NCBI GenBank assembly: GCA_905160935.1 | Contig: CAJHZI010000794.1 | Location: 2,902,501 to 2,966,500 of the forward strand | Origin: Enchytraeus crypticus | Lineage: Eukaryota > Annelida > Clitellata > Enchytraeida > Enchytraeidae | Reading direction: 5' to 3' | Length of the DNA stretch: 64,000 nucleotides | Shown: piece by piece, positions 1 to 64,000 of the stretch | Numbering within the stretch: the stretch's first letter is position 1 | Layout: each line of letters starts with the position of its first letter | The notes under the pieces: generated by a model | Seen by the model: only the letters and a program-made list of their open reading frames with translations | Databases searched by the model: none | What the model was told of the DNA's origin: nothing | Translations under genes and position numbers: made by a program

Positions 1-2343
1 TAGTTACCAGCACACATGTGTGACATGTTGCAGGCCATGATTTCTATCCTAGCCAGAGTCTCTGACGGAATCCTTGTTGCACAGAAACAGAAGTTAAAAT
101 TTGTGACTAAAAGTACTTATTATATTTACTACGGAGTCAGAAAATTGAATGAAAAATGATATGGAATCCTTTCAAGAGCTCCATCAGGAAATTTTAACTC
201 TGGAGTAAATTGTAACCAATTCGATTCGAAAGCAGCGCAATATTAATCTACGAAATTATCCAACAAATGACAGTAGAACCTACCGGAATTTTGTAGCTTC
301 AAATATTCTAAACATGTTCGTTGAATATTCTATGGTGGCTTGGAAAATGTTCTAGATAGAGTGATCTTCTAAACCGGTTCATTTAATTTTCTATGGTGGC
401 TTGGATAATGTTGGAGGTATAGTGATCAGGTTTGATCATCATTGATTGTACTTTTTATCGTTTTCAAACTTCTTACTTCTTGTTGAGTTGATAAATTACC
501 ACTATTATTAAATAATTAATTAATTTCTACTACTACTTGTCAGAAACTTCCAATATACATGGCTTACCAAAAACCAAAGGCCAGAGCTAAAGATAAAGTC
601 AGTTTCCTTACTCAACTTTTCTCACCTCATATTAGGTGAATCTTTATATCTCGCTTGTAGTACGTCACTGTCGATCAAAGAAACCGAAGGAGAAAGTGCA
701 AGTAGGCATCATACAGCCATCCTGACCTGGAAGGCGCCCCGGAGGACGTGCCCGTATTAGCTCGACAAATCAATTAGGTACAAAATGTACGAATTTGGTC
801 CCAACAGCCTCCCGATTGCGAATATTTTCAGTATCATTCCGTATCTCGACGGAATATCGCTTTTACAAAATTGCCTATATATCAACCTCTCAAAGTGGAT
901 CGTGCCGTTTTGTTTGAAACGAAGCGAAAGCCTGTGACAAATGTCCGGCGAAACGGAGCCCTGCGTTTTATCAATATTTTCATTCAGTATCGATCGGACG
1001 ATAAAATATTTAAAGAGCTTTTATACAGCCGAGAGCGGTTCGTTAGGCGGGAGATGGAAAGAAGGAAGTAGAAGGGAATGACTCGCGACTCGCGAACGTC
1101 ACAAGAAGAAGGAAAGCAACCTTGTTAGCAAATAGATTAAAAGTTTTAAATCGATAAATATCGATCGAGGCAAATAGAAAAATGTCTTGAGCCAAATTAA
1201 CTAATTAGTTTTGAAATTATGAACTTTGAGCTAGTTATTATTAAATGTAATTAGTTAAGGCGTCTGGCATTCATTTCTTTACCGAAATATTTGCGTTGTG
1301 AGAGACTAACATAAAGAATTAAAGTATGTGTCCGTTCAAATAAAATAAAAAATTAAATATGCAGATTTACAAATGTTTAAGCATTTATCTCGGCCTACAA
1401 TAATGTGACTATTAATTTCTTTCCGCTTAAGATACTAATGGATTGTCACTATAATTATTTGATTGATTGGTTTAAGGCCGGATATTTAAATTAAAAATGA
1501 GCTCAATTTCAAACTCAACCGCTGGATAACATTTTAAAAAACAATCAAACTCTGTACATACAGAGTTTTTGGAAATAATTGAGTAACTTGCATATGCTTA
1601 ATAATTGCCTTAAATAAGCGCTATTGAAATTAATTCTGCTGAGTAGAAATTATTTAAAAAGCGGATGGCTAACGATTATCCACAGTGTCGCTTCTCAACC
1701 AACAATATAAATGGAAATGAAATGTTAGAGAATGCAGTTCTAGTTAGAAAAAGATGCATCAATTCATTAGGCGGCTTCAGTGCATATACATGTACGGAAC
1801 TTTAAAGATCGATACCACTGCTTTGTGTTGAGTATAATTAAAACAAAATATCGATTTGTATTGTAATTACAGCAGAAATGTCAAACGTGTTTTCTACAGC
1901 GTACGGCAGAATGAATTTATCTCTTTGTTCACGTGTACTTAGAAATGGCATAGAGTTAATTATAAATTAATTTCGCTGCTTTTTAAAAGGAGTCCACTCA
2001 AAATGAATCGATGCAATTTGACGCGAGTTTTCTAAAGAATTGAAACAGGGACGAATTACAGGTAAATACTGTCAATATCGATTAGTACTTTATTAACTCT
2101 AATTTATCTTCTGTGAGGTTTTAAAAATTCTAATATGGCGAAACTAAATGAACCATGGATTCAGTTAACAGAGCCAGAAAGTGCTGCCTATTCAATATCT
2201 ATTTAAGGTTTCCCGCCAGATAGATCAAGGCACAATTTATTTTTCCTTCAATTAGTTTTTCTTATTTCTGTACCCCCGAATCTCGAGCAGGTAAATAATC
2301 CATTTCAATTATTTTTCACATTGCCTTAGCTTCTTAAAAACGG
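1..2343. other. no gene recognised
   Basis: AT-rich sequence. A slightly GC-richer part at 640-1080 contains a 66-codon frame (871-1071) of no recognisable family. Confidence 0.6.
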
Positions 2344-2560
2344 TTCTCTCCCTAATGCGCTTCAAAGTGGCAGGTCCAAAGTAAATATATTCCTACTAAA
2401 TATCTGCTTTCAAGTCATCTTGTTGACTACGAAGAAGACCCCGTCAAAAAATTAAGCCTTTCCAAACCTTAATGCAGACTTCAACTGAGGAAATATGTCT
2501 TCTGAATTGTTTCCCATTGCTTTGTGCTGTTGCTGCGCAGTTGCCTTTTATGACACTTTG
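2344..2560 (-). mobile_element. SINE-D, old diverged copy
   Basis: Reverse orientation. Recognisable parts are a degraded tail hairpin (2361-2373), the TACCTTG-like and AAGTCTGCTTTC-like blocks and a degraded central core near 2500-2520. Confidence 0.55.
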
Positions 2561-3051
2561 AGTTCGCGGTTGGTCATATCTCAAATGGCCCCAACAGAAC
2601 GGGAAGAACAATAGTATTTTGCAATAACACAGCAAAGTTTAACGTCTGTTTCGCGACATAAGATTCATTTTAAGTGAAGGCCCGACGGCTTCTGCGGAAT
2701 CGATGATTTACTCTTTATCTTTTAACGTGATACTGTTGATTGATATTAAGAGGTTGCATGCTAAACATGTGCATTTAAAATTCATTTCAACAATTCCGCA
2801 TTAGTTTAAACAATTCGAGGCATGATGCATCTAATTGCTTTTTATAAGAAACGTTATGAAAAATAAATAAAACATTTTAAAACTTGTAAACGTCTCTTAA
2901 GACTTAATAGTACTTATGTAACTGATATACCGCTGATAACTGTTGAATAATCAAACTATATAAAATTCTAATTGGTTTGGCTCTAGCTTTTAAATTATAC
3001 TTAAAATGATAAATCGTTGTCTTCATGCAATTATAATGGGACTATATATCT

Positions 3052-3305
3052 TCTTCTTCAGTGCACTGCCAAGTGGCAGGTTCAAGGTACATATTCATAC
3101 TCGAAGTCTGTTTTCTCGCTCCATAAGAGCACTCCTTAGATCAACTAGTTAATCCCTTCACAAAGTCTATGCCTTATCCATACCTTATGTAGCCTATAGC
3201 TTGAGAAAAATATGGCTTCTGAGGTGGTTTCCCGTTGCCTTCCTCAGTTAGGTGGATTAATTACCATTTAATCCTGGGGGAAAATATTTCACGGTGAGAT
3301 GGGTC
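3052..3305 (-). mobile_element. SINE-D, near complete
   Basis: Read on the minus strand: a head with CCAGGATTAAATGG, the core GGCAACGGGAAACCACCTCA, AGCTATAGGCTACATAAGG, GGCATAGACTTTGTGAAGGG, TATGGAGCGAGAAAACAGAC, then the hairpin CTGCCACTTGGCAG, AGTGCACT and AAGAAGA. No clear tRNA boxes seen in the head. A downstream half-duplicate of the head (ATTTCATGGTGAGG) lies at about 3318-3336. Confidence 0.82.
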
Positions 3306-3402
3306 CTACATATTTCATAAATATTTCATGGTGAGGCCTATATATACACGTATATAAATACATGTATATATATACGTGTGTATATATATATATATATATA
3401 TA

Positions 3403-4250
3403 AATGTTTGCTGCACTCGTCTGCTAAAAGTACCCGAGTTTTAGTCTCTGAAGTTCTGTATAATTATTTATGACCACTACTCTTCTTTCCACAGATACTG
3501 CCGCCGTGAGAAATTACAAACGTAATTTCACATTTATAACGCCGGTAAAGCAGTCTTTTTGTGAGTAACTATTCTATACATACTGCAATTTTATGTAAAA
3601 CAGGAAGTCCCGCTATTCTAAGGTGGACTTTTAGGTGATCCGGGAACACGATGAGACCGGTCGGGGAATTTTTTCCCGTCGTTTATTTTGTTTTACGGCC
3701 GAAAAAGGACGGAGCGAGGGGTGGAAGAAAAGGCTGGTTTAAGCTGTCGCCTTGCTGTTCCAAGCCGCGAATTACAGATGCATAAATTTCTTCAGCCTCT
3801 TCTCTTGTTTATTAATGTCGGATTAAAGTCACGTGCCAGTATATCGACGTCATTCTAGACAAGTATCAGGAACAAGATCTGAGCCCCGGATCCGTCGCTA
3901 AGTCGTCCTCTTTTCCATATCCCATTTATTTCTTCTTTAATTTTTCCACGCTACGCTCTGTGGACGATTTACACGCTTGAAACAGCTCATCCTGTAATTT
4001 CCAATTTATATAACTACTGCGCTGATCCGGCATCATCATCAATCGCAATTGATTGAGGTTTATTATAAGTTTTAATTCCTCATCTGATAAAGGATTTGCC
4101 AGATGTTAAATATATATATATCGTTAAGGGAATTTGTTTCTTGATTATTGGTTTGATTTTGATTCCATAGTGTTTTATTTTGTTGTCGACAGACGGTAGC
4201 TCTCTAAGTGTTGTTATTGCTGTTTTTCTTATTATGGTTGTTGTTGCTGT
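3403..4250. other. no gene recognised; GC-richer patch
   Basis: 3490-3990 is richer in GC than its flanks and contains no repeat I recognise. It is a candidate conserved non-coding element. Confidence 0.4.
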
Positions 4251-4267
4251 TAAGAAGTTTAATTGCT

Positions 4268-4380
4268 ATGCCAATATTAATATTAATATTAGTATTAATA
4301 TCAATTTTAAAATTAATTTTAGTACTAATATTAATACTAATTTTAGTATTAATATCAATATTAATATTAATATATATAAC
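4268..4380. repeat. TTAATA-type hexanucleotide array
   Basis: AATATT/AATATC/AGTATT units. The apparent Asn/Ile-rich peptides here are products of this array. Confidence 0.85.
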
Positions 4381-4440
4381 CCTGCAAACAATTCATAATT
4401 ATTAATAAATCCATATTATTGTATTTTAAAAAGGCGTATA

Positions 4441-4514
4441 TTGCTAACGGTATCGTCAGTTTTCTCCCTCGAAAGTGATGTGAGTGACGGACGGTCCGAG
4501 GATTTGAATACCAG
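4441..4514 (-). mobile_element. SINE-A fragment
   Basis: In reverse: a B-box-like TTCAAATCCT, then CCGTCACTCACATCACTTTC and GAAAACTGACGATACC. 5' and 3' ends are missing. Confidence 0.7.
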
Positions 4515-4977
4515 CTATTTGTAATAATTAAGAGACTATTAGTATTAAAATTAAATAAATATTAGGCTGTGTAATTTACACAAATATTAATTCTAATGTT
4601 AATATTAATATTAATATTAGTTATAATATAAATTAATAATTAGGCCTATATATAGGCCTATATATAGAGAGAGAGAGACACAGAGAGAGAGAGAGAGAGA
4701 TACATCGAAAGTGGGAGATAAATTTAATTATAATTATAATTTTAAAAATAAATATGATAAACATAAGAACATGTAAATTAGATGTTAATTGAATGTTCAG
4801 TGATATATACAGGCTATGTATAAATTTGACATGTTGACATGAAGTCTGTATGATTTGATTTTTTAAAGGATTTGTTGGGCACTGGCTCTTTTTGGTAAAT
4901 GTACTTGTATTATGTAGTTTTCAGTTTTATATTGAAATATGTGTTATTAATATTAATTGGTTTTTAGTTAAGAGCCT

Positions 4978-5015
4978 GATGAGTCTTAAACAAGCATATA
5001 ATTGCTTCCTGACTC
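4978..5015 (+). repeat. short interspersed hairpin repeat, copy 1
   Basis: GAGTCTTAAACAAGCATATA then ATTGCTTCCTGACTCTGT, related to 29663-29700. Confidence 0.45.
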
Positions 5016-5629
5016 TGTAATGTTATATTATACAGATTAACTTCATTATGGATGAGGTACTTAGTCAAATAACCAGAGTATAAGGGCGAATGGCCGGTCT
5101 CAAAGAACTTTAATGTCCATTTCTAACTGAAATTAAAAAAATTTCAACCTCCGATTTATACTTTCATACAATTATAAAATAATATTTAAATCACTTAATA
5201 AAATTATTAGATAATTAATAAGGCAATTATTAGAGTTATATTTAAAGACCAAATTATCAATATGAAGCTTAAATCGGCCCCTGTCCCATAGTTTTATCCA
5301 ATATTTAGAAGAACCTACTAATGTTTTAATTCTAGCGCCATTACTAAAGTCCTATGAGTGTTGAGATAGTGAAGCTATGGAAGGCCCTGTGTAAAAAGCA
5401 ACGAATTGCAGAATGTACTGAATCAATAGTGGACGCTTGCTTATGAATACATATGGCGTCATTATCGTTCTTGCGGAGCTCTAGAATTTTCATTTTAAAT
5501 TCACGCTCTTACCCCGGACCTGAATCATTCTAGTATCAGACTTCTAACTTCTATAACCTTCCGCACCCCACCCGACCCCCCCAGACCCCCATCTCTGCCC
5601 CCCTCTCCAGCCATCCAGTCATCTCCAGG

Positions 5630-5678
5630 AATATCACAATTCTAGGTTTAGCTATTCTAAACCAAGAATTGTGATATT
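5630..5678. repeat. 22-bp inverted repeat hairpin
   Basis: Arms 5630-5651 and 5657-5678 with one mismatch and a 5-base loop CTATT. It lies between a C-rich tract (5567-5617) and a LINE-4 end. Confidence 0.85.
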
Positions 5679-5702
5679 ATATTTTAATAAATTGTGATTC
5701 TA

Positions 5703-5841
5703 TATTTTGGACTGAATTTCTGGATTTTGGAATTTGCATCGTTTTTGGACCTTCTTTTTGCTCGCTGGCTTGATTTTGTCTCAATAGTGCTCGATATTGT
5801 CATTGATGACTGTAGCACTCTAATTGTTGTTGTTGTTGTTC
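5703..5841 (+). mobile_element. LINE-4 3' end with (GTT)n tail
   Basis: GGACTGAATTTCTGGATTTT, GCATCGTTTTTGGACC, GATTTTGTCTCAATAGTGCT, ATTGATGACTGTAGCAC and TCTAATT(GTT)n. The same block recurs at 10.3, 32.6 and 33.7 kb, all on the plus strand. Confidence 0.75.
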
Positions 5842-6710
5842 TAAAGTTGAAACAATAATAAATTAAGAGCATACAGATTAGCACTATATAGACTTTATTT
5901 CACCAATACCTGGTAGAATCAAACAAACAAAAATTTAAAAAAAGTAAAGTAAACGCAAAGAGATAACACTTAGCATACATGTACAGTTAAGCAGTGCAAA
6001 CCTAGTAATTTGCAAGTGACAAACAAAAACAAATCAACGTAATTATTAATTAGAATATTAAATATGTAGCATATTTTCAACGTAGCTCCACATTTTTACT
6101 CGTATTTTAGCAACAGAATCAATAGATGAAATATTATATTTTCTTTTTAAACTCTTAAATTCTAAATTATCTGGATGATCTAAATCAATCCCTTTAATTA
6201 TTATGCCATCCTTTACTAGTTTGTTCAAAAAATTGTATCTAGTGTACTCATATAAATACTTTTAATTAACATAAGTTTGTAAATTTGTCGAATAGCTCCT
6301 TCGACACACTCAGGCATGCTTTCAATTACTGCAATTTCAGAAGTATTATAAAATGCCTGCATTGCCTTGTATTGCAGGATTTTGTGCCATATCCAAACGG
6401 ATTGGATTGCATTGCTTTTTTGAATTTCTCTACTTTTAAGTCTTAATATGATAAATAGTTCTGGCTTATGTAAATGTAAAAGCTAAGATGTCATTGTATT
6501 GAAGGTAAGGAACCTTAGGTGCAAATTCATTTTAGTATTATAAAAAATAACCTGAGAGCTAGGCAAACTGGAATTCGAATAAATGGCTCGACGGTCTCCT
6601 CATTATTAGGCACACACTTTATCAATTTGGCCATTCGACCTTTCTTCCAGAACTTCAACTGTGAGACTAAAACTGGACTTCTTTCAGTTATGATATCTTT
6701 AATTTAAATG
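5842..6710. other. no gene recognised
   Basis: AT-rich, many stops in all frames, no repeat family seen. Confidence 0.6.
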
Positions 6711-6860
6711 TTATAAAAAGTTAAATGTTACAAAAAAATATTAACAAATGTTACATAAATTTTATAGAAATGTTACATAAATTTTATAGAAATTTTACGT
6801 TAATTTTATAGAAATGTTACGTTAATTTTATACAGATGTTACATAAATTGTATGCAAATG
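6711..6860. repeat. 22-bp AT-rich minisatellite
   Basis: About six diverged copies of an ATGTTACATAAATTTTATAG unit. Confidence 0.8.
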
Positions 6861-8089
6861 TTATAAAACTTAATTTAAGCTGAGTGCATAATTGAATTTT
6901 CATGAAAATGTAGAACATATCTGCAAAACTCTGCAAAAATCTTAAAGTGGCGTTTTTATTGCCATAGCAACCGGACATTTGAGGAAATTCTTTATTACCA
7001 TGGTTTTAGGCAAACTTCTTAGGTATCGTCTGAATGATCACCATGACAACGATAAAAATATCTATCTGTTGCATTAATTATTGTCATAATGAACAACGAA
7101 GTACTGATAAGCAACTAACTTGTTATACACTCTGTTCAAGAATATAAACAGCACTAAAACAATTTGCACTACAACTAATTGTATGTGGTCAAAATTTAGC
7201 TTTTACTTTAACAAATTCAAATCAATTAAAATGCACATATCGTAATATCGATAGTTTCATCAAAAGGCTACAGAGACATTACACTTCTAGTACTTCTGAT
7301 TATTCACGTAGGGACATTTATGAGCTGCTACTTCCCGACATTTATGTTATTGGATTTTTGAATTGCCCGAACGTGACTGTTATTTGAACGCTTGCAAATA
7401 TAGATAGGTGCACTACATGAAAATATTGTTTTCATTTACTTTTCAGCTCCCTTTCTTATTTCCAGCCCCCCCTCCCTCAGCCCCGCATTAGTCACTCCCT
7501 CGGAGTTTCTTTTAGAATGCAGCCATTTGGTCGACTGAGGATAAATTCATTTCGTTCGTTCCGAGATACAATTACAACTACTTTGTGCGGTGCTAACATC
7601 AAGATATAGAAAATGACAGAAAATCATGACAAATGTAAATTTACGACCAAGAACGTGACAGAATATTAGTTAATGGCATTCAGGCAATAATGCATCAGAG
7701 CACGGAAAGAAAAACCGCTTCGCTGTCGTCCTTTGTGCGCTCATTTCATGCCCTCATTCAAATCTGATTTCAGAGAGGGTGATGAATTAGCAGAGCACTC
7801 TAGTGACCGCTTATTTAAAAATATAAATGCAAAATACCTGAGCCCTGATGAATTAATCAGGTTTCTGAATTTTAAAGGCTTTTTGTTTCAGTGAAACCAA
7901 AAATTTGACTGGGAAAGAAATGATCACACTTCATCCCATTGCTCGTTCTCAAATCTTGGATCCGCTCTGAAATCAGTTGTCGTTTCTTCGGCCTTTTAAT
8001 TAGCCTTTGTTTTATTATTGTTACCTAACATTTAAAGGTTCAAACTTATGCGTTTGTCGCCACTACTAAACTCTCTGAACACCAATAGT
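6861..8089. other. no gene recognised
   Basis: 7440-7860 has balanced composition with a C-rich run (CCAGCCCCCCCTCCCTC) and a TGATGAATTAATCAGG imperfect palindrome. Nothing identified. Confidence 0.5.
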
Positions 8090-8129
8090 AATTGATTACT
8101 GATAGTGATTGATCAAACCTCGATTGATT

Positions 8130-8236
8130 TGATTCGACCGCGGATCAGAATGTGAGGGGTTCAAATCCTGGGCTCGCCCGTCACTGACATCGCCTTCGAA
8201 TAAGGAAACTGTCGTTACCATTAGCATTAGCATTAT
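8130..8236 (+). mobile_element. SINE-A copy flanked by a 17-bp minisatellite
   Basis: TTCGACCGCGGATCAGAATG, B box GGTTCAAATCC, GGGCTCGCCCGTCACTGAC, ending in tandem TTAGCA. Copies of the ACTGATAGTGATTGATC unit lie on both sides, so it may have inserted into that array. Confidence 0.8.
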
Positions 8237-8237
8237 C

Positions 8238-8325
8238 ACTGATAGTGATTGATCACTGATAGCGATTGATCACTGATAGCGATTGATCACTGATAGCGAT
8301 TGATCACTGATAGTGATTGATAGTA
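8238..8325. repeat. 17-bp minisatellite
   Basis: About five copies of CACTGATAGCGATTGAT with a G/C and T/C variant. One more copy lies left of the SINE-A at 8095-8112. Confidence 0.85.
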
Positions 8326-8374
8326 CTCGGGGTTGACATCGAGTTTGAAAATCGCTTTGACTTCAATGTAATAA

Positions 8375-8580
8375 TTTCACACATGTGAAATTGGCAACGG
8401 ACAACCACCTCAGAAGCCATATTTTCCCAAGATGTAGGTTACATTAGAAATGAATAAGGCATGGCCTTTTGTGAACGGAATAATTTTTGATCTATGCTGT
8501 GTTCAATCAAAACGTTTTGGAGGGTGAAACTCTGAGTATTAATATGCATCTTAAACCTTGTAACCTGCCACTTGGAAGAA
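8375..8580 (+). mobile_element. SINE-D copy
   Basis: Diverged core GGCAACGGACAACCACCTCA at 8391, then the GCCATATTTTCCC and AGGCATGGCC blocks. The tail hairpin has lost its right arm (CTGCCACTTGGAAGA). Confidence 0.75.
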
Positions 8581-8629
8581 CACTAGACAGACAGACAAGC
8601 GAATTTGACCGAAATATTTTTTATAGATT

Positions 8630-9095
8630 ACTGTGATATGACACCTGCTGATGATAAGACACATGCTGTTGATAAGACACCTGTTGTTGATAAGACACCT
8701 GCTGATAATAAGACACCTGTTGTTGATAAGACACCTGTTGTTGATAAGACACTTGATGTTGATAAGACACCTGCTGTTGATAAGACACCTGCTGATGATA
8801 AGACACATGCTGTTGATAAGACACTTTTTTGTTGATAATACATCTACTGTTGATAAGTTATCTGATGTTGCTAAGACACCTGCTGTTGATAAAACACTTG
8901 ATGTTGATTAGACACCTGCTGTTGATAGACTCCTGATGTTGATAAGACACCTGCTGTTGATAAGACACTTGATGTTGGTAAGACACCTGATGTTGATAAG
9001 ACACCTGCTGATGCTAAGGCACCTGATATTGATAGTAACGTGTTGTTGATATGACACCTGCTGTTGATAAGACACCTGCTGTTGATAAGACATTT
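8630..9095. repeat. 18-bp minisatellite
   Basis: About 25 copies of GATAAGACACCTGCTGTT with third-position-like variation. All six frames are open over parts; on the plus strand one frame reads DKTPAV units. No start context or flanking exon supports a protein. Confidence 0.9.
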
Positions 9096-9164
9096 GGCTC
9101 TGATTTTAGATTATTGATTTAAAGGTGGACATGAAAGTTAAACTTATATTGTAATTAATTTGCT

Positions 9165-9220
9165 CTTAATCACTCAATCAATCAATCAATTAATTAATCA
9201 ATCAATCAATCAATCAATAA
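9165..9220. repeat. (AATC)n microsatellite
   Basis: AATC/AATT tetranucleotide run. Confidence 0.9.
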
Positions 9221-9339
9221 GAATTGAACGCCCGGTTCATCGCTATAAGTCAATGTCAAGGACGTCTCTTGCAGAGTCTACACAAATAAGCGCCAAAGCA
9301 CCACACGATGACGACTGAGTACACTTAATAAATCTAACT

Positions 9340-9440
9340 CTAAAAATATGAAGTCGTATGATATTATGTGACGTCATGTGATATCATGTGGCAAGATATA
9401 ACATCATATAACATCATATGACATCCTATGACATTATATG
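9340..9440. repeat. diverged 10-11-bp minisatellite
   Basis: ACATCATATG-like units with TGACGTCATG variants, one of which forms a CRE-like TGACGTCA. Confidence 0.7.
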
Positions 9441-10339
9441 ACGTTCTAAATTCTTTATGAAATCATTGTCAATCAACATAATTTACGACATTAATTCTTT
9501 AAATTCTATGGCATCATCGATGGACAAAGAAACGGAAGTTGACCGTATACTCTCGCTCCCTGGCATCGCCTCTGATAGCTTTTAATACTATGAATTATGT
9601 GAGCCGCACAGACTGGTCATGTGCGGGGGAGGGGGTTGGTATTTGGATGCTGCCTTTGGAGCGGGGATTTAAATTTACACGTTGTCATGGTTTACATCCC
9701 CCTGGTGACCCTAGCATCAGCGATGCAGTTCTAACTGAGATATCAAGATGAGTGACTGCCATAGACACACGACACAGAGGAGGTTGTTAGGACTGGGGGG
9801 GATCTTAGATATGATATATAATCCTTATTTCACTAAATTCAAGGCAGTTAAGAAACACATAGTATAGAAATCAAACAAAACATAAATCAACATAAAGTAA
9901 ACGTGTATAACTAGAATACCAAACGCAATCTCTGCTCAAATGCGATTACTGGAAGTTATGGCAATAACTCTTTATTTAATGCTTCGCAATCATCCAATAA
10001 AATCTGTGAATAGAACAATCAACAGATGAAATTATTTATAGCGAACATGTCGTAAATAATATACATGTACTGGTATTTTTGTTTTGATATATATTGTTAA
10101 ATTGTATCGAACGCAATATAATCGGAATGATCGATGATTAATTGTGCTGTTGTAGCTTAAAATAAACGCAAGAGATAGGGATTGATTATTAATATTTAGC
10201 GTCTAAGTTTTGCCACACTGGTTAAAGTTGTTTCTGCTGTTTAATTAACTTTCGTGTATAATTAATTACCTTGTCTTGTATCAGTCTAAAAGGATGGGTG
10301 GTTTGGTTCGAATCTAAGAATGCCTGTCTTCCATGGTGC
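9441..10339. other. no gene recognised
   Basis: Contains a 70-codon frame near 9539-9751 in a GC-richer patch; no family recognised. Confidence 0.5.
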
Positions 10340-10510
10340 CTTTGGACTGATCTTCTGGATTTTTGAATTTGCACCGTTTTTGGACCTTCTTTTTGCTCAC
10401 CATTTCTTTTTGCTCTTATTGATTGATTGATTTTGTCTCAATCAATCAATGACATCACCGAGCACTAGCTCGGTGTTGTCATTGATTACTGCAGCACTCC
10501 AATTGTTGTT
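10340..10510 (+). mobile_element. LINE-4 3' end containing a foldback insertion
   Basis: The LINE-4 blocks are interrupted before GCTCGGTGTTGTCATTG by an inverted copy of that same segment (10444-10463 against 10468-10487). See findings. Confidence 0.75.
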
Positions 10511-10928
10511 AAGTTATGTTATATTATGTTATGTTTTGAAACCTCCTTTACAACCTGGGCATTATAAATTTCTTCTGTGTTTTTGTATCAACAAAGCCAG
10601 ACATTTCAGCTCAATGGTTGAATGATAATGCGTGACCGAAAGATTCTGGGTGAAAATATTCATTGAGTTATAGAAGAGGCCGATAATAGCGGGCCCAGTA
10701 GTAGAGCGATATATCAGAACAGTATGGAGGCCGCCATGAGATGACCTACAGGAGTTTAATATTAGCAGCTTCCTCTCCATGTTTTTTCTTTTCTTACTCG
10801 CTCTCTCCAGTTTAATGTTTCAGTTTAGTCGTACAATAAGTATTGCTTCGGTCTGGAATCTACTAGAGTAGTTAGCTTCTTAGCGGTATTTTCAAATGCA
10901 GTCCTCTTCATGTGTGTGCACAGTAAAA

Positions 10929-11000
10929 CTGGTAAAGCTAATATTAACGTCAGTTTCCTTAATCGAAAGCGATGTCAGTATGTCCGTGACGAGCGTTCCA
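10929..11000 (-). mobile_element. SINE-A 3' fragment
   Basis: Reverse copy: plus strand GGTAAAGCTAATATTAACGT, then CAGTTTCC and CGAAAGCGATGTCAGTA. Confidence 0.75.
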
Positions 11001-12459
11001 GAAAAGTCCTTATTGTCACCATCTGATGAAGAATCGGACGTCGAATTCTTACTGTGTGATTGATTTGTTGTTTAATCGGCTAGTTAGTTGATCGAATAAT
11101 TAGCTTATTTAATGATTGATATCGTAATTAATTAATTAATAGAGTGAATTATTCTATAGATTTTCTACAGTTGACTTAGTAGAAACATCTTCAAATACAC
11201 GTATTTAGAGAATCCTGTATAAAAACTTAGCACGGTGTGCAACTGCGGAAGAAAATTTTATGGTATAGTTGTAAAAGTTATCTAATTTTATAAGTATTCT
11301 TACTACGAGCCATATTAGTATTTTATTGTATACTTCTTGATGTATATCGCCACTCAAGCGGCTCTATAAATTTAACTATTATTCTGCTAAATCCTCCATT
11401 GCTTTTGGAGCCTTGGCTGTTGTTCTATGCAGTAGTGCACTTGAAAAGAAAATTACAATTTACGATGCACAATCTTTCTCATGAAAGTATTTCTGACATT
11501 TAGAATCCTGTTTGACGCTTAGACCCGCATTTGCGGTAGTGTTGAACTCTTCACGGATGCTATATTAACCAGAGTGAAATATCCCGCAGAATAATTCGAA
11601 ACTCTAGACTGATTGTCTTCTGTTTCAAAAAGTATCAAGCACTTAGCAGACTCATTTCTCTAAGCATAACAAATCAGACTATTTCTTACAAGTAATTTAA
11701 ACAAAATGAAGACCTTTACGGCTTTTTTCCTATTCTCTGCTGCTTTCTTCGATATGGCTAGTAGTATATTAACTGATGTGAAATTAAAGTAATTCTCTTG
11801 GATATATTAATAGTTTTAAATTTGGCAACCTACTGAACTTATAAAGATCGTGTCTTGGAACGAGTTTAACTTTCACTTTCTTATTTCCTCATTTAGTGCT
11901 ACTTATTAGAGTCTTCACTTATTACATTAATTATTTAATTAAATTATTAACATTTAATTAATCATTACCTATTACAGTCGTTCAACCTAACAACTGAGAT
12001 GGAAAAACTACCGTCACTCCCGCCATTGAAAGAAAGCCTCGATGAATTCTTCCACCGCTCGGGTCCTGTTTTGTTTCCACGCGCCTCGCCGAAAGATAAA
12101 TAGAGAGAGTTGACGATAGTCGAGTTGGATTTAGCGGCGACTAAGATTTAAAACCGGCAGTCGTCGCCCGTCCGTAACTATTATTCATCTGGACAGATTT
12201 TAATAAGGAAATGGAACGCTGATGCGTGCCTCCGCAAAATATTACAGAGACGATGAAGAGACGACGAAATTTCTTGTTCATTAGGAGCTCGCATATCGGT
12301 TCAAATAACTCTGCTTGTAGCTTCATATTTTTTCCTAATATTTGTCTAGATATAGTTTAAAATGTTCATAATATGAGTGCAAGAACGGTATCATTTATTC
12401 GTACGTAATGATTAGGCTAGACTGGCTTTAAAAATCTGTGCTATATCTTCAAAAGAAAT
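11001..12459. other. no gene recognised
   Basis: 12000-12330 is GC-richer with no repeat hallmark. The remainder is AT-rich. Confidence 0.5.
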
Positions 12460-12700
12460 GCATTAAAAATGAAGAAAAGCTGGATAGGATACAAACTAAG
12501 GGGAATTTTTTTACTAAAGGAGGAGATAGTCCTAAGGTAGAATGGAAGGAAAGAGAAGTAGAGGCAGATCGAGATTAGGAATGTTCGATGATTTAAAAAT
12601 CAACTCACAAGAGGACATGAAGAGGAGAGTGGACGACAAAGAAGAGTGGAGGAGTTATATACCATGGACCTGCCAGTAGGCAGTGGGTAAAGAGAGCAAG
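12460..12700 (+). mobile_element. LINE-1 3' end fragment
   Basis: Degenerate coding for the C-terminus (SWIGYKLRGIFLLKE..., then frames resembling GRGRPR and the final YIPWTCQ), followed by CTGCCAGTAGGCAG, TGGGTAAAG and a short AG run. Stops and shifts throughout. Confidence 0.75.
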
Positions 12701-12897
12701 AGATTTCCGCAAGGCAAAGCGTTGGGACTCCATTACTTATATTAAATCAACTTATTGGACGACTGAAAGCTCATGAATGGCCTGGAAAACAAGTAGGCTA
12801 AGTGAGTTGAAGAGTCACACTTTGAGTCTGTGACTTATTGGAAAACAGGTGAGAAAATTTACTAATTCTAATTTTAAAATGTGAAAAAGATATTGAG

Positions 12898-13185
12898 CTT
12901 CCCCGTGTTGTGTCCGGGTTTTTGGAGAATTGACCAACCGGTGACTGCACGTGTCGTAGAAGGCGACTAAAGCACTATGATCCACACTAACGTCAGAAAG
13001 GGCCTTCGGTTGGTGAGCGCCTAGGCTCCAGAAATTGCTACAAAAATTTAAACGAATGGAAAAGTCTTTAAATAATAGGGGATTGGCTGGTGGTGTGGTG
13101 TAGGACAGAGAGGATTTGAGACTGTCTATTTGTATCCCGACCCTGGTTAAACTGGGATGAAAGGGAGGATGATGATGATGATGAA
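12898..13185 (+). mobile_element. LINE-3 type 3' end with (GAT)n
   Basis: CCCCGTGTTGTGTCCGGGTT, GTGTCGTAGAAGGCGACTA, AACGTCAGAAAGGGCC, CTAGGCTCCAGAAATTGC, TATTTGTATCCCGACCC, TTAAACTGGGAT and (GAT)n. GC-rich and well conserved among copies. It could be a LINE 3' end or a SINE with a LINE-derived tail. Confidence 0.75.
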
Positions 13186-13547
13186 AAAGATATTAAGCCA
13201 ACAATGAACCAGTTTAAAGCATAAATATTAGGAGAAAACACATAACTCTATCAATCACTGACCGTTTATAATCAAGTACTGTAATAAGTTAAAATAACAA
13301 CAAATCAAAACAAGTCAACATGTGGTAATAACTATTTACAGTGGAAATGTACAAAAAGTATTTAACGAGAGAAGCAGTCTTGAAAACATAGACAACGAAA
13401 TTAGACGTCTTGGCACAAGTTCCGCGAAAGACAGTTCGAGAAACAGTGGAATGGAGAAAAGGGACAAATCGAGAAACTCGAATATTAAACCGTAATTAAT
13501 CTTCAAAGTAGACTTTAAAAAATAATATTCAAGCAGCAGGACATTGT

Positions 13548-13618
<71 letters not shown>
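13548..13618. repeat. (AT)n microsatellite
   Basis: About 35 AT units, pure. Confidence 0.97.
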
Positions 13619-13620
<2 letters not shown>

Positions 13621-14225
13621 GAACGAATAAGCTCGCTCTTAGATCGGCACCAGATCTTTTTAAACTACATCAATGCATACTAAATATATATATTAGCCAA
13701 TAGCTCAAGATCTTTAAATAATGAACACAAATATTAACATGAGGTACACGACTGTTAAACTGAACACCACTATAGTTAAATGTAGAAATCATTTAAATAC
13801 ATTCCTTTTGCTGTTACGGCAACGCAGCCATTTTATGGATGACTTCATAAAATGAATCCAGCTTCGAATGCGTTCTGTTTGATTTATTTTTCCTTGGGTT
13901 TGACATATTTAGTTAGCAGGTGCTCGTTTGAAAATTATTAGTATTACTAAATAAATGTTGATAAAGACATTTCAGCACAACCTACGAGCCCTTGAAATGT
14001 ACAAAATATGGACACGTCAAAACGACACATGAGTTGTATAAACGTTACCTTTTCTGAATAAATTAAACATCATACACAACTATCTCAGGAAGAAATAACA
14101 AAGAAGACGTGTTGTTAAAATGATACATTCAAATGGAAGACCTTTTGGACTTCATATTGAATGGTCACAAGTCATAATAGAAATGGTCATAACTGAACAA
14201 TAACGACCTTAATCAGCTCCTAACG

Positions 14226-14335
14226 GACCCATGGTGGTAAAGGTTATATCATGTCCTTTAAAGATTATATCATATCCTTTAAAGATTATATCATATCCAT
14301 TAAAGATTATATCATTATGTAAACTATTACACATA
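14226..14335. repeat. 21-bp minisatellite
   Basis: Four copies of AAAGATTATATCATATCCTT-type units. Confidence 0.85.
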
Positions 14336-16585
14336 ATATCTAATCTATCAATTAATTATCAACTAAATTATGAAAGAGATCATATTCAAGTGTCATGGAA
14401 ATAAATAGGCACATTAATAAACGGAAAATGTCGATGTCTCAAAATACTAATAAGTACAGAAAGCAGGTCACTTTAGCACATACTCAAATCATTTGTAGAA
14501 GACGTAATAATTCAATTATTGATTTAATTCAACACAGAATACACCTATTCAAAAAAATATTTTTAAGATATTTATTGTAAAACGCTACGATAAATTTTGC
14601 ACATGCAATGTTGTACATGCCATTGTATAATCCAAGAAAAGACAAATAATGCTATTTAACCTTGAAAAGCAATAGCTTAAGTGAACTTAAAATAATGGCT
14701 TGAAATAATTGAATATGGGGAGTTTTACGATAATTTTCTTTATCATGAATTGCGATAACGGCTGTCTGCAGTTAATATTCGAGATATCTAGCTTAAAGAG
14801 CAAAGCTTGCTACCAACTAGCTGCCGAAAAAATACTCGTATATTATTGAAAGCATAACTGATTTGCAGTTGTATGCATAATATATCTAATATTAGAGTAG
14901 CTATTCTAACACATATATGTTGTTTTATATAGTACAGTACGACAAACATCCACTGGATATTATATTAACTTAATATAATACAAATTTACAAAGCAAATAA
15001 TTTTATAAATTATTAAAAATAATATAATATTTATATTACTATTAACTATTATTTTTAAATTAATTAATTATTAACTTTTTACATTTGCATTTATAAATTA
15101 CATTTAAAGTACATTTTATTGCATACATATTAGTACAAGTATACAGTATAATAGGAATAAAATATATCTTCAATAGACTATATCATACCTATTAGAACAT
15201 AAAGTCAATATTACATGGATGTGTTTTTTAGAGTATTATCGAATACCTAGAACAATTTTAGCTTGTCATTAAGCAGTCTGTCGGAATACGATCAACAATT
15301 CTATGCATTACAAAGCACAGAAGCGGAAAAATGTTTTTGAATCGACTGCAAGCTTTCATGTTGATTAGAAATCTATTCCCCAGTGTCTCATTAATGAGTA
15401 CACAGCTTTGTACCGTAGCATAATGAATTAGCCTATACAAAGTAGTCGAAGAGAATGAGAGAGATGGAGAGTATAGTATTTAAAGACATCATGCCAGCAA
15501 GTGTCGCAAAATTATCACCTATCTTTTTATTTTAATGACTAGATTTGCAACGTTTGAGTCGTTATGTTAAGTACTTACATTAAACTTTCCTTAAATATTT
15601 CAAGAACTAAAATTAGGATTATACGTTAGTAAACAATGAAGGCTTATATATTGAAACTCTATTAAACAATTAACTAAAGATCAGATTAAACTGAAAGAAT
15701 TAATCTGAAGTCATCTCAATAGATAAAAATTAAATTCTAACGTAAGGTTTTGTTCAGAAGGTTGCTTAACAATAATGTTTAGATGTAACGCTTATTGTGA
15801 ATAATTTTATCAAACCAAGGATTTAGAGATGAAAATTGAACCCATTAAATGGTTAGACAAACATCGAAATTTGAACAAAATTTGACATTTTAACTGTTTT
15901 GGCATGAACTTCAGATAGAGTCGTAACCGGATCATCACATATGGAAGAGTTCTGCCAGAGTCAAACTGGAAACTGGGAAAGGCTGGAAAAGTTTCTAAAC
16001 AAAGGCATCCAGTGGCCTAGACAGGATTTAATCTTGAGGGAGGCTGTTTAATCTTGGGAAGGAATTATAGGTAGGGAGCGCACCTATTGCACTGCGTGCA
16101 CCTATATTTTGAACTTAATAAAGATTTACAAGACATCTTGGGCGGATGGAACAAAAACCCATGCTCCATACGCCACTTTAGGGACCCAGTATGGACCCAG
16201 TATCACTTCTGATTCAATTTTGTTAAGCTAGAGGTATAACCTTTCCCATTATGGGCAGCTACCATGTTATAGTTGAGCCTGGAAACCTCTAGATGTAGCC
16301 TAAAAGCGAAATTGCTCCAGTCTAATTTCAAATTAGGCTATCAGCTATAGCAATTTAGATTGATTTCAATAAGAAAACGTCAGTACAATTATATGTAATT
16401 AACCTACAGAGCACAACATACCCTGTTGTATCCTGAGGTAAAATAGAAGCAGATGAAATATTACGAACTATATAACAGCAACTAAAATAAATTACGTCTT
16501 AGATTATATACACTGAGGAAAATAAATATACGTTTAATATCTAGCAGCAATTCATACTCTCTATAAAATAAAGCTGAGTTTAAAG
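14336..16585. other. 3' flank of the FGF gene, nothing recognised
   Basis: AT-rich. No repeat family or open frame of interest seen. 16592-17202 is probably FGF 3' untranslated sequence. Confidence 0.5.
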
Positions 16586-16591
16586 TTTATT
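16586..16591 (-). promoter_or_regulatory. possible polyadenylation signal of the FGF gene
   Basis: AATAAA on the minus strand, about 610 bases beyond the FGF stop codon. It is the nearest canonical hexamer I noticed downstream. Such hexamers are common by chance in DNA this AT-rich, so this is tentative. Confidence 0.25.
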
Positions 16592-17202
16592 TCAGTGCAA
16601 AGTGTGTCGGCAGACATGATATGGTGTGGTTTAGAAAACGTAACCTTTTGCTTATGAGACAAGCCTTCTACCTACTAAAGCACCAGACAATACAATATGA
16701 TGCACTTTACACGCTTTTCGAAAGCATTGGTAAACTTGACAACAAATGCAAACGAATTGGAAACCAGTTCAATAGAAAAGCAACAGTTATTGCCATCGTC
16801 AAATGCGAAATTCTGAGAAAAAGCCTTACATCCAATCACCACTGCACAAGAAACATGCAATTATGAAATGCATACATCTTAAATATTCATTCTACAAATA
16901 CGGATTATTGAGTAAACATCAGCTTGATGGTAAATTTCAAAAGACTGATAGTATAGTAGTCTCGAAGCTCGATTTCGGTCATTCTACTGCAGTTAAAGTC
17001 GGGATGTGATAATAAAAAGACCGGGAACCATGAGTTTACTTATTTGGCACATAATCTTGAAGCAATTCACCGCATATCTACATTTGAAGTTTCACCCTTA
17101 ATTCTCTTGAAATTTGCGAGCCAAAAGTTCATTGTACGAAAGTTAAATAGGAGGAAAATCACATTACTCATCACAGTTGATGAGTAGTTAAACATTGTGG
17201 AA

Positions 17203-17670
17203 TTATTTCTCCCTGTGTTTTTCCATTAGCTTAGAATATAGGCTAGCGTAGTCAATCTGAGGAGCCCACGGTTGCTCAACGGTGTCTTCCGAAGATATTT
17301 GCGACACGAAATCAAATTCAGTCTTTACAAATTGATAGCAACGCTTTGAGTTGTGTTTACGTTCTTTCGCCAGGTGCCCCTGAGACTTTGGTAAATTATT
17401 CTTATCACTCGGCAGATGGGGACTCTCAGTCTTAAGTTTTCGTTTAGTAAAATCGTTGCGTTTCTCATTGTCCGTGAGTTCAGGCACTGGAGTTGAGGCA
17501 AGGCTTTTAGGCTTGGCAGTGTGAGCGGAGGAAGGCGAAACCTCACGGAGGCTGTTTCCCTTCCGGTTGAAGCCGATAAACCAGAGAGGGTTGAAGACTG
17601 ACTGCAATTCCGTGAACCCATCCTCTGTGAGTAACTCCCTGAACAGACACAGCTTGCTCGAACCTTTTCT
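17203..17670 (-). CDS. fgf8/17/18: FGF8/17/18-like growth factor, last coding exon
   Basis: C-terminal half of the FGF beta-trefoil and the tail of a secreted ligand that would bind FGF receptor tyrosine kinases and heparan sulphate. The exon encodes 155 residues and a stop. It opens with RKGSSKLCLFRELL, then FTELQS and WFIGFNRKGN. These align without gaps to the FGF8/18 stretches around CVF-E, YTALQ and WY-F-RKGR. A basic, Ser/Pro-rich insertion of about 70 residues follows, then YQFVKTEF and a late PWAP, which recalls the WAP near the FGF8 C-terminus. The acceptor on the minus strand reads TTGTTTTCAG just before AGA, phase 0, at the conserved position of the last FGF intron. An ATG five codons upstream lies in the intron and is not the start. 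The Cys of KLCLF matches the conserved FGF cysteine. A possible AATAAA lies at 16586-16591. The subfamily rests on remembered alignment, not on a search. Confidence 0.87.
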   Translation of the reverse strand, partial: RKGSSKLCLFRELLTEDGFTELQSVFNPLWFIGFNRKGNSLREVSPSSAHTAKPKSLASTPVPELTDNEKRNDFTKRKLKTESPHLPSDKNNLPKSQGHLAKERKHNSKRCYQFVKTEFDFVSQISSEDTVEQPWAPQIDYASLYSKLMEKHREK

Positions 17671-17787
17671 CTGAAAACAATACATAATTAATTTTTACGC
17701 TGAATCGACAAATCTATCAATTAGATTCAGATGCATGTTTGTGCCAAATTGAGTCTTCACAGAACAATAACATAACCTAGATATGAG

Positions 17788-17855
17788 ATCGCCCGTCCCT
17801 GACATCGCTTTCGAGTGAGGAAAATGACGTTAACATTAGCTTTACCAGCTTTATT
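17788..17855 (+). mobile_element. SINE-A 3' end in the FGF last intron
   Basis: TCGCCCGTCCCTGACATCGC through GACGTTAACATTAGC to the terminal TTTACCAGCTTTATT. The tRNA-like head is missing. Confidence 0.8.
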
Positions 17856-17909
17856 GTGAATCCACGTAAAGTCCTAGTCGCTTGAGCTCCATCTGCGTAA
17901 GGAACTCTG

Positions 17910-18720
17910 TTTTGTAAAACCCTATTTGCTAAACCCCACGATTTGTTGAACCCTATTAGTTAAACCCCTCTATTTGCTGAACCGTATTTGCAAAACCACT
18001 CTCGTTGTGAACCTTAATTGCTAAATCTCTGTATCTGCTGAACTCCATTTGTAATACCCTCTATTAGCTGAACTCTATTTTCTAAACTCCTCTATTTCGT
18101 GAATCTTATTTGTTAACCCCCTCTATTTGCTGAACCATACTTTCTAAACCCCTCTATTCCCTAAACCTTCTTTCTAAACCCCTCTATTCGCTAAACCTTT
18201 TTTTCTAAACCCCTCTATTCGCTAAACCTTCTTTCTAAACCCTCTATTCGCTGAACCTTTTCTCTAAACTCTTCTATTTGCTGAACCCTATTTGTTAAAC
18301 CCCTCTATTAGCTGAACCCTATTTGCTAAACCCCTCTATTTGCTGAACCCTATTTGCTAAACCCCTCTATTAGCTGAACCCTATTTGCTAAACCCCTCTA
18401 TTAGCTGAACCATATTTGCTAAACCCTCTATTTGCTGAATCCTATTGCTAAACCCCTCTATTTGCTGAACTCTATTTGCTAAACACCTCTATTTGTTGAA
18501 CCCTATTTATTAAACGCCTCTATTTGCTGAATCCTATTTGCTAAACCCCTCTACTAACTGAACCCTATTTGCTAAACCCCTCTATATTTGCTGAATCTTA
18601 TTTGCTAAACCCCTCTATTAGCTAAACCCTATTTGCTAAAACCCCTCTATTAGCTAAACCCTATTTGCTATAACCCCTCTATTAGCTGAACCCCATTTGT
18701 TAAACCCCACTGTCTAGAGC
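17910..18720. repeat. 31-bp minisatellite in the FGF last intron
   Basis: About 26 units made of two similar halves, GCTAAACCCCTCTATT and AGCTGAACCCTATTT. The strand bias is strong: C-rich on the plus strand, so G-rich on the FGF sense strand (AGGGGTTTAGC). Units are more regular in the middle and right than at the left end. Confidence 0.9.
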
Positions 18721-19639
18721 CCCATTCTCTAGAGGAATGAAGAAGAGCCTCTATCGCTTGACTCTCTTAACACCTCTTATTATGAACACTAACAGCTTGT
18801 ACTGAGCGCATTATCAAAATTCCTGAATCCATTGTACAATTTTGCATAACCGGACAAAATTTATATCATAAACCCTAAAGTAGGCTATAAACTGAATCTG
18901 TAAGGAATACCATCTAACGCACATGTGCCATATATTCGTACCCCCACTAAATATATAGACCTCCATGGAGAAATTAGAATAGATATATTGAATCTTGATA
19001 AAGTTGTTTACAACATAGATCAGGCACACAGGTGCCAGGTGCACTTAGGAATTTCTGAGTCTCGTTACGGCGTTTATAATACTTCAAATCAGATGTTTTA
19101 GAGAAGAACACCTTTAACTGTAAAATATACGAGAGGGCAGAGATAGAGCGCCGACGACAAATATTTTTATTATTAAACTAGCTTCGCGGTGTCGACACTT
19201 AGTCTAATATTTTATTGAATTTCTACTTCTTCATCGGACTGATAAGTAATGTGCCTACTGTAAATTATTTAATGGATTCGTCTGTGAAAAATGTATCGCC
19301 TAGTACAGAGTGTAGCTAACACAGGTATATTCTTTTGAAACGAAATATTTCTTAGAATGTATTGAATGCAGATCAAGGTATTTAAAATTTTACTCTAGTT
19401 TCCCCTTTCGCCTTTGCATATATCTGTAAATTTGTCACTGTTAAATGAGTTAGTTAGCTTACTATCTGTTTCTTATAATTCGGTATTATAATACTCTTTT
19501 ATATGATATTGAGGGAGAGAGGCAGAGAGAAATGGAGAGAGAGAGATATATATAGAGATAGAGAGAGATACACTGACAGAGGAGTTAACCGACATCAGAA
19601 CAGGAAAAAAAAGAAACTTTTGAGATGAAATTTAATTTT

Positions 19640-19832
19640 GCAGCAGTTAATATACCGCAGAAGCCTCACTTTTCCAAGCTGTAGGCTACACAAGGTATAG
19701 ATAAGGCATAGACTTTGTGAAGGGATTAACTTGTTGATCTAAGGAGTGCTCTTATGGAGCGAGAAAACAGACTTTGAGTATGAATATGTAGCTTGAACCT
19801 GCCACTTGGCAGTGCACTAAGGAGAGATTATA
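19640..19832 (+). mobile_element. SINE-D copy in the FGF last intron
   Basis: Lacks the head. Good match from AAGCCTCACTTTTCC to the end: AGGCTACACAAGGTATAG, GGCATAGACTTTGTGAAGGG, the hairpin CTGCCACTTGGCAG at 19802, AGTGCACTAAG and a short AG tail. Confidence 0.85.
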
Positions 19833-20291
19833 CTGCACTAGGTCGCATGTTTTCGATAGAAAGCGGAAACTACATTCAGTCAAACTGTTCTTTTTCATAG
19901 AATCGTTTTAGTGTTGATTCTTTAGTAGGCTAATGCGCACTACAGTAGGAAGTGGCTTATATCATGTGACCCATTTTATTTGCGACTTAATCTTCAGTAA
20001 AGTTCAACATCATAATTGCGATTTACTAATTGAATAACTTATTAATTGGTTGAATCGAGAAGTCAATGCTAATTTCAGTTACATTTAACACTGAGCGCAA
20101 AGTGTTGCGTTTAAAAAATTATACATAGTCTACTGCAGTTTTGCTGAAATCTGCAAATTGCATGTTAAATATCGTAGGGAATTAAGTGAAAATAAAGATT
20201 ATTGAGCTCTTTTTCTTTTCTCTTTCTTTCTTTTGTTCTCTTTTTCTTTTAGCTATTATTTTACAGTTGTGAAAGATTCATGTAGCATTAA

Positions 20292-20323
20292 TAGCATAAC
20301 AATGGTAAACTATTGTTATGCTA
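20292..20323. repeat. 32-bp near-perfect palindrome in the FGF last intron
   Basis: 15-bp arms (20292-20306, 20309-20323) around AA. The only non-Watson-Crick pair is a G-T. Confidence 0.85.
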
Positions 20324-20569
20324 GTAACACCAGTCGAATAGTTAACGAGAAAATACAACAGTGAGTGAAAACGAACGAGCCAAACTTCAGAATAATAGGA
20401 CGAAGTTAAATACGAAGAGAGAATAAAGCGCAGCATGATGATATCAATTAATTTTCAATCAGAAAAGTGACTCAGATCTTACACATATTGTCAGAGACAT
20501 AGAAAATCGTGATAAACTAAAGGACAAAAACAAGTAAACCTAATTAAGGTTAAGATGACATGGTTAAAG

Positions 20570-20697
20570 AGGCTAAGCAGGTGACTTGTTCGCATACTGA
20601 TCGACAGCGGATCAGTATAGGTGCAGGGTTCAAATCCAATACTGACATGCTATCGAGCAGGAAACTGACGATAAACTTTGCTTTAGCTTTAGCCTTT
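20570..20697 (+). mobile_element. SINE-A variant in the FGF last intron
   Basis: TRNA-like head with GGGTTCAAATCC as B box near 20626, then a variant body (ACTGACATGCTATCGAGCAG) shared with the copy at 42440, ending TTTGCTTTAGCTTTAGCC. A subfamily distinct from the commoner GGGCTCGCCCGTC type. Confidence 0.7.
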
Positions 20698-21709
20698 AGA
20701 AAAAAGAATAAGATTGCAACTAAGCTGAAGGTGATATAATAGCCTGATCGATTTCAATTGACTGTTTCTCTCCATGTTCGGGTCATAACAAAAAATTTTA
20801 ACGCGTCCGCAACAAAAACTTTTGTAGTTTGTTAAAATTATTTTTGCACAAAACAAGAAGTCAGCTTTGGTCACTTTAAAATATTTAGAAAATATTTCAT
20901 AACTGAGGATTATTGATTAACAAATCAATCAATCAATCAACGAATCCATAAAGATACAGCGTCAAGTTCCTCGCCAAAAGGAAAAATTAAACAATACAAT
21001 ATTGAACATAAAAATTTCTTATATTCATCTTAATTTCTTAATTTCATTTATTCCTTATCAAAATGAATAGGAAAGTAAGATAATCTGAGAATCTAAAGAA
21101 AAATTGTTTCTCTAGATTCTGTGCTCTTTTTTAGTCTACTACATTTTATATACTTCAGAAAAAATTCAAAAATGGAAATAAAAATAAGTTAACTAGCTGA
21201 CGAACTACCTCGTATAGTAAATATTTTTTATGCTAACAAATAAACTAAAAGTAGCTGATCCTAGTTGTTAGCTAGTAAGTAGCTAACACATAAAATAGCT
21301 GATCTTATCGAAATAAGAAATCTTTACTTGGAATAAAACTTTAGAAAGAAGAAACAAGTTTTGACCCGTCGTTAGATATGCCTTAACTTCAAAATTCAAA
21401 TAAATAAAATACTCAGAAATGGTATGACCTTATTCGCTGAAATTATTCGGCAAAAGGACTAAATTCTTTTGTGATTTATTTAAAATTGCATCGAAAGCGG
21501 CTAATTTAATATTTTTCAACCTGATTGACAACAGCCGGCGAAGCATCCAATCGACAAAGACCTAAATATACATATTGGTTATGAGAAACGCGTGATGATA
21601 AAGAATAAACTACAAGATGAGAGGTTAACAATGAAAAATGGATGTCATAGATCACGATTATAACTATTGTTGATCTGAGATTTGCTATGGGTCTGAATGC
21701 AGGTTTCTA

Positions 21710-21860
21710 TGACACTTAGCCCGGTGGCACGATCATCTCCCCGCCTAGCTATTAGGCCACCTGGGCGGTCAGACCGCTTAATAGGGGCGGCTGGACGGCT
21801 CGAAGGCTCTCGGGCCGAGATGAGACAGATAAGAGCCCGACAGCTTTGTAAGCTGTCTTC
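21710..21860. other. GC-rich island in the FGF last intron
   Basis: A 150-base stretch far richer in G and C than its surroundings, with CCGCCTAGCTATTAGGCC and GGCGGCTGGACGGC. It yields overlapping open frames on both strands, so neither is convincing. Could be an old mobile element or a regulatory element. Confidence 0.4.
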
Positions 21861-21986
21861 ATCGACGCTTCTGCCATTAACAGTCAGTGACGATATACTT
21901 ATAGTCGTGATGAATATTCTGTGGCCACAAAAGTTGTTGAAGTTGTGGAGATGCACATTGCTACTGTAAACGCTGGTTTACTTAAC

Positions 21987-22260
21987 TAATGGCAGGATTT
22001 CTCTCTCTAGTGTTCTAAAATGGCACACGTCCAAGGTACATATTCCTACTCACATGCTGCTTTCACGCTGCATAAGAAGCACACCATCGATTGACGAGTT
22101 AACCCCTTCGCAAATGACTAAGCCTTTTCCTCATCTTAATGTAGCTCATAGCTTTGAAAAAATATGGCCTTTCAGGTGGTTTCCCGTTGCCTTCCTTAGT
22201 TCCATGATGGATCAACTGCCATTTAATCCTGGGGAAAAATTTTCATGGTGAGGTGGATCC
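21987..22260 (-). mobile_element. SINE-D copy in the FGF last intron
   Basis: Near full length in reverse: (TC)n tail at 22000, degraded hairpin, then the whole body to the core (GGTTTCCCGTTGCC on the plus strand near 22180) and the ATTTAATCCTGGGG head. The flank TAATGGCAGGAT matches the flank of the LINE-1 copy at 45313. Confidence 0.82.
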
Positions 22261-22551
22261 CCTCTGTCTTTCTCACACACCCGGGCTCAACAAGGGGATG
22301 GACGTGCTTAATTAAATTAAATCAATAAAAAGCGAATATTTCTGACGTTGGTGAGATGTTAGTTATATCACGGGCATTGAGCTACCTGCAGAAAATCTAG
22401 CTCAATTTAAATCCAGTCGAACTAAACGCTTTGGTAATTTCTAAGAGTTCATTGAAATATTGAATTTCGCAAAAATTAGGGCATTTAAAATATGCGCGCC
22501 TGTGTGCTCCTCAGTTACGTTATGTCTAGATTGTGAATAAATGCTGAGTAA

Positions 22552-22553
<2 letters not shown>

Positions 22554-22612
<59 letters not shown>

Positions 22613-22613
22613 G
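22554..22613. repeat. (AG)n microsatellite in the FGF last intron
   Basis: Nearly pure AG dinucleotide run. Confidence 0.95.
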
Positions 22614-22674
22614 ATACTTAAATAATAACGAAAAGAGAAGACACCGAAAGAAAATATCTTCGCCACTCGCCTCA

Positions 22675-22686
22675 AGGTGGCGCTAC
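22675..22686. promoter_or_regulatory. CTCF-like motif in the FGF last intron
   Basis: AGGTGGCGCTAC resembles the conserved CTCF core. Single motif, by eye. Confidence 0.25.
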
Positions 22687-23387
22687 AACAAATTGCCGAC
22701 GACAAGTTTATAAGTCCGCTTCGTTTACAGTCACCTGCTGATATAAAAGGAACAAATCTGACCCCACAAAACTTAGCCTAAACCCGCCTCCGCACACACC
22801 CCTTTCTTCTCCCCAATGTCCCAAATGATAAAAGCGTCGTCTACAATCGTTTTCATCTAATCATGGGTCATGAAACAGACGTCAACAACATGTATTTGTA
22901 AAGAGTTCTTAAAAATTGTTCTCTTGACTCCAATCCTTGTTGCAAATATAACTCAAAAAAAAGTTCGTAGTATGGCCAGTTGTCGTCAGTAAGTAATTAA
23001 TTAATTCTACTCTCTCTCTCTCTCTCTATCTGTCTGTCTCTCTTTCTCGTGCTTATTGCGAAAGTCAAGTCCAAGTCTCGTACTTTGTTTATACTCCTAT
23101 GATAATCCTTCATTACAGCTTTCGAGAAAGTACAAAGAGAACAAATTAATTCCGTGGCAAAATCTTCGCCTTCGTAACATTTTAATGTAATGCTTAATTT
23201 AGAAAAATGCAATTCCTGGGGTGGTTCCATTGAGGGTCGTTCCAATGAATGTGGCTCCAAATGCCTACTTCAATATCCACGATAACTGTTTCTTAAATAT
23301 TCGAACATGCCTCTAGTTAGTACTTGTTGTTTTTCATTATAATGTCTGCAATCTAAATAAATAATCAAATGGTAATAAATCTCTTAC

Positions 23388-23494
23388 CTGAGCTCTAAGT
23401 TTTCCGTTTGACTTGAAGCAGATAAACTTTTCTGATTTTTCACCCCGGATTCGGATTTGACTACCAAAGGAAACTGTTTCCACGACGAAACGTC
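23388..23494 (-). CDS. fgf8/17/18: FGF8/17/18-like growth factor, middle exon
   Basis: Exon of 107 bases, two bases plus 35 codons. It encodes RFVVETVSFGSQIRIRG followed by EKSEKFICFKSNGKLRAQ. This is the diagnostic FGF8/17/18 block, equivalent to the vertebrate stretches LIVETDTFGSRVRVRG and YICMNKKGKL. The acceptor on the minus strand is TTTTTTTGACAG before GACGTTTC and the donor is CAG/GTAAGAG. The first two bases complete a Gly codon split with the preceding exon (phase 1), and the exon ends on a whole codon (phase 0), which joins in frame to the last exon. The Cys in FICF matches the conserved FGF core cysteine. The exon is too short and too internal to show up as an open reading frame. 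Residues 109-143 of the joined partial protein. Confidence 0.9.
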
Positions 23495-24207
23495 CTGTCA
23501 AAAAAACACAAGAACTTAAAACATCTGAAAATAAGAAGCAGCTGTAAAGATGATGCTTCTAAATGTTTGCTACAAACTAATGTAAAGATAATTGTAAGTT
23601 AAAGAGACTAGAGGGGATTAGGCTGTCACAAAACATAATTTTTGTCATTAGAAATTTCATTAATTTTAGTTTTTCAGGTTAGACAGCCACGTTGCCAGCT
23701 CATTTACCGTATTTGCTGAAGATCATCGCTTCAAATTGCAGTCTGACTATATCAGGTATTATCGCTAATAGTACGCAAGAAGACTTTTAGATTCTCTCTA
23801 CTTTTAAATTTATTTTATAATTATATAATTTATTACTGAAAGCATTAATGACTGATTTAATTAATTAATTAAATTGTTATAAAAAATTAAAAAATTAGTT
23901 AAACAATTAACGAAATTATTAATAAATAAATAAACAGATATATAAATAAATAAATTAATTTGTTAATTAATTAATTAGTTAAATTTTAATTAAAGAAAGA
24001 ATGAAAGAAAGAAATAATGAATGAGTGAGTGTAATAACCGTTTTATTTTTGTAAAACGCCGAAACATAGAGGCACATAAAACTGTAGGTAAATTGAATTC
24101 TGTCAGAAACACCTAGCCTTGAACAAAAGATAAAGTGGAAATTATATTATTATAGTATTATTGTTTATAACTTTTCGTTCACTGTTATAAACAGTACATA
24201 CCACATA

Positions 24208-24238
<31 letters not shown>

Positions 24239-24334
24239 TATAAGAAATTAAAGCTATATTGCTAATACTAATATTTGTAAATTAAATTATAATTAAATGG
24301 AAGAAACTGCAGCATATGCAAGAAATTTAGATAC
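23495..24334 (-). other. FGF gene intron between the N-terminal and middle exons
   Basis: Phase 1 intron of 840 bases, very AT-rich, with TTAATTAA-type runs around 23850-24000 and an ATT/AT microsatellite at 24210-24242. No repeat family or extra exon recognised. Confidence 0.8.
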
Positions 24335-24656
24335 CGTGTAGATCGTCATGGGAAGCCTTAGCGGAGACCAGACTTCCGTGCAAGCTAACATGACCTCCGG
24401 AGCACCTGCTGTAGAGTCGATACGTTCTGACCACCCGGGGTCCCGTGTCCCTCTTCTCTCTCTCCTGCTCGTATCCCGGCAGCGCCTCCGAGTCCTGCTG
24501 CACCACGGAGCTACTCCAGCGTCCCGGATCTCTTCTCGGCGAGTCCTCGTTTCCACCCGGATTTTGTCGGTAGTAAGGTTCTCGATAGCCTTCCAGCAGC
24601 GCTCTCTCTCGATCAACATGATTTCTGTGTCTGACTGTAGCGGTCTGTCCCGTGAC
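24335..24656 (-). CDS. fgf8/17/18: FGF8/17/18-like growth factor, N-terminal exon after the signal peptide exon
   Basis: Exon of 322 bases encoding 107 residues plus the first base of a split Gly codon. It begins VTGQTATVRHRNHVDRERA, recalling the start of the second coding exon of vertebrate FGF8 (VTVQ...HVREQ). It ends with VVRTYRLYSRCSGGHVSLHG and KASHDDLH, matching the FGF8 stretch RTYQLYSRTSGKHVQV. Between these lies a hydrophilic extension rich in Arg, Glu, Gln and Ser. REKR at residues 66-69, just before the core, is a possible furin-type cleavage site. The inferred acceptor is TTCCTCTGTATTTAG and the donor is CACG/GTATCT. There is no ATG in this frame, so a separate upstream exon with the start codon and signal peptide is needed. 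The exon is clearly more GC-rich than its surroundings, which also creates long shadow ORFs on both strands. Confidence 0.85.
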
Positions 24657-24775
24657 CTAAATACAGAGGAATTTGTTATTTTGTCAACAGTTTTATTTGT
24701 TTCACGTTTTAGCTAATTTTCTTTAAGTTTTCATACAGTTTGCTTCAAAGTTTGCAGCAAAGTTTACATCTTCCT

Positions 24776-24812
24776 TATATGAGGAAACGGACGTTAAACC
24801 TTTATTATTATA
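24776..24812 (+). repeat. LINE-5 type short end with (TTA)n
   Basis: ATGAGGAAACGGACGTTAAA followed by CCTTTATTATTA. The same end recurs at 46000-46036 (plus) and, reversed, at 53048-53088 and 29573-29612. Confidence 0.55.
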
Positions 24813-24885
24813 GTTTATTTATTATTTGCATTTCATTAACGTTAAGCTTGTTTAATTCAATGTAAGTGATAAGTTAAGAAAATAC

Positions 24886-24888
<3 letters not shown>

Positions 24889-24921
<33 letters not shown>

Positions 24922-24962
24922 GAGAGATCGAGAGAGAGAGGGAGAGAGAGAGGGAGAGAAAG
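24889..24962. repeat. (AG)n microsatellite upstream of the N-terminal FGF exon
   Basis: AG run with ATCG and GGG interruptions, about 230 bases upstream of the exon on the minus strand. Confidence 0.95.
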
Positions 24963-25506
24963 AAAAGGAAAGAAAAAGATTTAACAAAAAGAATTGCATG
25001 TCACTTAAGCAGAATGTAACTGCATGAAGAATTCAACATCACTCCCATTGATTTGCAGAGATCTTGTTGACCGAATAATAAAACGCTAGACTATCGTTTA
25101 TCACTGTGAACCGAGAATAAATTTACGTAATTGTTTGAGAAGGTAGACTTGTTAGGTGAAGGCTATTTGTTTAAAAGTCTAAAGCACGTCTTTCTAGTGA
25201 ATCTAATACGAGAAATTCCTTAGCTTATACAAGCAAATTCTTTTACATCAAATCAAACTACCTTAACTAGTGATGTGTTTTTAAAGTGCTTTATTATATA
25301 ATCATTTGCCGACTGATATTTAAACTGTAAATTTGCATTACAATGACGTCACTAGACAAAGGCGATTTCATCGCTTAAATCTTGAGGGATTAACGTTCTT
25401 ATTACAAACATCGAGTAACACAATTCTAAAACTTATACAATGTCATGTAGAATGCGCTATCGCTCACTCTCCCTCTCTTACACACTCACTAGAGTACTCG
25501 AAAATG

Positions 25507-25558
25507 ATAGATACAAGGTATATATTCTTACTCATGTTCTGCTTTCGCCATTCGAGTG
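25507..25558 (-). mobile_element. SINE-D fragment
   Basis: Short stretch matching the tail-proximal part (plus strand ACAAGGTATATATTCTTACT). It abuts the SINE-A copy at 25561. Confidence 0.5.
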
Positions 25559-25560
25559 GA

Positions 25561-25690
25561 ACCAATGACGATGTCGGTAAGATGTTCGACCGCGGATAAG
25601 TATGTGCGGGGTTCAAATCCTGGGCTCGCCCGTCATTGGCATCGCTTTCAAGTGAGAAAACTGACGTTAACATTAGCTTTACCAGCTTTT
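25561..25690 (+). mobile_element. SINE-A copy, nearly complete
   Basis: Head ATGACGATGTCGGTAAGATG (A-box region), TTCGACCGCGGATAAG, B box GGTTCAAATCC, the CTCGCCCGTCATTGG block and the terminal CATTAGCTTTACCAGC. Confidence 0.85.
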
Positions 25691-26104
25691 CATGTTCAGC
25701 AAGCGGTTGTATCTAACAGTATGTTGATCCCATTATCTAGGCAAAGCTTTATTTTAAAAAACCTAAATTTAGCCGTTAGCTTAGAAAATAAGCTTCAAAG
25801 ATAAATCCCCTTTGACTTCAGCTAATCCTTCTCAGTCGCCAATTACGATATAGTTTGGTATTACAATATAGCGGTTAATATAAATATATAGAAATGCAAC
25901 AAATTTACTAAGAACTCAGACAAAATTTAAGGGATTTACCCACTCCTCCCCTATTAGCGACGATATCTACAGTATTTAACGATGTCACGCAGAATTACGA
26001 GGTTAGTGAAAGATCCACCTGGCGGTTAACTTCTAACACCATTGAAGACTTTTATATCAAACCTTTCATAACAGAAAAGGTAATGCCCCTGTTAGAATTC
26101 AATT

Positions 26105-26620
26105 TCTCTCTCTTGTTGTACTGCCTATTAGCAGGTCCATGGCACAGTAACTCCTCTAAAAAATTTTATCCTCCGCTTTATTCTTCATATCAACAGCGAA
26201 TTAGTTAATTAGTTATCAAATCACTCACCGACCCAAGTCTCAGTTTTCCTATAACATTTTTCCTTCCATTCTTCCTTCAGTTACCTCTTTTAGTAAATCA
26301 TTTCCACTCGGGAGATGACCCATCGAGTTTTTCTATCTATTCCTTATGATACTTATCACTTGGATATTTACGGTAACTCTATTAGCACTTCTTCGTTCGT
26401 AATTTTGTCAGTCCACTTGATCATCTCTATTCTTCTCCGAAGCCACATTTCGAAAGCTTCCAGTCTTCTAATATCTTCCTTTCTCAACTGCCATGTTTCT
26501 CAACCGTACAGTAGCTTGGTCGGCACTAAAGTCCTAACAATCTTTATCTTCTTGAATTTCTTAAAACTTTTGGTAGTAAAGCTTTCCTCTTACAGAAGAC
26601 CTCTATTGCTTGAACAATTC
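26105..26620 (-). mobile_element. LINE-1 3' half fragment
   Basis: On the minus strand the C-terminal LINE-1 coding region can be followed with many breaks, from the WTLRKEDI-like area near 26490 to the final hairpin CTGCTAATAGGCAG at 26121-26134 and an AG tail at 26105-26113. The hairpin stem carries a mismatch here. Confidence 0.8.
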
Positions 26621-26907
26621 TACATTTTACTTCTGTTCCATATTTCCCATCTTCTGTTATCCAAAATATATTTATAATATAGATATAGTTTTACCATAAA
26701 TCAAGTCAAGCATTCAACGCTGTCTCGACAAAACCACAATATTTCACGACTGTTTCCTCAACCAAAGTAATTAATTAAGTAAGGAACGCTAAGCTAATGA
26801 TTATAGGCACAGCCTATACTTTTAGCAGATAGAGTTTGGTAGCTAGGGGATACATATTATGATTCCAATCTTAAAGATGTCTAAATGTCAGCTCGATGTA
26901 TTCTAGT

Positions 26908-26955
26908 GGCTCGACGAGCGCCTCTCATGACAGAGGTCCGGTTCAAAGGCACGTC
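26908..26955 (+). mobile_element. tRNA-like remnant, probably another SINE head
   Basis: TGGCTCGACGAGCGCCTCTC resembles an A box and D arm, and GGTCCGGTTCAAAGGC resembles a T arm. No acceptor-stem pairing seen. It leads straight into a GGTCGGTCATAATAA minisatellite. Confidence 0.4.
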
Positions 26956-26959
26956 GGTC

Positions 26960-27215
26960 ATCATATTAAGGTCGGTCATAATAATAAGGTGGGTCATAAT
27001 AATAAGGTGGGTCATAGTCATAAGATCGATCATAAAATAAGGTCGATCATAACCATAAGGTTGATCATAAAATAAGGTCGATCATAATAATAAAGTCGGC
27101 CATAATAATAAGATCGGTCGCAATAGTCATCATATAAGGGTCAGTCATAATAGTAAAGTCATAATAATAAAGTCATAATAGTAAAGTCATAATAGTAAAG
27201 TCATAATAGTAAAGT
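26960..27215. repeat. GGTCGGTCATAATAA-type minisatellite
   Basis: About 17-18-bp diverged units, shortening to 12-bp AAAGTCATAATA units at the right end. Confidence 0.85.
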
Positions 27216-28369
27216 CGACCGAGTAACATGGACAATATTGTTGTCAAGGACATGCTATCTGAACGACTAAACACATCTAAATGAGAGTAGTAGAAAACTA
27301 TAGCATAAAATGCTAGCACGTGCGTATGTTAATTATGGAAATAAAGAAAGAAAAATATTTTTTTATTTAATCTGTCAAATCATTAATCCAGTTTAGTCTG
27401 TCAACGGCCTATTTTTTACAACAAAGTCTGCTTAAAAACGCTCTAAATGAGCTGATTTTTGATTGCCAAAGATCGCAAAATAAGTTTTCAATAAACTCTT
27501 TATGAGGTGATTTCCTACTGAATTCTTGCTTTCGTGCTTAGTCGCATTTTACGATACGTTCAGCATTCATTTCACTATATTTGACCAGGACATAGCACAG
27601 ACAAGTAAAATTTATTAGCTCAATAAATTCTACATTTAACGGCAGCTTTTGCCGACTACATTACTTTGCTGCCTAGACGTTTAATAAGCAAAAACTAATC
27701 AATCTCTTTTGTCTCAGTAAGTCAAAGCTAAAAGATAATTACAGTTATGGAGCAGAGAAATAAGATCTAAAATTTTTATCAAGTCTATGAAAATTTTACA
27801 TCTTTAATAAAGGCGACTTTTATCGAAATTAGCTTTTTATTGCTCTGTTTGACTTGCAAAGTGCAAGATGTTAAAAAGTGCAAAATAGTTAGTCTATTGA
27901 CATTCAAAGCGCAAAACTTAAATGGCAGATTAAGTGACCCACCAGTAAAGAGCAAACAGTTTAAAGGTTGAGAACTCTTTCAGGAATGCGACGCCACCAC
28001 CAAAACTTCACAGAGAACGAACAGGAATAGAGTCTTAGCCGTGACACAAATGACTTGTCGTCTTAATACAAATAAAAACCCTCGATTGTCCTTTGTTAAT
28101 AACTTAATATTTCGACATTCTACAACATGGAATACCTAAGGACGGCATTCGATACGTTCTAGAATCAAAAACAGAAAATTACTATTAATTTTTGTCCGAC
28201 GAGGTTGACTGGTTTATGCAGTAAAAACCCTACCAAGTAATGGCAAGAAATTATATGCATTTAGAAGTTCATTCAATGTTTCTGTCATAGCTATATATTA
28301 GCAAAATATTTCGTTATAGCCATCAGATATATTTTTAAGTCTAAACTTACAGCAAGAGCCAAAATTCAA
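27216..28369. other. no feature recognised
   Basis: AT-rich; open frames are short. The FGF signal-peptide exon was sought here on the minus strand and not found. Confidence 0.5.
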
Positions 28370-28440
28370 GAGAACCGAATTTGAATCCTGCACCTCTTGA
28401 TCCACAATCGGACAACTTACCGATATGCAAACGTCTCAGA
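28370..28440 (-). mobile_element. tRNA-like SINE head, probably SINE-A related
   Basis: On the minus strand: ATCGGTAAGTTGTCCGATTG, TGGATCAAGAGGTGCAGGAT and TTCAAATTC, matching the spacing of the SINE-A head. The body does not follow. Confidence 0.45.
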
Positions 28441-28712
28441 CCACATTTTCCTCAAACACAGTTAACGACATGGGATTCGAAATTTCAGACGGATGCTTGC
28501 AAACAACTTATTCGAGTGACCAGGTCCAAAATTTAAAAGTTATTAGTCCCCGAGCCGTTAATTAAAAATAAGATATTGCACATAATACATGAAATTTTGT
28601 AAAATATAAATCCAAGTGTAAACATTCTCAAGTTGGGTTTGATCAATGCATGCATATTACATTAGAATAATAGAAAGGTTTATATTAACAATACTATAAA
28701 CCTTTTTTAAAG

Positions 28713-28920
28713 TTTTTATTGTTCTAAGGTAAAACGAGGTCAAAGATGGCAGAATGGAAAGAAAGAGAGGCAGAGGCAAGCCGAGATTAGGAATTTCGGA
28801 TGATATAAAGATTCACTCGTATGTGGAGATTAAGAGAAAAGCGAAAGACCAGGAAGTGTGGAGGCGTTATATGCATTGGATCTGCCAGTAGGCAGTGAAC
28901 TAAAAGAGAGAGAGATTAAC
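28713..28920 (+). mobile_element. LINE-1 3' end fragment
   Basis: Degenerate C-terminal coding (KERQRQAEIRN, then RRYMHWICQ) followed by CTGCCAGTAGGCAG, TGAACTAAA and (AG)n. 5'-truncated. Confidence 0.8.
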
Positions 28921-29572
28921 TATAACAGTTACGATTTATCCTAGTGAAACATAACAGAACACTTTCAAACTCATTCAATATTAAACTTCAGAAAATATTT
29001 TGAGGAATATTTTAAAGTATTAAATGTTTAAATTTCTCGAGGGTAATCGTCAGTTTATACTAACATTCGGATAATTTGAGATAAATATAACATTTCACTT
29101 AGTTAGATTTTAATAAGACTTTACTGTACAAAATTAATAAGACTTAGTTTTAGGACGTAGAAGCAAGTAATTATAACAAAATTCAGTCAGAAAGGCTTGA
29201 AAGAAATAGGTTTTGTAACTGTTGAATTTCACACATGCACTTAGAGAACAATAATAAAACAGCAAATGAATATTTTTCTTGTGACTCAATAAGCAAAACC
29301 GTGTATTCAATAAGGCTGACAATAGTATCAAAAGCTTCTGTACTTGATTTGAAAGATATCTTGAAAGTATACAGATTCCAGGCCAAAGTGCAGAAATTGT
29401 AATGTTTTGCAAGAAAAATACTGAATTGGTAAAGTAATTTCACTATTAATGTTTCTAAAACAATATAATGTCGTGAAAATTTCATATTGTAAAAGCACAA
29501 AAGTTTTTCGGGGTTGGTCCGAAAGAATTTCTGCCGAAATGCCGCATGAACTGATCTTATTGCCTTTTATAA

Positions 29573-29612
29573 TAATACTAATTATAAGAAAGGTTTAATA
29601 TCAGTTTCCACA
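29573..29612 (-). repeat. LINE-5 type short end, reverse, diverged
   Basis: AGAAAGGTTTAATATCAGTT, then TCCACATGG, the diverged reverse of the GAGGAAACGGACGTTAAACC end. Confidence 0.4.
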
Positions 29613-29662
29613 TGGAATCTATAAAGTTAGGCCCTACTTATGTATTTGTATAGTGTTTTAAA

Positions 29663-29764
29663 GAGTCTAAAACAATCATGTAATTGCTTTCTAGACTCTG
29701 TCGAACGAAAAAACAACTTAACAGTACTGAGTCTAGAAAGCAATTACATTGTTTCGTTCGACAG
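29663..29764. repeat. nested inverted repeats (A-B-A'-B' order)
   Basis: A at 29679-29698 pairs perfectly with A' at 29729-29748 (20 bp). B at 29698-29710 pairs perfectly with B' at 29752-29764 (13 bp). GAGTCTA at 29663 also pairs with TAGACTC at 29692. The first part is an interspersed repeat also seen at 4978. Confidence 0.8.
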
Positions 29765-30682
29765 TTACACAGATGACATACCGCATATGCTACAAAGTTT
29801 CTTTTCTTGGTTGTTGTTTTTGTAGTTTCCGTTATTTTTTCCTTATTCTCCATGGTTATTAGTAATTGTTGCTTTTGTTGGCGCATCAACTGCAGCCGGC
29901 GTGGATTTAAGAATAACCTCCCAACACCCACCGAATTTTTTCCTTTACAGTTGTCAACACTTGGTCATTCAAGGTGGTCGCCCACAAAGCACAAACCGGG
30001 CGCGATGGAGCTTAACTTCATTCAATTGACTCGCAGTTTAACCGAGTGCGCTAAATCCCGCCTCAATAACATAACATGTTGTTTTAACATAACATATTAT
30101 GTTATATTAACTAGCCTATTAGTTCATTAGCTCATTAGCGTCCCAGGTGTACTACTCAGCTGCCTATCATACAGCTGCCTCCTGAATAAATGGCAAATAC
30201 TCTTCCGTTTTACCTATATAAGACAAAAGTTTTAAATCTAACACGAAATAGAATTAGGATTTCTCAGGGCTGATCGACGGAATGGGTGTTGACGGCTAAA
30301 GCCTCTGTCTGGCTGCGTTTATTTTATTGCTAGCGTCTCCTATAGAAATTCGCCGAGACAAATATGACAGGCATTTCAGGCTAGGAATGCCAACAATTCA
30401 ACTTTTTCCTGTCTTAAAACCTTCACCACTATGCCGCCAGCAAGCATTAGCAACTCTGTACGTGACGTTGAGACATTACATGACACAATAGTTTGCGGGA
30501 ATTATTCGTTCAGATTAAGACGATAGAGCGATTATTAATGCATTGTAATACATCACAAAAAAGTTTTGAAGAAGACATTCTGTATGCACCGATCGAGCCG
30601 AAATACTTAACAAATTTCTAATGACATGTAGTAATGATATTAGAAATTAAGAAGAAGCAAATGCATTTAGGCTACATGTATA

Positions 30683-30691
<9 letters not shown>

Positions 30692-30734
<43 letters not shown>

Positions 30735-30781
30735 ATACATATACATATCTAGTATATACAGTATATATATTTACACACACA

Positions 30782-30822
<41 letters not shown>

Positions 30823-30872
30823 AGGAAGAGAGAGAGAGAGAGAGAGATTGAGGAAGAGAAGAGAGAGAAAGA
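30692..30872. repeat. compound (AT)n and (AG)n microsatellite
   Basis: AT run to about 30727, a mixed TATACA part, then AG runs with a repeated GAGATTGAGGAAGAGA block. Confidence 0.95.
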
Positions 30873-31084
30873 AAAACTATTTAAAAATAGAGAAATAGAG
30901 TGTGAGCGAGAGACAGAGTGAAATAGTCACTCAGGAAATATTAATTAACTATACTTATGCACCGAGATATTATCCTTATTTGTACCGAGATGAAAATTCT
31001 AGGCCACTAAGTGTATATATCTTTATATTATATCTTTACATGCAGCTACAAAGTTAATCCTGGAACCACAGATGGAACCACCTG

Positions 31085-31800
31085 TCAAATACCAGTGAAG
31101 CTATCTATGGAACCACCAGTGAAACCACCAGTGAAACCACCAGTGAAACCACCAATGAAACCACCAGTGAAACCACCAGTGGAACCACCAGAGGAACCAC
31201 CAGTGGAACCATCAGTGAAACCACCAGTGGAACCACCAGTGAAACCACCAGTGGAACCACCAGTGAAACCACCAGTGGAACCACCAGAGGAACCACCAGT
31301 GAAACCAAGGTGGAATCACCAGTGAAAACCACCAGTGAAACCACCAGTGGAACCACCAGTGAAACCACCAGTGAAACCACCAGTGAAACCACCAGTGAAA
31401 CCACCAGTGGAACCACCAGAGGAACCACCAGTGAAACCACCAGTGAAACTACCAGTGAAACCACCAGTGAAACCGCCAATGAAACCACCAGTGGAACCAC
31501 CAGTGGAACCACCAGAGGAACCACCAGTGAAACCAAGGTGGAATCACCAGTGGAACCACCAGTGAAACCACCAGTGGAACCACCAGTGGAACAACCAGTG
31601 GAACCACCAGTAGAACCACCTGTAGGACCACCAGTGAAACCACCAGTGAAACCACAAGTGGAACCACCAGTGGGACCACCAGTGAAACCACCATGGAACC
31701 ACCAGTGGAACCACCAATGGAACCACCAGTGGAACCACCAGTGGAACAACGTGTGGAACCACCAGTGGAACCACCAGTGGGACCACCAGTGGAATCACAT
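31085..31800. repeat. 12-bp minisatellite with a 228-bp higher-order repeat
   Basis: About 60 units of CCACCAGTGAAA or CCACCAGTGGAA. One plus-strand frame reads PPVK/PPVE units; others are also open, as expected for a unit divisible by three. The rare variant AAACCAAGGTGGAATCACC occurs at about 31302 and 31530, 228 bases (19 units) apart. I do not call a gene: the frame changes near 31325 and no exon flanks it. Confidence 0.93.
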
Positions 31801-31919
31801 TTCTGTGGTAGTGTTAGAGCTGCGTGACAACCGAAACATTAGAACCAGAATCTTTATATAACGAATAATTAACAAAGCCCAAAATATATATGCGTCATTA
31901 AATGCTACAGTACTTTATA

Positions 31920-32110
31920 AAATAAGCTATTAATAATAATAATAAGTAATAATAATAGTAAGAAATAATAATAATAATAAATGTTATTAATTAATAACAA
32001 TAATAATAATAATAAATAATTATAATAATTAATAATCATAATAATAAATAATAGTAATTCTTATGAATAATATTAATAATTAATAATTAGTAATAAGTAT
32101 TAAATTCTAC
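31920..32110. repeat. (TAA)n/(AAT)n-rich stretch
   Basis: Interrupted AAT trinucleotides with TTAATTAATAAC parts. Confidence 0.85.
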
Positions 32111-32451
32111 AGTACGTTAGGTTAGACTAGGCTAGTTTTAATGTTAGTTTTACTACATGCAGTTGGCATGCTAGTTTTCTTGGGTGAGAAAGGATAATTG
32201 AATTTCTATGAAATGCAGCCTTCTCGCAGATAGGCAAAAGACTTTAGTGACGGCAAACTGTCATAAGTAGGTGTCAAATGTCTGACGAAGAATTCAGTTT
32301 TAGAACTATAACGTAGCATTCAGCTGCATTCTGCTCTATTTAAATGACAACAAACGTGTGAAGTTAAATCTTCTTAGAGAGCAGAAAAGTCAACATGGGA
32401 AAGTTGAAAATAAGAGTGATTACTATTACTATTATTACTATATATTTTTAT

Positions 32452-32454
32452 ATG

Positions 32455-32504
<50 letters not shown>
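32452..32504. repeat. (AT)n microsatellite
   Basis: Pure AT run before the LINE-4 fragment. Confidence 0.95.
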
Positions 32505-32511
<7 letters not shown>

Positions 32512-32529
32512 TCATTTGAATCACATCAG

Positions 32530-32800
32530 CCTTGCTTTCCTATGAGCAGTTCCATAGGCAGTTGAAGAACTATCTTTTCCATCTCTCTTTTCCATCCAGT
32601 GTCCATGAGCAGCGACCTGCGCCTAAACCACCTTTCTTTAACTCCCTTTACTTTGGACTGAATTTCTGGATTTTGGAATTTGCACCGTTTTTGGACCTTC
32701 TTTTTTTTGCTCGCCGGCTTGATTTTGTCTCAATAGTGCTCGATGTTGTCATTGATGACTGTAGCACTCTAATTGTTGTTATTATTATTATTATTATTTA
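32530..32800 (+). mobile_element. LINE-4 longer 3' fragment
   Basis: Upstream of the common 3' block, a frame encodes YEQFHRQLKNYLFHL and KPPFFNSLYF, which resembles the extreme C-terminus of CR1/jockey-type ORF2 proteins. A (ATT)n tail ends it at 32800. The clade is a guess. Confidence 0.6.
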
Positions 32801-33362
32801 GAATACTAAGTGCGTAGCGGGAACTTCCATACTTTTTATCTTTTGCGTCTTTTTTATTTTTTTGCGTATATTTTGCCAAAATGCATATTTAAAATTTAGC
32901 CGTTATTTTGAAATGTAACAGATTCCTTCAGGTTGAAGATAATTTTAATTTCAATAAAAATGTAAATACTTATTTTGTTAAATTTTAATGTTACTTTTTA
33001 AATTTCAAAGAGTCTGAACTATCACAATTATTTTACATTATTTTAAAAGAGATCTTGAAGCCTGATCTCAATTTTGGGGCTAGTCAATACTATTGTGTTT
33101 CTCAATAGTCAAACCAGATGCTGATAGGAGGTAATTATTTAATCAAAAATAGAAACAATAGAAATCAATGTTTAGTTCATTATTTAATACATGAATTGTA
33201 TAATTAACAATAACAGTAAACTGTAAAATTAGTTTATAATTTAATCCATCTTTGAAAACTTCCCATGTTCGACTTTTAGCTATCTTCGAGCAAATTTAAA
33301 GTTGAATAAACTCTTCGACTTCATATGAAAAGAATATTATTATTATTGCCAATTTACGCGCT

Positions 33363-33365
<3 letters not shown>

Positions 33366-33408
<43 letters not shown>
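33366..33408. repeat. (AG)n microsatellite
   Basis: Pure AG run. Confidence 0.95.
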
Positions 33409-33410
<2 letters not shown>

Positions 33411-33557
33411 GGTGAGGATCGAAAGCCTACAATTGGAATATTCGGCCTTATTTACGAGTGCGCTACATAGATGTATTTATAATGTAGAATTGTTAGGCAA
33501 TATTTATAGCCTAAATATACGTCATAACAGTAGAATAGTATACCATACTCAATAGAG

Positions 33558-33558
<1 letters not shown>

Positions 33559-33636
<78 letters not shown>

Positions 33637-33640
33637 CCTA
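33559..33640. repeat. (AT)n microsatellite
   Basis: About 38 AT units, ending in TAGGCCTA. Confidence 0.95.
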
Positions 33641-33673
33641 TACATACAGTACATAAGTATATATTCATATGTT

Positions 33674-33722
33674 TATTGATGTTGTCATTGATGACTGTAG
33701 CACTCTAATTGTTGTTGTTTAT
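33674..33722 (+). mobile_element. LINE-4 terminal fragment
   Basis: Only the last 50 bases (TTGTCATTGATGACTGTAGC, ACTCTAATT and GTT units). It directly follows a long AT tract. Confidence 0.65.
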
Positions 33723-33924
33723 AAGAATATAAATGAAAAGACTAATACTAATATTAGCATTATTATTAAAAGTAGTCATAATTATAATTATTATTTTAAT
33801 TATTATAATTTTATTATTTTTATGAATGCCTATATTAGTAATAGTCTTAGTATTAGTATTACAATATATAGTGTTTTTTATTATTGTTACAATGATATTG
33901 TTTCGTTTATTCATTCTCTCCTTT

Positions 33925-34079
33925 ACTTGGTAAAGCTGGTAAAGCTGGTAAAGCTAGTGTTAACGTCAGTTTCCTCACTCGAAAGCGATGTCAGTGACGG
34001 GCGAGCACAGGATTTGAATTCCACACATACTGATCCGCGGTCGAAAATCTTACCGACATCGCCACTGGCTCCAGCCAAT
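33925..34079 (-). mobile_element. SINE-A copy, nearly complete, with tandem 3' terminal units
   Basis: In reverse: GGCTGGAGCCAGTGGCGATG (A box), GACCGCGGATCAGTATG, a B-box-like ATTCAAATCC and the body. The last nine bases are repeated three times (GGTAAAGCT units on the plus strand, 33929-33955). Confidence 0.87.
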
Positions 34080-35136
34080 TTCTTCGTACTGGCTACCGAA
34101 TGGTCCATGACATAAAACCCTTTCAACTAAGAAAATGCATTATACATTTTATCCATTTTGAAGGTGTTACAAACTTTGTTTTCCTAAATGATTTTGCATG
34201 TAGCAGAGCACACCACTATCAAACGAACAATTCAAAATCCAAAAATATTTCAATTTCTAAAATATTTTTAATACGTATACATTCTTCAGTCATTGTCGAT
34301 CCTATCGCCGACTGGGAAATATATTAATCATAAGCAGAAGATTAATAATAAATAATAGAAGTTAATAATAATTAAAAAAGTGTCTTGGCTATTGAGTATA
34401 TTTATGACGCTTGGCTAATATTACATTGACTCAAGATGATTTCTTCCGCATTTCTTCACAATATAATATGGCTTCATGTATTCCTTGTACCATGAAACAT
34501 ATAAAACATACAGTAGTACTTGGAGCATTTTGCCAGACATTTCAATCTTAAAATGCTATAGAATGCTTTCAGTGTCCAAATTCAACTAGACAAGCTGTTT
34601 TCCTATATTTACATCGAAAATCGTATCAACAGCAGGCTACTTTTAGTTAGCAATTGCCAAGCACAACTGTCTACACAAATGTAGGTTGCTAATTTTCAAA
34701 GCAAAGCTAGAAATACTATGATTTACAAGGCGGACCTGTCGTTTAACAAAATGAACAATAAACGAGCACTGCTGTTAACATCACGTGAGGTAATTTCATT
34801 TAACTTGTACATCGAACAGAAAGCAGCATCTATAGCTTTGAAGAGACTGTGACACAGTGCCATGATACGGGTTCACGAGAATACTTTACAAGTTTCCTCT
34901 ATAGTCGTAACGGTAAATTATTAAAGCGCTGTTTGAGAGGTTTATGTTGAATAAGGCATTTTATTTTGAATGCTGAGAAGTTGTTATTGAGATATTGGGT
35001 TGGTTGAATAGAAAAATTAAATTAGTCTTTCATGTAAGGGTAAAGTTTTTATTATTTGTTAATGTTATGCATTAATTACATTTGAATCATTAAATAAAAC
35101 AGTTGCATGTGTAGCAGGGGTCCACCTTCCCGGCTT
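34080..35136. other. no feature recognised
   Basis: AT-rich unique-looking sequence without repeat hallmarks. Confidence 0.5.
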
Positions 35137-35522
35137 TGTCTTAATCTCTCTCCCTCTCTATCTCTCTTAGTGCACTGCCTATTGGCAGGTCCTCCACATA
35201 TTTCTATCCTCTGCCTTACTCTTCATATCAACGTATGAATTAGTTATCAAAACATCCAACATCTCAAGTTTCGGTCTTCCTATAGCCTTTTCCCTTCCAT
35301 TCTTCCCTCAATTACTTCTTTCAGCAAACCATTCCTTCTCATGATCCATCCAGTTCTTCTTTCTATTCCTTATGATATCTAGCAATTGCCTCTTTATGCC
35401 AACTCTATTAGCACTTCTTTGTTCGTAATATTTGTCAGTCCATTTGGTCTTAATCGTTCTTCTCCACAACCACATTTCGAATGCTTCTAGTTTCATAATA
35501 TCCTCTTTTCTTAACATAACTA
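35137..35522 (-). mobile_element. LINE-1 3' fragment with inverted foldback at its truncated 5' end
   Basis: Minus strand encodes MLRKEDIMKLEAFEMWLWRR and WTDKYYEQRSANRVG from 35517 down, then RKKNWMDHEKEWF. It continues out of frame to CTGCCAATAGGCAG, AGTGCACTA and an AG-rich tail reaching 35137. The 5' end stops at a perfect 14-bp inverted repeat. Confidence 0.83.
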
Positions 35523-35536
35523 AGTTATGTTAAGAA
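35508..35536. repeat. perfect 14-bp inverted repeat at LINE-1 truncation point
   Basis: TTCTTAACATAACT, one A, then AGTTATGTTAAGAA. The left arm belongs to the LINE; the right arm is a snap-back copy outside it. Confidence 0.85.
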
Positions 35537-36016
35537 AGGAGTTGCATTAATAGGTATTCATAATTCATATATCCAACTTGACTGATTAACTATTGACAAA
35601 TTAATTGATTAATTGATTGACAGTGTCGCAGGAAAATGTGCCGAGCAGTTTTGCTCCACTAAAAACCCAGTAGTCTTAAGAGCTTAACCGTTTTTGATCT
35701 TCTGCTTACGAACAGTATTTGCCATCGACGTGTTTGTGTTGAGATCCTCATTTGCATGCCTGAAGATTATTGTCTAAATCATGTCAGCGTTTGAATTGGA
35801 AGAGCCAGATCGTGTTTAGCTCAGTATTTGTTCTTTACGCTGTGTATCGCATTAGCTGAATGTTTGCATACAAATCTCTATTGAATTGTGGTCACGCCAA
35901 TCTGTTTGCTGAACTAAAAATATGCGTGAAAATTGTAAATTCAGAAGATCGATCAGCAAACGAAACCCATCTCGATTCGCGCCCGACTAAATATATGAAT
36001 TGAACTAAATGCCAAA

Positions 36017-36285
36017 TTCCCCAAGTTTTGTCCGGGTTGTTTGAAGATTAGACCAGCTTGAGTCTGCAAGTGTCTTAGAAGGCGACTAATGCCCTAAGAT
36101 CCAAACTAACGTCAGAAAGGGCATTCGGTTGGTGAGCGCCTAGACCCCAAAATTGCTGCAAAGGTTTTCAAAACGAATACAAGGGATTGACTGGGACAGA
36201 GAGGAGTGAAAAAGGACTCTTCGTATCCCGACCCTAGTTAAACTGGGATTAAAGGGAAGACGATGATAACGACGATGATGAGTTA
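36017..36285 (+). mobile_element. LINE-3 type 3' end
   Basis: Same blocks as at 12.9 kb: CAAGTTTTGTCCGGGTTG, GTGTCTTAGAAGGCGACTA, AACGTCAGAAAGGGC, TCGTATCCCGACCCTAG, then an interrupted GAT/GAC tail. Confidence 0.75.
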
Positions 36286-37315
36286 AATGCTAAATAAGAT
36301 GCATTGTAAAATATCCAGAGTTTATGTGTTAGCTTGGAAGATAGAGTCTTTGAGAAAGTATATCGTTTCAAGTATGTGTTTAATTATTTTCTAAATAATA
36401 TATCAAAATATATATTTCCATTATTAGCTACAGTTAGTAAGCATGGAACACAGAGAGTACTATAAATGATACAAAGTGGCAAAACGATTCAATATCTGAG
36501 TTTTGAAAAAGATATCAAGCGCATTAAAATGCAAGACCTACCAGGAAATAAGCTGCTAGAATTAAATAGACTCCGACGAAATTGGAGAATCTGCAATTAA
36601 ACACAAATATAACAAATCAAATTCAAATTACAATGAGATGCTACGAATATTGTTTTTGAGTAAGGGACTATGTCAAGCACTTAAATACTTGCTCAAAAGA
36701 CAGCCATCAGGTTTTGAAGTAATTGAGTATAATTAGCCAAAGTAGTGATATCTAGTATTAGACCTACGTATAATATAAAAGTTCACAATTTATCACTAAT
36801 ATTAAAAAAGACAGCAACTTAAAGCAAAGTTTGACGTCTTTTTCCAAATCACAGGAATAATGCCTGAGCATTACAACAGAGTCGATCCGATGACTTCCTT
36901 GTTTTAAGTCCTTCAATTCCATCATCTTGAGGTTTGAGGACAAAATGAACACTTCTATGTGATTTACAGCAATTCTGATGAAAGGCTATTGAAGTCAATT
37001 ACACATATTTCGTGTTATAATTCTAACTGCGTGTATAATATACTTGGACAGAAAGTCACTTGCAATTGTAAATTGTAATGAGGAAGTTTTGCGATGCATA
37101 TGAAAAAGAATACGATTGAAATTGTGATCTAAGTTAGTCATATTGCTTTTGATGCTCAACTGACGAGTATGGCATATTTGTCTAATATTTAATTCGCATC
37201 TATATTAAAGCCCTTTTGATGTTTAACTAGCCAAAAGTTACTGAATCATATCCAGTCTAAGTCATACTGTTAGATATTATTAATGAGTAAGGTTAACTAG
37301 TTAAACTGAGCTAAT
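36286..37315. other. no feature recognised
   Basis: AT-rich, no repeat or coding signal seen. Confidence 0.5.
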
Positions 37316-37344
37316 AATTATGGCAACGATAAGTTGCCATAATT
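37316..37344. repeat. perfect 12-bp hairpin
   Basis: AATTATGGCAAC, loop GATAA, GTTGCCATAATT. Confidence 0.85.
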
Positions 37345-37704
37345 GTTGGCATCAGAAGAAGGGATGACGTCTTAATATACCTACGAACCTAAAAGCGTTA
37401 GAATGTTATTAAGATCAGTGGCAAGAAAATTAGAAATGTAAAAATATTTACCAGCAACGACGGTATTGATTAAATTTGTTAAGAATCTCAAATAAAAGCC
37501 ATGAAGACAATAACTAGAATTTAACACCGATAGGTTATTTCATGACGTTTAGAAATGCAAGTCACTAGCAAAATATAGCGATAAAGTCTAGGAAAGTCCG
37601 CTTAATAAAATTGAAAATGACAAGATGCAAGTCATTTGACTAGACTCGACAAAGAAAATATATTTACATATTTTAATTATTGCAGGAACGGTAAGGAATA
37701 AAAA

Positions 37705-37975
37705 TTATGCTGACACGATAAGCTGGAAAAGACTAGGGAATCTTGATACTTCTAGATTAAGTTCGTGGGTTCGAATCCCAGCCGCGCTGATCTGAGAGTA
37801 AAATCTCCGACATTCACAGGACTGGTTATACGGAAAATATACTAAATTACCTAAAGGCTTAAACATGTTAAAGGTGATATATATATCAACATAGTTGATC
37901 ATTTGGCTTTAAAGCGTGTTGAAGACATAGTTGATCATTTCACTATAACGCTTGTTTGTTATTATTAAGACGACG
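37705..37975 (+). mobile_element. SINE-C copy with duplicated tail
   Basis: B box GGTTCGAATCCC at 37769, then CCGCGCTGATCTGAGAG, AAATCTCCGACATTCAC, the TTATACGGAAAAT block and GATATATATATCAACATAG. The terminal unit ACATAGTTGATCATTT occurs twice (about 37889 and 37927). The A box is decayed. Confidence 0.8.
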
Positions 37976-38219
37976 ATGACAGGCAATGTGAAAATACTTA
38001 CAGTTTATGACGACAATGACTAGATAGAAATGACGACTCGGCAATTAATACTGTGCATCCCATAACCAGATTAGTAACAAAGGTTGAGTGACCCTACGCA
38101 CACTGACCAATCCAGCAGGTCAGTGTCCAGTTCATACATCGCTGAGGGTAACCACTCTTTTTGAAATCCTTCTCCAAAGCAGTCAAAGATCCAAATTCTT
38201 TTGGAATCAAGTATTGAAG

Positions 38220-38300
38220 CTCGATGATAAATATACGATCCTTGCCCGATGATAAATATACGATCCTTGCCCGATGATAAATACACGATCCTTGCCTTGT
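38220..38300. repeat. 25-bp minisatellite, three copies
   Basis: GATGATAAATATACGATCCT plus TGCCC, three nearly identical units. Confidence 0.88.
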
Positions 38301-39274
38301 AGATTCTAGAAGTCACAAGCTGAAATCATTCTGAGTAACCTAGTGTCTAATAAATATTGCTTATATCTCGTTCTGAAATCTCTCCACTGATATATTTCTT
38401 TAGTTGCTATTATCCGAAGAAACGTTCTAGCTAAGGGTGGTAAGAGGTAGGTTAACTAATAAAAACACTTTCAGACTTCTTAATTACTAACTATTTGTAC
38501 TCCTAACGACTGCGTCAGTGATAATTTAAGGAAGTGTCCACTGTTAAATTACACTATTCTTTTCAGTTATTCAGATCCCTTGAGACAGTGATGTAGAGGT
38601 ATTTCTATACGCTTTTTACCGATGTTTCTCAAAAGCATTTTACTAAGGACATTAAAGACGTTTAGTTATATAATTATCTAGCTCGATAACATACCCTAAA
38701 TATCCTCCTGCCTTTTCTAGGTAACGTTTAAATCGATCTTGTTGTTTCTGTGTCGCGCGTTTCGGTTGCTTGAAGTGTGACCTGTGTGTAAGAGCAATAG
38801 GCTATATATTAAATGAAATGTAGGCCTAGGCTGCCAGTAGAAAGGCATGTGTAAAGAGAGCCGAGCGATATTTGAATAGGCTGTGATATTTATAAACACC
38901 ACTCCCTCAACTAATAGCCCTACAAGCATGCGTAGTAGGAGACCAAGTCAAAATTCTTGATTAGTTGTAATATAACGACGTAAATCAATTTTAATTTTGT
39001 ATCTACGATTTTATTTTTGGTTTAAGTCCGTTTAAGAATTTCATCAAAATTTCATGCAGTAAGGAACAATAAGAAGAATTAAAGAGGGTAAGTAGCTACC
39101 CTTATTAAAATTTTAAACCCCCCTCCCTTCTCCTCCCCCTAACACCCCTTGCACCCCGTTCTTCATGGTTACTCATACTGAGCAGGTGTGTCTGGGAACT
39201 CATGATAAAATAACTCGAAAATAATAATAAAATAAAATAACTCTTTACTTAATGAGTACTTTTCTTTCATGAGA
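38301..39274. other. no feature recognised
   Basis: AT-rich. A C-rich run lies at 39117-39158. Confidence 0.5.
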
Positions 39275-39345
39275 TCTGAGACAGTCTATTCGTATCCCGA
39301 CCCTAGTTAAACTGCGATTCAACGGAAGATGATGATGATGATGCA
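39275..39345 (+). mobile_element. LINE-3 type 3' end, terminal piece
   Basis: GAGACAGTCTATTCGTATCC, CGACCCTAGTTAAACTG and (GAT)n only. Confidence 0.7.
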
Positions 39346-39599
39346 TGAAATAATAAATAATAATATAATATAAGGAATGTAAAGAGCTTCCCAAGTGTAA
39401 TTGCCCAATGCCTTTTAAGACTATGAATGCTAAATTTTGTTATCATATTAGAAAGGAGAGAAGCAAAGTAGCTTACTGAATCTTGCTACTACAATGATGT
39501 CGGGATTTTTAATCCGTTGTATCTAAACCGGCGAGATGTCACTGCTAAAACAGTCAATAGTAAATAATCCATCTTCTGTTCAAATTTGAACTTTCATTG

Positions 39600-39600
39600 C

Positions 39601-39649
<49 letters not shown>

Positions 39650-39805
39650 TTCAGTGCACTGCCAAGTGGCAGGTTCAAGGCACATATTCATACTCAAAGT
39701 CTGTTTTCTCGCTCCATAAGTGCACTCCTTATATCAACATGTTAATCCTTCACAAAGTCTATGCCTTATCCATACCTTATGTAGCCTATAGCTTATAGCT
39801 TCATT
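39600..39805 (-). mobile_element. SINE-D, truncated, with a long (AG)n tail
   Basis: Plus strand shows (TC)n at 39605-39645, then CTTCAGTGCACTGCCAAGTG and the body up to the AGCCTATAGCTT block. The head and core are missing. Confidence 0.85.
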
Positions 39806-42439
39806 GTCTATATATTCGGATTATTCAAATAGGTTACTCTTTGACCTCTTTTGATTTGTATTTGTTAAAGCCTGCACAATTAGTTGTCGTTATTTCACAG
39901 AGTTTACGAATAATTAAATCTAGACAGAATTTTTTCACAATATTTCTTAAATCAATTTTCTCTTGAATTAGTCTCGTGACCTTCTAAAAAGGTTTTTGTG
40001 CAAAGATTGAATAAAAAAATAAAGGAAGACAGTACAAAGAATTAATGAATTCCCTAATTGCGACATCTATGAAATAACTTCAAACCTAATTCACCGAAGC
40101 TAAGGATAGAATTCATGCCCTTAGTTAATTGCGTATGTAGTCTATAAAATACTGAGTTGACGTTTATTATACAGTATATAAAGTAGTCAGCTAACAGTAC
40201 ATCCTTTTAGTAGCTTTTACAGGCAGCCATGAATCCGACAAATTTTACTCAAATTTCATAATTCGGATTTCCTATAGCTTTCAATTTAATAAGTAAAACA
40301 CCTTTTAATTAAGTTTGTAGGCCCTATTTGCACACATTTGCTCAACACTTCAAAACTAAAATAGTGTTAAATTGGCTGTTAACACCATAAGTAACATTTG
40401 TTACTTGCTGTTACATTAATCTCTGTGACGGTAGCTCGAGTATGTCGAGTATGAAGAGAAGCCTTGTGCTTCTGAACATTGACGTTAAACACACTACAAC
40501 CTACTTCAAATCTTCGTCATTTCTCATCGACATGCGGATAGACTGAAGAGAACGCTAACTTCGTTTGATGTATACTGTATATTCTTCAAACAAAAAACTG
40601 GAATTATCTAATTCCATCTAAAACTACTCACTTACTTTATATAACACAAACTAGACAAGCTGGTCTCCATACAATTGCAATATTTCTCACTCGTAACTTT
40701 CGTAACTAAATTGATCCGCTATTTAAAGGCAACAGGCACGCAGACGCAGGCATAGAGAGGAAGGCACAGGCAGACATAGAGACACGGATAGGTGCAGAGA
40801 AAAGGTGCCGACAGAAGGGTGAACTGCATCGCGATGTTGTGAGGTGAGACACACACGTAGATTAGTTAATAGATTTCAGTAAGAGTTACATGGGGTTCTC
40901 TTCCCCGATAATATAAGAGTGGGTTCCTCTCTATAAAATAGAGTAAAGGGGTTTCTTTTCCCGATTTCAAAATAAAAGTAAAATGTAGTTACCCCCGAGA
41001 AAATAAGGGCAAAGGAAAAAATAGATCAACGTCATCTCTTTCGCAAAGTACAACCTATTACAAGGAAGTGGATATTCATTGTAATATCCAGCACTTTCAA
41101 TACTACTCGATTAAACAATTCTCTAATGTTTGCCTTGTATGTAGCTTTGTAAACTATTAAGTGCAATTAGGTTTATTATGAATAATTATACTACTGGAAT
41201 GCTTTTAGAATCAACCATAAAACAGAAAGTTGCCTTTAATGTTTTCTGTAGTAATTATAATATTTATAAATATTATTATATTAATTAATATTAACAATAT
41301 CCATTGCCAAATCAATTGAGAAAATAACTATATTTGATTTTTATTGCAAATGATATGATCTCTTTATATTCCAAGGGTGACGTTATGTTATCAGGGAGCT
41401 TAAATAATAATATTAACACACCTAATTGCTCTGAATTGTTTGGACGATATTAAGAACGAAGCGTTCTGCTCGGTGTTGACAAATTTTCGTTATAGGTCTA
41501 AACGTGGAAAAACGTCTTTAAAAGAACAAAAGAGCAAAAGTGTCTATGCCGAATTTAGAAAACTGGAGACAAAAATTCAAAACTGAGGCCCAGACGGCAA
41601 AAGGTCGACAGAGGAGAAACATATATTTTGGAGATGGCGTGAGATAATATAAAAAGTGAATTCTAATTTCGAAGATTGGTGACAAAGGATTTTAGCACAG
41701 TTTAGCGTCACGCCCATACGGCACTAAGTTGCCCCTTGCGGTGGCAACAGAATAAAACCAATAATATAATTAATTAACATGAAATAAGATCACTTCTTAC
41801 ATCGCCTTCTATTTGAATGCACGTCTACTGTTCCCAATATCCTATTGGCTTAAGCCATTGAACAGTGTAATTAAATGCATTTTCTAATGAATAGCATTTT
41901 ATGATTGAAATTTGTTCAATGTATGATCGAGTCATACTCATATTTTTAATGTACGAGGTACTTACCATGTATCACGATAATGATATTAAATTTCTAAGAA
42001 GTGACATGTGAGACTTTGGTTAATACAATGTCACTAAATTGAATACAGTCGTAGTGTTAACATAGGAATACCAATTCGCGTCTTCGCCTAGTACTGTTTG
42101 AAATAAAAGTGACTTTCAGCTGACGATATTACTGGAAATCAATTCAATACCTGGAAAAATAATTTTTTATTCTAAGGTTCTCAGTTTACATACAGCTACT
42201 AGCAATTCAATAACGGCATATATTATAGTCCCTATTAACACTGACTAACCCCTAAACATCACCTAAACATGACCACAACTTACTCCACCCCTAATAGACC
42301 CCTAATCTTGAACGAGCTTAAAATAAATAATAGATGTAAATTTAGCATGGTGGATGGCATCAAGCCAGGATTTTAAAATAACTCATAAATATATTAAGCT
42401 AATTTTATTATTCTTTTATTTATTACATGCCGACTTGCT
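39806..42439. other. no feature recognised
   Basis: 2.6 kb with no repeat family I can name. 40740-40990 is purine-rich with CAGGCA/CAGACA units and three GGTTCC/TTTCCCGAT-like blocks (40890-40970). Confidence 0.5.
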
Positions 42440-42570
42440 TGCTAGCAAGTTGTTCGGTTTGTTCGAAAGTGGATCAGTAGATTCAGGGCTCAAATCCAGC
42501 GTTCTCTCCGGCACTGACGTGCTATTCGAGTAGGAAACTGACGTTAAACTTGACTTTAGCATTTAGCTTT
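42440..42570 (+). mobile_element. SINE-A variant
   Basis: Same variant body as at 20570 (CACTGACGTGCTATTCGAGT, then AGGAAACTGACGTTAAAC), with a decayed head and the B box GGCTCAAATCC. Confidence 0.7.
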
Positions 42571-42717
42571 CTTACAAATTAGGATAGTATTAAATTCACT
42601 TTCATAGCGAACATTTGAATATTAGACACGCATATTAATATAAAATAAGTAATAAATAAAACTCATAGTACTTTTAAGCTATTGCATCATTAATTCTAGT
42701 TAATTTGTAGCCATTCT

Positions 42718-42810
42718 ATACAGTGGTCAGCAAAATAGCACTTTCAAAGTGTATATTTCTACTTGAATCTGCTTCCGATTTGAGTAAGACACAATCCATC
42801 GATTTCAATT
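42718..42810 (-). mobile_element. possible ancient SINE-D fragment
   Basis: Weak match to the tail-proximal half in reverse (AAAGTGTATATTTCTACTTG, then an AATCTGCTTCC-like block). Low similarity. Confidence 0.3.
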
Positions 42811-44248
42811 TAACTTAGGATTTATCAGTTATCCCCTGAAGATTTATTTCTCTCGCATTCACCTTCTGTGATAAAGAAAGGACCTATTTGTTTCTCTGTG
42901 ATGGAATGCTGGTCTAATACAAGAAAAATTAGAAAATCTCAGATAAACTCAGTTATAAGTTGCATACAAGGGAAGCAGAAACATGTGTTCTGAACTCCAT
43001 AATGTTTAAATGTATATAAATTAAGACAATCTCCGATATCCTTTTGATAAAAAATTAAAAGTGACAAATTAATGTAATATAATTGCTAATATCGACTTTT
43101 CTGTAACTTTACTTGTATTGCGGATGCCTACGGCTGCACTCATCGTGACTTTAGCGACACAATTTGTTTGCACACTGCAAGTTTCAAAGGGCGTGAGTAT
43201 CACCGCTTTTGATCTATATTTGGTAATTAGGTCTCTATTCCAGTGGAATTTATTATTCCAGGTATTGTCATGTCAGATGATTCACGATTCACAAGGCAAA
43301 ACGGTACAGTCATTTAATGAAAAGTTTAAATTCAATTTAATTCAATTCAGTTCAATTTAAACAAAATAAAACGTAAGTTACTTGGATCCTGCATTTGTTA
43401 AATATTAAAGGACTAGGTAATACACAAAAAGTTATTTAAAGCGACTTTTTGTGTATACTGTACACTGTATAGCTTTACGTATTTTGCAGCTAAAACGAAA
43501 ACAATAATGAAATGTTCAAGGCCGAAAAAGATGTAACAAAATAACAGCACGCATGATTGCAGCATAAAGTATTTTAAAAAGTAAAAAAGAATTTTTAAAA
43601 TCTAAACACGAGAAATAAAATAAAGAGGAGCAAATAGTAATAAACTCAATAATATAAACTTTTAAAACCATACTAGCTGTTAAACTATTCCTAAGCTACA
43701 ATGGTTTAATTCCTGTAAAATATTTGTAATTAACTATAATTTGTGCACTGCAACTTGACATCTTCACAAATGATAAGAATTGTAAAATACCTCCATGCCT
43801 ATCAAGAATAACACATTTTTTAAATAACATATAAACAAGCACTTAATTGAACAAAATAAATATTATTAAAATGTAAGTTAGTATTAGAAAGTTAGTAAAA
43901 CTTAATTAGCTTTTATTTCTAAATCGCAACATATAATATGTAGGCCTACGTAATGTAAATAAATAACAAGTATTAAAATATGCAAGCAGTCTATATTTTT
44001 ATGCATTTAGTCGCACTTATTTTCATCAGATTTCCCTGGAATATATTACAATACTTAAAGAAGCAATTGTTTTCAAACGAATGTAATGGCAGTCAAAAAA
44101 ATTCTTTAAATTATTACTGATCTCCGGGCTGTTGCAGAATTGAACAAACGTTTTCTGAGAAGGCTTTAAAAGGCGGTTAAGTTAGAAATGATGAAAGCAA
44201 TGGTAAAGCCATCTAGAAGCAATATTTTCAAATTAAACATATACATAT
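42811..44248. other. no feature firmly recognised
   Basis: Contains a short hydrophobic open frame at 43124 followed by a splice-donor-like GTGAGTAT (see findings). Otherwise AT-rich. Confidence 0.4.
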
Positions 44249-44350
44249 AGGCTGCTTGATACCGAGATAACCTTTGTGATGGGGGCAACCTGTTGATTGA
44301 AGATTTGACTTTTAGTGAACATGAATTCGAATAGTAATATGAGCCTTGGA
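44249..44350 (+). mobile_element. possible ancient SINE-D fragment
   Basis: CTTTGTGATGGGGGCAACCT then GTTGATTGAAG and AATATGAGCCTTGGA follow the order of SINE-D blocks with many changes. Confidence 0.35.
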
Positions 44351-44384
44351 CATAGCATATACCAGAGCATTAGGAAATTCTATA

Positions 44385-44425
44385 TATATACATGTATATG
44401 TATGTATGTATATATATATATATGC

Positions 44426-44505
<80 letters not shown>

Positions 44506-44550
44506 TGGGAGAGAGAGGGAGGGAGAGAGAGAGAGAAAGAGGAGAACTAG
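44385..44550. repeat. compound (TA)n(GA)n microsatellite
   Basis: TATG/TA run to 44463, then GA run with GGGA interruptions. Confidence 0.95.
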
Positions 44551-45051
44551 AAAATAAGTTATAGTAAGTAACAGCAGTTTAATTCATATTAATTGTTTTT
44601 CAACTCATCAGCAAGAGGTGTAGATAGTGCATTTAAGTAGAATTGGGGCTCTGATAATCCTAATCCAGGGATTACTGATGAACTAACTCATAATAGCCCT
44701 TGTTTATTTGCTCAATGCACGAGTAGTTGCTTTAAGAATCGTAATATTCTGAAAAAATGAATGTTGAATTGTTTAAATTCTGAAACAGGTCGATATTAAA
44801 AGTTACTCCCTTCACATTTCTGGCCCAGGTAAATAGTTGAGGTATTATTATGTCTTATCCTTGGCAATCAGTGTCGTACGTTTTCAGCTCTTTCAAACCC
44901 TTAGTGAATTTTATTAGAAAATAAATTGTTATTATATTGTTCATCTCCACGGTAGATTATAGATCAAAAGAGTGATTGAATCTAGTGAGCTCATATTCGT
45001 TCCAAAATGAGCGATGCTCTTAAATCTACAGTGCTTATCAAGAAAGAAAGA

Positions 45052-45220
45052 GCGCCTTGGCTCCAGAAATTGTTACACAAATTTAAACGAATGGAAAAGT
45101 CTCAAATACGGGATTGGCTGGAGGTGTGGTGTAGGACAGAGAGGATTTGAGACAGTCTATTTGTATTCCGACCCTGGTTAAACTGGAATTCAAGGGAGGA
45201 TGATGATGATGGTGATGGTG
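45052..45220 (+). mobile_element. LINE-3 type 3' end, truncated
   Basis: Starts at GCGCCTTGGCTCCAGAAATT, then TGGAGGTGTGGTGTAGGACA, TTGTATTCCGACCCTGG and a GAT/GGT tail. Confidence 0.75.
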
Positions 45221-45322
45221 ATGCTTATGAAGAAAAACTTTTAAAAGTGTTTTGCAAATTATCTAAATATAGGCCTACATGCTTAATAGTTAGATGCAAA
45301 CTGGCATCTGCGTAATGGCAGG

Positions 45323-45760
45323 ATCTCTCTCTCTCTCTCTCTCTCTCTTAGTGCACTGCCTACTGGCAGATCCGTGGCATACAACGCCTTCACTCTCCTC
45401 TGTCTTCCACTTTCCTCTTCATTTCCACATATCAGTGGGTCTTTAAATCATCTAACATTCCTAATCTCGGCCTGGCTCTGACTCATTTTCCCTCAACTTT
45501 TCCTTCTATGTCCCCTTTTGGTTGACTTTCCTCATTAGAATATGTCCTATCCAACTCTTCTTCCTATTTCTTAATAAATTTATCAAATGTTTATCTCTAT
45601 CAACTCTCTCCAGAACGTTTGCATTTGTAACCTTTGAGTCCAGCTAAACCTTTCAATTATTCTCCATATCCACATTTCTAATGCCTCTAGTTTCCTAATA
45701 TCTTCCTTCCTTAAGGTCCATGTTTCACATCCATATAATAGCATGTTGATATACTATTCT
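45323..45760 (-). mobile_element. LINE-1 3' fragment
   Basis: Plus strand begins with (TC)n, then TTAGTGCACT and the hairpin CTGCCTACTGGCAG. On the minus strand degenerate coding runs up to the CETWTLRKEDI region near 45730. 5'-truncated. Confidence 0.82.
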
Positions 45761-45999
45761 TTCTTGGGGTTTATGCTTCTGACGAGGTGGGCCCTGTATG
45801 CCTCCTTCCGCTTAGATTAACATTTAATAGGTAGGGGCGTCATTCCCTGAGAAAATTATCCTGTTTACCCAAAATAAAAGAAAACCCACAAATAAAAATA
45901 ATTTTTTAAATTATATAATCTTTGAAAAGTAAAATATATATTTCAAATTATTATTATATATTATATAATTAATTATTATTCACCAATTCTACCTTGTAT

Positions 46000-46036
46000 G
46001 AGGAAACGGACGTTAAACCTTTATTATTATTATTAA
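46000..46036 (+). repeat. LINE-5 type short end with (TTA)n
   Basis: ATGAGGAAACGGACGTTAAA and CCTTTATTATTATTATT, nearly identical to 24776. Confidence 0.55.
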
Positions 46037-46519
46037 AATGATATAAAATGTCTGAAGTTGATTTGAATCACTAACAACGTTTTCTAGGTGTGGCAACAAT
46101 AAGAGCAATGCAGGAAATATCTTAACTATTTCACTTATTTAGCGAGATAGTTTCTTTTATGAAATGCTTACTGACCCGGCTATTTTCGTGGGTCGTTATT
46201 AAAATATCCTGCTATATTTACTCCTTAGTACAGACCTGGCATCTACGTCACTGTGTCAGGGCCTTGTTTTTAGTCGGAAAAACTTCATCCACACGGCAAA
46301 CATTTGGAATATTTCTAAGCTATACTCTAAGTGATTAGCCAACGGGTGTCAAAGCGTTGATAAATCCGAAGAAATGCTATATATGGTAAGGTATAGGTGC
46401 TGTATTACGGTTGTGTTTCATGTCGAGTGTTTTATTAATAGAGCGCTATAACCGCATGGATTAAGATAAAGTCTTACCTGAATTATTGAATTTTAAATAT
46501 TTATTGCATTTTACACATA

Positions 46520-46840
46520 TTATACACGCCTTTCTTCATTTTTAAAATTCCATACCTCTTCAAAGTAGTTCGCAGTGTGGATTTTGCAAAATTGAGAATA
46601 TAACCTACCGATAACTGCACGATATCGTAATTCGCTAATGATGCTGATTTGATAGTGAGGCATCAAAATTAAGATCAAATTTCTGCCCTTTAGAATAGTT
46701 GGTCCTCTATATTTTAGACTTGCAGTGTCTAGCCTCCTAAGCTGGTTGTGGCTTTCAGTAACTAAGCTAGATGGTGTGATTTGTTTGTTCACTAAGCGCA
46801 AATATGGCATTGCTCTTAGAACTTCGATTTCTAGGTACAA
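46520..46840 (-). other. unassigned 106-codon open frame
   Basis: A frame of 106 codons starting MYLEIEVLRAMPYL, longer than most here and not a simple repeat. I recognise no family. It could be remnant mobile-element coding or chance. Confidence 0.15.
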
Positions 46841-47173
46841 TTATAAATTGATGTCTTTATGCCGCTGAGGCAAGTTAATTTTAAATAGATTCATTATGGG
46901 GATTTAATTTCAAAAATACTTGAATAACTATATTTAAATCAATACGTTTAATTATGATTCTTAGCCGAAAAATCGAAATAATAACGTCTTTATATAAAAA
47001 TAAATCAAAGTTTTAAACTCCTTAAATCGTTGCTTTGAGTTGATTCAACGCATTGTATATTACGTATGTATTGCAATGTTGTCTATTTTACACTTCAAAT
47101 TCACATTCATCACCATCTTCATCTTCCCCAGAATTCCAGTTTAATTAAGGTCGAGATCAGAAAATTGTGTAGT

Positions 47174-47310
47174 AATTTCTGGAGACTAGGCACTCACCAA
47201 ATCGAATGCCCTTGTGGCGTTGGTTTGGATAGTAGTGCTTTGTCGCTTTATGGCAAGTGCAGTTCAAGATTGGTTTATTCTTCAGCAACCCGGGCACAAC
47301 CGGGTAAAAT
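47174..47310 (-). mobile_element. LINE-3 type 5' part of the repeat, reverse
   Basis: Plus strand ATTTCTGGAGACTAGGCACT, CACCAAATCGAATGCCC, GTTGGTTTGGAT and CAACCCGGGCACAACC mirror the first half of the plus-strand copies. The (GAT)n end is absent. Confidence 0.6.
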
Positions 47311-47586
47311 TTAATTTCACATCAATAACACAAAATAAACAACGAATGTGTCCAGGAAATTAAATCAGATTAAACACATTTTATAGTGAATTGATCATCC
47401 GAGATGATATCTATAAGATTTTTTTTAAATGTTTATATTCGTAGTCCAATTTTGATTAACGTTCAACTATTATATTAATAAAATCTGTAAAAGTCAGGGA
47501 TTCCAGTCTCTCGTTGGGAGTTAACCCTATCTATGTAAACATTAGATGTCAGTTATAGATACATTTTTTAACCACATGTTGATTAC

Positions 47587-48852
47587 ATGAATCAAGAAGC
47601 AGTAATCAAAATCAAACAAGAATACTCAGAAGAAGGTGAAATAGGACGTGGAGTAAGACAAGGTTGTAGCATTTCGCCGCTGCTGTTTAACATTTACGCT
47701 GAGGCAATGATGGATGGAGCCATGGAAGACTTGGAAGAAGGATTAAAAGTAGGAGGGAATTTGTTACAAAATGTACGATTTGCAGATGACCAAGGAATGG
47801 TAGCGGGCAGCGAGATTGGATTGCAGAAGATAATGGATAGGCTGAATGATACGGCCCTAAGATATGGCATGAAGATTAATATAAAAAAGACAAAGGTTAT
47901 GAGAGTGTCCAATAATAAATGTGAAGTTAATATCACAATAAATGGTACGAAATTGGAACAGGTAAGGAGTTTCAAATATTTGGGTCATACTATAACCGAT
48001 GATGAGAAATGTGAGACGGAAATATGCAGTGGGATTGCACAAGCAAAAGCGGCCTTTGGTAGTAGAAAAGAACTATTAACAAAAAGTTTAAAGAAAGACA
48101 CAAAAAGTAAAGTAAACACGCATTATAGTGACATGATCAACTATGTTGATATCTATCGCTTTTTAATACCACATGTTTATACCGTTAGGCAATTTATTCC
48201 ATTTTCCGTGTAATCAGCCTAGTGAATGTTCGAGATTTTACTCTCTGATCAGCGCGGCTGGGATTCGAAAACATGGACCTTAAGGAAGGAAGATATGCAC
48301 TGCAGTTCAATTCACCTCAGGATCTGTCATTTAAAACTTCATGACGTTACCCCTACGCTATTAAGACATTGAAATAAATTAATAGACATTTAAATAAATT
48401 AAAAGATAAAGATAGTGAAAACTTCGGTTTGGACCACGCTATTGTATGGGTGTGAAACATGGACCTTAAGGAAGGAAGATATTAGGAAACTGGAGGCATT
48501 GGAAATGTGGATTTGGAGAAGAATGGAGAGGATTAGCTGGACCCAAATGGTTACAAATGAGGAAGTGCTGGAGAGAGTTGGCACAGACAGACAGTTGATA
48601 AATGTATTAAGTAATAGGAAGAAGAGATGGATAGGACACATTCTAAGGGGGGAAGGTCTATTAAAGAGGTCATAGAAGGTAGAATTGAAGGAAAAAGAGG
48701 CAGGGGCAGGCCGAGATTAGGTATGTTAGATGATTTAAAGACCCACTCATATGTGGAAATGAAGAGGAAGGCGGAAAACAGAGAAGAGTGGAGGCGTTAT
48801 GTACCATGGACCTGCCGGTAGGCAGTGCACTAAGAGAGAGAGAGAGAGATTA
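47587..48852 (+). pseudogene. LINE-1: 5'-truncated non-LTR retrotransposon with reverse transcriptase, broken by a SINE and a frameshift
   Basis: The frame from 47587 encodes the C-terminal half of a non-LTR reverse transcriptase. It shows motif B (GVRQGCSISPLLFNIY), the catalytic FADD of motif C (FADDQGMVAGS), INIKKTKVM and the thumb-region KYLGHTITDD. The frame runs into a SINE-C inserted at about 48103-48413 and ends there at 48213. LINE coding resumes at about 48411 (TSVWTTLLYGCETWTLRKED, then WIWRRMERISW and WIGHILRGEGLL). It changes frame near 48650 and continues to GKRGRGRPR, REEWRRYVPWTCR and a stop. The 3' end has the hairpin CTGCCGGTAGGCAG, then AGTGCACTA and (AG)n. A stop at 47569-47571 in the same frame suggests the 5' truncation lies near 47575-47586. 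GATTAC occurs at both ends (47581 and 48849), a possible short target duplication. Dead copy. Confidence 0.88.
48103..48413 (-). mobile_element. SINE-C inserted in the LINE-1 copy, carrying a 28-bp piece of LINE sequence
   Basis: On the minus strand: an A box TAGCGTAGGGG near 48348, a degraded B box (TTCGAATCCC), then CCGCGCTGATC and a tail matching the copies at 37.7 and 58.4 kb. Flanks read AAAAGTAAAG on the left and AAAAGATAAAG on the right, an imperfect target duplication. Bases 48269-48296 are foreign to the SINE and identical to LINE bases 48455-48482. See findings. Confidence 0.8.
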
Positions 48853-48949
48853 CTTTCATCTATTAGGTACGCAGTCTTAAATATGTCTACATTGAGCAAA
48901 ATATTCGTGTATACATACTGTATACGTGTATACACGGTGCAAAATATTA

Positions 48950-49260
48950 CATTGTTAAAAATGATAGTGAACCGGCACATATTGTTTAAGATCACATCAG
49001 TACACGTTTCTTAAGATCACATCGGCACAAGATTCTTAAGATCACATCGGCACATGTTGTTTAATATCATATCGGCACATGATTGTTTTGATTACATGGA
49101 AACATGATTCTTTAGATTGCATCAGCACATGATTGTTTTGATTACATGGAAACATGATTCTTTAGATTGCATCGGCACATGATTCTTTAGATCAAATCGG
49201 CACACGATTCTTACGATTACATCGGCACATTTTGCTTAAGGTCACATTAGCATGATGTTG
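48950..49260. repeat. 25-27-bp minisatellite
   Basis: About 11 units of ATCGGCACATGATTCTTTAG-type sequence. A 54-bp pair of units (about 49077 and 49131) is duplicated almost exactly. Confidence 0.85.
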
Positions 49261-50454
49261 TTTAATGTCATAGTGGCACAATTTGCTAAAAAGATCGCCT
49301 TGAGGCAAGTAGCTTACTATCACCAAAGCCTATACTACTCACAGTCTGAGGCGGCTTCTTTAGCCTATATTTACTCTCCAGGTTCTACAACTATACCTAC
49401 ATCCTACGCCGATACATACAGCACCACTCGTGATAACATCTTATAACTAAGGCTGTTTAACGCTTTTACTGGATCGGTAAATTTGCAGTCATTCGTATAA
49501 ATGGGTTCAAGAGGACTGAACGGTATGCGATTGTCTGACAGGGTAAATCTATTAAGAGCATTTGCGGTAATCCGCAAATACGTCGAGAACGGCTGAAGTT
49601 AGTTTTAATAACTGATAACGAAGGCATAATTAATTTAAAGATTTTGCGAATGGCTGAAGGCAAAACTTTCCTTGAGATGGGTTAACTCATATGTTCGACT
49701 TTAAGTTCTTAAAACGTCTACTATCATCAGATTTGGAATAAAAAATTATGAATTAGGAAATAAGACTATGTCATTATTATTTTTATTAACGATCCTATAT
49801 TTGCCATCCAAAATTATTTTGCTTGATTCTATGGAAAGTATAAGAATAGCTTAGTTAGAAATTTAGCCGTTAATTATGTTATCTACTGGATTCCAAAGGC
49901 ACTGTCAGCGATTGGTTGAATCTGGACAGATAAAACAGTAGAGAAAAGCTGACTGGATATCTTTAGATTACTCAAAAGGTATTTTTGATAGTAATGTGCC
50001 CGTTCGTATAGAACATGATTGATCTACATGTATGTCAACTGACTAATAAACGATACTAAAGTTCAGCTTGAAAGGATGTGACAGAACAAACATACCAGTG
50101 CTAATTAAGTCTACAATATAAGCAAAGTACTGAAAGCTTGACCACATTCTGTTTGAAAACAGCTTTGCCAGTGAGGTTCCAAATAGACTGACAAATATTC
50201 GGCATAAATCACGCTTAGTGGAAATGCGTATAATGACAATATTATCTTTCCAGGAAATGCATGTATTTATTATTATTTTCAAGCTACTATTATTTAATTA
50301 AATGCTTGTATGTTGTTCAAATGTTTGGCATTCATTTAAGATGAATACATTTGTTTAGTACTCGTGATTTTAATTTTATTTATTTATTTTCCTCTTTGTT
50401 GGTCATTAACTATTTGTAATTGTACTTCTTTATTTATCTATTTTCTATATGACT
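49261..50454. other. no feature recognised
   Basis: AT-rich, short open frames only. Confidence 0.5.
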
Positions 50455-50520
50455 CGCTAGTTACTGACATCGCTTTCGAGTGAGGAAACTGACGTTAATA
50501 TTAGCTTTACTAGCTTTATT
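50455..50520 (+). mobile_element. SINE-A 3' end
   Basis: TTACTGACATCGCTTTCGAG through GACGTTAATATTAGC to TTTACTAGCTTTATT. The head is missing. Confidence 0.8.
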
Positions 50521-51800
50521 ATATTATTTTATGGATTAGTTCTGTTGTGATATTTACTTCAAATTAAATAGTAATTTATCTTTCATTCAGTGTTATTTGT
50601 GTTGTTACTTGTATTATTATCAATTTTCCTTCATCGCAGTAAAAGATTCTGTGCCAAAAATGTAAAGGAGATTTACTTAGAATTAAAGAGATCGGACAAG
50701 TTTAAATATACAGTATGAATATATTATTACTACAAAAATGGTAATATAACTCTTCTTCTTCTTCTGCTTCTTCTTCTTATTATTATTATTAAATAGACTT
50801 ATTGCTATTATTAAAAGTAAAATCGAATTTAGTACTGTATGTATGAGCAAATATTGTTTTTGTTGTCATAATGATGAAATATGCTATTTTGCATAAGTCA
50901 GGCATGCCATTATGCAAATGGTAAACATTAATTGGGATAATTATTTCAAATCATTTTATATGACGGAACAATAGTCGTAGTAATTTAATAATGGCTTTTT
51001 ATTTTAGTATCTTTTTCATATTTCACCTGCATTTTACAATCAACCTTTTAGAAATTATTTGCTTAGTCATTGCAACTGCGGAAAGACAAGAAATCAACGT
51101 TGACTAGTTGATTACTTATTGCAAAATTAACAGTAACCAACAAACTTCTAGATTGAATGCAAGTTTAATTACATTACTTTGTGAAGTTATAAAGACCTTC
51201 AGAATTATCGTACCATGGGACAAAATTATACTGATTGTATAATTTGTCATATAATTTAGCAGTTCCTTTGTGTTCAGTCTATGACGCCCTGTTAATATTA
51301 CCAATGGAGTCATTCTGTAACCAGAAATTACGTGATTATAACGTCTCCATACAATAATTAGATATTAGTCATTAGATATGAGTTAGCAAATAAAGTTTCT
51401 ATGTCTCTGCACATTTAATAGTATTGAGTCTGGCAAAAAAACTACATGTCTAACTTCATACAGCTCTCGCTCTTTTTCTACGGAATGTTTGAAACTACAC
51501 AAAATACATAAATGAAAATGATTGAGTAAATTTCACAAGCCACTTGGTAGAAAGAGAGAAAGATAAATAAAGTTTAACCTGGTATGTCTTAAAAATTCAT
51601 CCGTACGTAGAACAATTTGAGATTTTGTGGTTGATAATTTTCTTCCGTTTACTCGTATGATGATATGTAAAATGTACAGTTAGAAATTAGCCTGAATTAA
51701 ATGTTTGATGACTAGTATGTCAAGTATTCCTGCTGCGCATGCGCCACGACATAAATGATGAAGCGCATACTGAAAATATCGCAGTTGACAGTCAAGTATG
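50521..51800. other. no feature recognised
   Basis: AT-rich; a short CTT/ATT microsatellite near 50752-50790. Confidence 0.5.
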
Positions 51801-51910
51801 AGCAAGGCAACAAAGAAACCACCTCAAACCACTTTGAAATCTCTGCAGTGTTTAAGCTAAATAACACCATGGCAGGGACTTTGTGAGGGCTAATATGGAC
51901 TTCCATCTGT
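51801..51910 (+). mobile_element. possible ancient SINE-D head and core fragment
   Basis: GGCAACAAAGAAACCACCTC resembles the SINE-D core; TTTGTGAGGG follows at the expected distance. The tail is missing. Confidence 0.35.
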
Positions 51911-51995
51911 TGGTCGATGACGATATCTACATCTTTTGTAATTGTAAAGCCTAGATCGACTCACATTATATGCTACTACAACAGATAAGAGAGAA

Positions 51996-52100
<105 letters not shown>

Positions 52101-52385
52101 GAGAAAAAACACATTTAAGGTAAATTACAGTGAAATTCAGTATAGATCGAAAAAAATAAGTAAATAAAAAGGGTAATTGGAAAAAGTAAATAAAATTAAA
52201 ACTTAAATCACTTATTAATATCAGCTCCCCTGTTACGGTGTTACCACATCGATCTATAATTAAGCTCATCTAACGATCGTATAATTTTTTCCTTAAAGTT
52301 ACGAACACTACAGGTAGCCTATCTCATGAGATTGCTCTAATACGGCATGTCTTTATTTTACTCGAAATTAGCAATATTGGAAACA

Positions 52386-52650
52386 GTGGCGTATCCAGTG
52401 GGGCACGGGGCCATGGCCCCCGAAATTTGTTGTGCAATTTTTTAAACTTCAAAATTGTGTCACATATTGACGAAAAGGAATTTAAAATGACATTTACCAG
52501 TAGTCTGTTAAGGTTTTAGGGGGTGGCGATCATAGTGAAACAATTCCAATCATTCAAAAGCTAACAAAACGGTTGCACGATTAATAAAAGGTCGTGAAAA
52601 TTCTTTCTGGTCCCCCGAAAAACTTTTTGTATTCGCACCTGCTGTGAAAC
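52386..52650 (+). mobile_element. possible hAT-like DNA transposon fragment
   Basis: Begins CAGTGGCGTATCCAG, a form seen at many hAT-type ends, followed by the GC palindrome GGGGCCATGGCCCC. No matching right terminus or 8-bp duplication found, and no transposase. The right boundary is arbitrary. Confidence 0.35.
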
Positions 52651-53047
52651 AAAGAATCAGTAAAATCGCCAATTGAAATGCTAAAAGTGCGGCTAGCTAT
52701 ATTATCCATTTATTTTTTTCCGTGAATATACACCGACCTCAACTGAAACGTGAGACAACTGCATAATTAGCCCGATTAACTGCTAGGTGATAAACTACTA
52801 ATAACAAACGTTCTAACTAAATTTGCTTAATCATCCATTGCTAGTTTCATATTTAACCGAATCAACTAGCTCCTCATTAGACCTACACGAAAATATTTGC
52901 ACATTTAGACATCGTGATCTTCGACTAAGCGAAAAATGGGAAATAACTTTTAAACGAAAAAGGTTAAAACAAATTTAAAGATAGTTTATTATCTATTAAG
53001 CACGCCAATGACTGAGCAGGCACGAGATACAAATCTTGCATTCGATA

Positions 53048-53088
53048 TTAATAATAAGAAAGGTTTAACGTCCGCTTCCTTATCCAAG
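53048..53088 (-). repeat. LINE-5 type short end, reverse
   Basis: TTAATAATAAGAAAGGTTTA, then ACGTCCGCTTCCTTAT. Confidence 0.5.
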
Positions 53089-53396
53089 GTTGGTTTCAGG
53101 GGCGTCCCCACAGCACACATCACGGCAGATCAATTCAGCCAGAGTTTTCAGACCAATCAGCAAATGAAATGTGCTGAGAAGTAAGTTCCTAACCGAAAGC
53201 CAGTCCGATGATCAAAAATGGTCAGAGTAGATTGATTAGATCGATGATTGGTTGATCGATGTTCAACAGTAGAGCAATTAACCAATATGCTACCAGCTCA
53301 GCCCAAATTTAGCGTCGATATCGACAGTTTTTCCAGATGTAGAACATATAATAACATCAAATAGGATGCCTTAATTAATTAGCATTAATTAATGAA

Positions 53397-53635
53397 TTAA
53401 ATTCCCCGTGTTGTGTCCGGGTTGCTTGAAGGATAGACCAACCGTGTAAATATGCACGTGTCGTAGAAGGCGACATAGAAACAAGATCCAAACCAAGAGC
53501 AGAAAGGGCATTCGGTTGATGGGTGACTAAGCTCCAGAAATGGCAACAAAATGTAAAAGAATGGAAAAACTTCAAATGAAGGTCTATTCGCATCCTGACC
53601 CTAGTTCAACTTGGATTTAAGGGATGATGATGATG
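53397..53635 (+). mobile_element. LINE-3 type 3' end
   Basis: CCCCGTGTTGTGTCCGGGTT, TGTCGTAGAAGGCGACA, GCAGAAAGGGCATTCGG, CTCCAGAAATGGC, TTCGCATCCTGACCC and (GAT)n. Confidence 0.77.
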
Positions 53636-54089
53636 ATAATGAATTAACGAATTAAATCTTCGGCAGAAATCACTTAGGCCCTATCTTGCGCAATACTCTA
53701 CTTGATCAGCCTTGGACGGATGAAAACTTGCATGCTCGGCAGTGCATTCGATTTTAACTACTTACACTTTCGGTTTTATCGTATTCCAAGAACCGCAGAT
53801 GACTACTGCATCGCTTGTGGCCTTTGACTGCTATGTTACGTGACCCTTAGATTGAACTGTCGAGATTACGTACTCCGATAAAAGCTACACCGTCGTTCAT
53901 GAATATTTTTGCAGTTTTCTTCTGTTTAAAAATTGGTTAATCTTCTTAGGGTGTGTAGCACTTATTCAACCATCGGTTAGACGTCACTTGACGGTTGACT
54001 ATGTTACGAGTTGCTGTTGAAACGAGTATCGTCGAGATTCTTTTAAATTGTCTTTGAAATTCTGCCGACTGGTATGTTCTACTCTGCCC

Positions 54090-54222
54090 AGAGTATAATC
54101 ATATGCTTAGAAGTGAAATATTTCCGCGGAGAGTCTTAAGTTATGTCGTTTAACCAGTGCTCACATGGAGTGGGTTGTGCATTGACTGAACTAGGTTTTG
54201 AATCCAGGCCACTTGCATCCGA

Positions 54223-54282
<60 letters not shown>

Positions 54283-54320
54283 TATAATCATATGCTTAGA
54301 AGTGAAATATTTCCGCGGAG
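54090..54320. repeat. perfect 42-bp direct repeat separated by 147 bases and an AT tract
   Basis: 54090-54131 and 54279-54320 are identical. The second copy sits inside a long (TA)n region. Confidence 0.85.
54224..54280. repeat. (TA)n microsatellite between the 42-bp repeats
   Basis: Pure TA run, with more interrupted TA from 54320 to 54390. Confidence 0.95.
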
Positions 54321-54891
54321 TATATATATAATATATCTATATATATATATATATAACTATATATATATATATATTATATCTATATATATAAGTAAATAAG
54401 AAGAGTGTAAACTAACTAGAGGAAGGAACGCGAGGATTTAATAAATAATATATATATATATTATTAACGCCCAGGAGGACATCAATGACCAATCTAAGAG
54501 CAAAACAGGAGAAACATCATACGAATGCTTGATGGAGAATAATTTTATAGTTAAATCAATTTATCAGAAACGTTTTGACAAAATATTCATTATTATAAGT
54601 AAACAAGGGGATGTATTAGTGACGTCTTCAACAACTGATGAGACAAGCACTGACCCTAGTTCACGTTTTGTTGCTTTAAAAGATACTTAAAATAGACTGA
54701 AATAGGAGATTATGTTACAGTTGTAATTCCGTAGGTTGCTTGCACGGAAAGAGATTCGGTCATATTCCATATTTCGGCCATATTAAACTTTCTCAATGAG
54801 TAGGGCCCTACGTCCAACAGGGTAAAATCATTGACATAGTATTTCCGAAGCCAACCTTGGCAGTGGCAAAGTACATAGTTTATCTACTACT

Positions 54892-55028
54892 ACTGGCTGG
54901 AGCCAGTGGCGACTTCGGTAAGATGTTCGACCGCGGATCGTTGTGTGCGGGTTCAAATCCTGGGCTCGCCCGTCATTGACTTCGCTTTCGAGTGAGGAAA
55001 CTGACGTTAACATTAGCTTGACCAATTT
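54892..55028 (+). mobile_element. SINE-A copy, nearly complete
   Basis: GGCTGGAGCCAGTGGCGACT (A box), GACCGCGGATCG, B box GGTTCAAATCC, GGGCTCGCCCGTCATTGAC and TTAACATTAGCTTGACC. One of the best preserved copies. Confidence 0.87.
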
Positions 55029-55520
55029 TCTTACTGAACGTAATCTAAACAATTGACAGTAGTCTTAATATGATTAAATATAAAACAAATTTAGCCTAAA
55101 GAGTTAAAAGGACAAGAATAATATTCAGTAGAAACACTGAAGAGGTATGCTCTAGTCAAGATAAAATATGGTCAGAAAGTGAAAATGTTACAAAAGAATG
55201 AATAGCAGATGACCATTGATGAAAATCGTTGATCAGTGAATTCTTGCATACAAATAGTACTAGTTAGAGTATATCAACATCATTTTACAAATCTTATAAA
55301 CAGTTCTAAAAAAAGACCAGCATAGTGTAAGAATGTATGGTTCGACATTATGAAATCTTTCTATTATCAGTTCATATCTGTTAGCAGTAAATCGTTCATA
55401 ACGAGCCACTGAATTAATACAACTCATCAAAATTATACTTGATTAGAAATGTGATATTTACCATTCTAAAGCTGCACCACCATAACATATAAAACATAAA
55501 ATCTAGCAGATTCTAGTACA

Positions 55521-55575
55521 TCAGTCACTGACATCGCTTGCTAGTGAGAAAACTGACGTTAACATTAGCTTTTTT
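55521..55575 (+). mobile_element. SINE-A 3' end
   Basis: CAGTCACTGACATCGCTTGC, AGTGAGAAAACTGACG and TTAACATTAGCTTTTTT. Confidence 0.75.
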
Positions 55576-55664
55576 ACAAGTGAGCAGATATATTTAAAAA
55601 ATTTGATTTTAACTTAACGACAAAATTATCACAAAGATTCCTACCTCTTCGAAAGTTCACTGCC

Positions 55665-55916
55665 AAAATGGTAAGTCAGACCAAAATGGTAAGTCAGACC
55701 AAAATGGCAAGTCAGACCAAAATGGTAAGTCAGACCAAAATGGTAAGTCAGATCAAAATGGTAAGTCAGACCAAAATGGTAAGTCAGACCAAAATGATAA
55801 GTCAGACCAAAATGGTAAGTCAGACCAAAATGATAAGTCAGACCAAAATGGTAAGTCAGACCAAAATGGTAAGTCAAACCAAAATGGTAAGTCAGACCAA
55901 AATGGTAAGTCAGACT
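55665..55916. repeat. 18-bp minisatellite of splice-donor-like units
   Basis: 14 units of ATGGTAAGTCAGACCAAA. Eleven contain GGTAAGT, two have ATAAGT and one GCAAGT. Open in several frames, with no coding support. Confidence 0.93.
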
Positions 55917-55919
55917 TAA

Positions 55920-57034
55920 ACAATACTACACCATCTACACAAAGCAACTGCAAAGTTCCTATGTAAACTCAAGAAAGCGAATTTTTATATAATTTATTCC
56001 GAAGAGTTTTACATCGCTGATATCTGAGGAAAAATTGTGCATTTTGCACAGACTCAGCTAATGCAAATGCTAAGCACATTAGTAATCGATTTATGCTGTA
56101 AAGATAGCATTAAATATGTCAACTATACGGTAAGTAACTGAGTATGTATTTTGTACCTTGAACTACACATCTAAGAGTAAAGTTAAAATTTTTTTCTTGA
56201 CATTATAAAATGTAGATACACTGCAAAAAAAGCTAAAAATCATTACATTGCAGAAATATTTACACTGTCATTGCTTATTTTCAATTTTAGAATTTGAAAT
56301 AAATGACGGTCCGAATGATAATATATTAACATAAAAATGTTTAACGAATTATATATAAATTAACTTTCTAAAGCTGAATGACTGCAGTATACCAATTTTT
56401 CATGACATACTTCACACTAAGCAGACACCGAGGTCTACAACGGACTCAATAGATCCTTAAATCTAAAGAACACAAACAGAGGCCGACGAGACTGAATATC
56501 TTAATACGAGAAATTAAATTATCCTGAGATAATTCATAAACAAAACGTTGTCGTGCAGAGAGAGTACAGTGCCAAGTAATATTGAGTTTATGATAACAAT
56601 AGAAAAGCCTAAAATAACAAAGTTCGCAATTTCACAGAAGAACACAGCAACAACAACGCCACCTGGCCGATTCAGTCTTCTCCCTGGGTTGACCTAGAAA
56701 CATGAGAAACAAAGCACAGAAATGCAGACTAGTGGAAAGAGTGACAAAATGATAACAGACTTATGCACTGTGTGCATTTTATTGTATTTTACTGTATATT
56801 GCTTGCTTACCGTAACCGTTGTAAAGTATAGAGATACCTTAGCATGATATACTCTATTAAACATTAAACATTGTGCTTTTTGAACAACTTTATTCTAAAT
56901 AACAAAAATTATTGAAATTAGTTTTCGCTCAGTGCAAAGAATTCGTCCGTCCCGCAGTGAACAGTGTTGCCAATAGTAAAATTATTACCAACAGCCCTGA
57001 AAAATGTTGATCTTATCTTCTTGTTCAGTCACGG
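55920..57034. other. no feature recognised
   Basis: AT-rich, no repeat or coding signal seen. Confidence 0.5.
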
Positions 57035-57112
57035 CTGAGTTAGCGGGTTTATCATTTAGGCACAGGATCAATAGGCTCCAGGTTCAAATCCTACGTTCAA
57101 ATCCACGAAGCT
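57035..57112 (+). mobile_element. tRNA-like remnant, probably a SINE head
   Basis: GCTGAGTTAGCGGGTTTATC, then the B box AGGTTCAAATCC at 57082. TTCAAATCC appears again 13 bases on. No known body follows. Confidence 0.45.
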
Positions 57113-58065
57113 TAAATCCTTTCAAGACATGGAGGTGAAGTTATACTCAGCATTAGAGGTAGTAATGATAACACAGAGAAATGTATTTCATTTTAGAATT
57201 AAGTGGGAAATTAACATAGTTAGAGAGGAAGACTACGATAAACTATATCTGATTTTATATATTTTCTTTGATCAAAAGGCATCTCTATAGAAGCAAAAAT
57301 CTATAGCCTGATGATGTTACATTGATGATGCTTAGTCTATTAAGGGTGTGCTCATTAAGATTAAGGGGAGAGATAGTTGTCATAGTGAGAAAGCGTTGCC
57401 TAGAAGTTTACAACAGGAAGAGCACACGTAAAAAGAAACACACATATTATATCCAAAAGGTAAGCATATTTATAATTAATACTTTAAATAAGGTTAATAA
57501 CGATAGTTACATAAAAATAATTATTAGTAATTTGTATTACAACAATGACCAAACACCTGTATTATATCAAAATTTTATAAAATAACCGGGGACCATTAGC
57601 AAATTTCAAAATTCATACCCATTAATTAATTTAAAAGAATTATATCAAATTATTTAATTATAATTCTATAAAACAATTACAAAAATTTATTCTTATCGAT
57701 TGTTTTAAAGTAGAAAACACCTGCATATAGTGAAGATTAAAATAGTTCAAGATTAGATAAACAAATATTACTTATTGATTGTTTCACAGTAGAAAACACC
57801 TGTATTTACAGAGAGATTAGAATAGTAAAAGTTTACTTTGACTGTTAGGCTCGGGCAGTTGTTCTCTCAGCACAAGATGCATGACTACTGTGCTACCCAA
57901 AGTCAACTGAAGCGCTGCGCATTACAAATGAAAACAATGCAGAATAAAAGAGTCAAATGAAATACAGGTAATAGCACAAATATTTACACGACGATGAAAA
58001 TTAATTTAAAATTAGGAAAATTCAAGACCCATTTTATGTAAATAACAGGGCTACCTTTTAGCTAT
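57113..58065. other. no feature firmly recognised
   Basis: A diverged duplication of about 90 bases: TATTCTTATCGATTGTTTTA, then AAGTAGAAAACACCTG, at 57689 and again from 57769. Otherwise AT-rich. Confidence 0.5.
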
Positions 58066-58100
58066 ATAGTGATACTTGTCAGAATGTCAAGTATCACTAT
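58066..58100. repeat. perfect 13-bp inverted repeat before an ATT tract
   Basis: ATAGTGATACTTG, nine bases, CAAGTATCACTAT, followed by (ATT)n and then a reversed LINE-3 end. Confidence 0.8.
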
Positions 58101-58138
58101 TATTATTATTACTATTTTATTATTACTACTATTGTTAC

Positions 58139-58175
58139 ATCATCATTATCATCCTCCCTTGAATCCCAGGTATAA
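58139..58175 (-). mobile_element. LINE-3 type terminal piece, reverse
   Basis: Plus strand CATCATCATTATCATCCTCC, then CTTGAATCCCAGGTATAA, the reverse of the ACTGGGATTCAAGGGAGGAT(GAT)n end. Confidence 0.6.
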
Positions 58176-58371
58176 TTACTATTATTACTAATGTTGATAA
58201 TTTTAGAAGTGATAGGCAACGAAAGAATTTATGCCATAATATTGCTGATTGCTTAAAAAGATTAAAAAGGACTACCCTATGTAATAGTACGGTCAAGGCA
58301 GAGTGTTCCTGATGGAATAAACTTGATGGTCAATGGTGTGCTCACACTGAGCGAGGAGCAGACATCAATAG

Positions 58372-58604
58372 AATGTCTTAATAGCGTAGAGGTAACATCA
58401 TGAAGTTTTAAATGACAGATCCTGAGGTGAATTGAACTCTCGCGGGTTCGAATCTCAGGTGCGCTGATCTGAGAGTAAAATCTCGGACATTCACTGGATT
58501 GGTTATACGGAAAATGGACTAAATTGCTCTAACGGTTTAAACATGTGGTATTAAAAGTGATAGATATCGACATAGTAGATCATTTCACTATAGTGCGTGT
58601 TATC
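58372..58604 (+). mobile_element. SINE-C copy, best preserved
   Basis: A box TAGCGTAGAGG at 58382, B box GGTTCGAATCT at 58445, GCGCTGATCTGAGAGTAAAA, CATTCACTGGATTGG, TTAAACATGTGGTATTAAAA and the tail CATAGTAGATCATTTCACTA. This copy sets the reference for the disrupted one at 48.1 kb. Confidence 0.83.
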
Positions 58605-58605
58605 G

Positions 58606-58673
58606 AGTAGGGATATGCACCTTGGCCTGTCACTATGTAGAACACAAGAGAGAGAGAGAGAGAGAGAGAGAGC
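58606..58673 (+). mobile_element. SINE-D or LINE-1 tail fragment with (AG)n
   Basis: CACCTTGGCCTGTCACTATG, then TAGAACACAAG and (AG)n: a decayed version of the ACCTTGAACCTGCC hairpin tail. It directly follows a SINE-C copy. Confidence 0.5.
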
Positions 58674-61226
58674 GTTGCATAAACAGTCACTCAGACTAAC
58701 GGATGATTGGTAAAAACCGATGAGAATTTGATAGTATATTATTAGAAATATTATAATCACCAGAGAGCTTTACATTGCCATGCAGAAAGCGACCCTGATA
58801 TATTAGACGTAGTATATTAGTCGGAGGTAGTTCTTCGTCAGACCATGCTAAAATAAATAGAAATAAGATTATAATATACATGTAACAAACTTACACACAT
58901 GTTTCTATATATAAAGTTATACACTTATATAACAGTTTAGCATTTATTTCAAATTGTTAAATTTCTAGATAAAAATTTGTCATACTAATTATATACAGAG
59001 AGATTAAAGTTAATAAAATTAAAACTACTTAAGCATAATTCAAACTAATTAAAATTTTGCACCTCCTAATATATGCAACGGTTATGAATCAAACTAAAAA
59101 TAATTCACATTACTGACAATGTTACTTTTGCAGAACTATGTAACAATATGACACCATTTTTCCTAAATCATAATACTCCCCACAAGCGCCTTCACTGTAT
59201 CCATGATATATCATGAATAAAAATATTAATGGCTTGTAAGCCAAGAAGTAAAGATGTACATACTACTAAAATTATGAGTGGTACAATAAGGTCCAAAGAT
59301 ACTTGAATTAAACAGTCATAGATCTTCAGTTTGTATCAAATGAAGCACAATTTTCATAAGCAAATAACAGTATTTTGGCCTAGACAAAAAACCAATATGC
59401 CCAATAGCTTTAGATAATAAATAAGAGACAAAAAACCAATTTGACTAATAGCCTTAGATAATTAGGATACAAGGCTTAGCTTCTTTTTAATTCTGTTCTT
59501 ATCGAAACAGATGAACTATATAAAGCAGGTAAAGATAATTACCTGTAGATAGGATAATATGTAACTAGAATGTTTACAAAATTATTTATACAGCGAAATC
59601 TACAAACTTTCTGGCCAGTTGTCATATACATGTTGTGTGATATGTGAGACTGAGTCACTGATGGAGAAAAGAAATTCTGCAGTCTTTCCTGACACAGCTA
59701 TCAGCTTCAAGTTAATCTAACATTGCAAAAGCAAACACAAACACAATATTCCTTTGATTATTTTACACCCACACTATAATCAAATGAAACACACTGAAAG
59801 CCATTCAAGAATATACCAATTAAACTAGATACAGTTTTTAGATAGATTAAAACTGAAAGTAAGGCGCTGAAAAATTACTAATATAATTAATTCTTCGAAA
59901 TATGTCCTACTTTAAACACACTTATTAAATAAGTACTGTTTTAAAAGTAATTTTACTTAATTGAAGCACTTGTAAGCTGTCCTACTAGTGAAGCAGCTAC
60001 CTGGATTAACGTTTACACTAAATAAATGAATAGTAAATAATTGAATCATTTTAACTAGATACAATTGAACAAAAGTTGCTAAAACCAAAATTATATTAAG
60101 CAATATAAAGTATAGTCCGATTAATATACAATAACTATAACACTAAATGCAAGTACAGTATATTAATATGAAGTAGTATATATTTACAACATTATTTAGC
60201 AATTAACACAAAATATATAATATAAGCAAAGTATAGCTACAAAAATACAAGTTGCATTTATGTTTTTTGAAGATCACTACTCTATTTTTACATTTTCTTA
60301 ACATTTTCACATTACATAAAATACGGCTAGATTTCACCTTTGTCTGAGAAACCCAATCTTAAATCTTCATTGTATTGCATTTCATTGTAGATTTGTAGTC
60401 TAGCAATATTACAATTTCTAACTCAAAATTAGCAAAAGTTTTACATTTCAGTATATTTGAAAACTAGATATTCAAATCATAATTTATACACACCTTATCA
60501 GACGGAATATGCTTAGTAGCCATTTCAAGCTGCTACCAGAGTCCAATTAACAAGTCTGCATCAAACTATAAGATCATGGTCGTCAACATGCAATTTAAAC
60601 TGATGATATTATTTCAGCAGCACATTGCTAGATCTGTAAAAACAATTAATACTTTTCTTGGGTAAAAATAGGTAGTTATGAGAAGCTAGCAGTACTATAA
60701 ATCAAGCTTAAACAGGCAAGATGTGATGCAAGAGAAGCCTAACCTAGCTGTTAAAGAAGGCAACTGGAATCCATGTAATCACGCTGCAAGTTATCAATGA
60801 ATAAAGTACATTATAAAATCAATGAAATATTGCCCAATTATTTAGCACATTTATGCTTACCTGGCACCTTAAGTGAAACAGAATTTTGAAATGGCAGCAT
60901 TTGCTGAGATATAAATATTTTAAGCAAGCTTTATCAAAAATCTCTTATAAACACAAGCTTTAATAAATCTCTTTACATTCTTGAAGCTCAGGTTTTTCGC
61001 AACCAATGCAAAGTAAGTAGTGAACAAAATAATGCTCATAAATTTCCTTATCTACATGCAAGAATGAATTCTTACATCATCACTCACAATTGAGTTTCTT
61101 CATACTAGAAGATATCTATCATACCAGAGACAACATGCTGATCCAGATACTGGTAAGGCTAAACCAGAAATATGGTATTGGTACAAGTTATGTGTTCCCA
61201 CAATAATTGTTATAATTAAGTTATTA
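58674..61226. other. no feature recognised
   Basis: 2.5 kb of AT-rich sequence, apparently free of the repeat families found elsewhere. AAAAACCAATATG/TTTGACTAATAGC is duplicated near 59387 and 59432. Confidence 0.5.
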
Positions 61227-61361
61227 TTGGCTGGAGCCAGTGGCGATGTCGGTAAGATATTAGACAGCGGGTGTGCAGAATTCAAATCGTGGGCTCACCC
61301 GTCACTTGCATCGCTTTCGAGTGAGGAAACTGATGTTAGCATTAGCTTTTCCAGCTTTATT
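61227..61361 (+). mobile_element. SINE-A copy, nearly complete
   Basis: GGCTGGAGCCAGTGGCGATG, GTCGGTAAGATATTAGAC, decayed B box ATTCAAATCG, the CTCACCCGTCACTTGCAT block and the terminal CCAGCTTTATTA. Confidence 0.85.
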
Positions 61362-61559
61362 AAGATGTGATAAACAGAGAATTTAGCTTAAAAGTAGTTC
61401 TAATTTCTTAAACAACTAAATACATTCACTGATTAATCCCATGAAACTTCATTACTTTAAATGGATAACCTTAAATCATTATTCTTAGAGAATTTGAAAT
61501 GGATTGTAGAACTAAAACTTCAAATAATAAATCAAATACATGCATTAATTAATCTGGCA

Positions 61560-61809
61560 ACCATTATATCACGGCACTCTCATAACTCTTACTTGATTAG
61601 TCTACTAGGACCATTTGCATACTTAATCAATAAAAACTCAAGCCTATTATTTTCTAGTCTAATTATTGAATACCCCAATCTTTAATATGTTTATGTCTCA
61701 CTGTAGGTTTAGAAAAATACTTTTAAATATGTTGCTTAATGCGCTTCAATTGTTGTTTAGAATCACTAAGAGTTTGAACGGAGTTATCAGAGTGCCGTGA
61801 TATAATGGT
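61560..61809. mobile_element. 250-bp foldback or MITE-like element
   Basis: 29-bp arms at 61560-61588 and 61781-61809 are inverted copies with one mismatch. The spacer of 192 bases has no coding capacity. Outside the arms both flanks contain GGCA followed at different distances by the arm, so the terminal repeat may be longer with a gap. Family unknown. Confidence 0.6.
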
Positions 61810-62099
61810 TCAGTGTTGCCTTGGTTTTGTTTTATTTACTACTTTATCATAACTGACTTGTCCTTAGAACACAAAAGGTTTATTAAAGCCTAAAAATGAA
61901 ACTGATCAAATCAGGCAGCTTTCTCTTCTCTCTCCGCAGATAGTAACAGAATACAATAATGCCTCTTTAACTGAAAATATTTTACAGTAAATCTATCGAT
62001 AAGATTTACAGTCTATTACAGAGAAATCTTGAAAGATGACAGAGCTACCTTTATCATCAATATATAATATAAATTATATGCCTATATTTATTATCCCGA

Positions 62100-62134
62100 A
62101 TCATTTACTATTACTACTGAGACTGCGCTACGTC
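62100..62134 (-). repeat. LINE-2 short 3' untranslated end
   Basis: Immediately after the stop codon the minus strand reads GACGTAGCGCAGTCTCAG followed by TAGTAATAGTA. A very short 3' UTR with a trinucleotide tail is typical of RTE-like elements. The exact end is unclear because the flank is also AT-rich. Confidence 0.5.
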
Positions 62135-64000
62135 CTATTTGGACCCTGCAGTAGGCTTCAAGGTTAATTGACTCCACTTCGCTCTATCCTCAGCCAGATC
62201 ACAGATGCTCTCATCTAATATGTTCAAATTCTGATTTATATCTTTGAGATCTTTATTTACTAATTTGATCCATGTTTGTTTATTTTGACAACCTCTTTGT
62301 TTTGTCTGAGATTTTTTATTCTCATTTAAAGCAAGTTTTACAGGTGCATTGTTCAGTAACCTAAGTAAGTGACCTATCCATTTTAGTCTTCGTGTTTTAA
62401 TTGCAAGACTCCATTTTTTTCATTTGTTCTGATATATAAGTTATCGTTGCTTATAATGTGAGGGTAATATATTTTAAGTATTTTTCTTAATAGACTTCTA
62501 TGAAATATGTCAATTTCGTGTTCCTGTTTTGAAGTTAATGTCCATAGCTCACTATTATAGGCATTGAATATATTTATTCTTGTTTTCATTGTTATGTTGC
62601 TATTTGTTAGTTTCATCTTGTATTTATTAAAAATAGCCATACACAATTGCTTTCTATGGATCATGTCTCTTTCAGTATCCAAGTAAGAACCTAAATATTT
62701 GCATTTCTTCCATTCCTGATCATTTTTGTTTCCAATGGTATATTTTTCTGTTTTATCTGTGTTTAGTTTTAAATCTCTCTTATTCAGTTTATCATTGACT
62801 TCCCTTTGAATTTTGTCTGTTATATTTTTGCATGTGCTTACATATGCAATATCATCTGCAAACTGCTGATCAATATTTATACCCATTTCTCGCTTTATGC
62901 TATAGTTATGTTCTATAATATGATTAGGAATTAATTCTTCATATGGTATATTTTCTTTGGAGTATGAGTGCTCTTCAATTAGGTTTGCTATTTTTTGAAT
63001 TTGGTTCTCATGTTTGTTTAAGCTATTTGCAAGGTAAAATGTGAAAAGTAACGGGCTTAAGCAAAATCTCCTTGTGGTATTCCAATATTAGTTTCAAACT
63101 CATTTCCAGTTACATCTCCATTTTTAACTCTTAAAATTACATCATCAATGATAAGTTTTATTATATGCAGTTCGTCCTGATCAATTATTTTACTTAAATC
63201 CTCTAATAATTTATTTCTATTGACAGTATCAAATGCCTTACTCATGTCTAGAAGCATGATTTCTATTTCTGAGTTTTTGTTTGTTATTGCTTTTTCGATA
63301 AGAAGTTTTAATGTTAGGACGTGTTCCGTGGTACTTCTGCCTGGTCTGTAGGTGGCTTGAGTGACTGGTATTATTTTGTCAATTTTATTGTATATTCTAT
63401 TTATCATTACAATTGACAGTATCTTTCTAATAAGATTTAATAAAATTATGGGTCTTAAATTGCTGCATGTGCCTTTTACTTTTCCTGGTTTTTGTAGAGG
63501 TATTAATATTCCTAGTTTAATCTCTTCTGGATATTTTCCTGTTTCAGCCATTTTATTGAATATTTTTGCAATTTCATTGTAAATCTTTTTCAGGACAGTT
63601 TTTTAGTTCTTCTGCTGTGATTTCATCAGATCCTGGGCTTTTATTTGTTTTTAATTTCTTAACAGCATCTTTTATTTCATCTGTAGTGAAAGGTGTCTTC
63701 ATTTTTTCAGGTTTAATCTCAGTTAATATTGCTGTATTTTGGTTGTAAAATATATCTTTGAAGTGTTCAGTTATTTTTGTATTTATTACATTTTCATTTT
63801 GTATTATGTTACTGTTTTCTCTTAAAAATAGTTTTTCTTTTGGTTTTTGTCTATTTATCTTTCTCAAGACTTTGAACATTTTGATAGAGTCGTTTTTTGT
63901 GTTTGCGAGTTCTTCTATTTCTCTTTCTTCTTTTTGACTATTTTCAATTTTTATTTCTTTAAGTAGACATTTCATTACGGTATTTCTTTCTTCTTTTCAT
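62135..64000 (-). pseudogene. LINE-2: non-LTR retrotransposon reverse transcriptase with frameshifts, 5' end outside the window
   Basis: Read leftwards from the right edge. Residues encoded at 63975-63574 include KLKTNKSPGSDEITAEELKN, the usual entry to a non-LTR RT domain. 63551-63057 encodes LGILIPLQKPGK, NLRPIILLNLIRKI, TYRPGRSTTEH, the motif A region MLLDMSKAFDTVNR and motif B IGIPQGD. 63065-62383 encodes CLSPLLFTFYLANSL, then QFADDIAYVS with the catalytic Asp pair, KCKYLGSYLDTERD and SELWTL. Reading continues in another frame as RRLKWIGHLLRLLNNAP and ends KWSQLTLKPTAGSK with a stop at 62135-62137. Frame breaks lie near 63590, 63067 (two extra T) and 62405. Probably an RTE-like or related family, judged from the short 3' end. 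Inactive copy. The 5' part lies beyond 64000. Confidence 0.87.

Follow-up and report, generated by a model that had tools for sequence, protein, structure and literature searches.

The 64,000-nt stretch of Enchytraeus crypticus DNA analysed here (the window) carries copies of a short element, SINE-D, in a young and an older type, together with 3' ends of LINE-1, the abundant protein-coding retrotransposon of the window's own genome, and of the related subfamily LINE-1b (Table 1). Two further SINEs, SINE-E and SINE-T, lie outside this pair and are included for comparison. Judged by position and orientation, the 213-aa reverse-transcriptase frame probably belongs to the interrupted LINE-1 copy with its 3' end at 48831, and its reverse transcriptase has 14,747 candidate places genome-wide, 150 of which were scored. 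The LINE protein matched RVT_1 at 1.4e-31, and an endonuclease piece appeared at E=0.03 only, below the cut-off; the nearest solved reverse transcriptase was that of human LINE-1 ORF2p (2.4e-32; R2, 6.6e-18).

Table 1 Retroelement features of the window, with positions counted from its first nucleotide
Feature	Positions	Strand	Details
SINE-D, young type	3060..3306	-	hairpin 3066-3079, loop ACTT, then GAAGAAGAAGA tail; 5' limit from alignment only
SINE-D, young type, 5'-truncated	19654..19818	+	hairpin CTGCC-ACTT-GGCAG 19799-19812; AGTGCACT 19811-19818
SINE-D, young type	39653..39794	-	hairpin 39659-39672, loop ACTT, then GAAGAGGG(AG)n; flank repeat, imperfect and read by eye, ATAGRCAATGAA
SINE-D, older	2356..2523	-	CTGCCACTTTGAAG, hairpin decayed; terminal GCGCATT, not AGTGCACT
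SINE-D, older	8393..8584	+	ends CTGCCACTTGGAAGAACACT; terminal AACACT, not AGTGCACT
SINE-D, older	22026..22260	-	hairpin decayed, AACACTAGAGAGAG end retained; terminal AACACT, not AGTGCACT
LINE-1 3' end	12670..12689	+	hairpin intact 12670-12683, loop AGTA; palindrome lost (AGTGGGTA)
LINE-1 3' end	28882..28901	+	hairpin intact 28882-28895, loop AGTA; palindrome changed to AGTGAACT
LINE-1 3' end	45350..45369	-	CTGCC-AGTA-GGCAG 45356-45369, with TGCACT and (AG)n
LINE-1 3' end	48812..48831	+	CTGCC-GGTA-GGCAG 48812-48825, with TGCACT, then (AG)n
LINE-1b 3' end	26115..26134	-	CTGCT-AATA-GGCAG 26121-26134, one stem arm altered
LINE-1b 3' end	35169..35188	-	hairpin 35175-35188, loop AATA
213-aa open frame with reverse-transcriptase domain	47572..48213	+	Pfam RVT_1, E=2e-15
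SINE-E	12899..13184	+	5' head module that of SINE-D; other 3' end, CCCGACCCTRGTTAAACTGGGAT...(GAT)n
SINE-T	33962..34077	-	tRNA-like head; own tail TTAGCTTTACCAGCTTTA, no hairpin

A sequence-only reading of this stretch had named nine places at which LINE or SINE-D copies end in a hairpin with a conserved 5-bp stem and a differing four-base loop, followed by the palindrome AGTGCACT. The hairpin or a near variant was present at all nine, with stem letters constant across the families seen and the loop reading ACTT in SINE-D and AGTA, GGTA or AATA in the LINE copies; eight of the nine have the exact form CTGCC-N4-GGCAG. The palindrome held at six of these places, where it is exact (19811, 3060, 39653, 35169, 45350 and 48824), and is altered at the other three (AGTGGGTA at 12670, AGTGAACT at 28882 and AGTACAAC at 26134). 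In the 524-Mb genome to which the window belongs, the 20-nt motif CTGCCNNNNGGCAGTGCACT, searched as CTGCC-NNNN-GGCAGTGCACT, has 18,468 exact matches (9042+9426) and the reversed pattern none; AGTGCACTAAGAGAGAGAG occurs in 3511+3468 copies genome-wide, with a control count of 0. Among the first 100 motif matches listed, a hand count gave the loop AGTA in 65, ACTT in 20, AATA in 3 and others in 12. The tail sequence had no match in IMG/VR.

When SINE-D copies were located by their body sequence, the motif (at most five mismatches over 14 fixed positions) occupied its expected position in 12 of 22, compared with 1 of 78 controls, and in 8 of 15 once the window's own seven copies were excluded; body matches ending before position 115 of 140 had been dropped, and one of the 23 remaining ran off its locus. 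SINE-D has two tail types, AACACT in old and TGCACT in young copies, and the young copies at 19654 and 3060 are 93% identical. The end shared by SINE-D and the LINE comprises ~34 nt plus an AG-rich tract. Similarity between SINE-D and LINE-1 reaches 14 nt upstream of the stem, a level attained by 0 of 2000 shuffles for old and 2 of 2000 for young SINE-D, and is suggestive only beyond that point. The bodies are otherwise unrelated, as the sequence-only reading had it, but the shared part exceeds the hairpin, with TATRTACCWTGGAC, just upstream, common to both elements. Median divergence over the 60 nt before the motif was 5.0% for young SINE-D (8 copies) and 8.3% for LINE-1 (55 copies), the LINE pool being non-random and leaning young because copies L009-L048 were retrieved around the LINE-1 tail itself. 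By this measure, young SINE-D and LINE-1 appear similar in youth.

Aligned extents vary from 26 to 1163 nt among LINE copies and from 50 to 246 nt among SINE-D copies. In the target-duplication analysis that the sequence-only reading had proposed, flank repeats of at least 8 nt (8-18 nt) were found in 18 of 54 copies (the 55 anchored copies without L010), compared with 1.83 expected from swapped flanks, and repeats of at least 10 nt in 13 of the 54, compared with 0.2. Seven of the copies tested were SINE-D, which contributed three of the 18 repeats, one of them weak. One SINE-D flank repeat lies ~45 nt upstream of where the alignment of that copy starts. The varying 5' cuts and flank repeats in both families fit target-primed reverse transcription, clearly for the LINE and more thinly for SINE-D. 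In 15 of the 18 copies, and not in the other three, the repeat begins where the AG tract ends, indicating that the tract is part of the insert. Were the shared end a product of chance or microsatellite convergence, the elements having inserted where AG tracts already stood, such tracts would often lie beside these copies, and they do. Yet this extremely improbable explanation is at odds with the repeats that start after the tract, with the 14 further shared bases upstream and with the abundance of the 20-nt motif, and it was rejected on the counts and their controls (18,468 versus 0; 12/22 versus 1/78).

We conclude that SINE-D is a non-autonomous retroelement of ~365 nt that has its final ~34 nt and AG-rich tail in common with LINE-1 and its subfamilies, which make up an abundant LINE clade, and that the enzyme of this clade very probably copies SINE-D in trans. 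Both a LINE enzyme as the mover of SINE-D and the placing of that LINE in this clade are what we infer. The LINE protein, which would combine a reverse transcriptase with a probable AP endonuclease, most likely uses RNAs ending in the shared sequence as templates for target-primed reverse transcription; SINE-D RNA, with the same ending, would then be copied in trans. The sequence-only reading had SINE-D mobilised by LINE-1 through the hairpin. Its core gains support from the shared ~34-nt end, the AG tail, the 5' cuts, the flank repeats and the quite different tails of SINE-T and SINE-E, two further SINE families in this genome, whereas the hairpin as a shape fared less well, given a constant stem with no clear covariation, as did LINE-1 as the direct partner, given the junction of young SINE-D.

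This junction reads ACT-GAAGA (3,506 places), and that of LINE-1 ACT-AAGAG. Among 100 matches listed for the GAAGA junction of young SINE-D, none had a LINE-type loop ending in TA, so that LINE-1 and SINE-D differ beyond the palindrome, and the true partner may be a LINE closely related to LINE-1. That SINE-D is served by such another LINE of the same clade, and not by LINE-1 itself, seems rather unlikely to us, although the GAAGA junction is specific to SINE-D and the same hairpin also ends LINE-1b (loop AATA), L067 (TTTA, junction GGAAGA) and L049/L050 (ATTA, AACACT). The old SINE-D tail, AACACT, is moreover like that of L049/L050, and the young one, TGCACT, like that of LINE-1. On the other side, an ACTT-type loop occurred in none of 67 LINE-class pool copies, a classing that used loop letters among others, and upstream of the stem SINE-D resembles LINE-1 most closely, and LINE-C weakly or not at all. 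Nine of 100 AACACT matches listed, all of which were read, had a loop ending in TA: three are LINE-1 with changed letters, two are one duplicated LINE-C sequence and four are SINE-D-like, which leaves an older AACACT LINE partner resting on one sequence.

That the LINE-1-clade enzyme reads the 5-bp hairpin as a shape is only possible, and the conserved letters alone would suffice to explain the data. Stem covariation, a check put forward by the sequence-only reading, gave no clear signal among copies: two double changes over the five pairs, one of them still paired, compared with 1.41 doubles expected in 93 motif-selected copies (99 in the pool, minus five of class 'other' and L015+2941, a 26-nt LINE remnant). 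Between families, the stem letters are identical wherever seen, so that covariation is unscorable there and uninformative as proof of structure. CTACCNNNNGGYAGTGCACT occurs at 626 places genome-wide, and among the first 100 CTACC copies listed seven had the matching GGTAG by hand count, a bare count without a rate for the baseline pattern CTGCCNNNNGGTAGTGCACT. It is only a little short of an even chance that the enzyme reads primary sequence, approximately GGACCTGCC....GGCAG..CACT plus the AG tract, and that the inverted repeat is incidental. In line with this, LINE and SINE variants show no compensatory change between families, and folding energies are unremarkable: in five sequences, the folded tails did not exceed shuffled versions in stability (z between -1.49 and +0.48). 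The unpaired bases flanking the stem are kept as well, a weak point as most of them belonged to the motif by which copies were picked. Against a purely primary-sequence signal, the 5-bp stem appears in the centroid fold of all five tails, and the 4-nt spacing of the arms is constant while the loop letters vary, although this spacing was fixed by the search pattern and is not independent.

The head of SINE-D leaves room for a different origin, namely a non-autonomous LINE derivative joining a LINE 5' end to a LINE 3' end, like Bov-A2 or RTE1-N1 in the accessible part of PMC3747384, and not a Pol III SINE. We regard this as possible, if somewhat doubtful. No Rfam match and no tRNA was called in the head, but these scans are insensitive here, since the tRNA-like SINE-T went uncalled too; the best A and B boxes of SINE-D have 3-4 and 4 mismatches, compared with 1 and 2 in SINE-T. 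The head module is common to SINE-E, as a common promoter or a LINE 5' end would be, yet it was not found in the LINE stretches L069 and L070, which stop short of the LINE's true 5' end. Among three long SINE-D copies, similarity starts from the same point in L033 and L047 and ~27 nt further in for L014. A tRNA-like SINE with a LINE tail (L015, L016) was considered as a second client of LINE-1 and rejected: because the other SINE-T copies listed mostly end in their own AGCTTTA-type tails, both loci are taken for SINE-T copies in or next to which a very short piece of LINE tail has inserted. Their flank repeats are ACTTTTA, from the flank-repeat analysis, and TAGAACTA, read by eye.

One detail of this probable and otherwise ordinary kind of parasitism is unusual, in that the shared hairpin sits over the LINE stop codon. 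In LINE-1 the final two loop bases, together with the base that opens the 3' arm, spell TAG; in the copy ending at 48831, TAG at 48819-48821 terminates the reading ...MKRKAENREEWRRYVPWTCR*, and in L069 a 659-aa open frame stops at 3005-3007 within a hairpin at 2998-3011. The stop is followed by 10 nt (GCAGTGCACT) and then AAG(AG)n. A stop codon in the LINE hairpin, with the SINE free of coding, would account for the prevalence of TA at the end of LINE-1 loops and of TT at the end of SINE loops. However, in L049/L050, one LINE relative, the loop ends in TA though the reading stops upstream of the hairpin, so the stop codon does not account for every loop. As an improbable proposal, a template-recognition hairpin placed across the stop codon could let the terminating ribosome free the enzyme at its RNA binding site and thereby favour its own mRNA, while SINE-D would mimic the hairpin minus the stop, offering a site never covered by ribosomes; the enzyme would then recognise the invariant stem and its flanks and leave the loop free to vary, opposite to what ZfL2 elements show. 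If functional, the overlap would tie the end of translation to template choice and might underlie the way in which LINE proteins favour the RNA that encodes them.

Many SINE/LINE pairs are already published, according to the accessible part of PMC3747384, and SINE-D/LINE-1 is a further pair of this known type; word and sequence-string searches, with most subscription journals outside their coverage, brought up no description that we recognised as this pair. It brings very many copies and natural variants on both sides, namely two SINE tails (AACACT, TGCACT), loops of several kinds in the LINEs and a pair of SINE families alike in head and unlike in tail, and for this reason makes a good data set on which template features a LINE enzyme recognises. 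In HaSE1/HaRTE1.1 of Helicoverpa armigera, as far as the available text of PMC3272025 goes, the SINE 3' 43 bp are 82% identical to the LINE end, and a LINE with a short 3' UTR, a simple-repeat tail and target duplications resemble our pair; HaSE1 differs in its tRNA head and its LINE in ending in TGA repeats, and that text mentions neither a hairpin nor a stop-codon overlap. Lepidoptera RTE elements that seed microsatellite families (PMC2887409, in part) are alike in that a 14-bp 3' UTR containing simple repeats comes after the stop codon, in truncated 3'-end copies and in target duplications that measure 6-12 bp, or 20 bp for one named element, and unlike in their repeat units; the text available has no words beginning with hairpin or stem and mentions no partner SINE, and the comparison is one of features, not an assignment of LINE-1 to RTE. 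Bov-B with Bov-tA and Bov-A2 (PMC3747384, same part) likewise combines SINEs bearing the Bov-B tail, one with a tRNA head and one with a LINE 5'-end head, a likeness by description and not by sequence. Closest to the hairpin are the stringent LINEs ZfL2-1, ZfL2-2 and UnaL2, with 3' tails common to LINE and SINE and a stem-loop that, in the portion of PMC4176376 at hand, is required for copying, the ZfL2 elements belonging to the L2 clade. Exchange of the loop dramatically lowered copying of ZfL2-1 and exchange of the stem left about half, according to the same portion, whereas SINE-D/LINE-1 shows the reverse pattern, a loop that varies between LINE and SINE on a stem whose letters are constant.

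The sequence-only reading noted that SINE-D and LINE-1 have a 3' hairpin (CTGCC-N4-GGCAG), palindrome and AG tail in common, and inferred that LINE-1 moves SINE-D through the hairpin. Inspection of the nine positions in the window named for the hairpin confirmed it at all nine, although one arm is changed at 26121 and the palindrome is changed at three LINE copies. In the genome that holds the window (524 Mb, 802 contigs), CTGCCNNNNGGCAGTGCACT occurred in 18,468 exact copies, compared with none for the reversed control, and a hand count among the first 100 matches listed gave the loops AGTA (65), ACTT (20), AATA (3) and others (12). When majority strings, typed by eye, were aligned over the bases preceding the stem, starting at their right-hand ends, and compared with 2000 shuffles, the older form of SINE-D, which ends AACACT, matched LINE-1 over 14 nt with a score of 10 (shuffles as high, 0/2000), and the younger form, which ends TGCACT, matched it over the identical span with a score of 8 (2/2000). 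The corresponding shuffle counts were 10/2000 (old) and 29/2000 (young) for LINE-1b, the LINE-1 subfamily with loop AATA, and 92/2000 (old) and 545/2000 (young), that is, weak or no similarity, for the LINE relative LINE-C. Together with stem, loop and TGCACT, the 14 nt bring the shared end to ~34 nt plus the AG tract. The pairing of SINE and LINE at their 3' ends is real and of a kind already described in numerous animals and plants; a review counts 58 SINEs with a 3' end common to a partner LINE (PMC3747384).

SINE-D was also searched for by its body sequence only (140 nt) in a 341-kb pool consisting of the window and loci L009-L048, which had been fetched around LINE tails and not around SINE-D. 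Twenty-three matches extended to position 115, of which 22 were testable. With up to 5 mismatches allowed over 14 fixed positions, the motif stood at the expected place in 12 of the 22 versus 1 of 78 control places, this sole positive being a LINE-like end (L043, 5967), and it was decayed at best in the remaining copies. The window itself supplied seven of the 22, among them the copies behind the original finding; with all seven left out, 8 of 15 carried the motif. By our own arithmetic, based on long copies extending to a head module of ~80 nt, SINE-D measures ~365 nt. Its head is common to SINE-E, a comparison SINE (local scores of 29 for old and 17 for young SINE-D versus maxima of 12 and 13, respectively, in 500 shuffles). 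Scans of the SINE-D head recognised no Pol III promoter, but they also missed the tRNA-like SINE-T, and SINE-D may be either a genuine SINE or a non-autonomous derivative of a LINE.

The 3' end of SINE-E, CCCGACCCTAGTTAAACTGGGAT followed by (GAT)n, is quite unlike that of SINE-D, so that one head is found with different tails. SINE-T, a very abundant family which has a tRNA-like head and matches a 33-nt pattern with three free positions at 10,243 places, carries its own tail of TTAGCTTTACCAGCTTTA-type repeats without the hairpin, except at L015 and L016, where we read the hairpin tails as short LINE-tail insertions and not as SINE-T's own. Comparison of these heads and ends thus shows that heads and tails are variously combined in this genome, with SINE-D alone among the three SINEs having the hairpin tail as its own.

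Features located in the window
Feature	Position	Strand	Remarks
SINE-E copy	12899-13184	+	AAAAAGATATTRAGC on both flanks, read by eye
SINE-E copy	about 36017-36275	+	
SINE-T copy	25557-25668	+	
SINE-T copy	33962-34077	-	
SINE-T copy	54892-55008	+	
SINE-T copy	61228-61337	+	
RT domain	47572-48213		
234-aa open frame	62383-63087	-	resembles the RT of another retroelement (FADD motif)
Long array of degenerate tandem repeats	~17905-18711		about 80% identity by self-comparison

Flank repeats of the kind that target-primed reverse transcription leaves were found: those of at least 8 nt flanked 18 of 54 copies (1.83 expected from swapped flanks), and 13 of 54 had repeats of at least 10 nt (0.2 expected, likewise from swapped flanks). 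In 15 of the 18 (exceptions L026, L035 and L042) the downstream repeat begins where the AG tract stops, which places the tract inside the insert. Three of seven SINE-D copies had a flank repeat of at least 8 nt, one of them weak (8 nt, AT-rich); for another SINE-D repeat, the upstream unit lies ~45 nt before the aligned end, and in the L014 copy the repeat CTAGCCTTCTA measures at least 11 nt by eye with the true 5' end used. Aligned extents from the 3' end ranged from 26 to 1163 nt for the LINE and from 50 to 246 nt for SINE-D, some being bounded by the pool and not by true 5' ends. Very short LINE-1 inserts were observed at L014 (~2939), L015 (~2941), L016 (~2990), L039 (~3729) and L047 (~6689); with aligned extents of 26-53 nt, and shorter still by eye at L016, they hardly reach beyond the shared tail and could seed new tailed elements. 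At L024 (~3032-3110), a LINE-1 and a SINE-D copy lie tail to tail in opposite orientation, and the SINE-D flank repeat AATAATATCAT directly adjoins the AG tract of the LINE.

Median divergence over the 60 nt before the motif was 5.0% for young SINE-D (n=8) and 8.3% for LINE-1 (n=55), suggesting that both may have been active at similar times, a reading tempered by the LINE copies having been fetched with an exact tail. Old SINE-D reached 24% (n=16) and the LINE-1b class 26% (n=14, two misclassed). The SINE-D change from AACACT to TGCACT parallels LINE-1, as a SINE tracking its LINE would, with the older LINE state known from one sequence. The junctions differ, being ACT-GAAGA in young SINE-D (3,506 places) and ACT-AAGAG in LINE-1, and by hand count among the first 100 ACT-GAAGA places listed the loop was ACTT in 84, another in 16, and ended in TA in none. 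Consequently, either the SINE altered this part itself, or a LINE-1 relative is its direct partner (a LINE-like flank with the SINE loop corresponds to pattern ACCWTGRACCTGCCNNTTGGCAG). Relatives with the same hairpin are LINE-1b, the copy at L067 (loop TTTA, junction GGAAGA) and the one duplicated sequence at L049/L050 (loop ATTA, AACACT end). The motif with AACACT occurs at 854 places, with a loop ending in TA in 9 among 100 listed. The stretches around the LINE-C end at L049 and L050, on contigs C50 and C61, are identical, either through true duplication or as an artefact of the assembly.

The window's RT has 14,747 candidate places genome-wide, and 150 were scored. At L069, a 659-aa frame is naturally open (1028-3007), in which Pfam identified RVT_1 (1.4e-31); among RTs of solved structure, human LINE-1 ORF2p is nearest, R2 being weaker. 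A piece upstream of another copy, L070, resembles an AP endonuclease by its motifs but scores below the Pfam cut-off (E=0.03). The L069 stop codon TAG (3005-3007) falls within the hairpin (2998-3011) and thus takes its first two bases from the end of the loop and its third from the start of the 3' arm. This overlap is not universal, since at L049/L050 the reading stops upstream of the hairpin, and it cannot account for the TA in that loop. The very short 3' UTR and dinucleotide tail recall the RTE clade (PMC2887409, PMC1291365), to which this LINE may belong.

When five tails were folded, each centroid contained the 5-bp stem, but the total energies of these five did not differ from those of shuffles (z -1.49 to +0.48). 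Because the stem letters are identical across the families seen, covariation between families is not scorable; a check for covariation in 93 copies yielded 2 double changes versus 1.41 expected, 1 of the 2 being paired, and hence no clear signal. A GGTAG partner was present in 7 of 100 CTACC copies among the matches listed, a count taken without its baseline pattern, CTGCCNNNNGGTAGTGCACT. Plain reading of the sequence by the enzyme accounts for the data equally well as recognition of the hairpin, which, if it is recognised, must be so through stem and flanks. A stop codon within a shared hairpin, and a stem held constant while the loop is free, are of specialist interest, and our searches of openly licensed papers showed no report of either. 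According to PMC4176376, the loop is most important for ZfL2 LINEs and the stem is exchangeable at about half rate, and a plant LINE lineage, according to PMC3747384, has a conserved loop and a stem that varies with compensation; both are the reverse of the pattern observed here, in which the stem letters are constant and the loop is variable.
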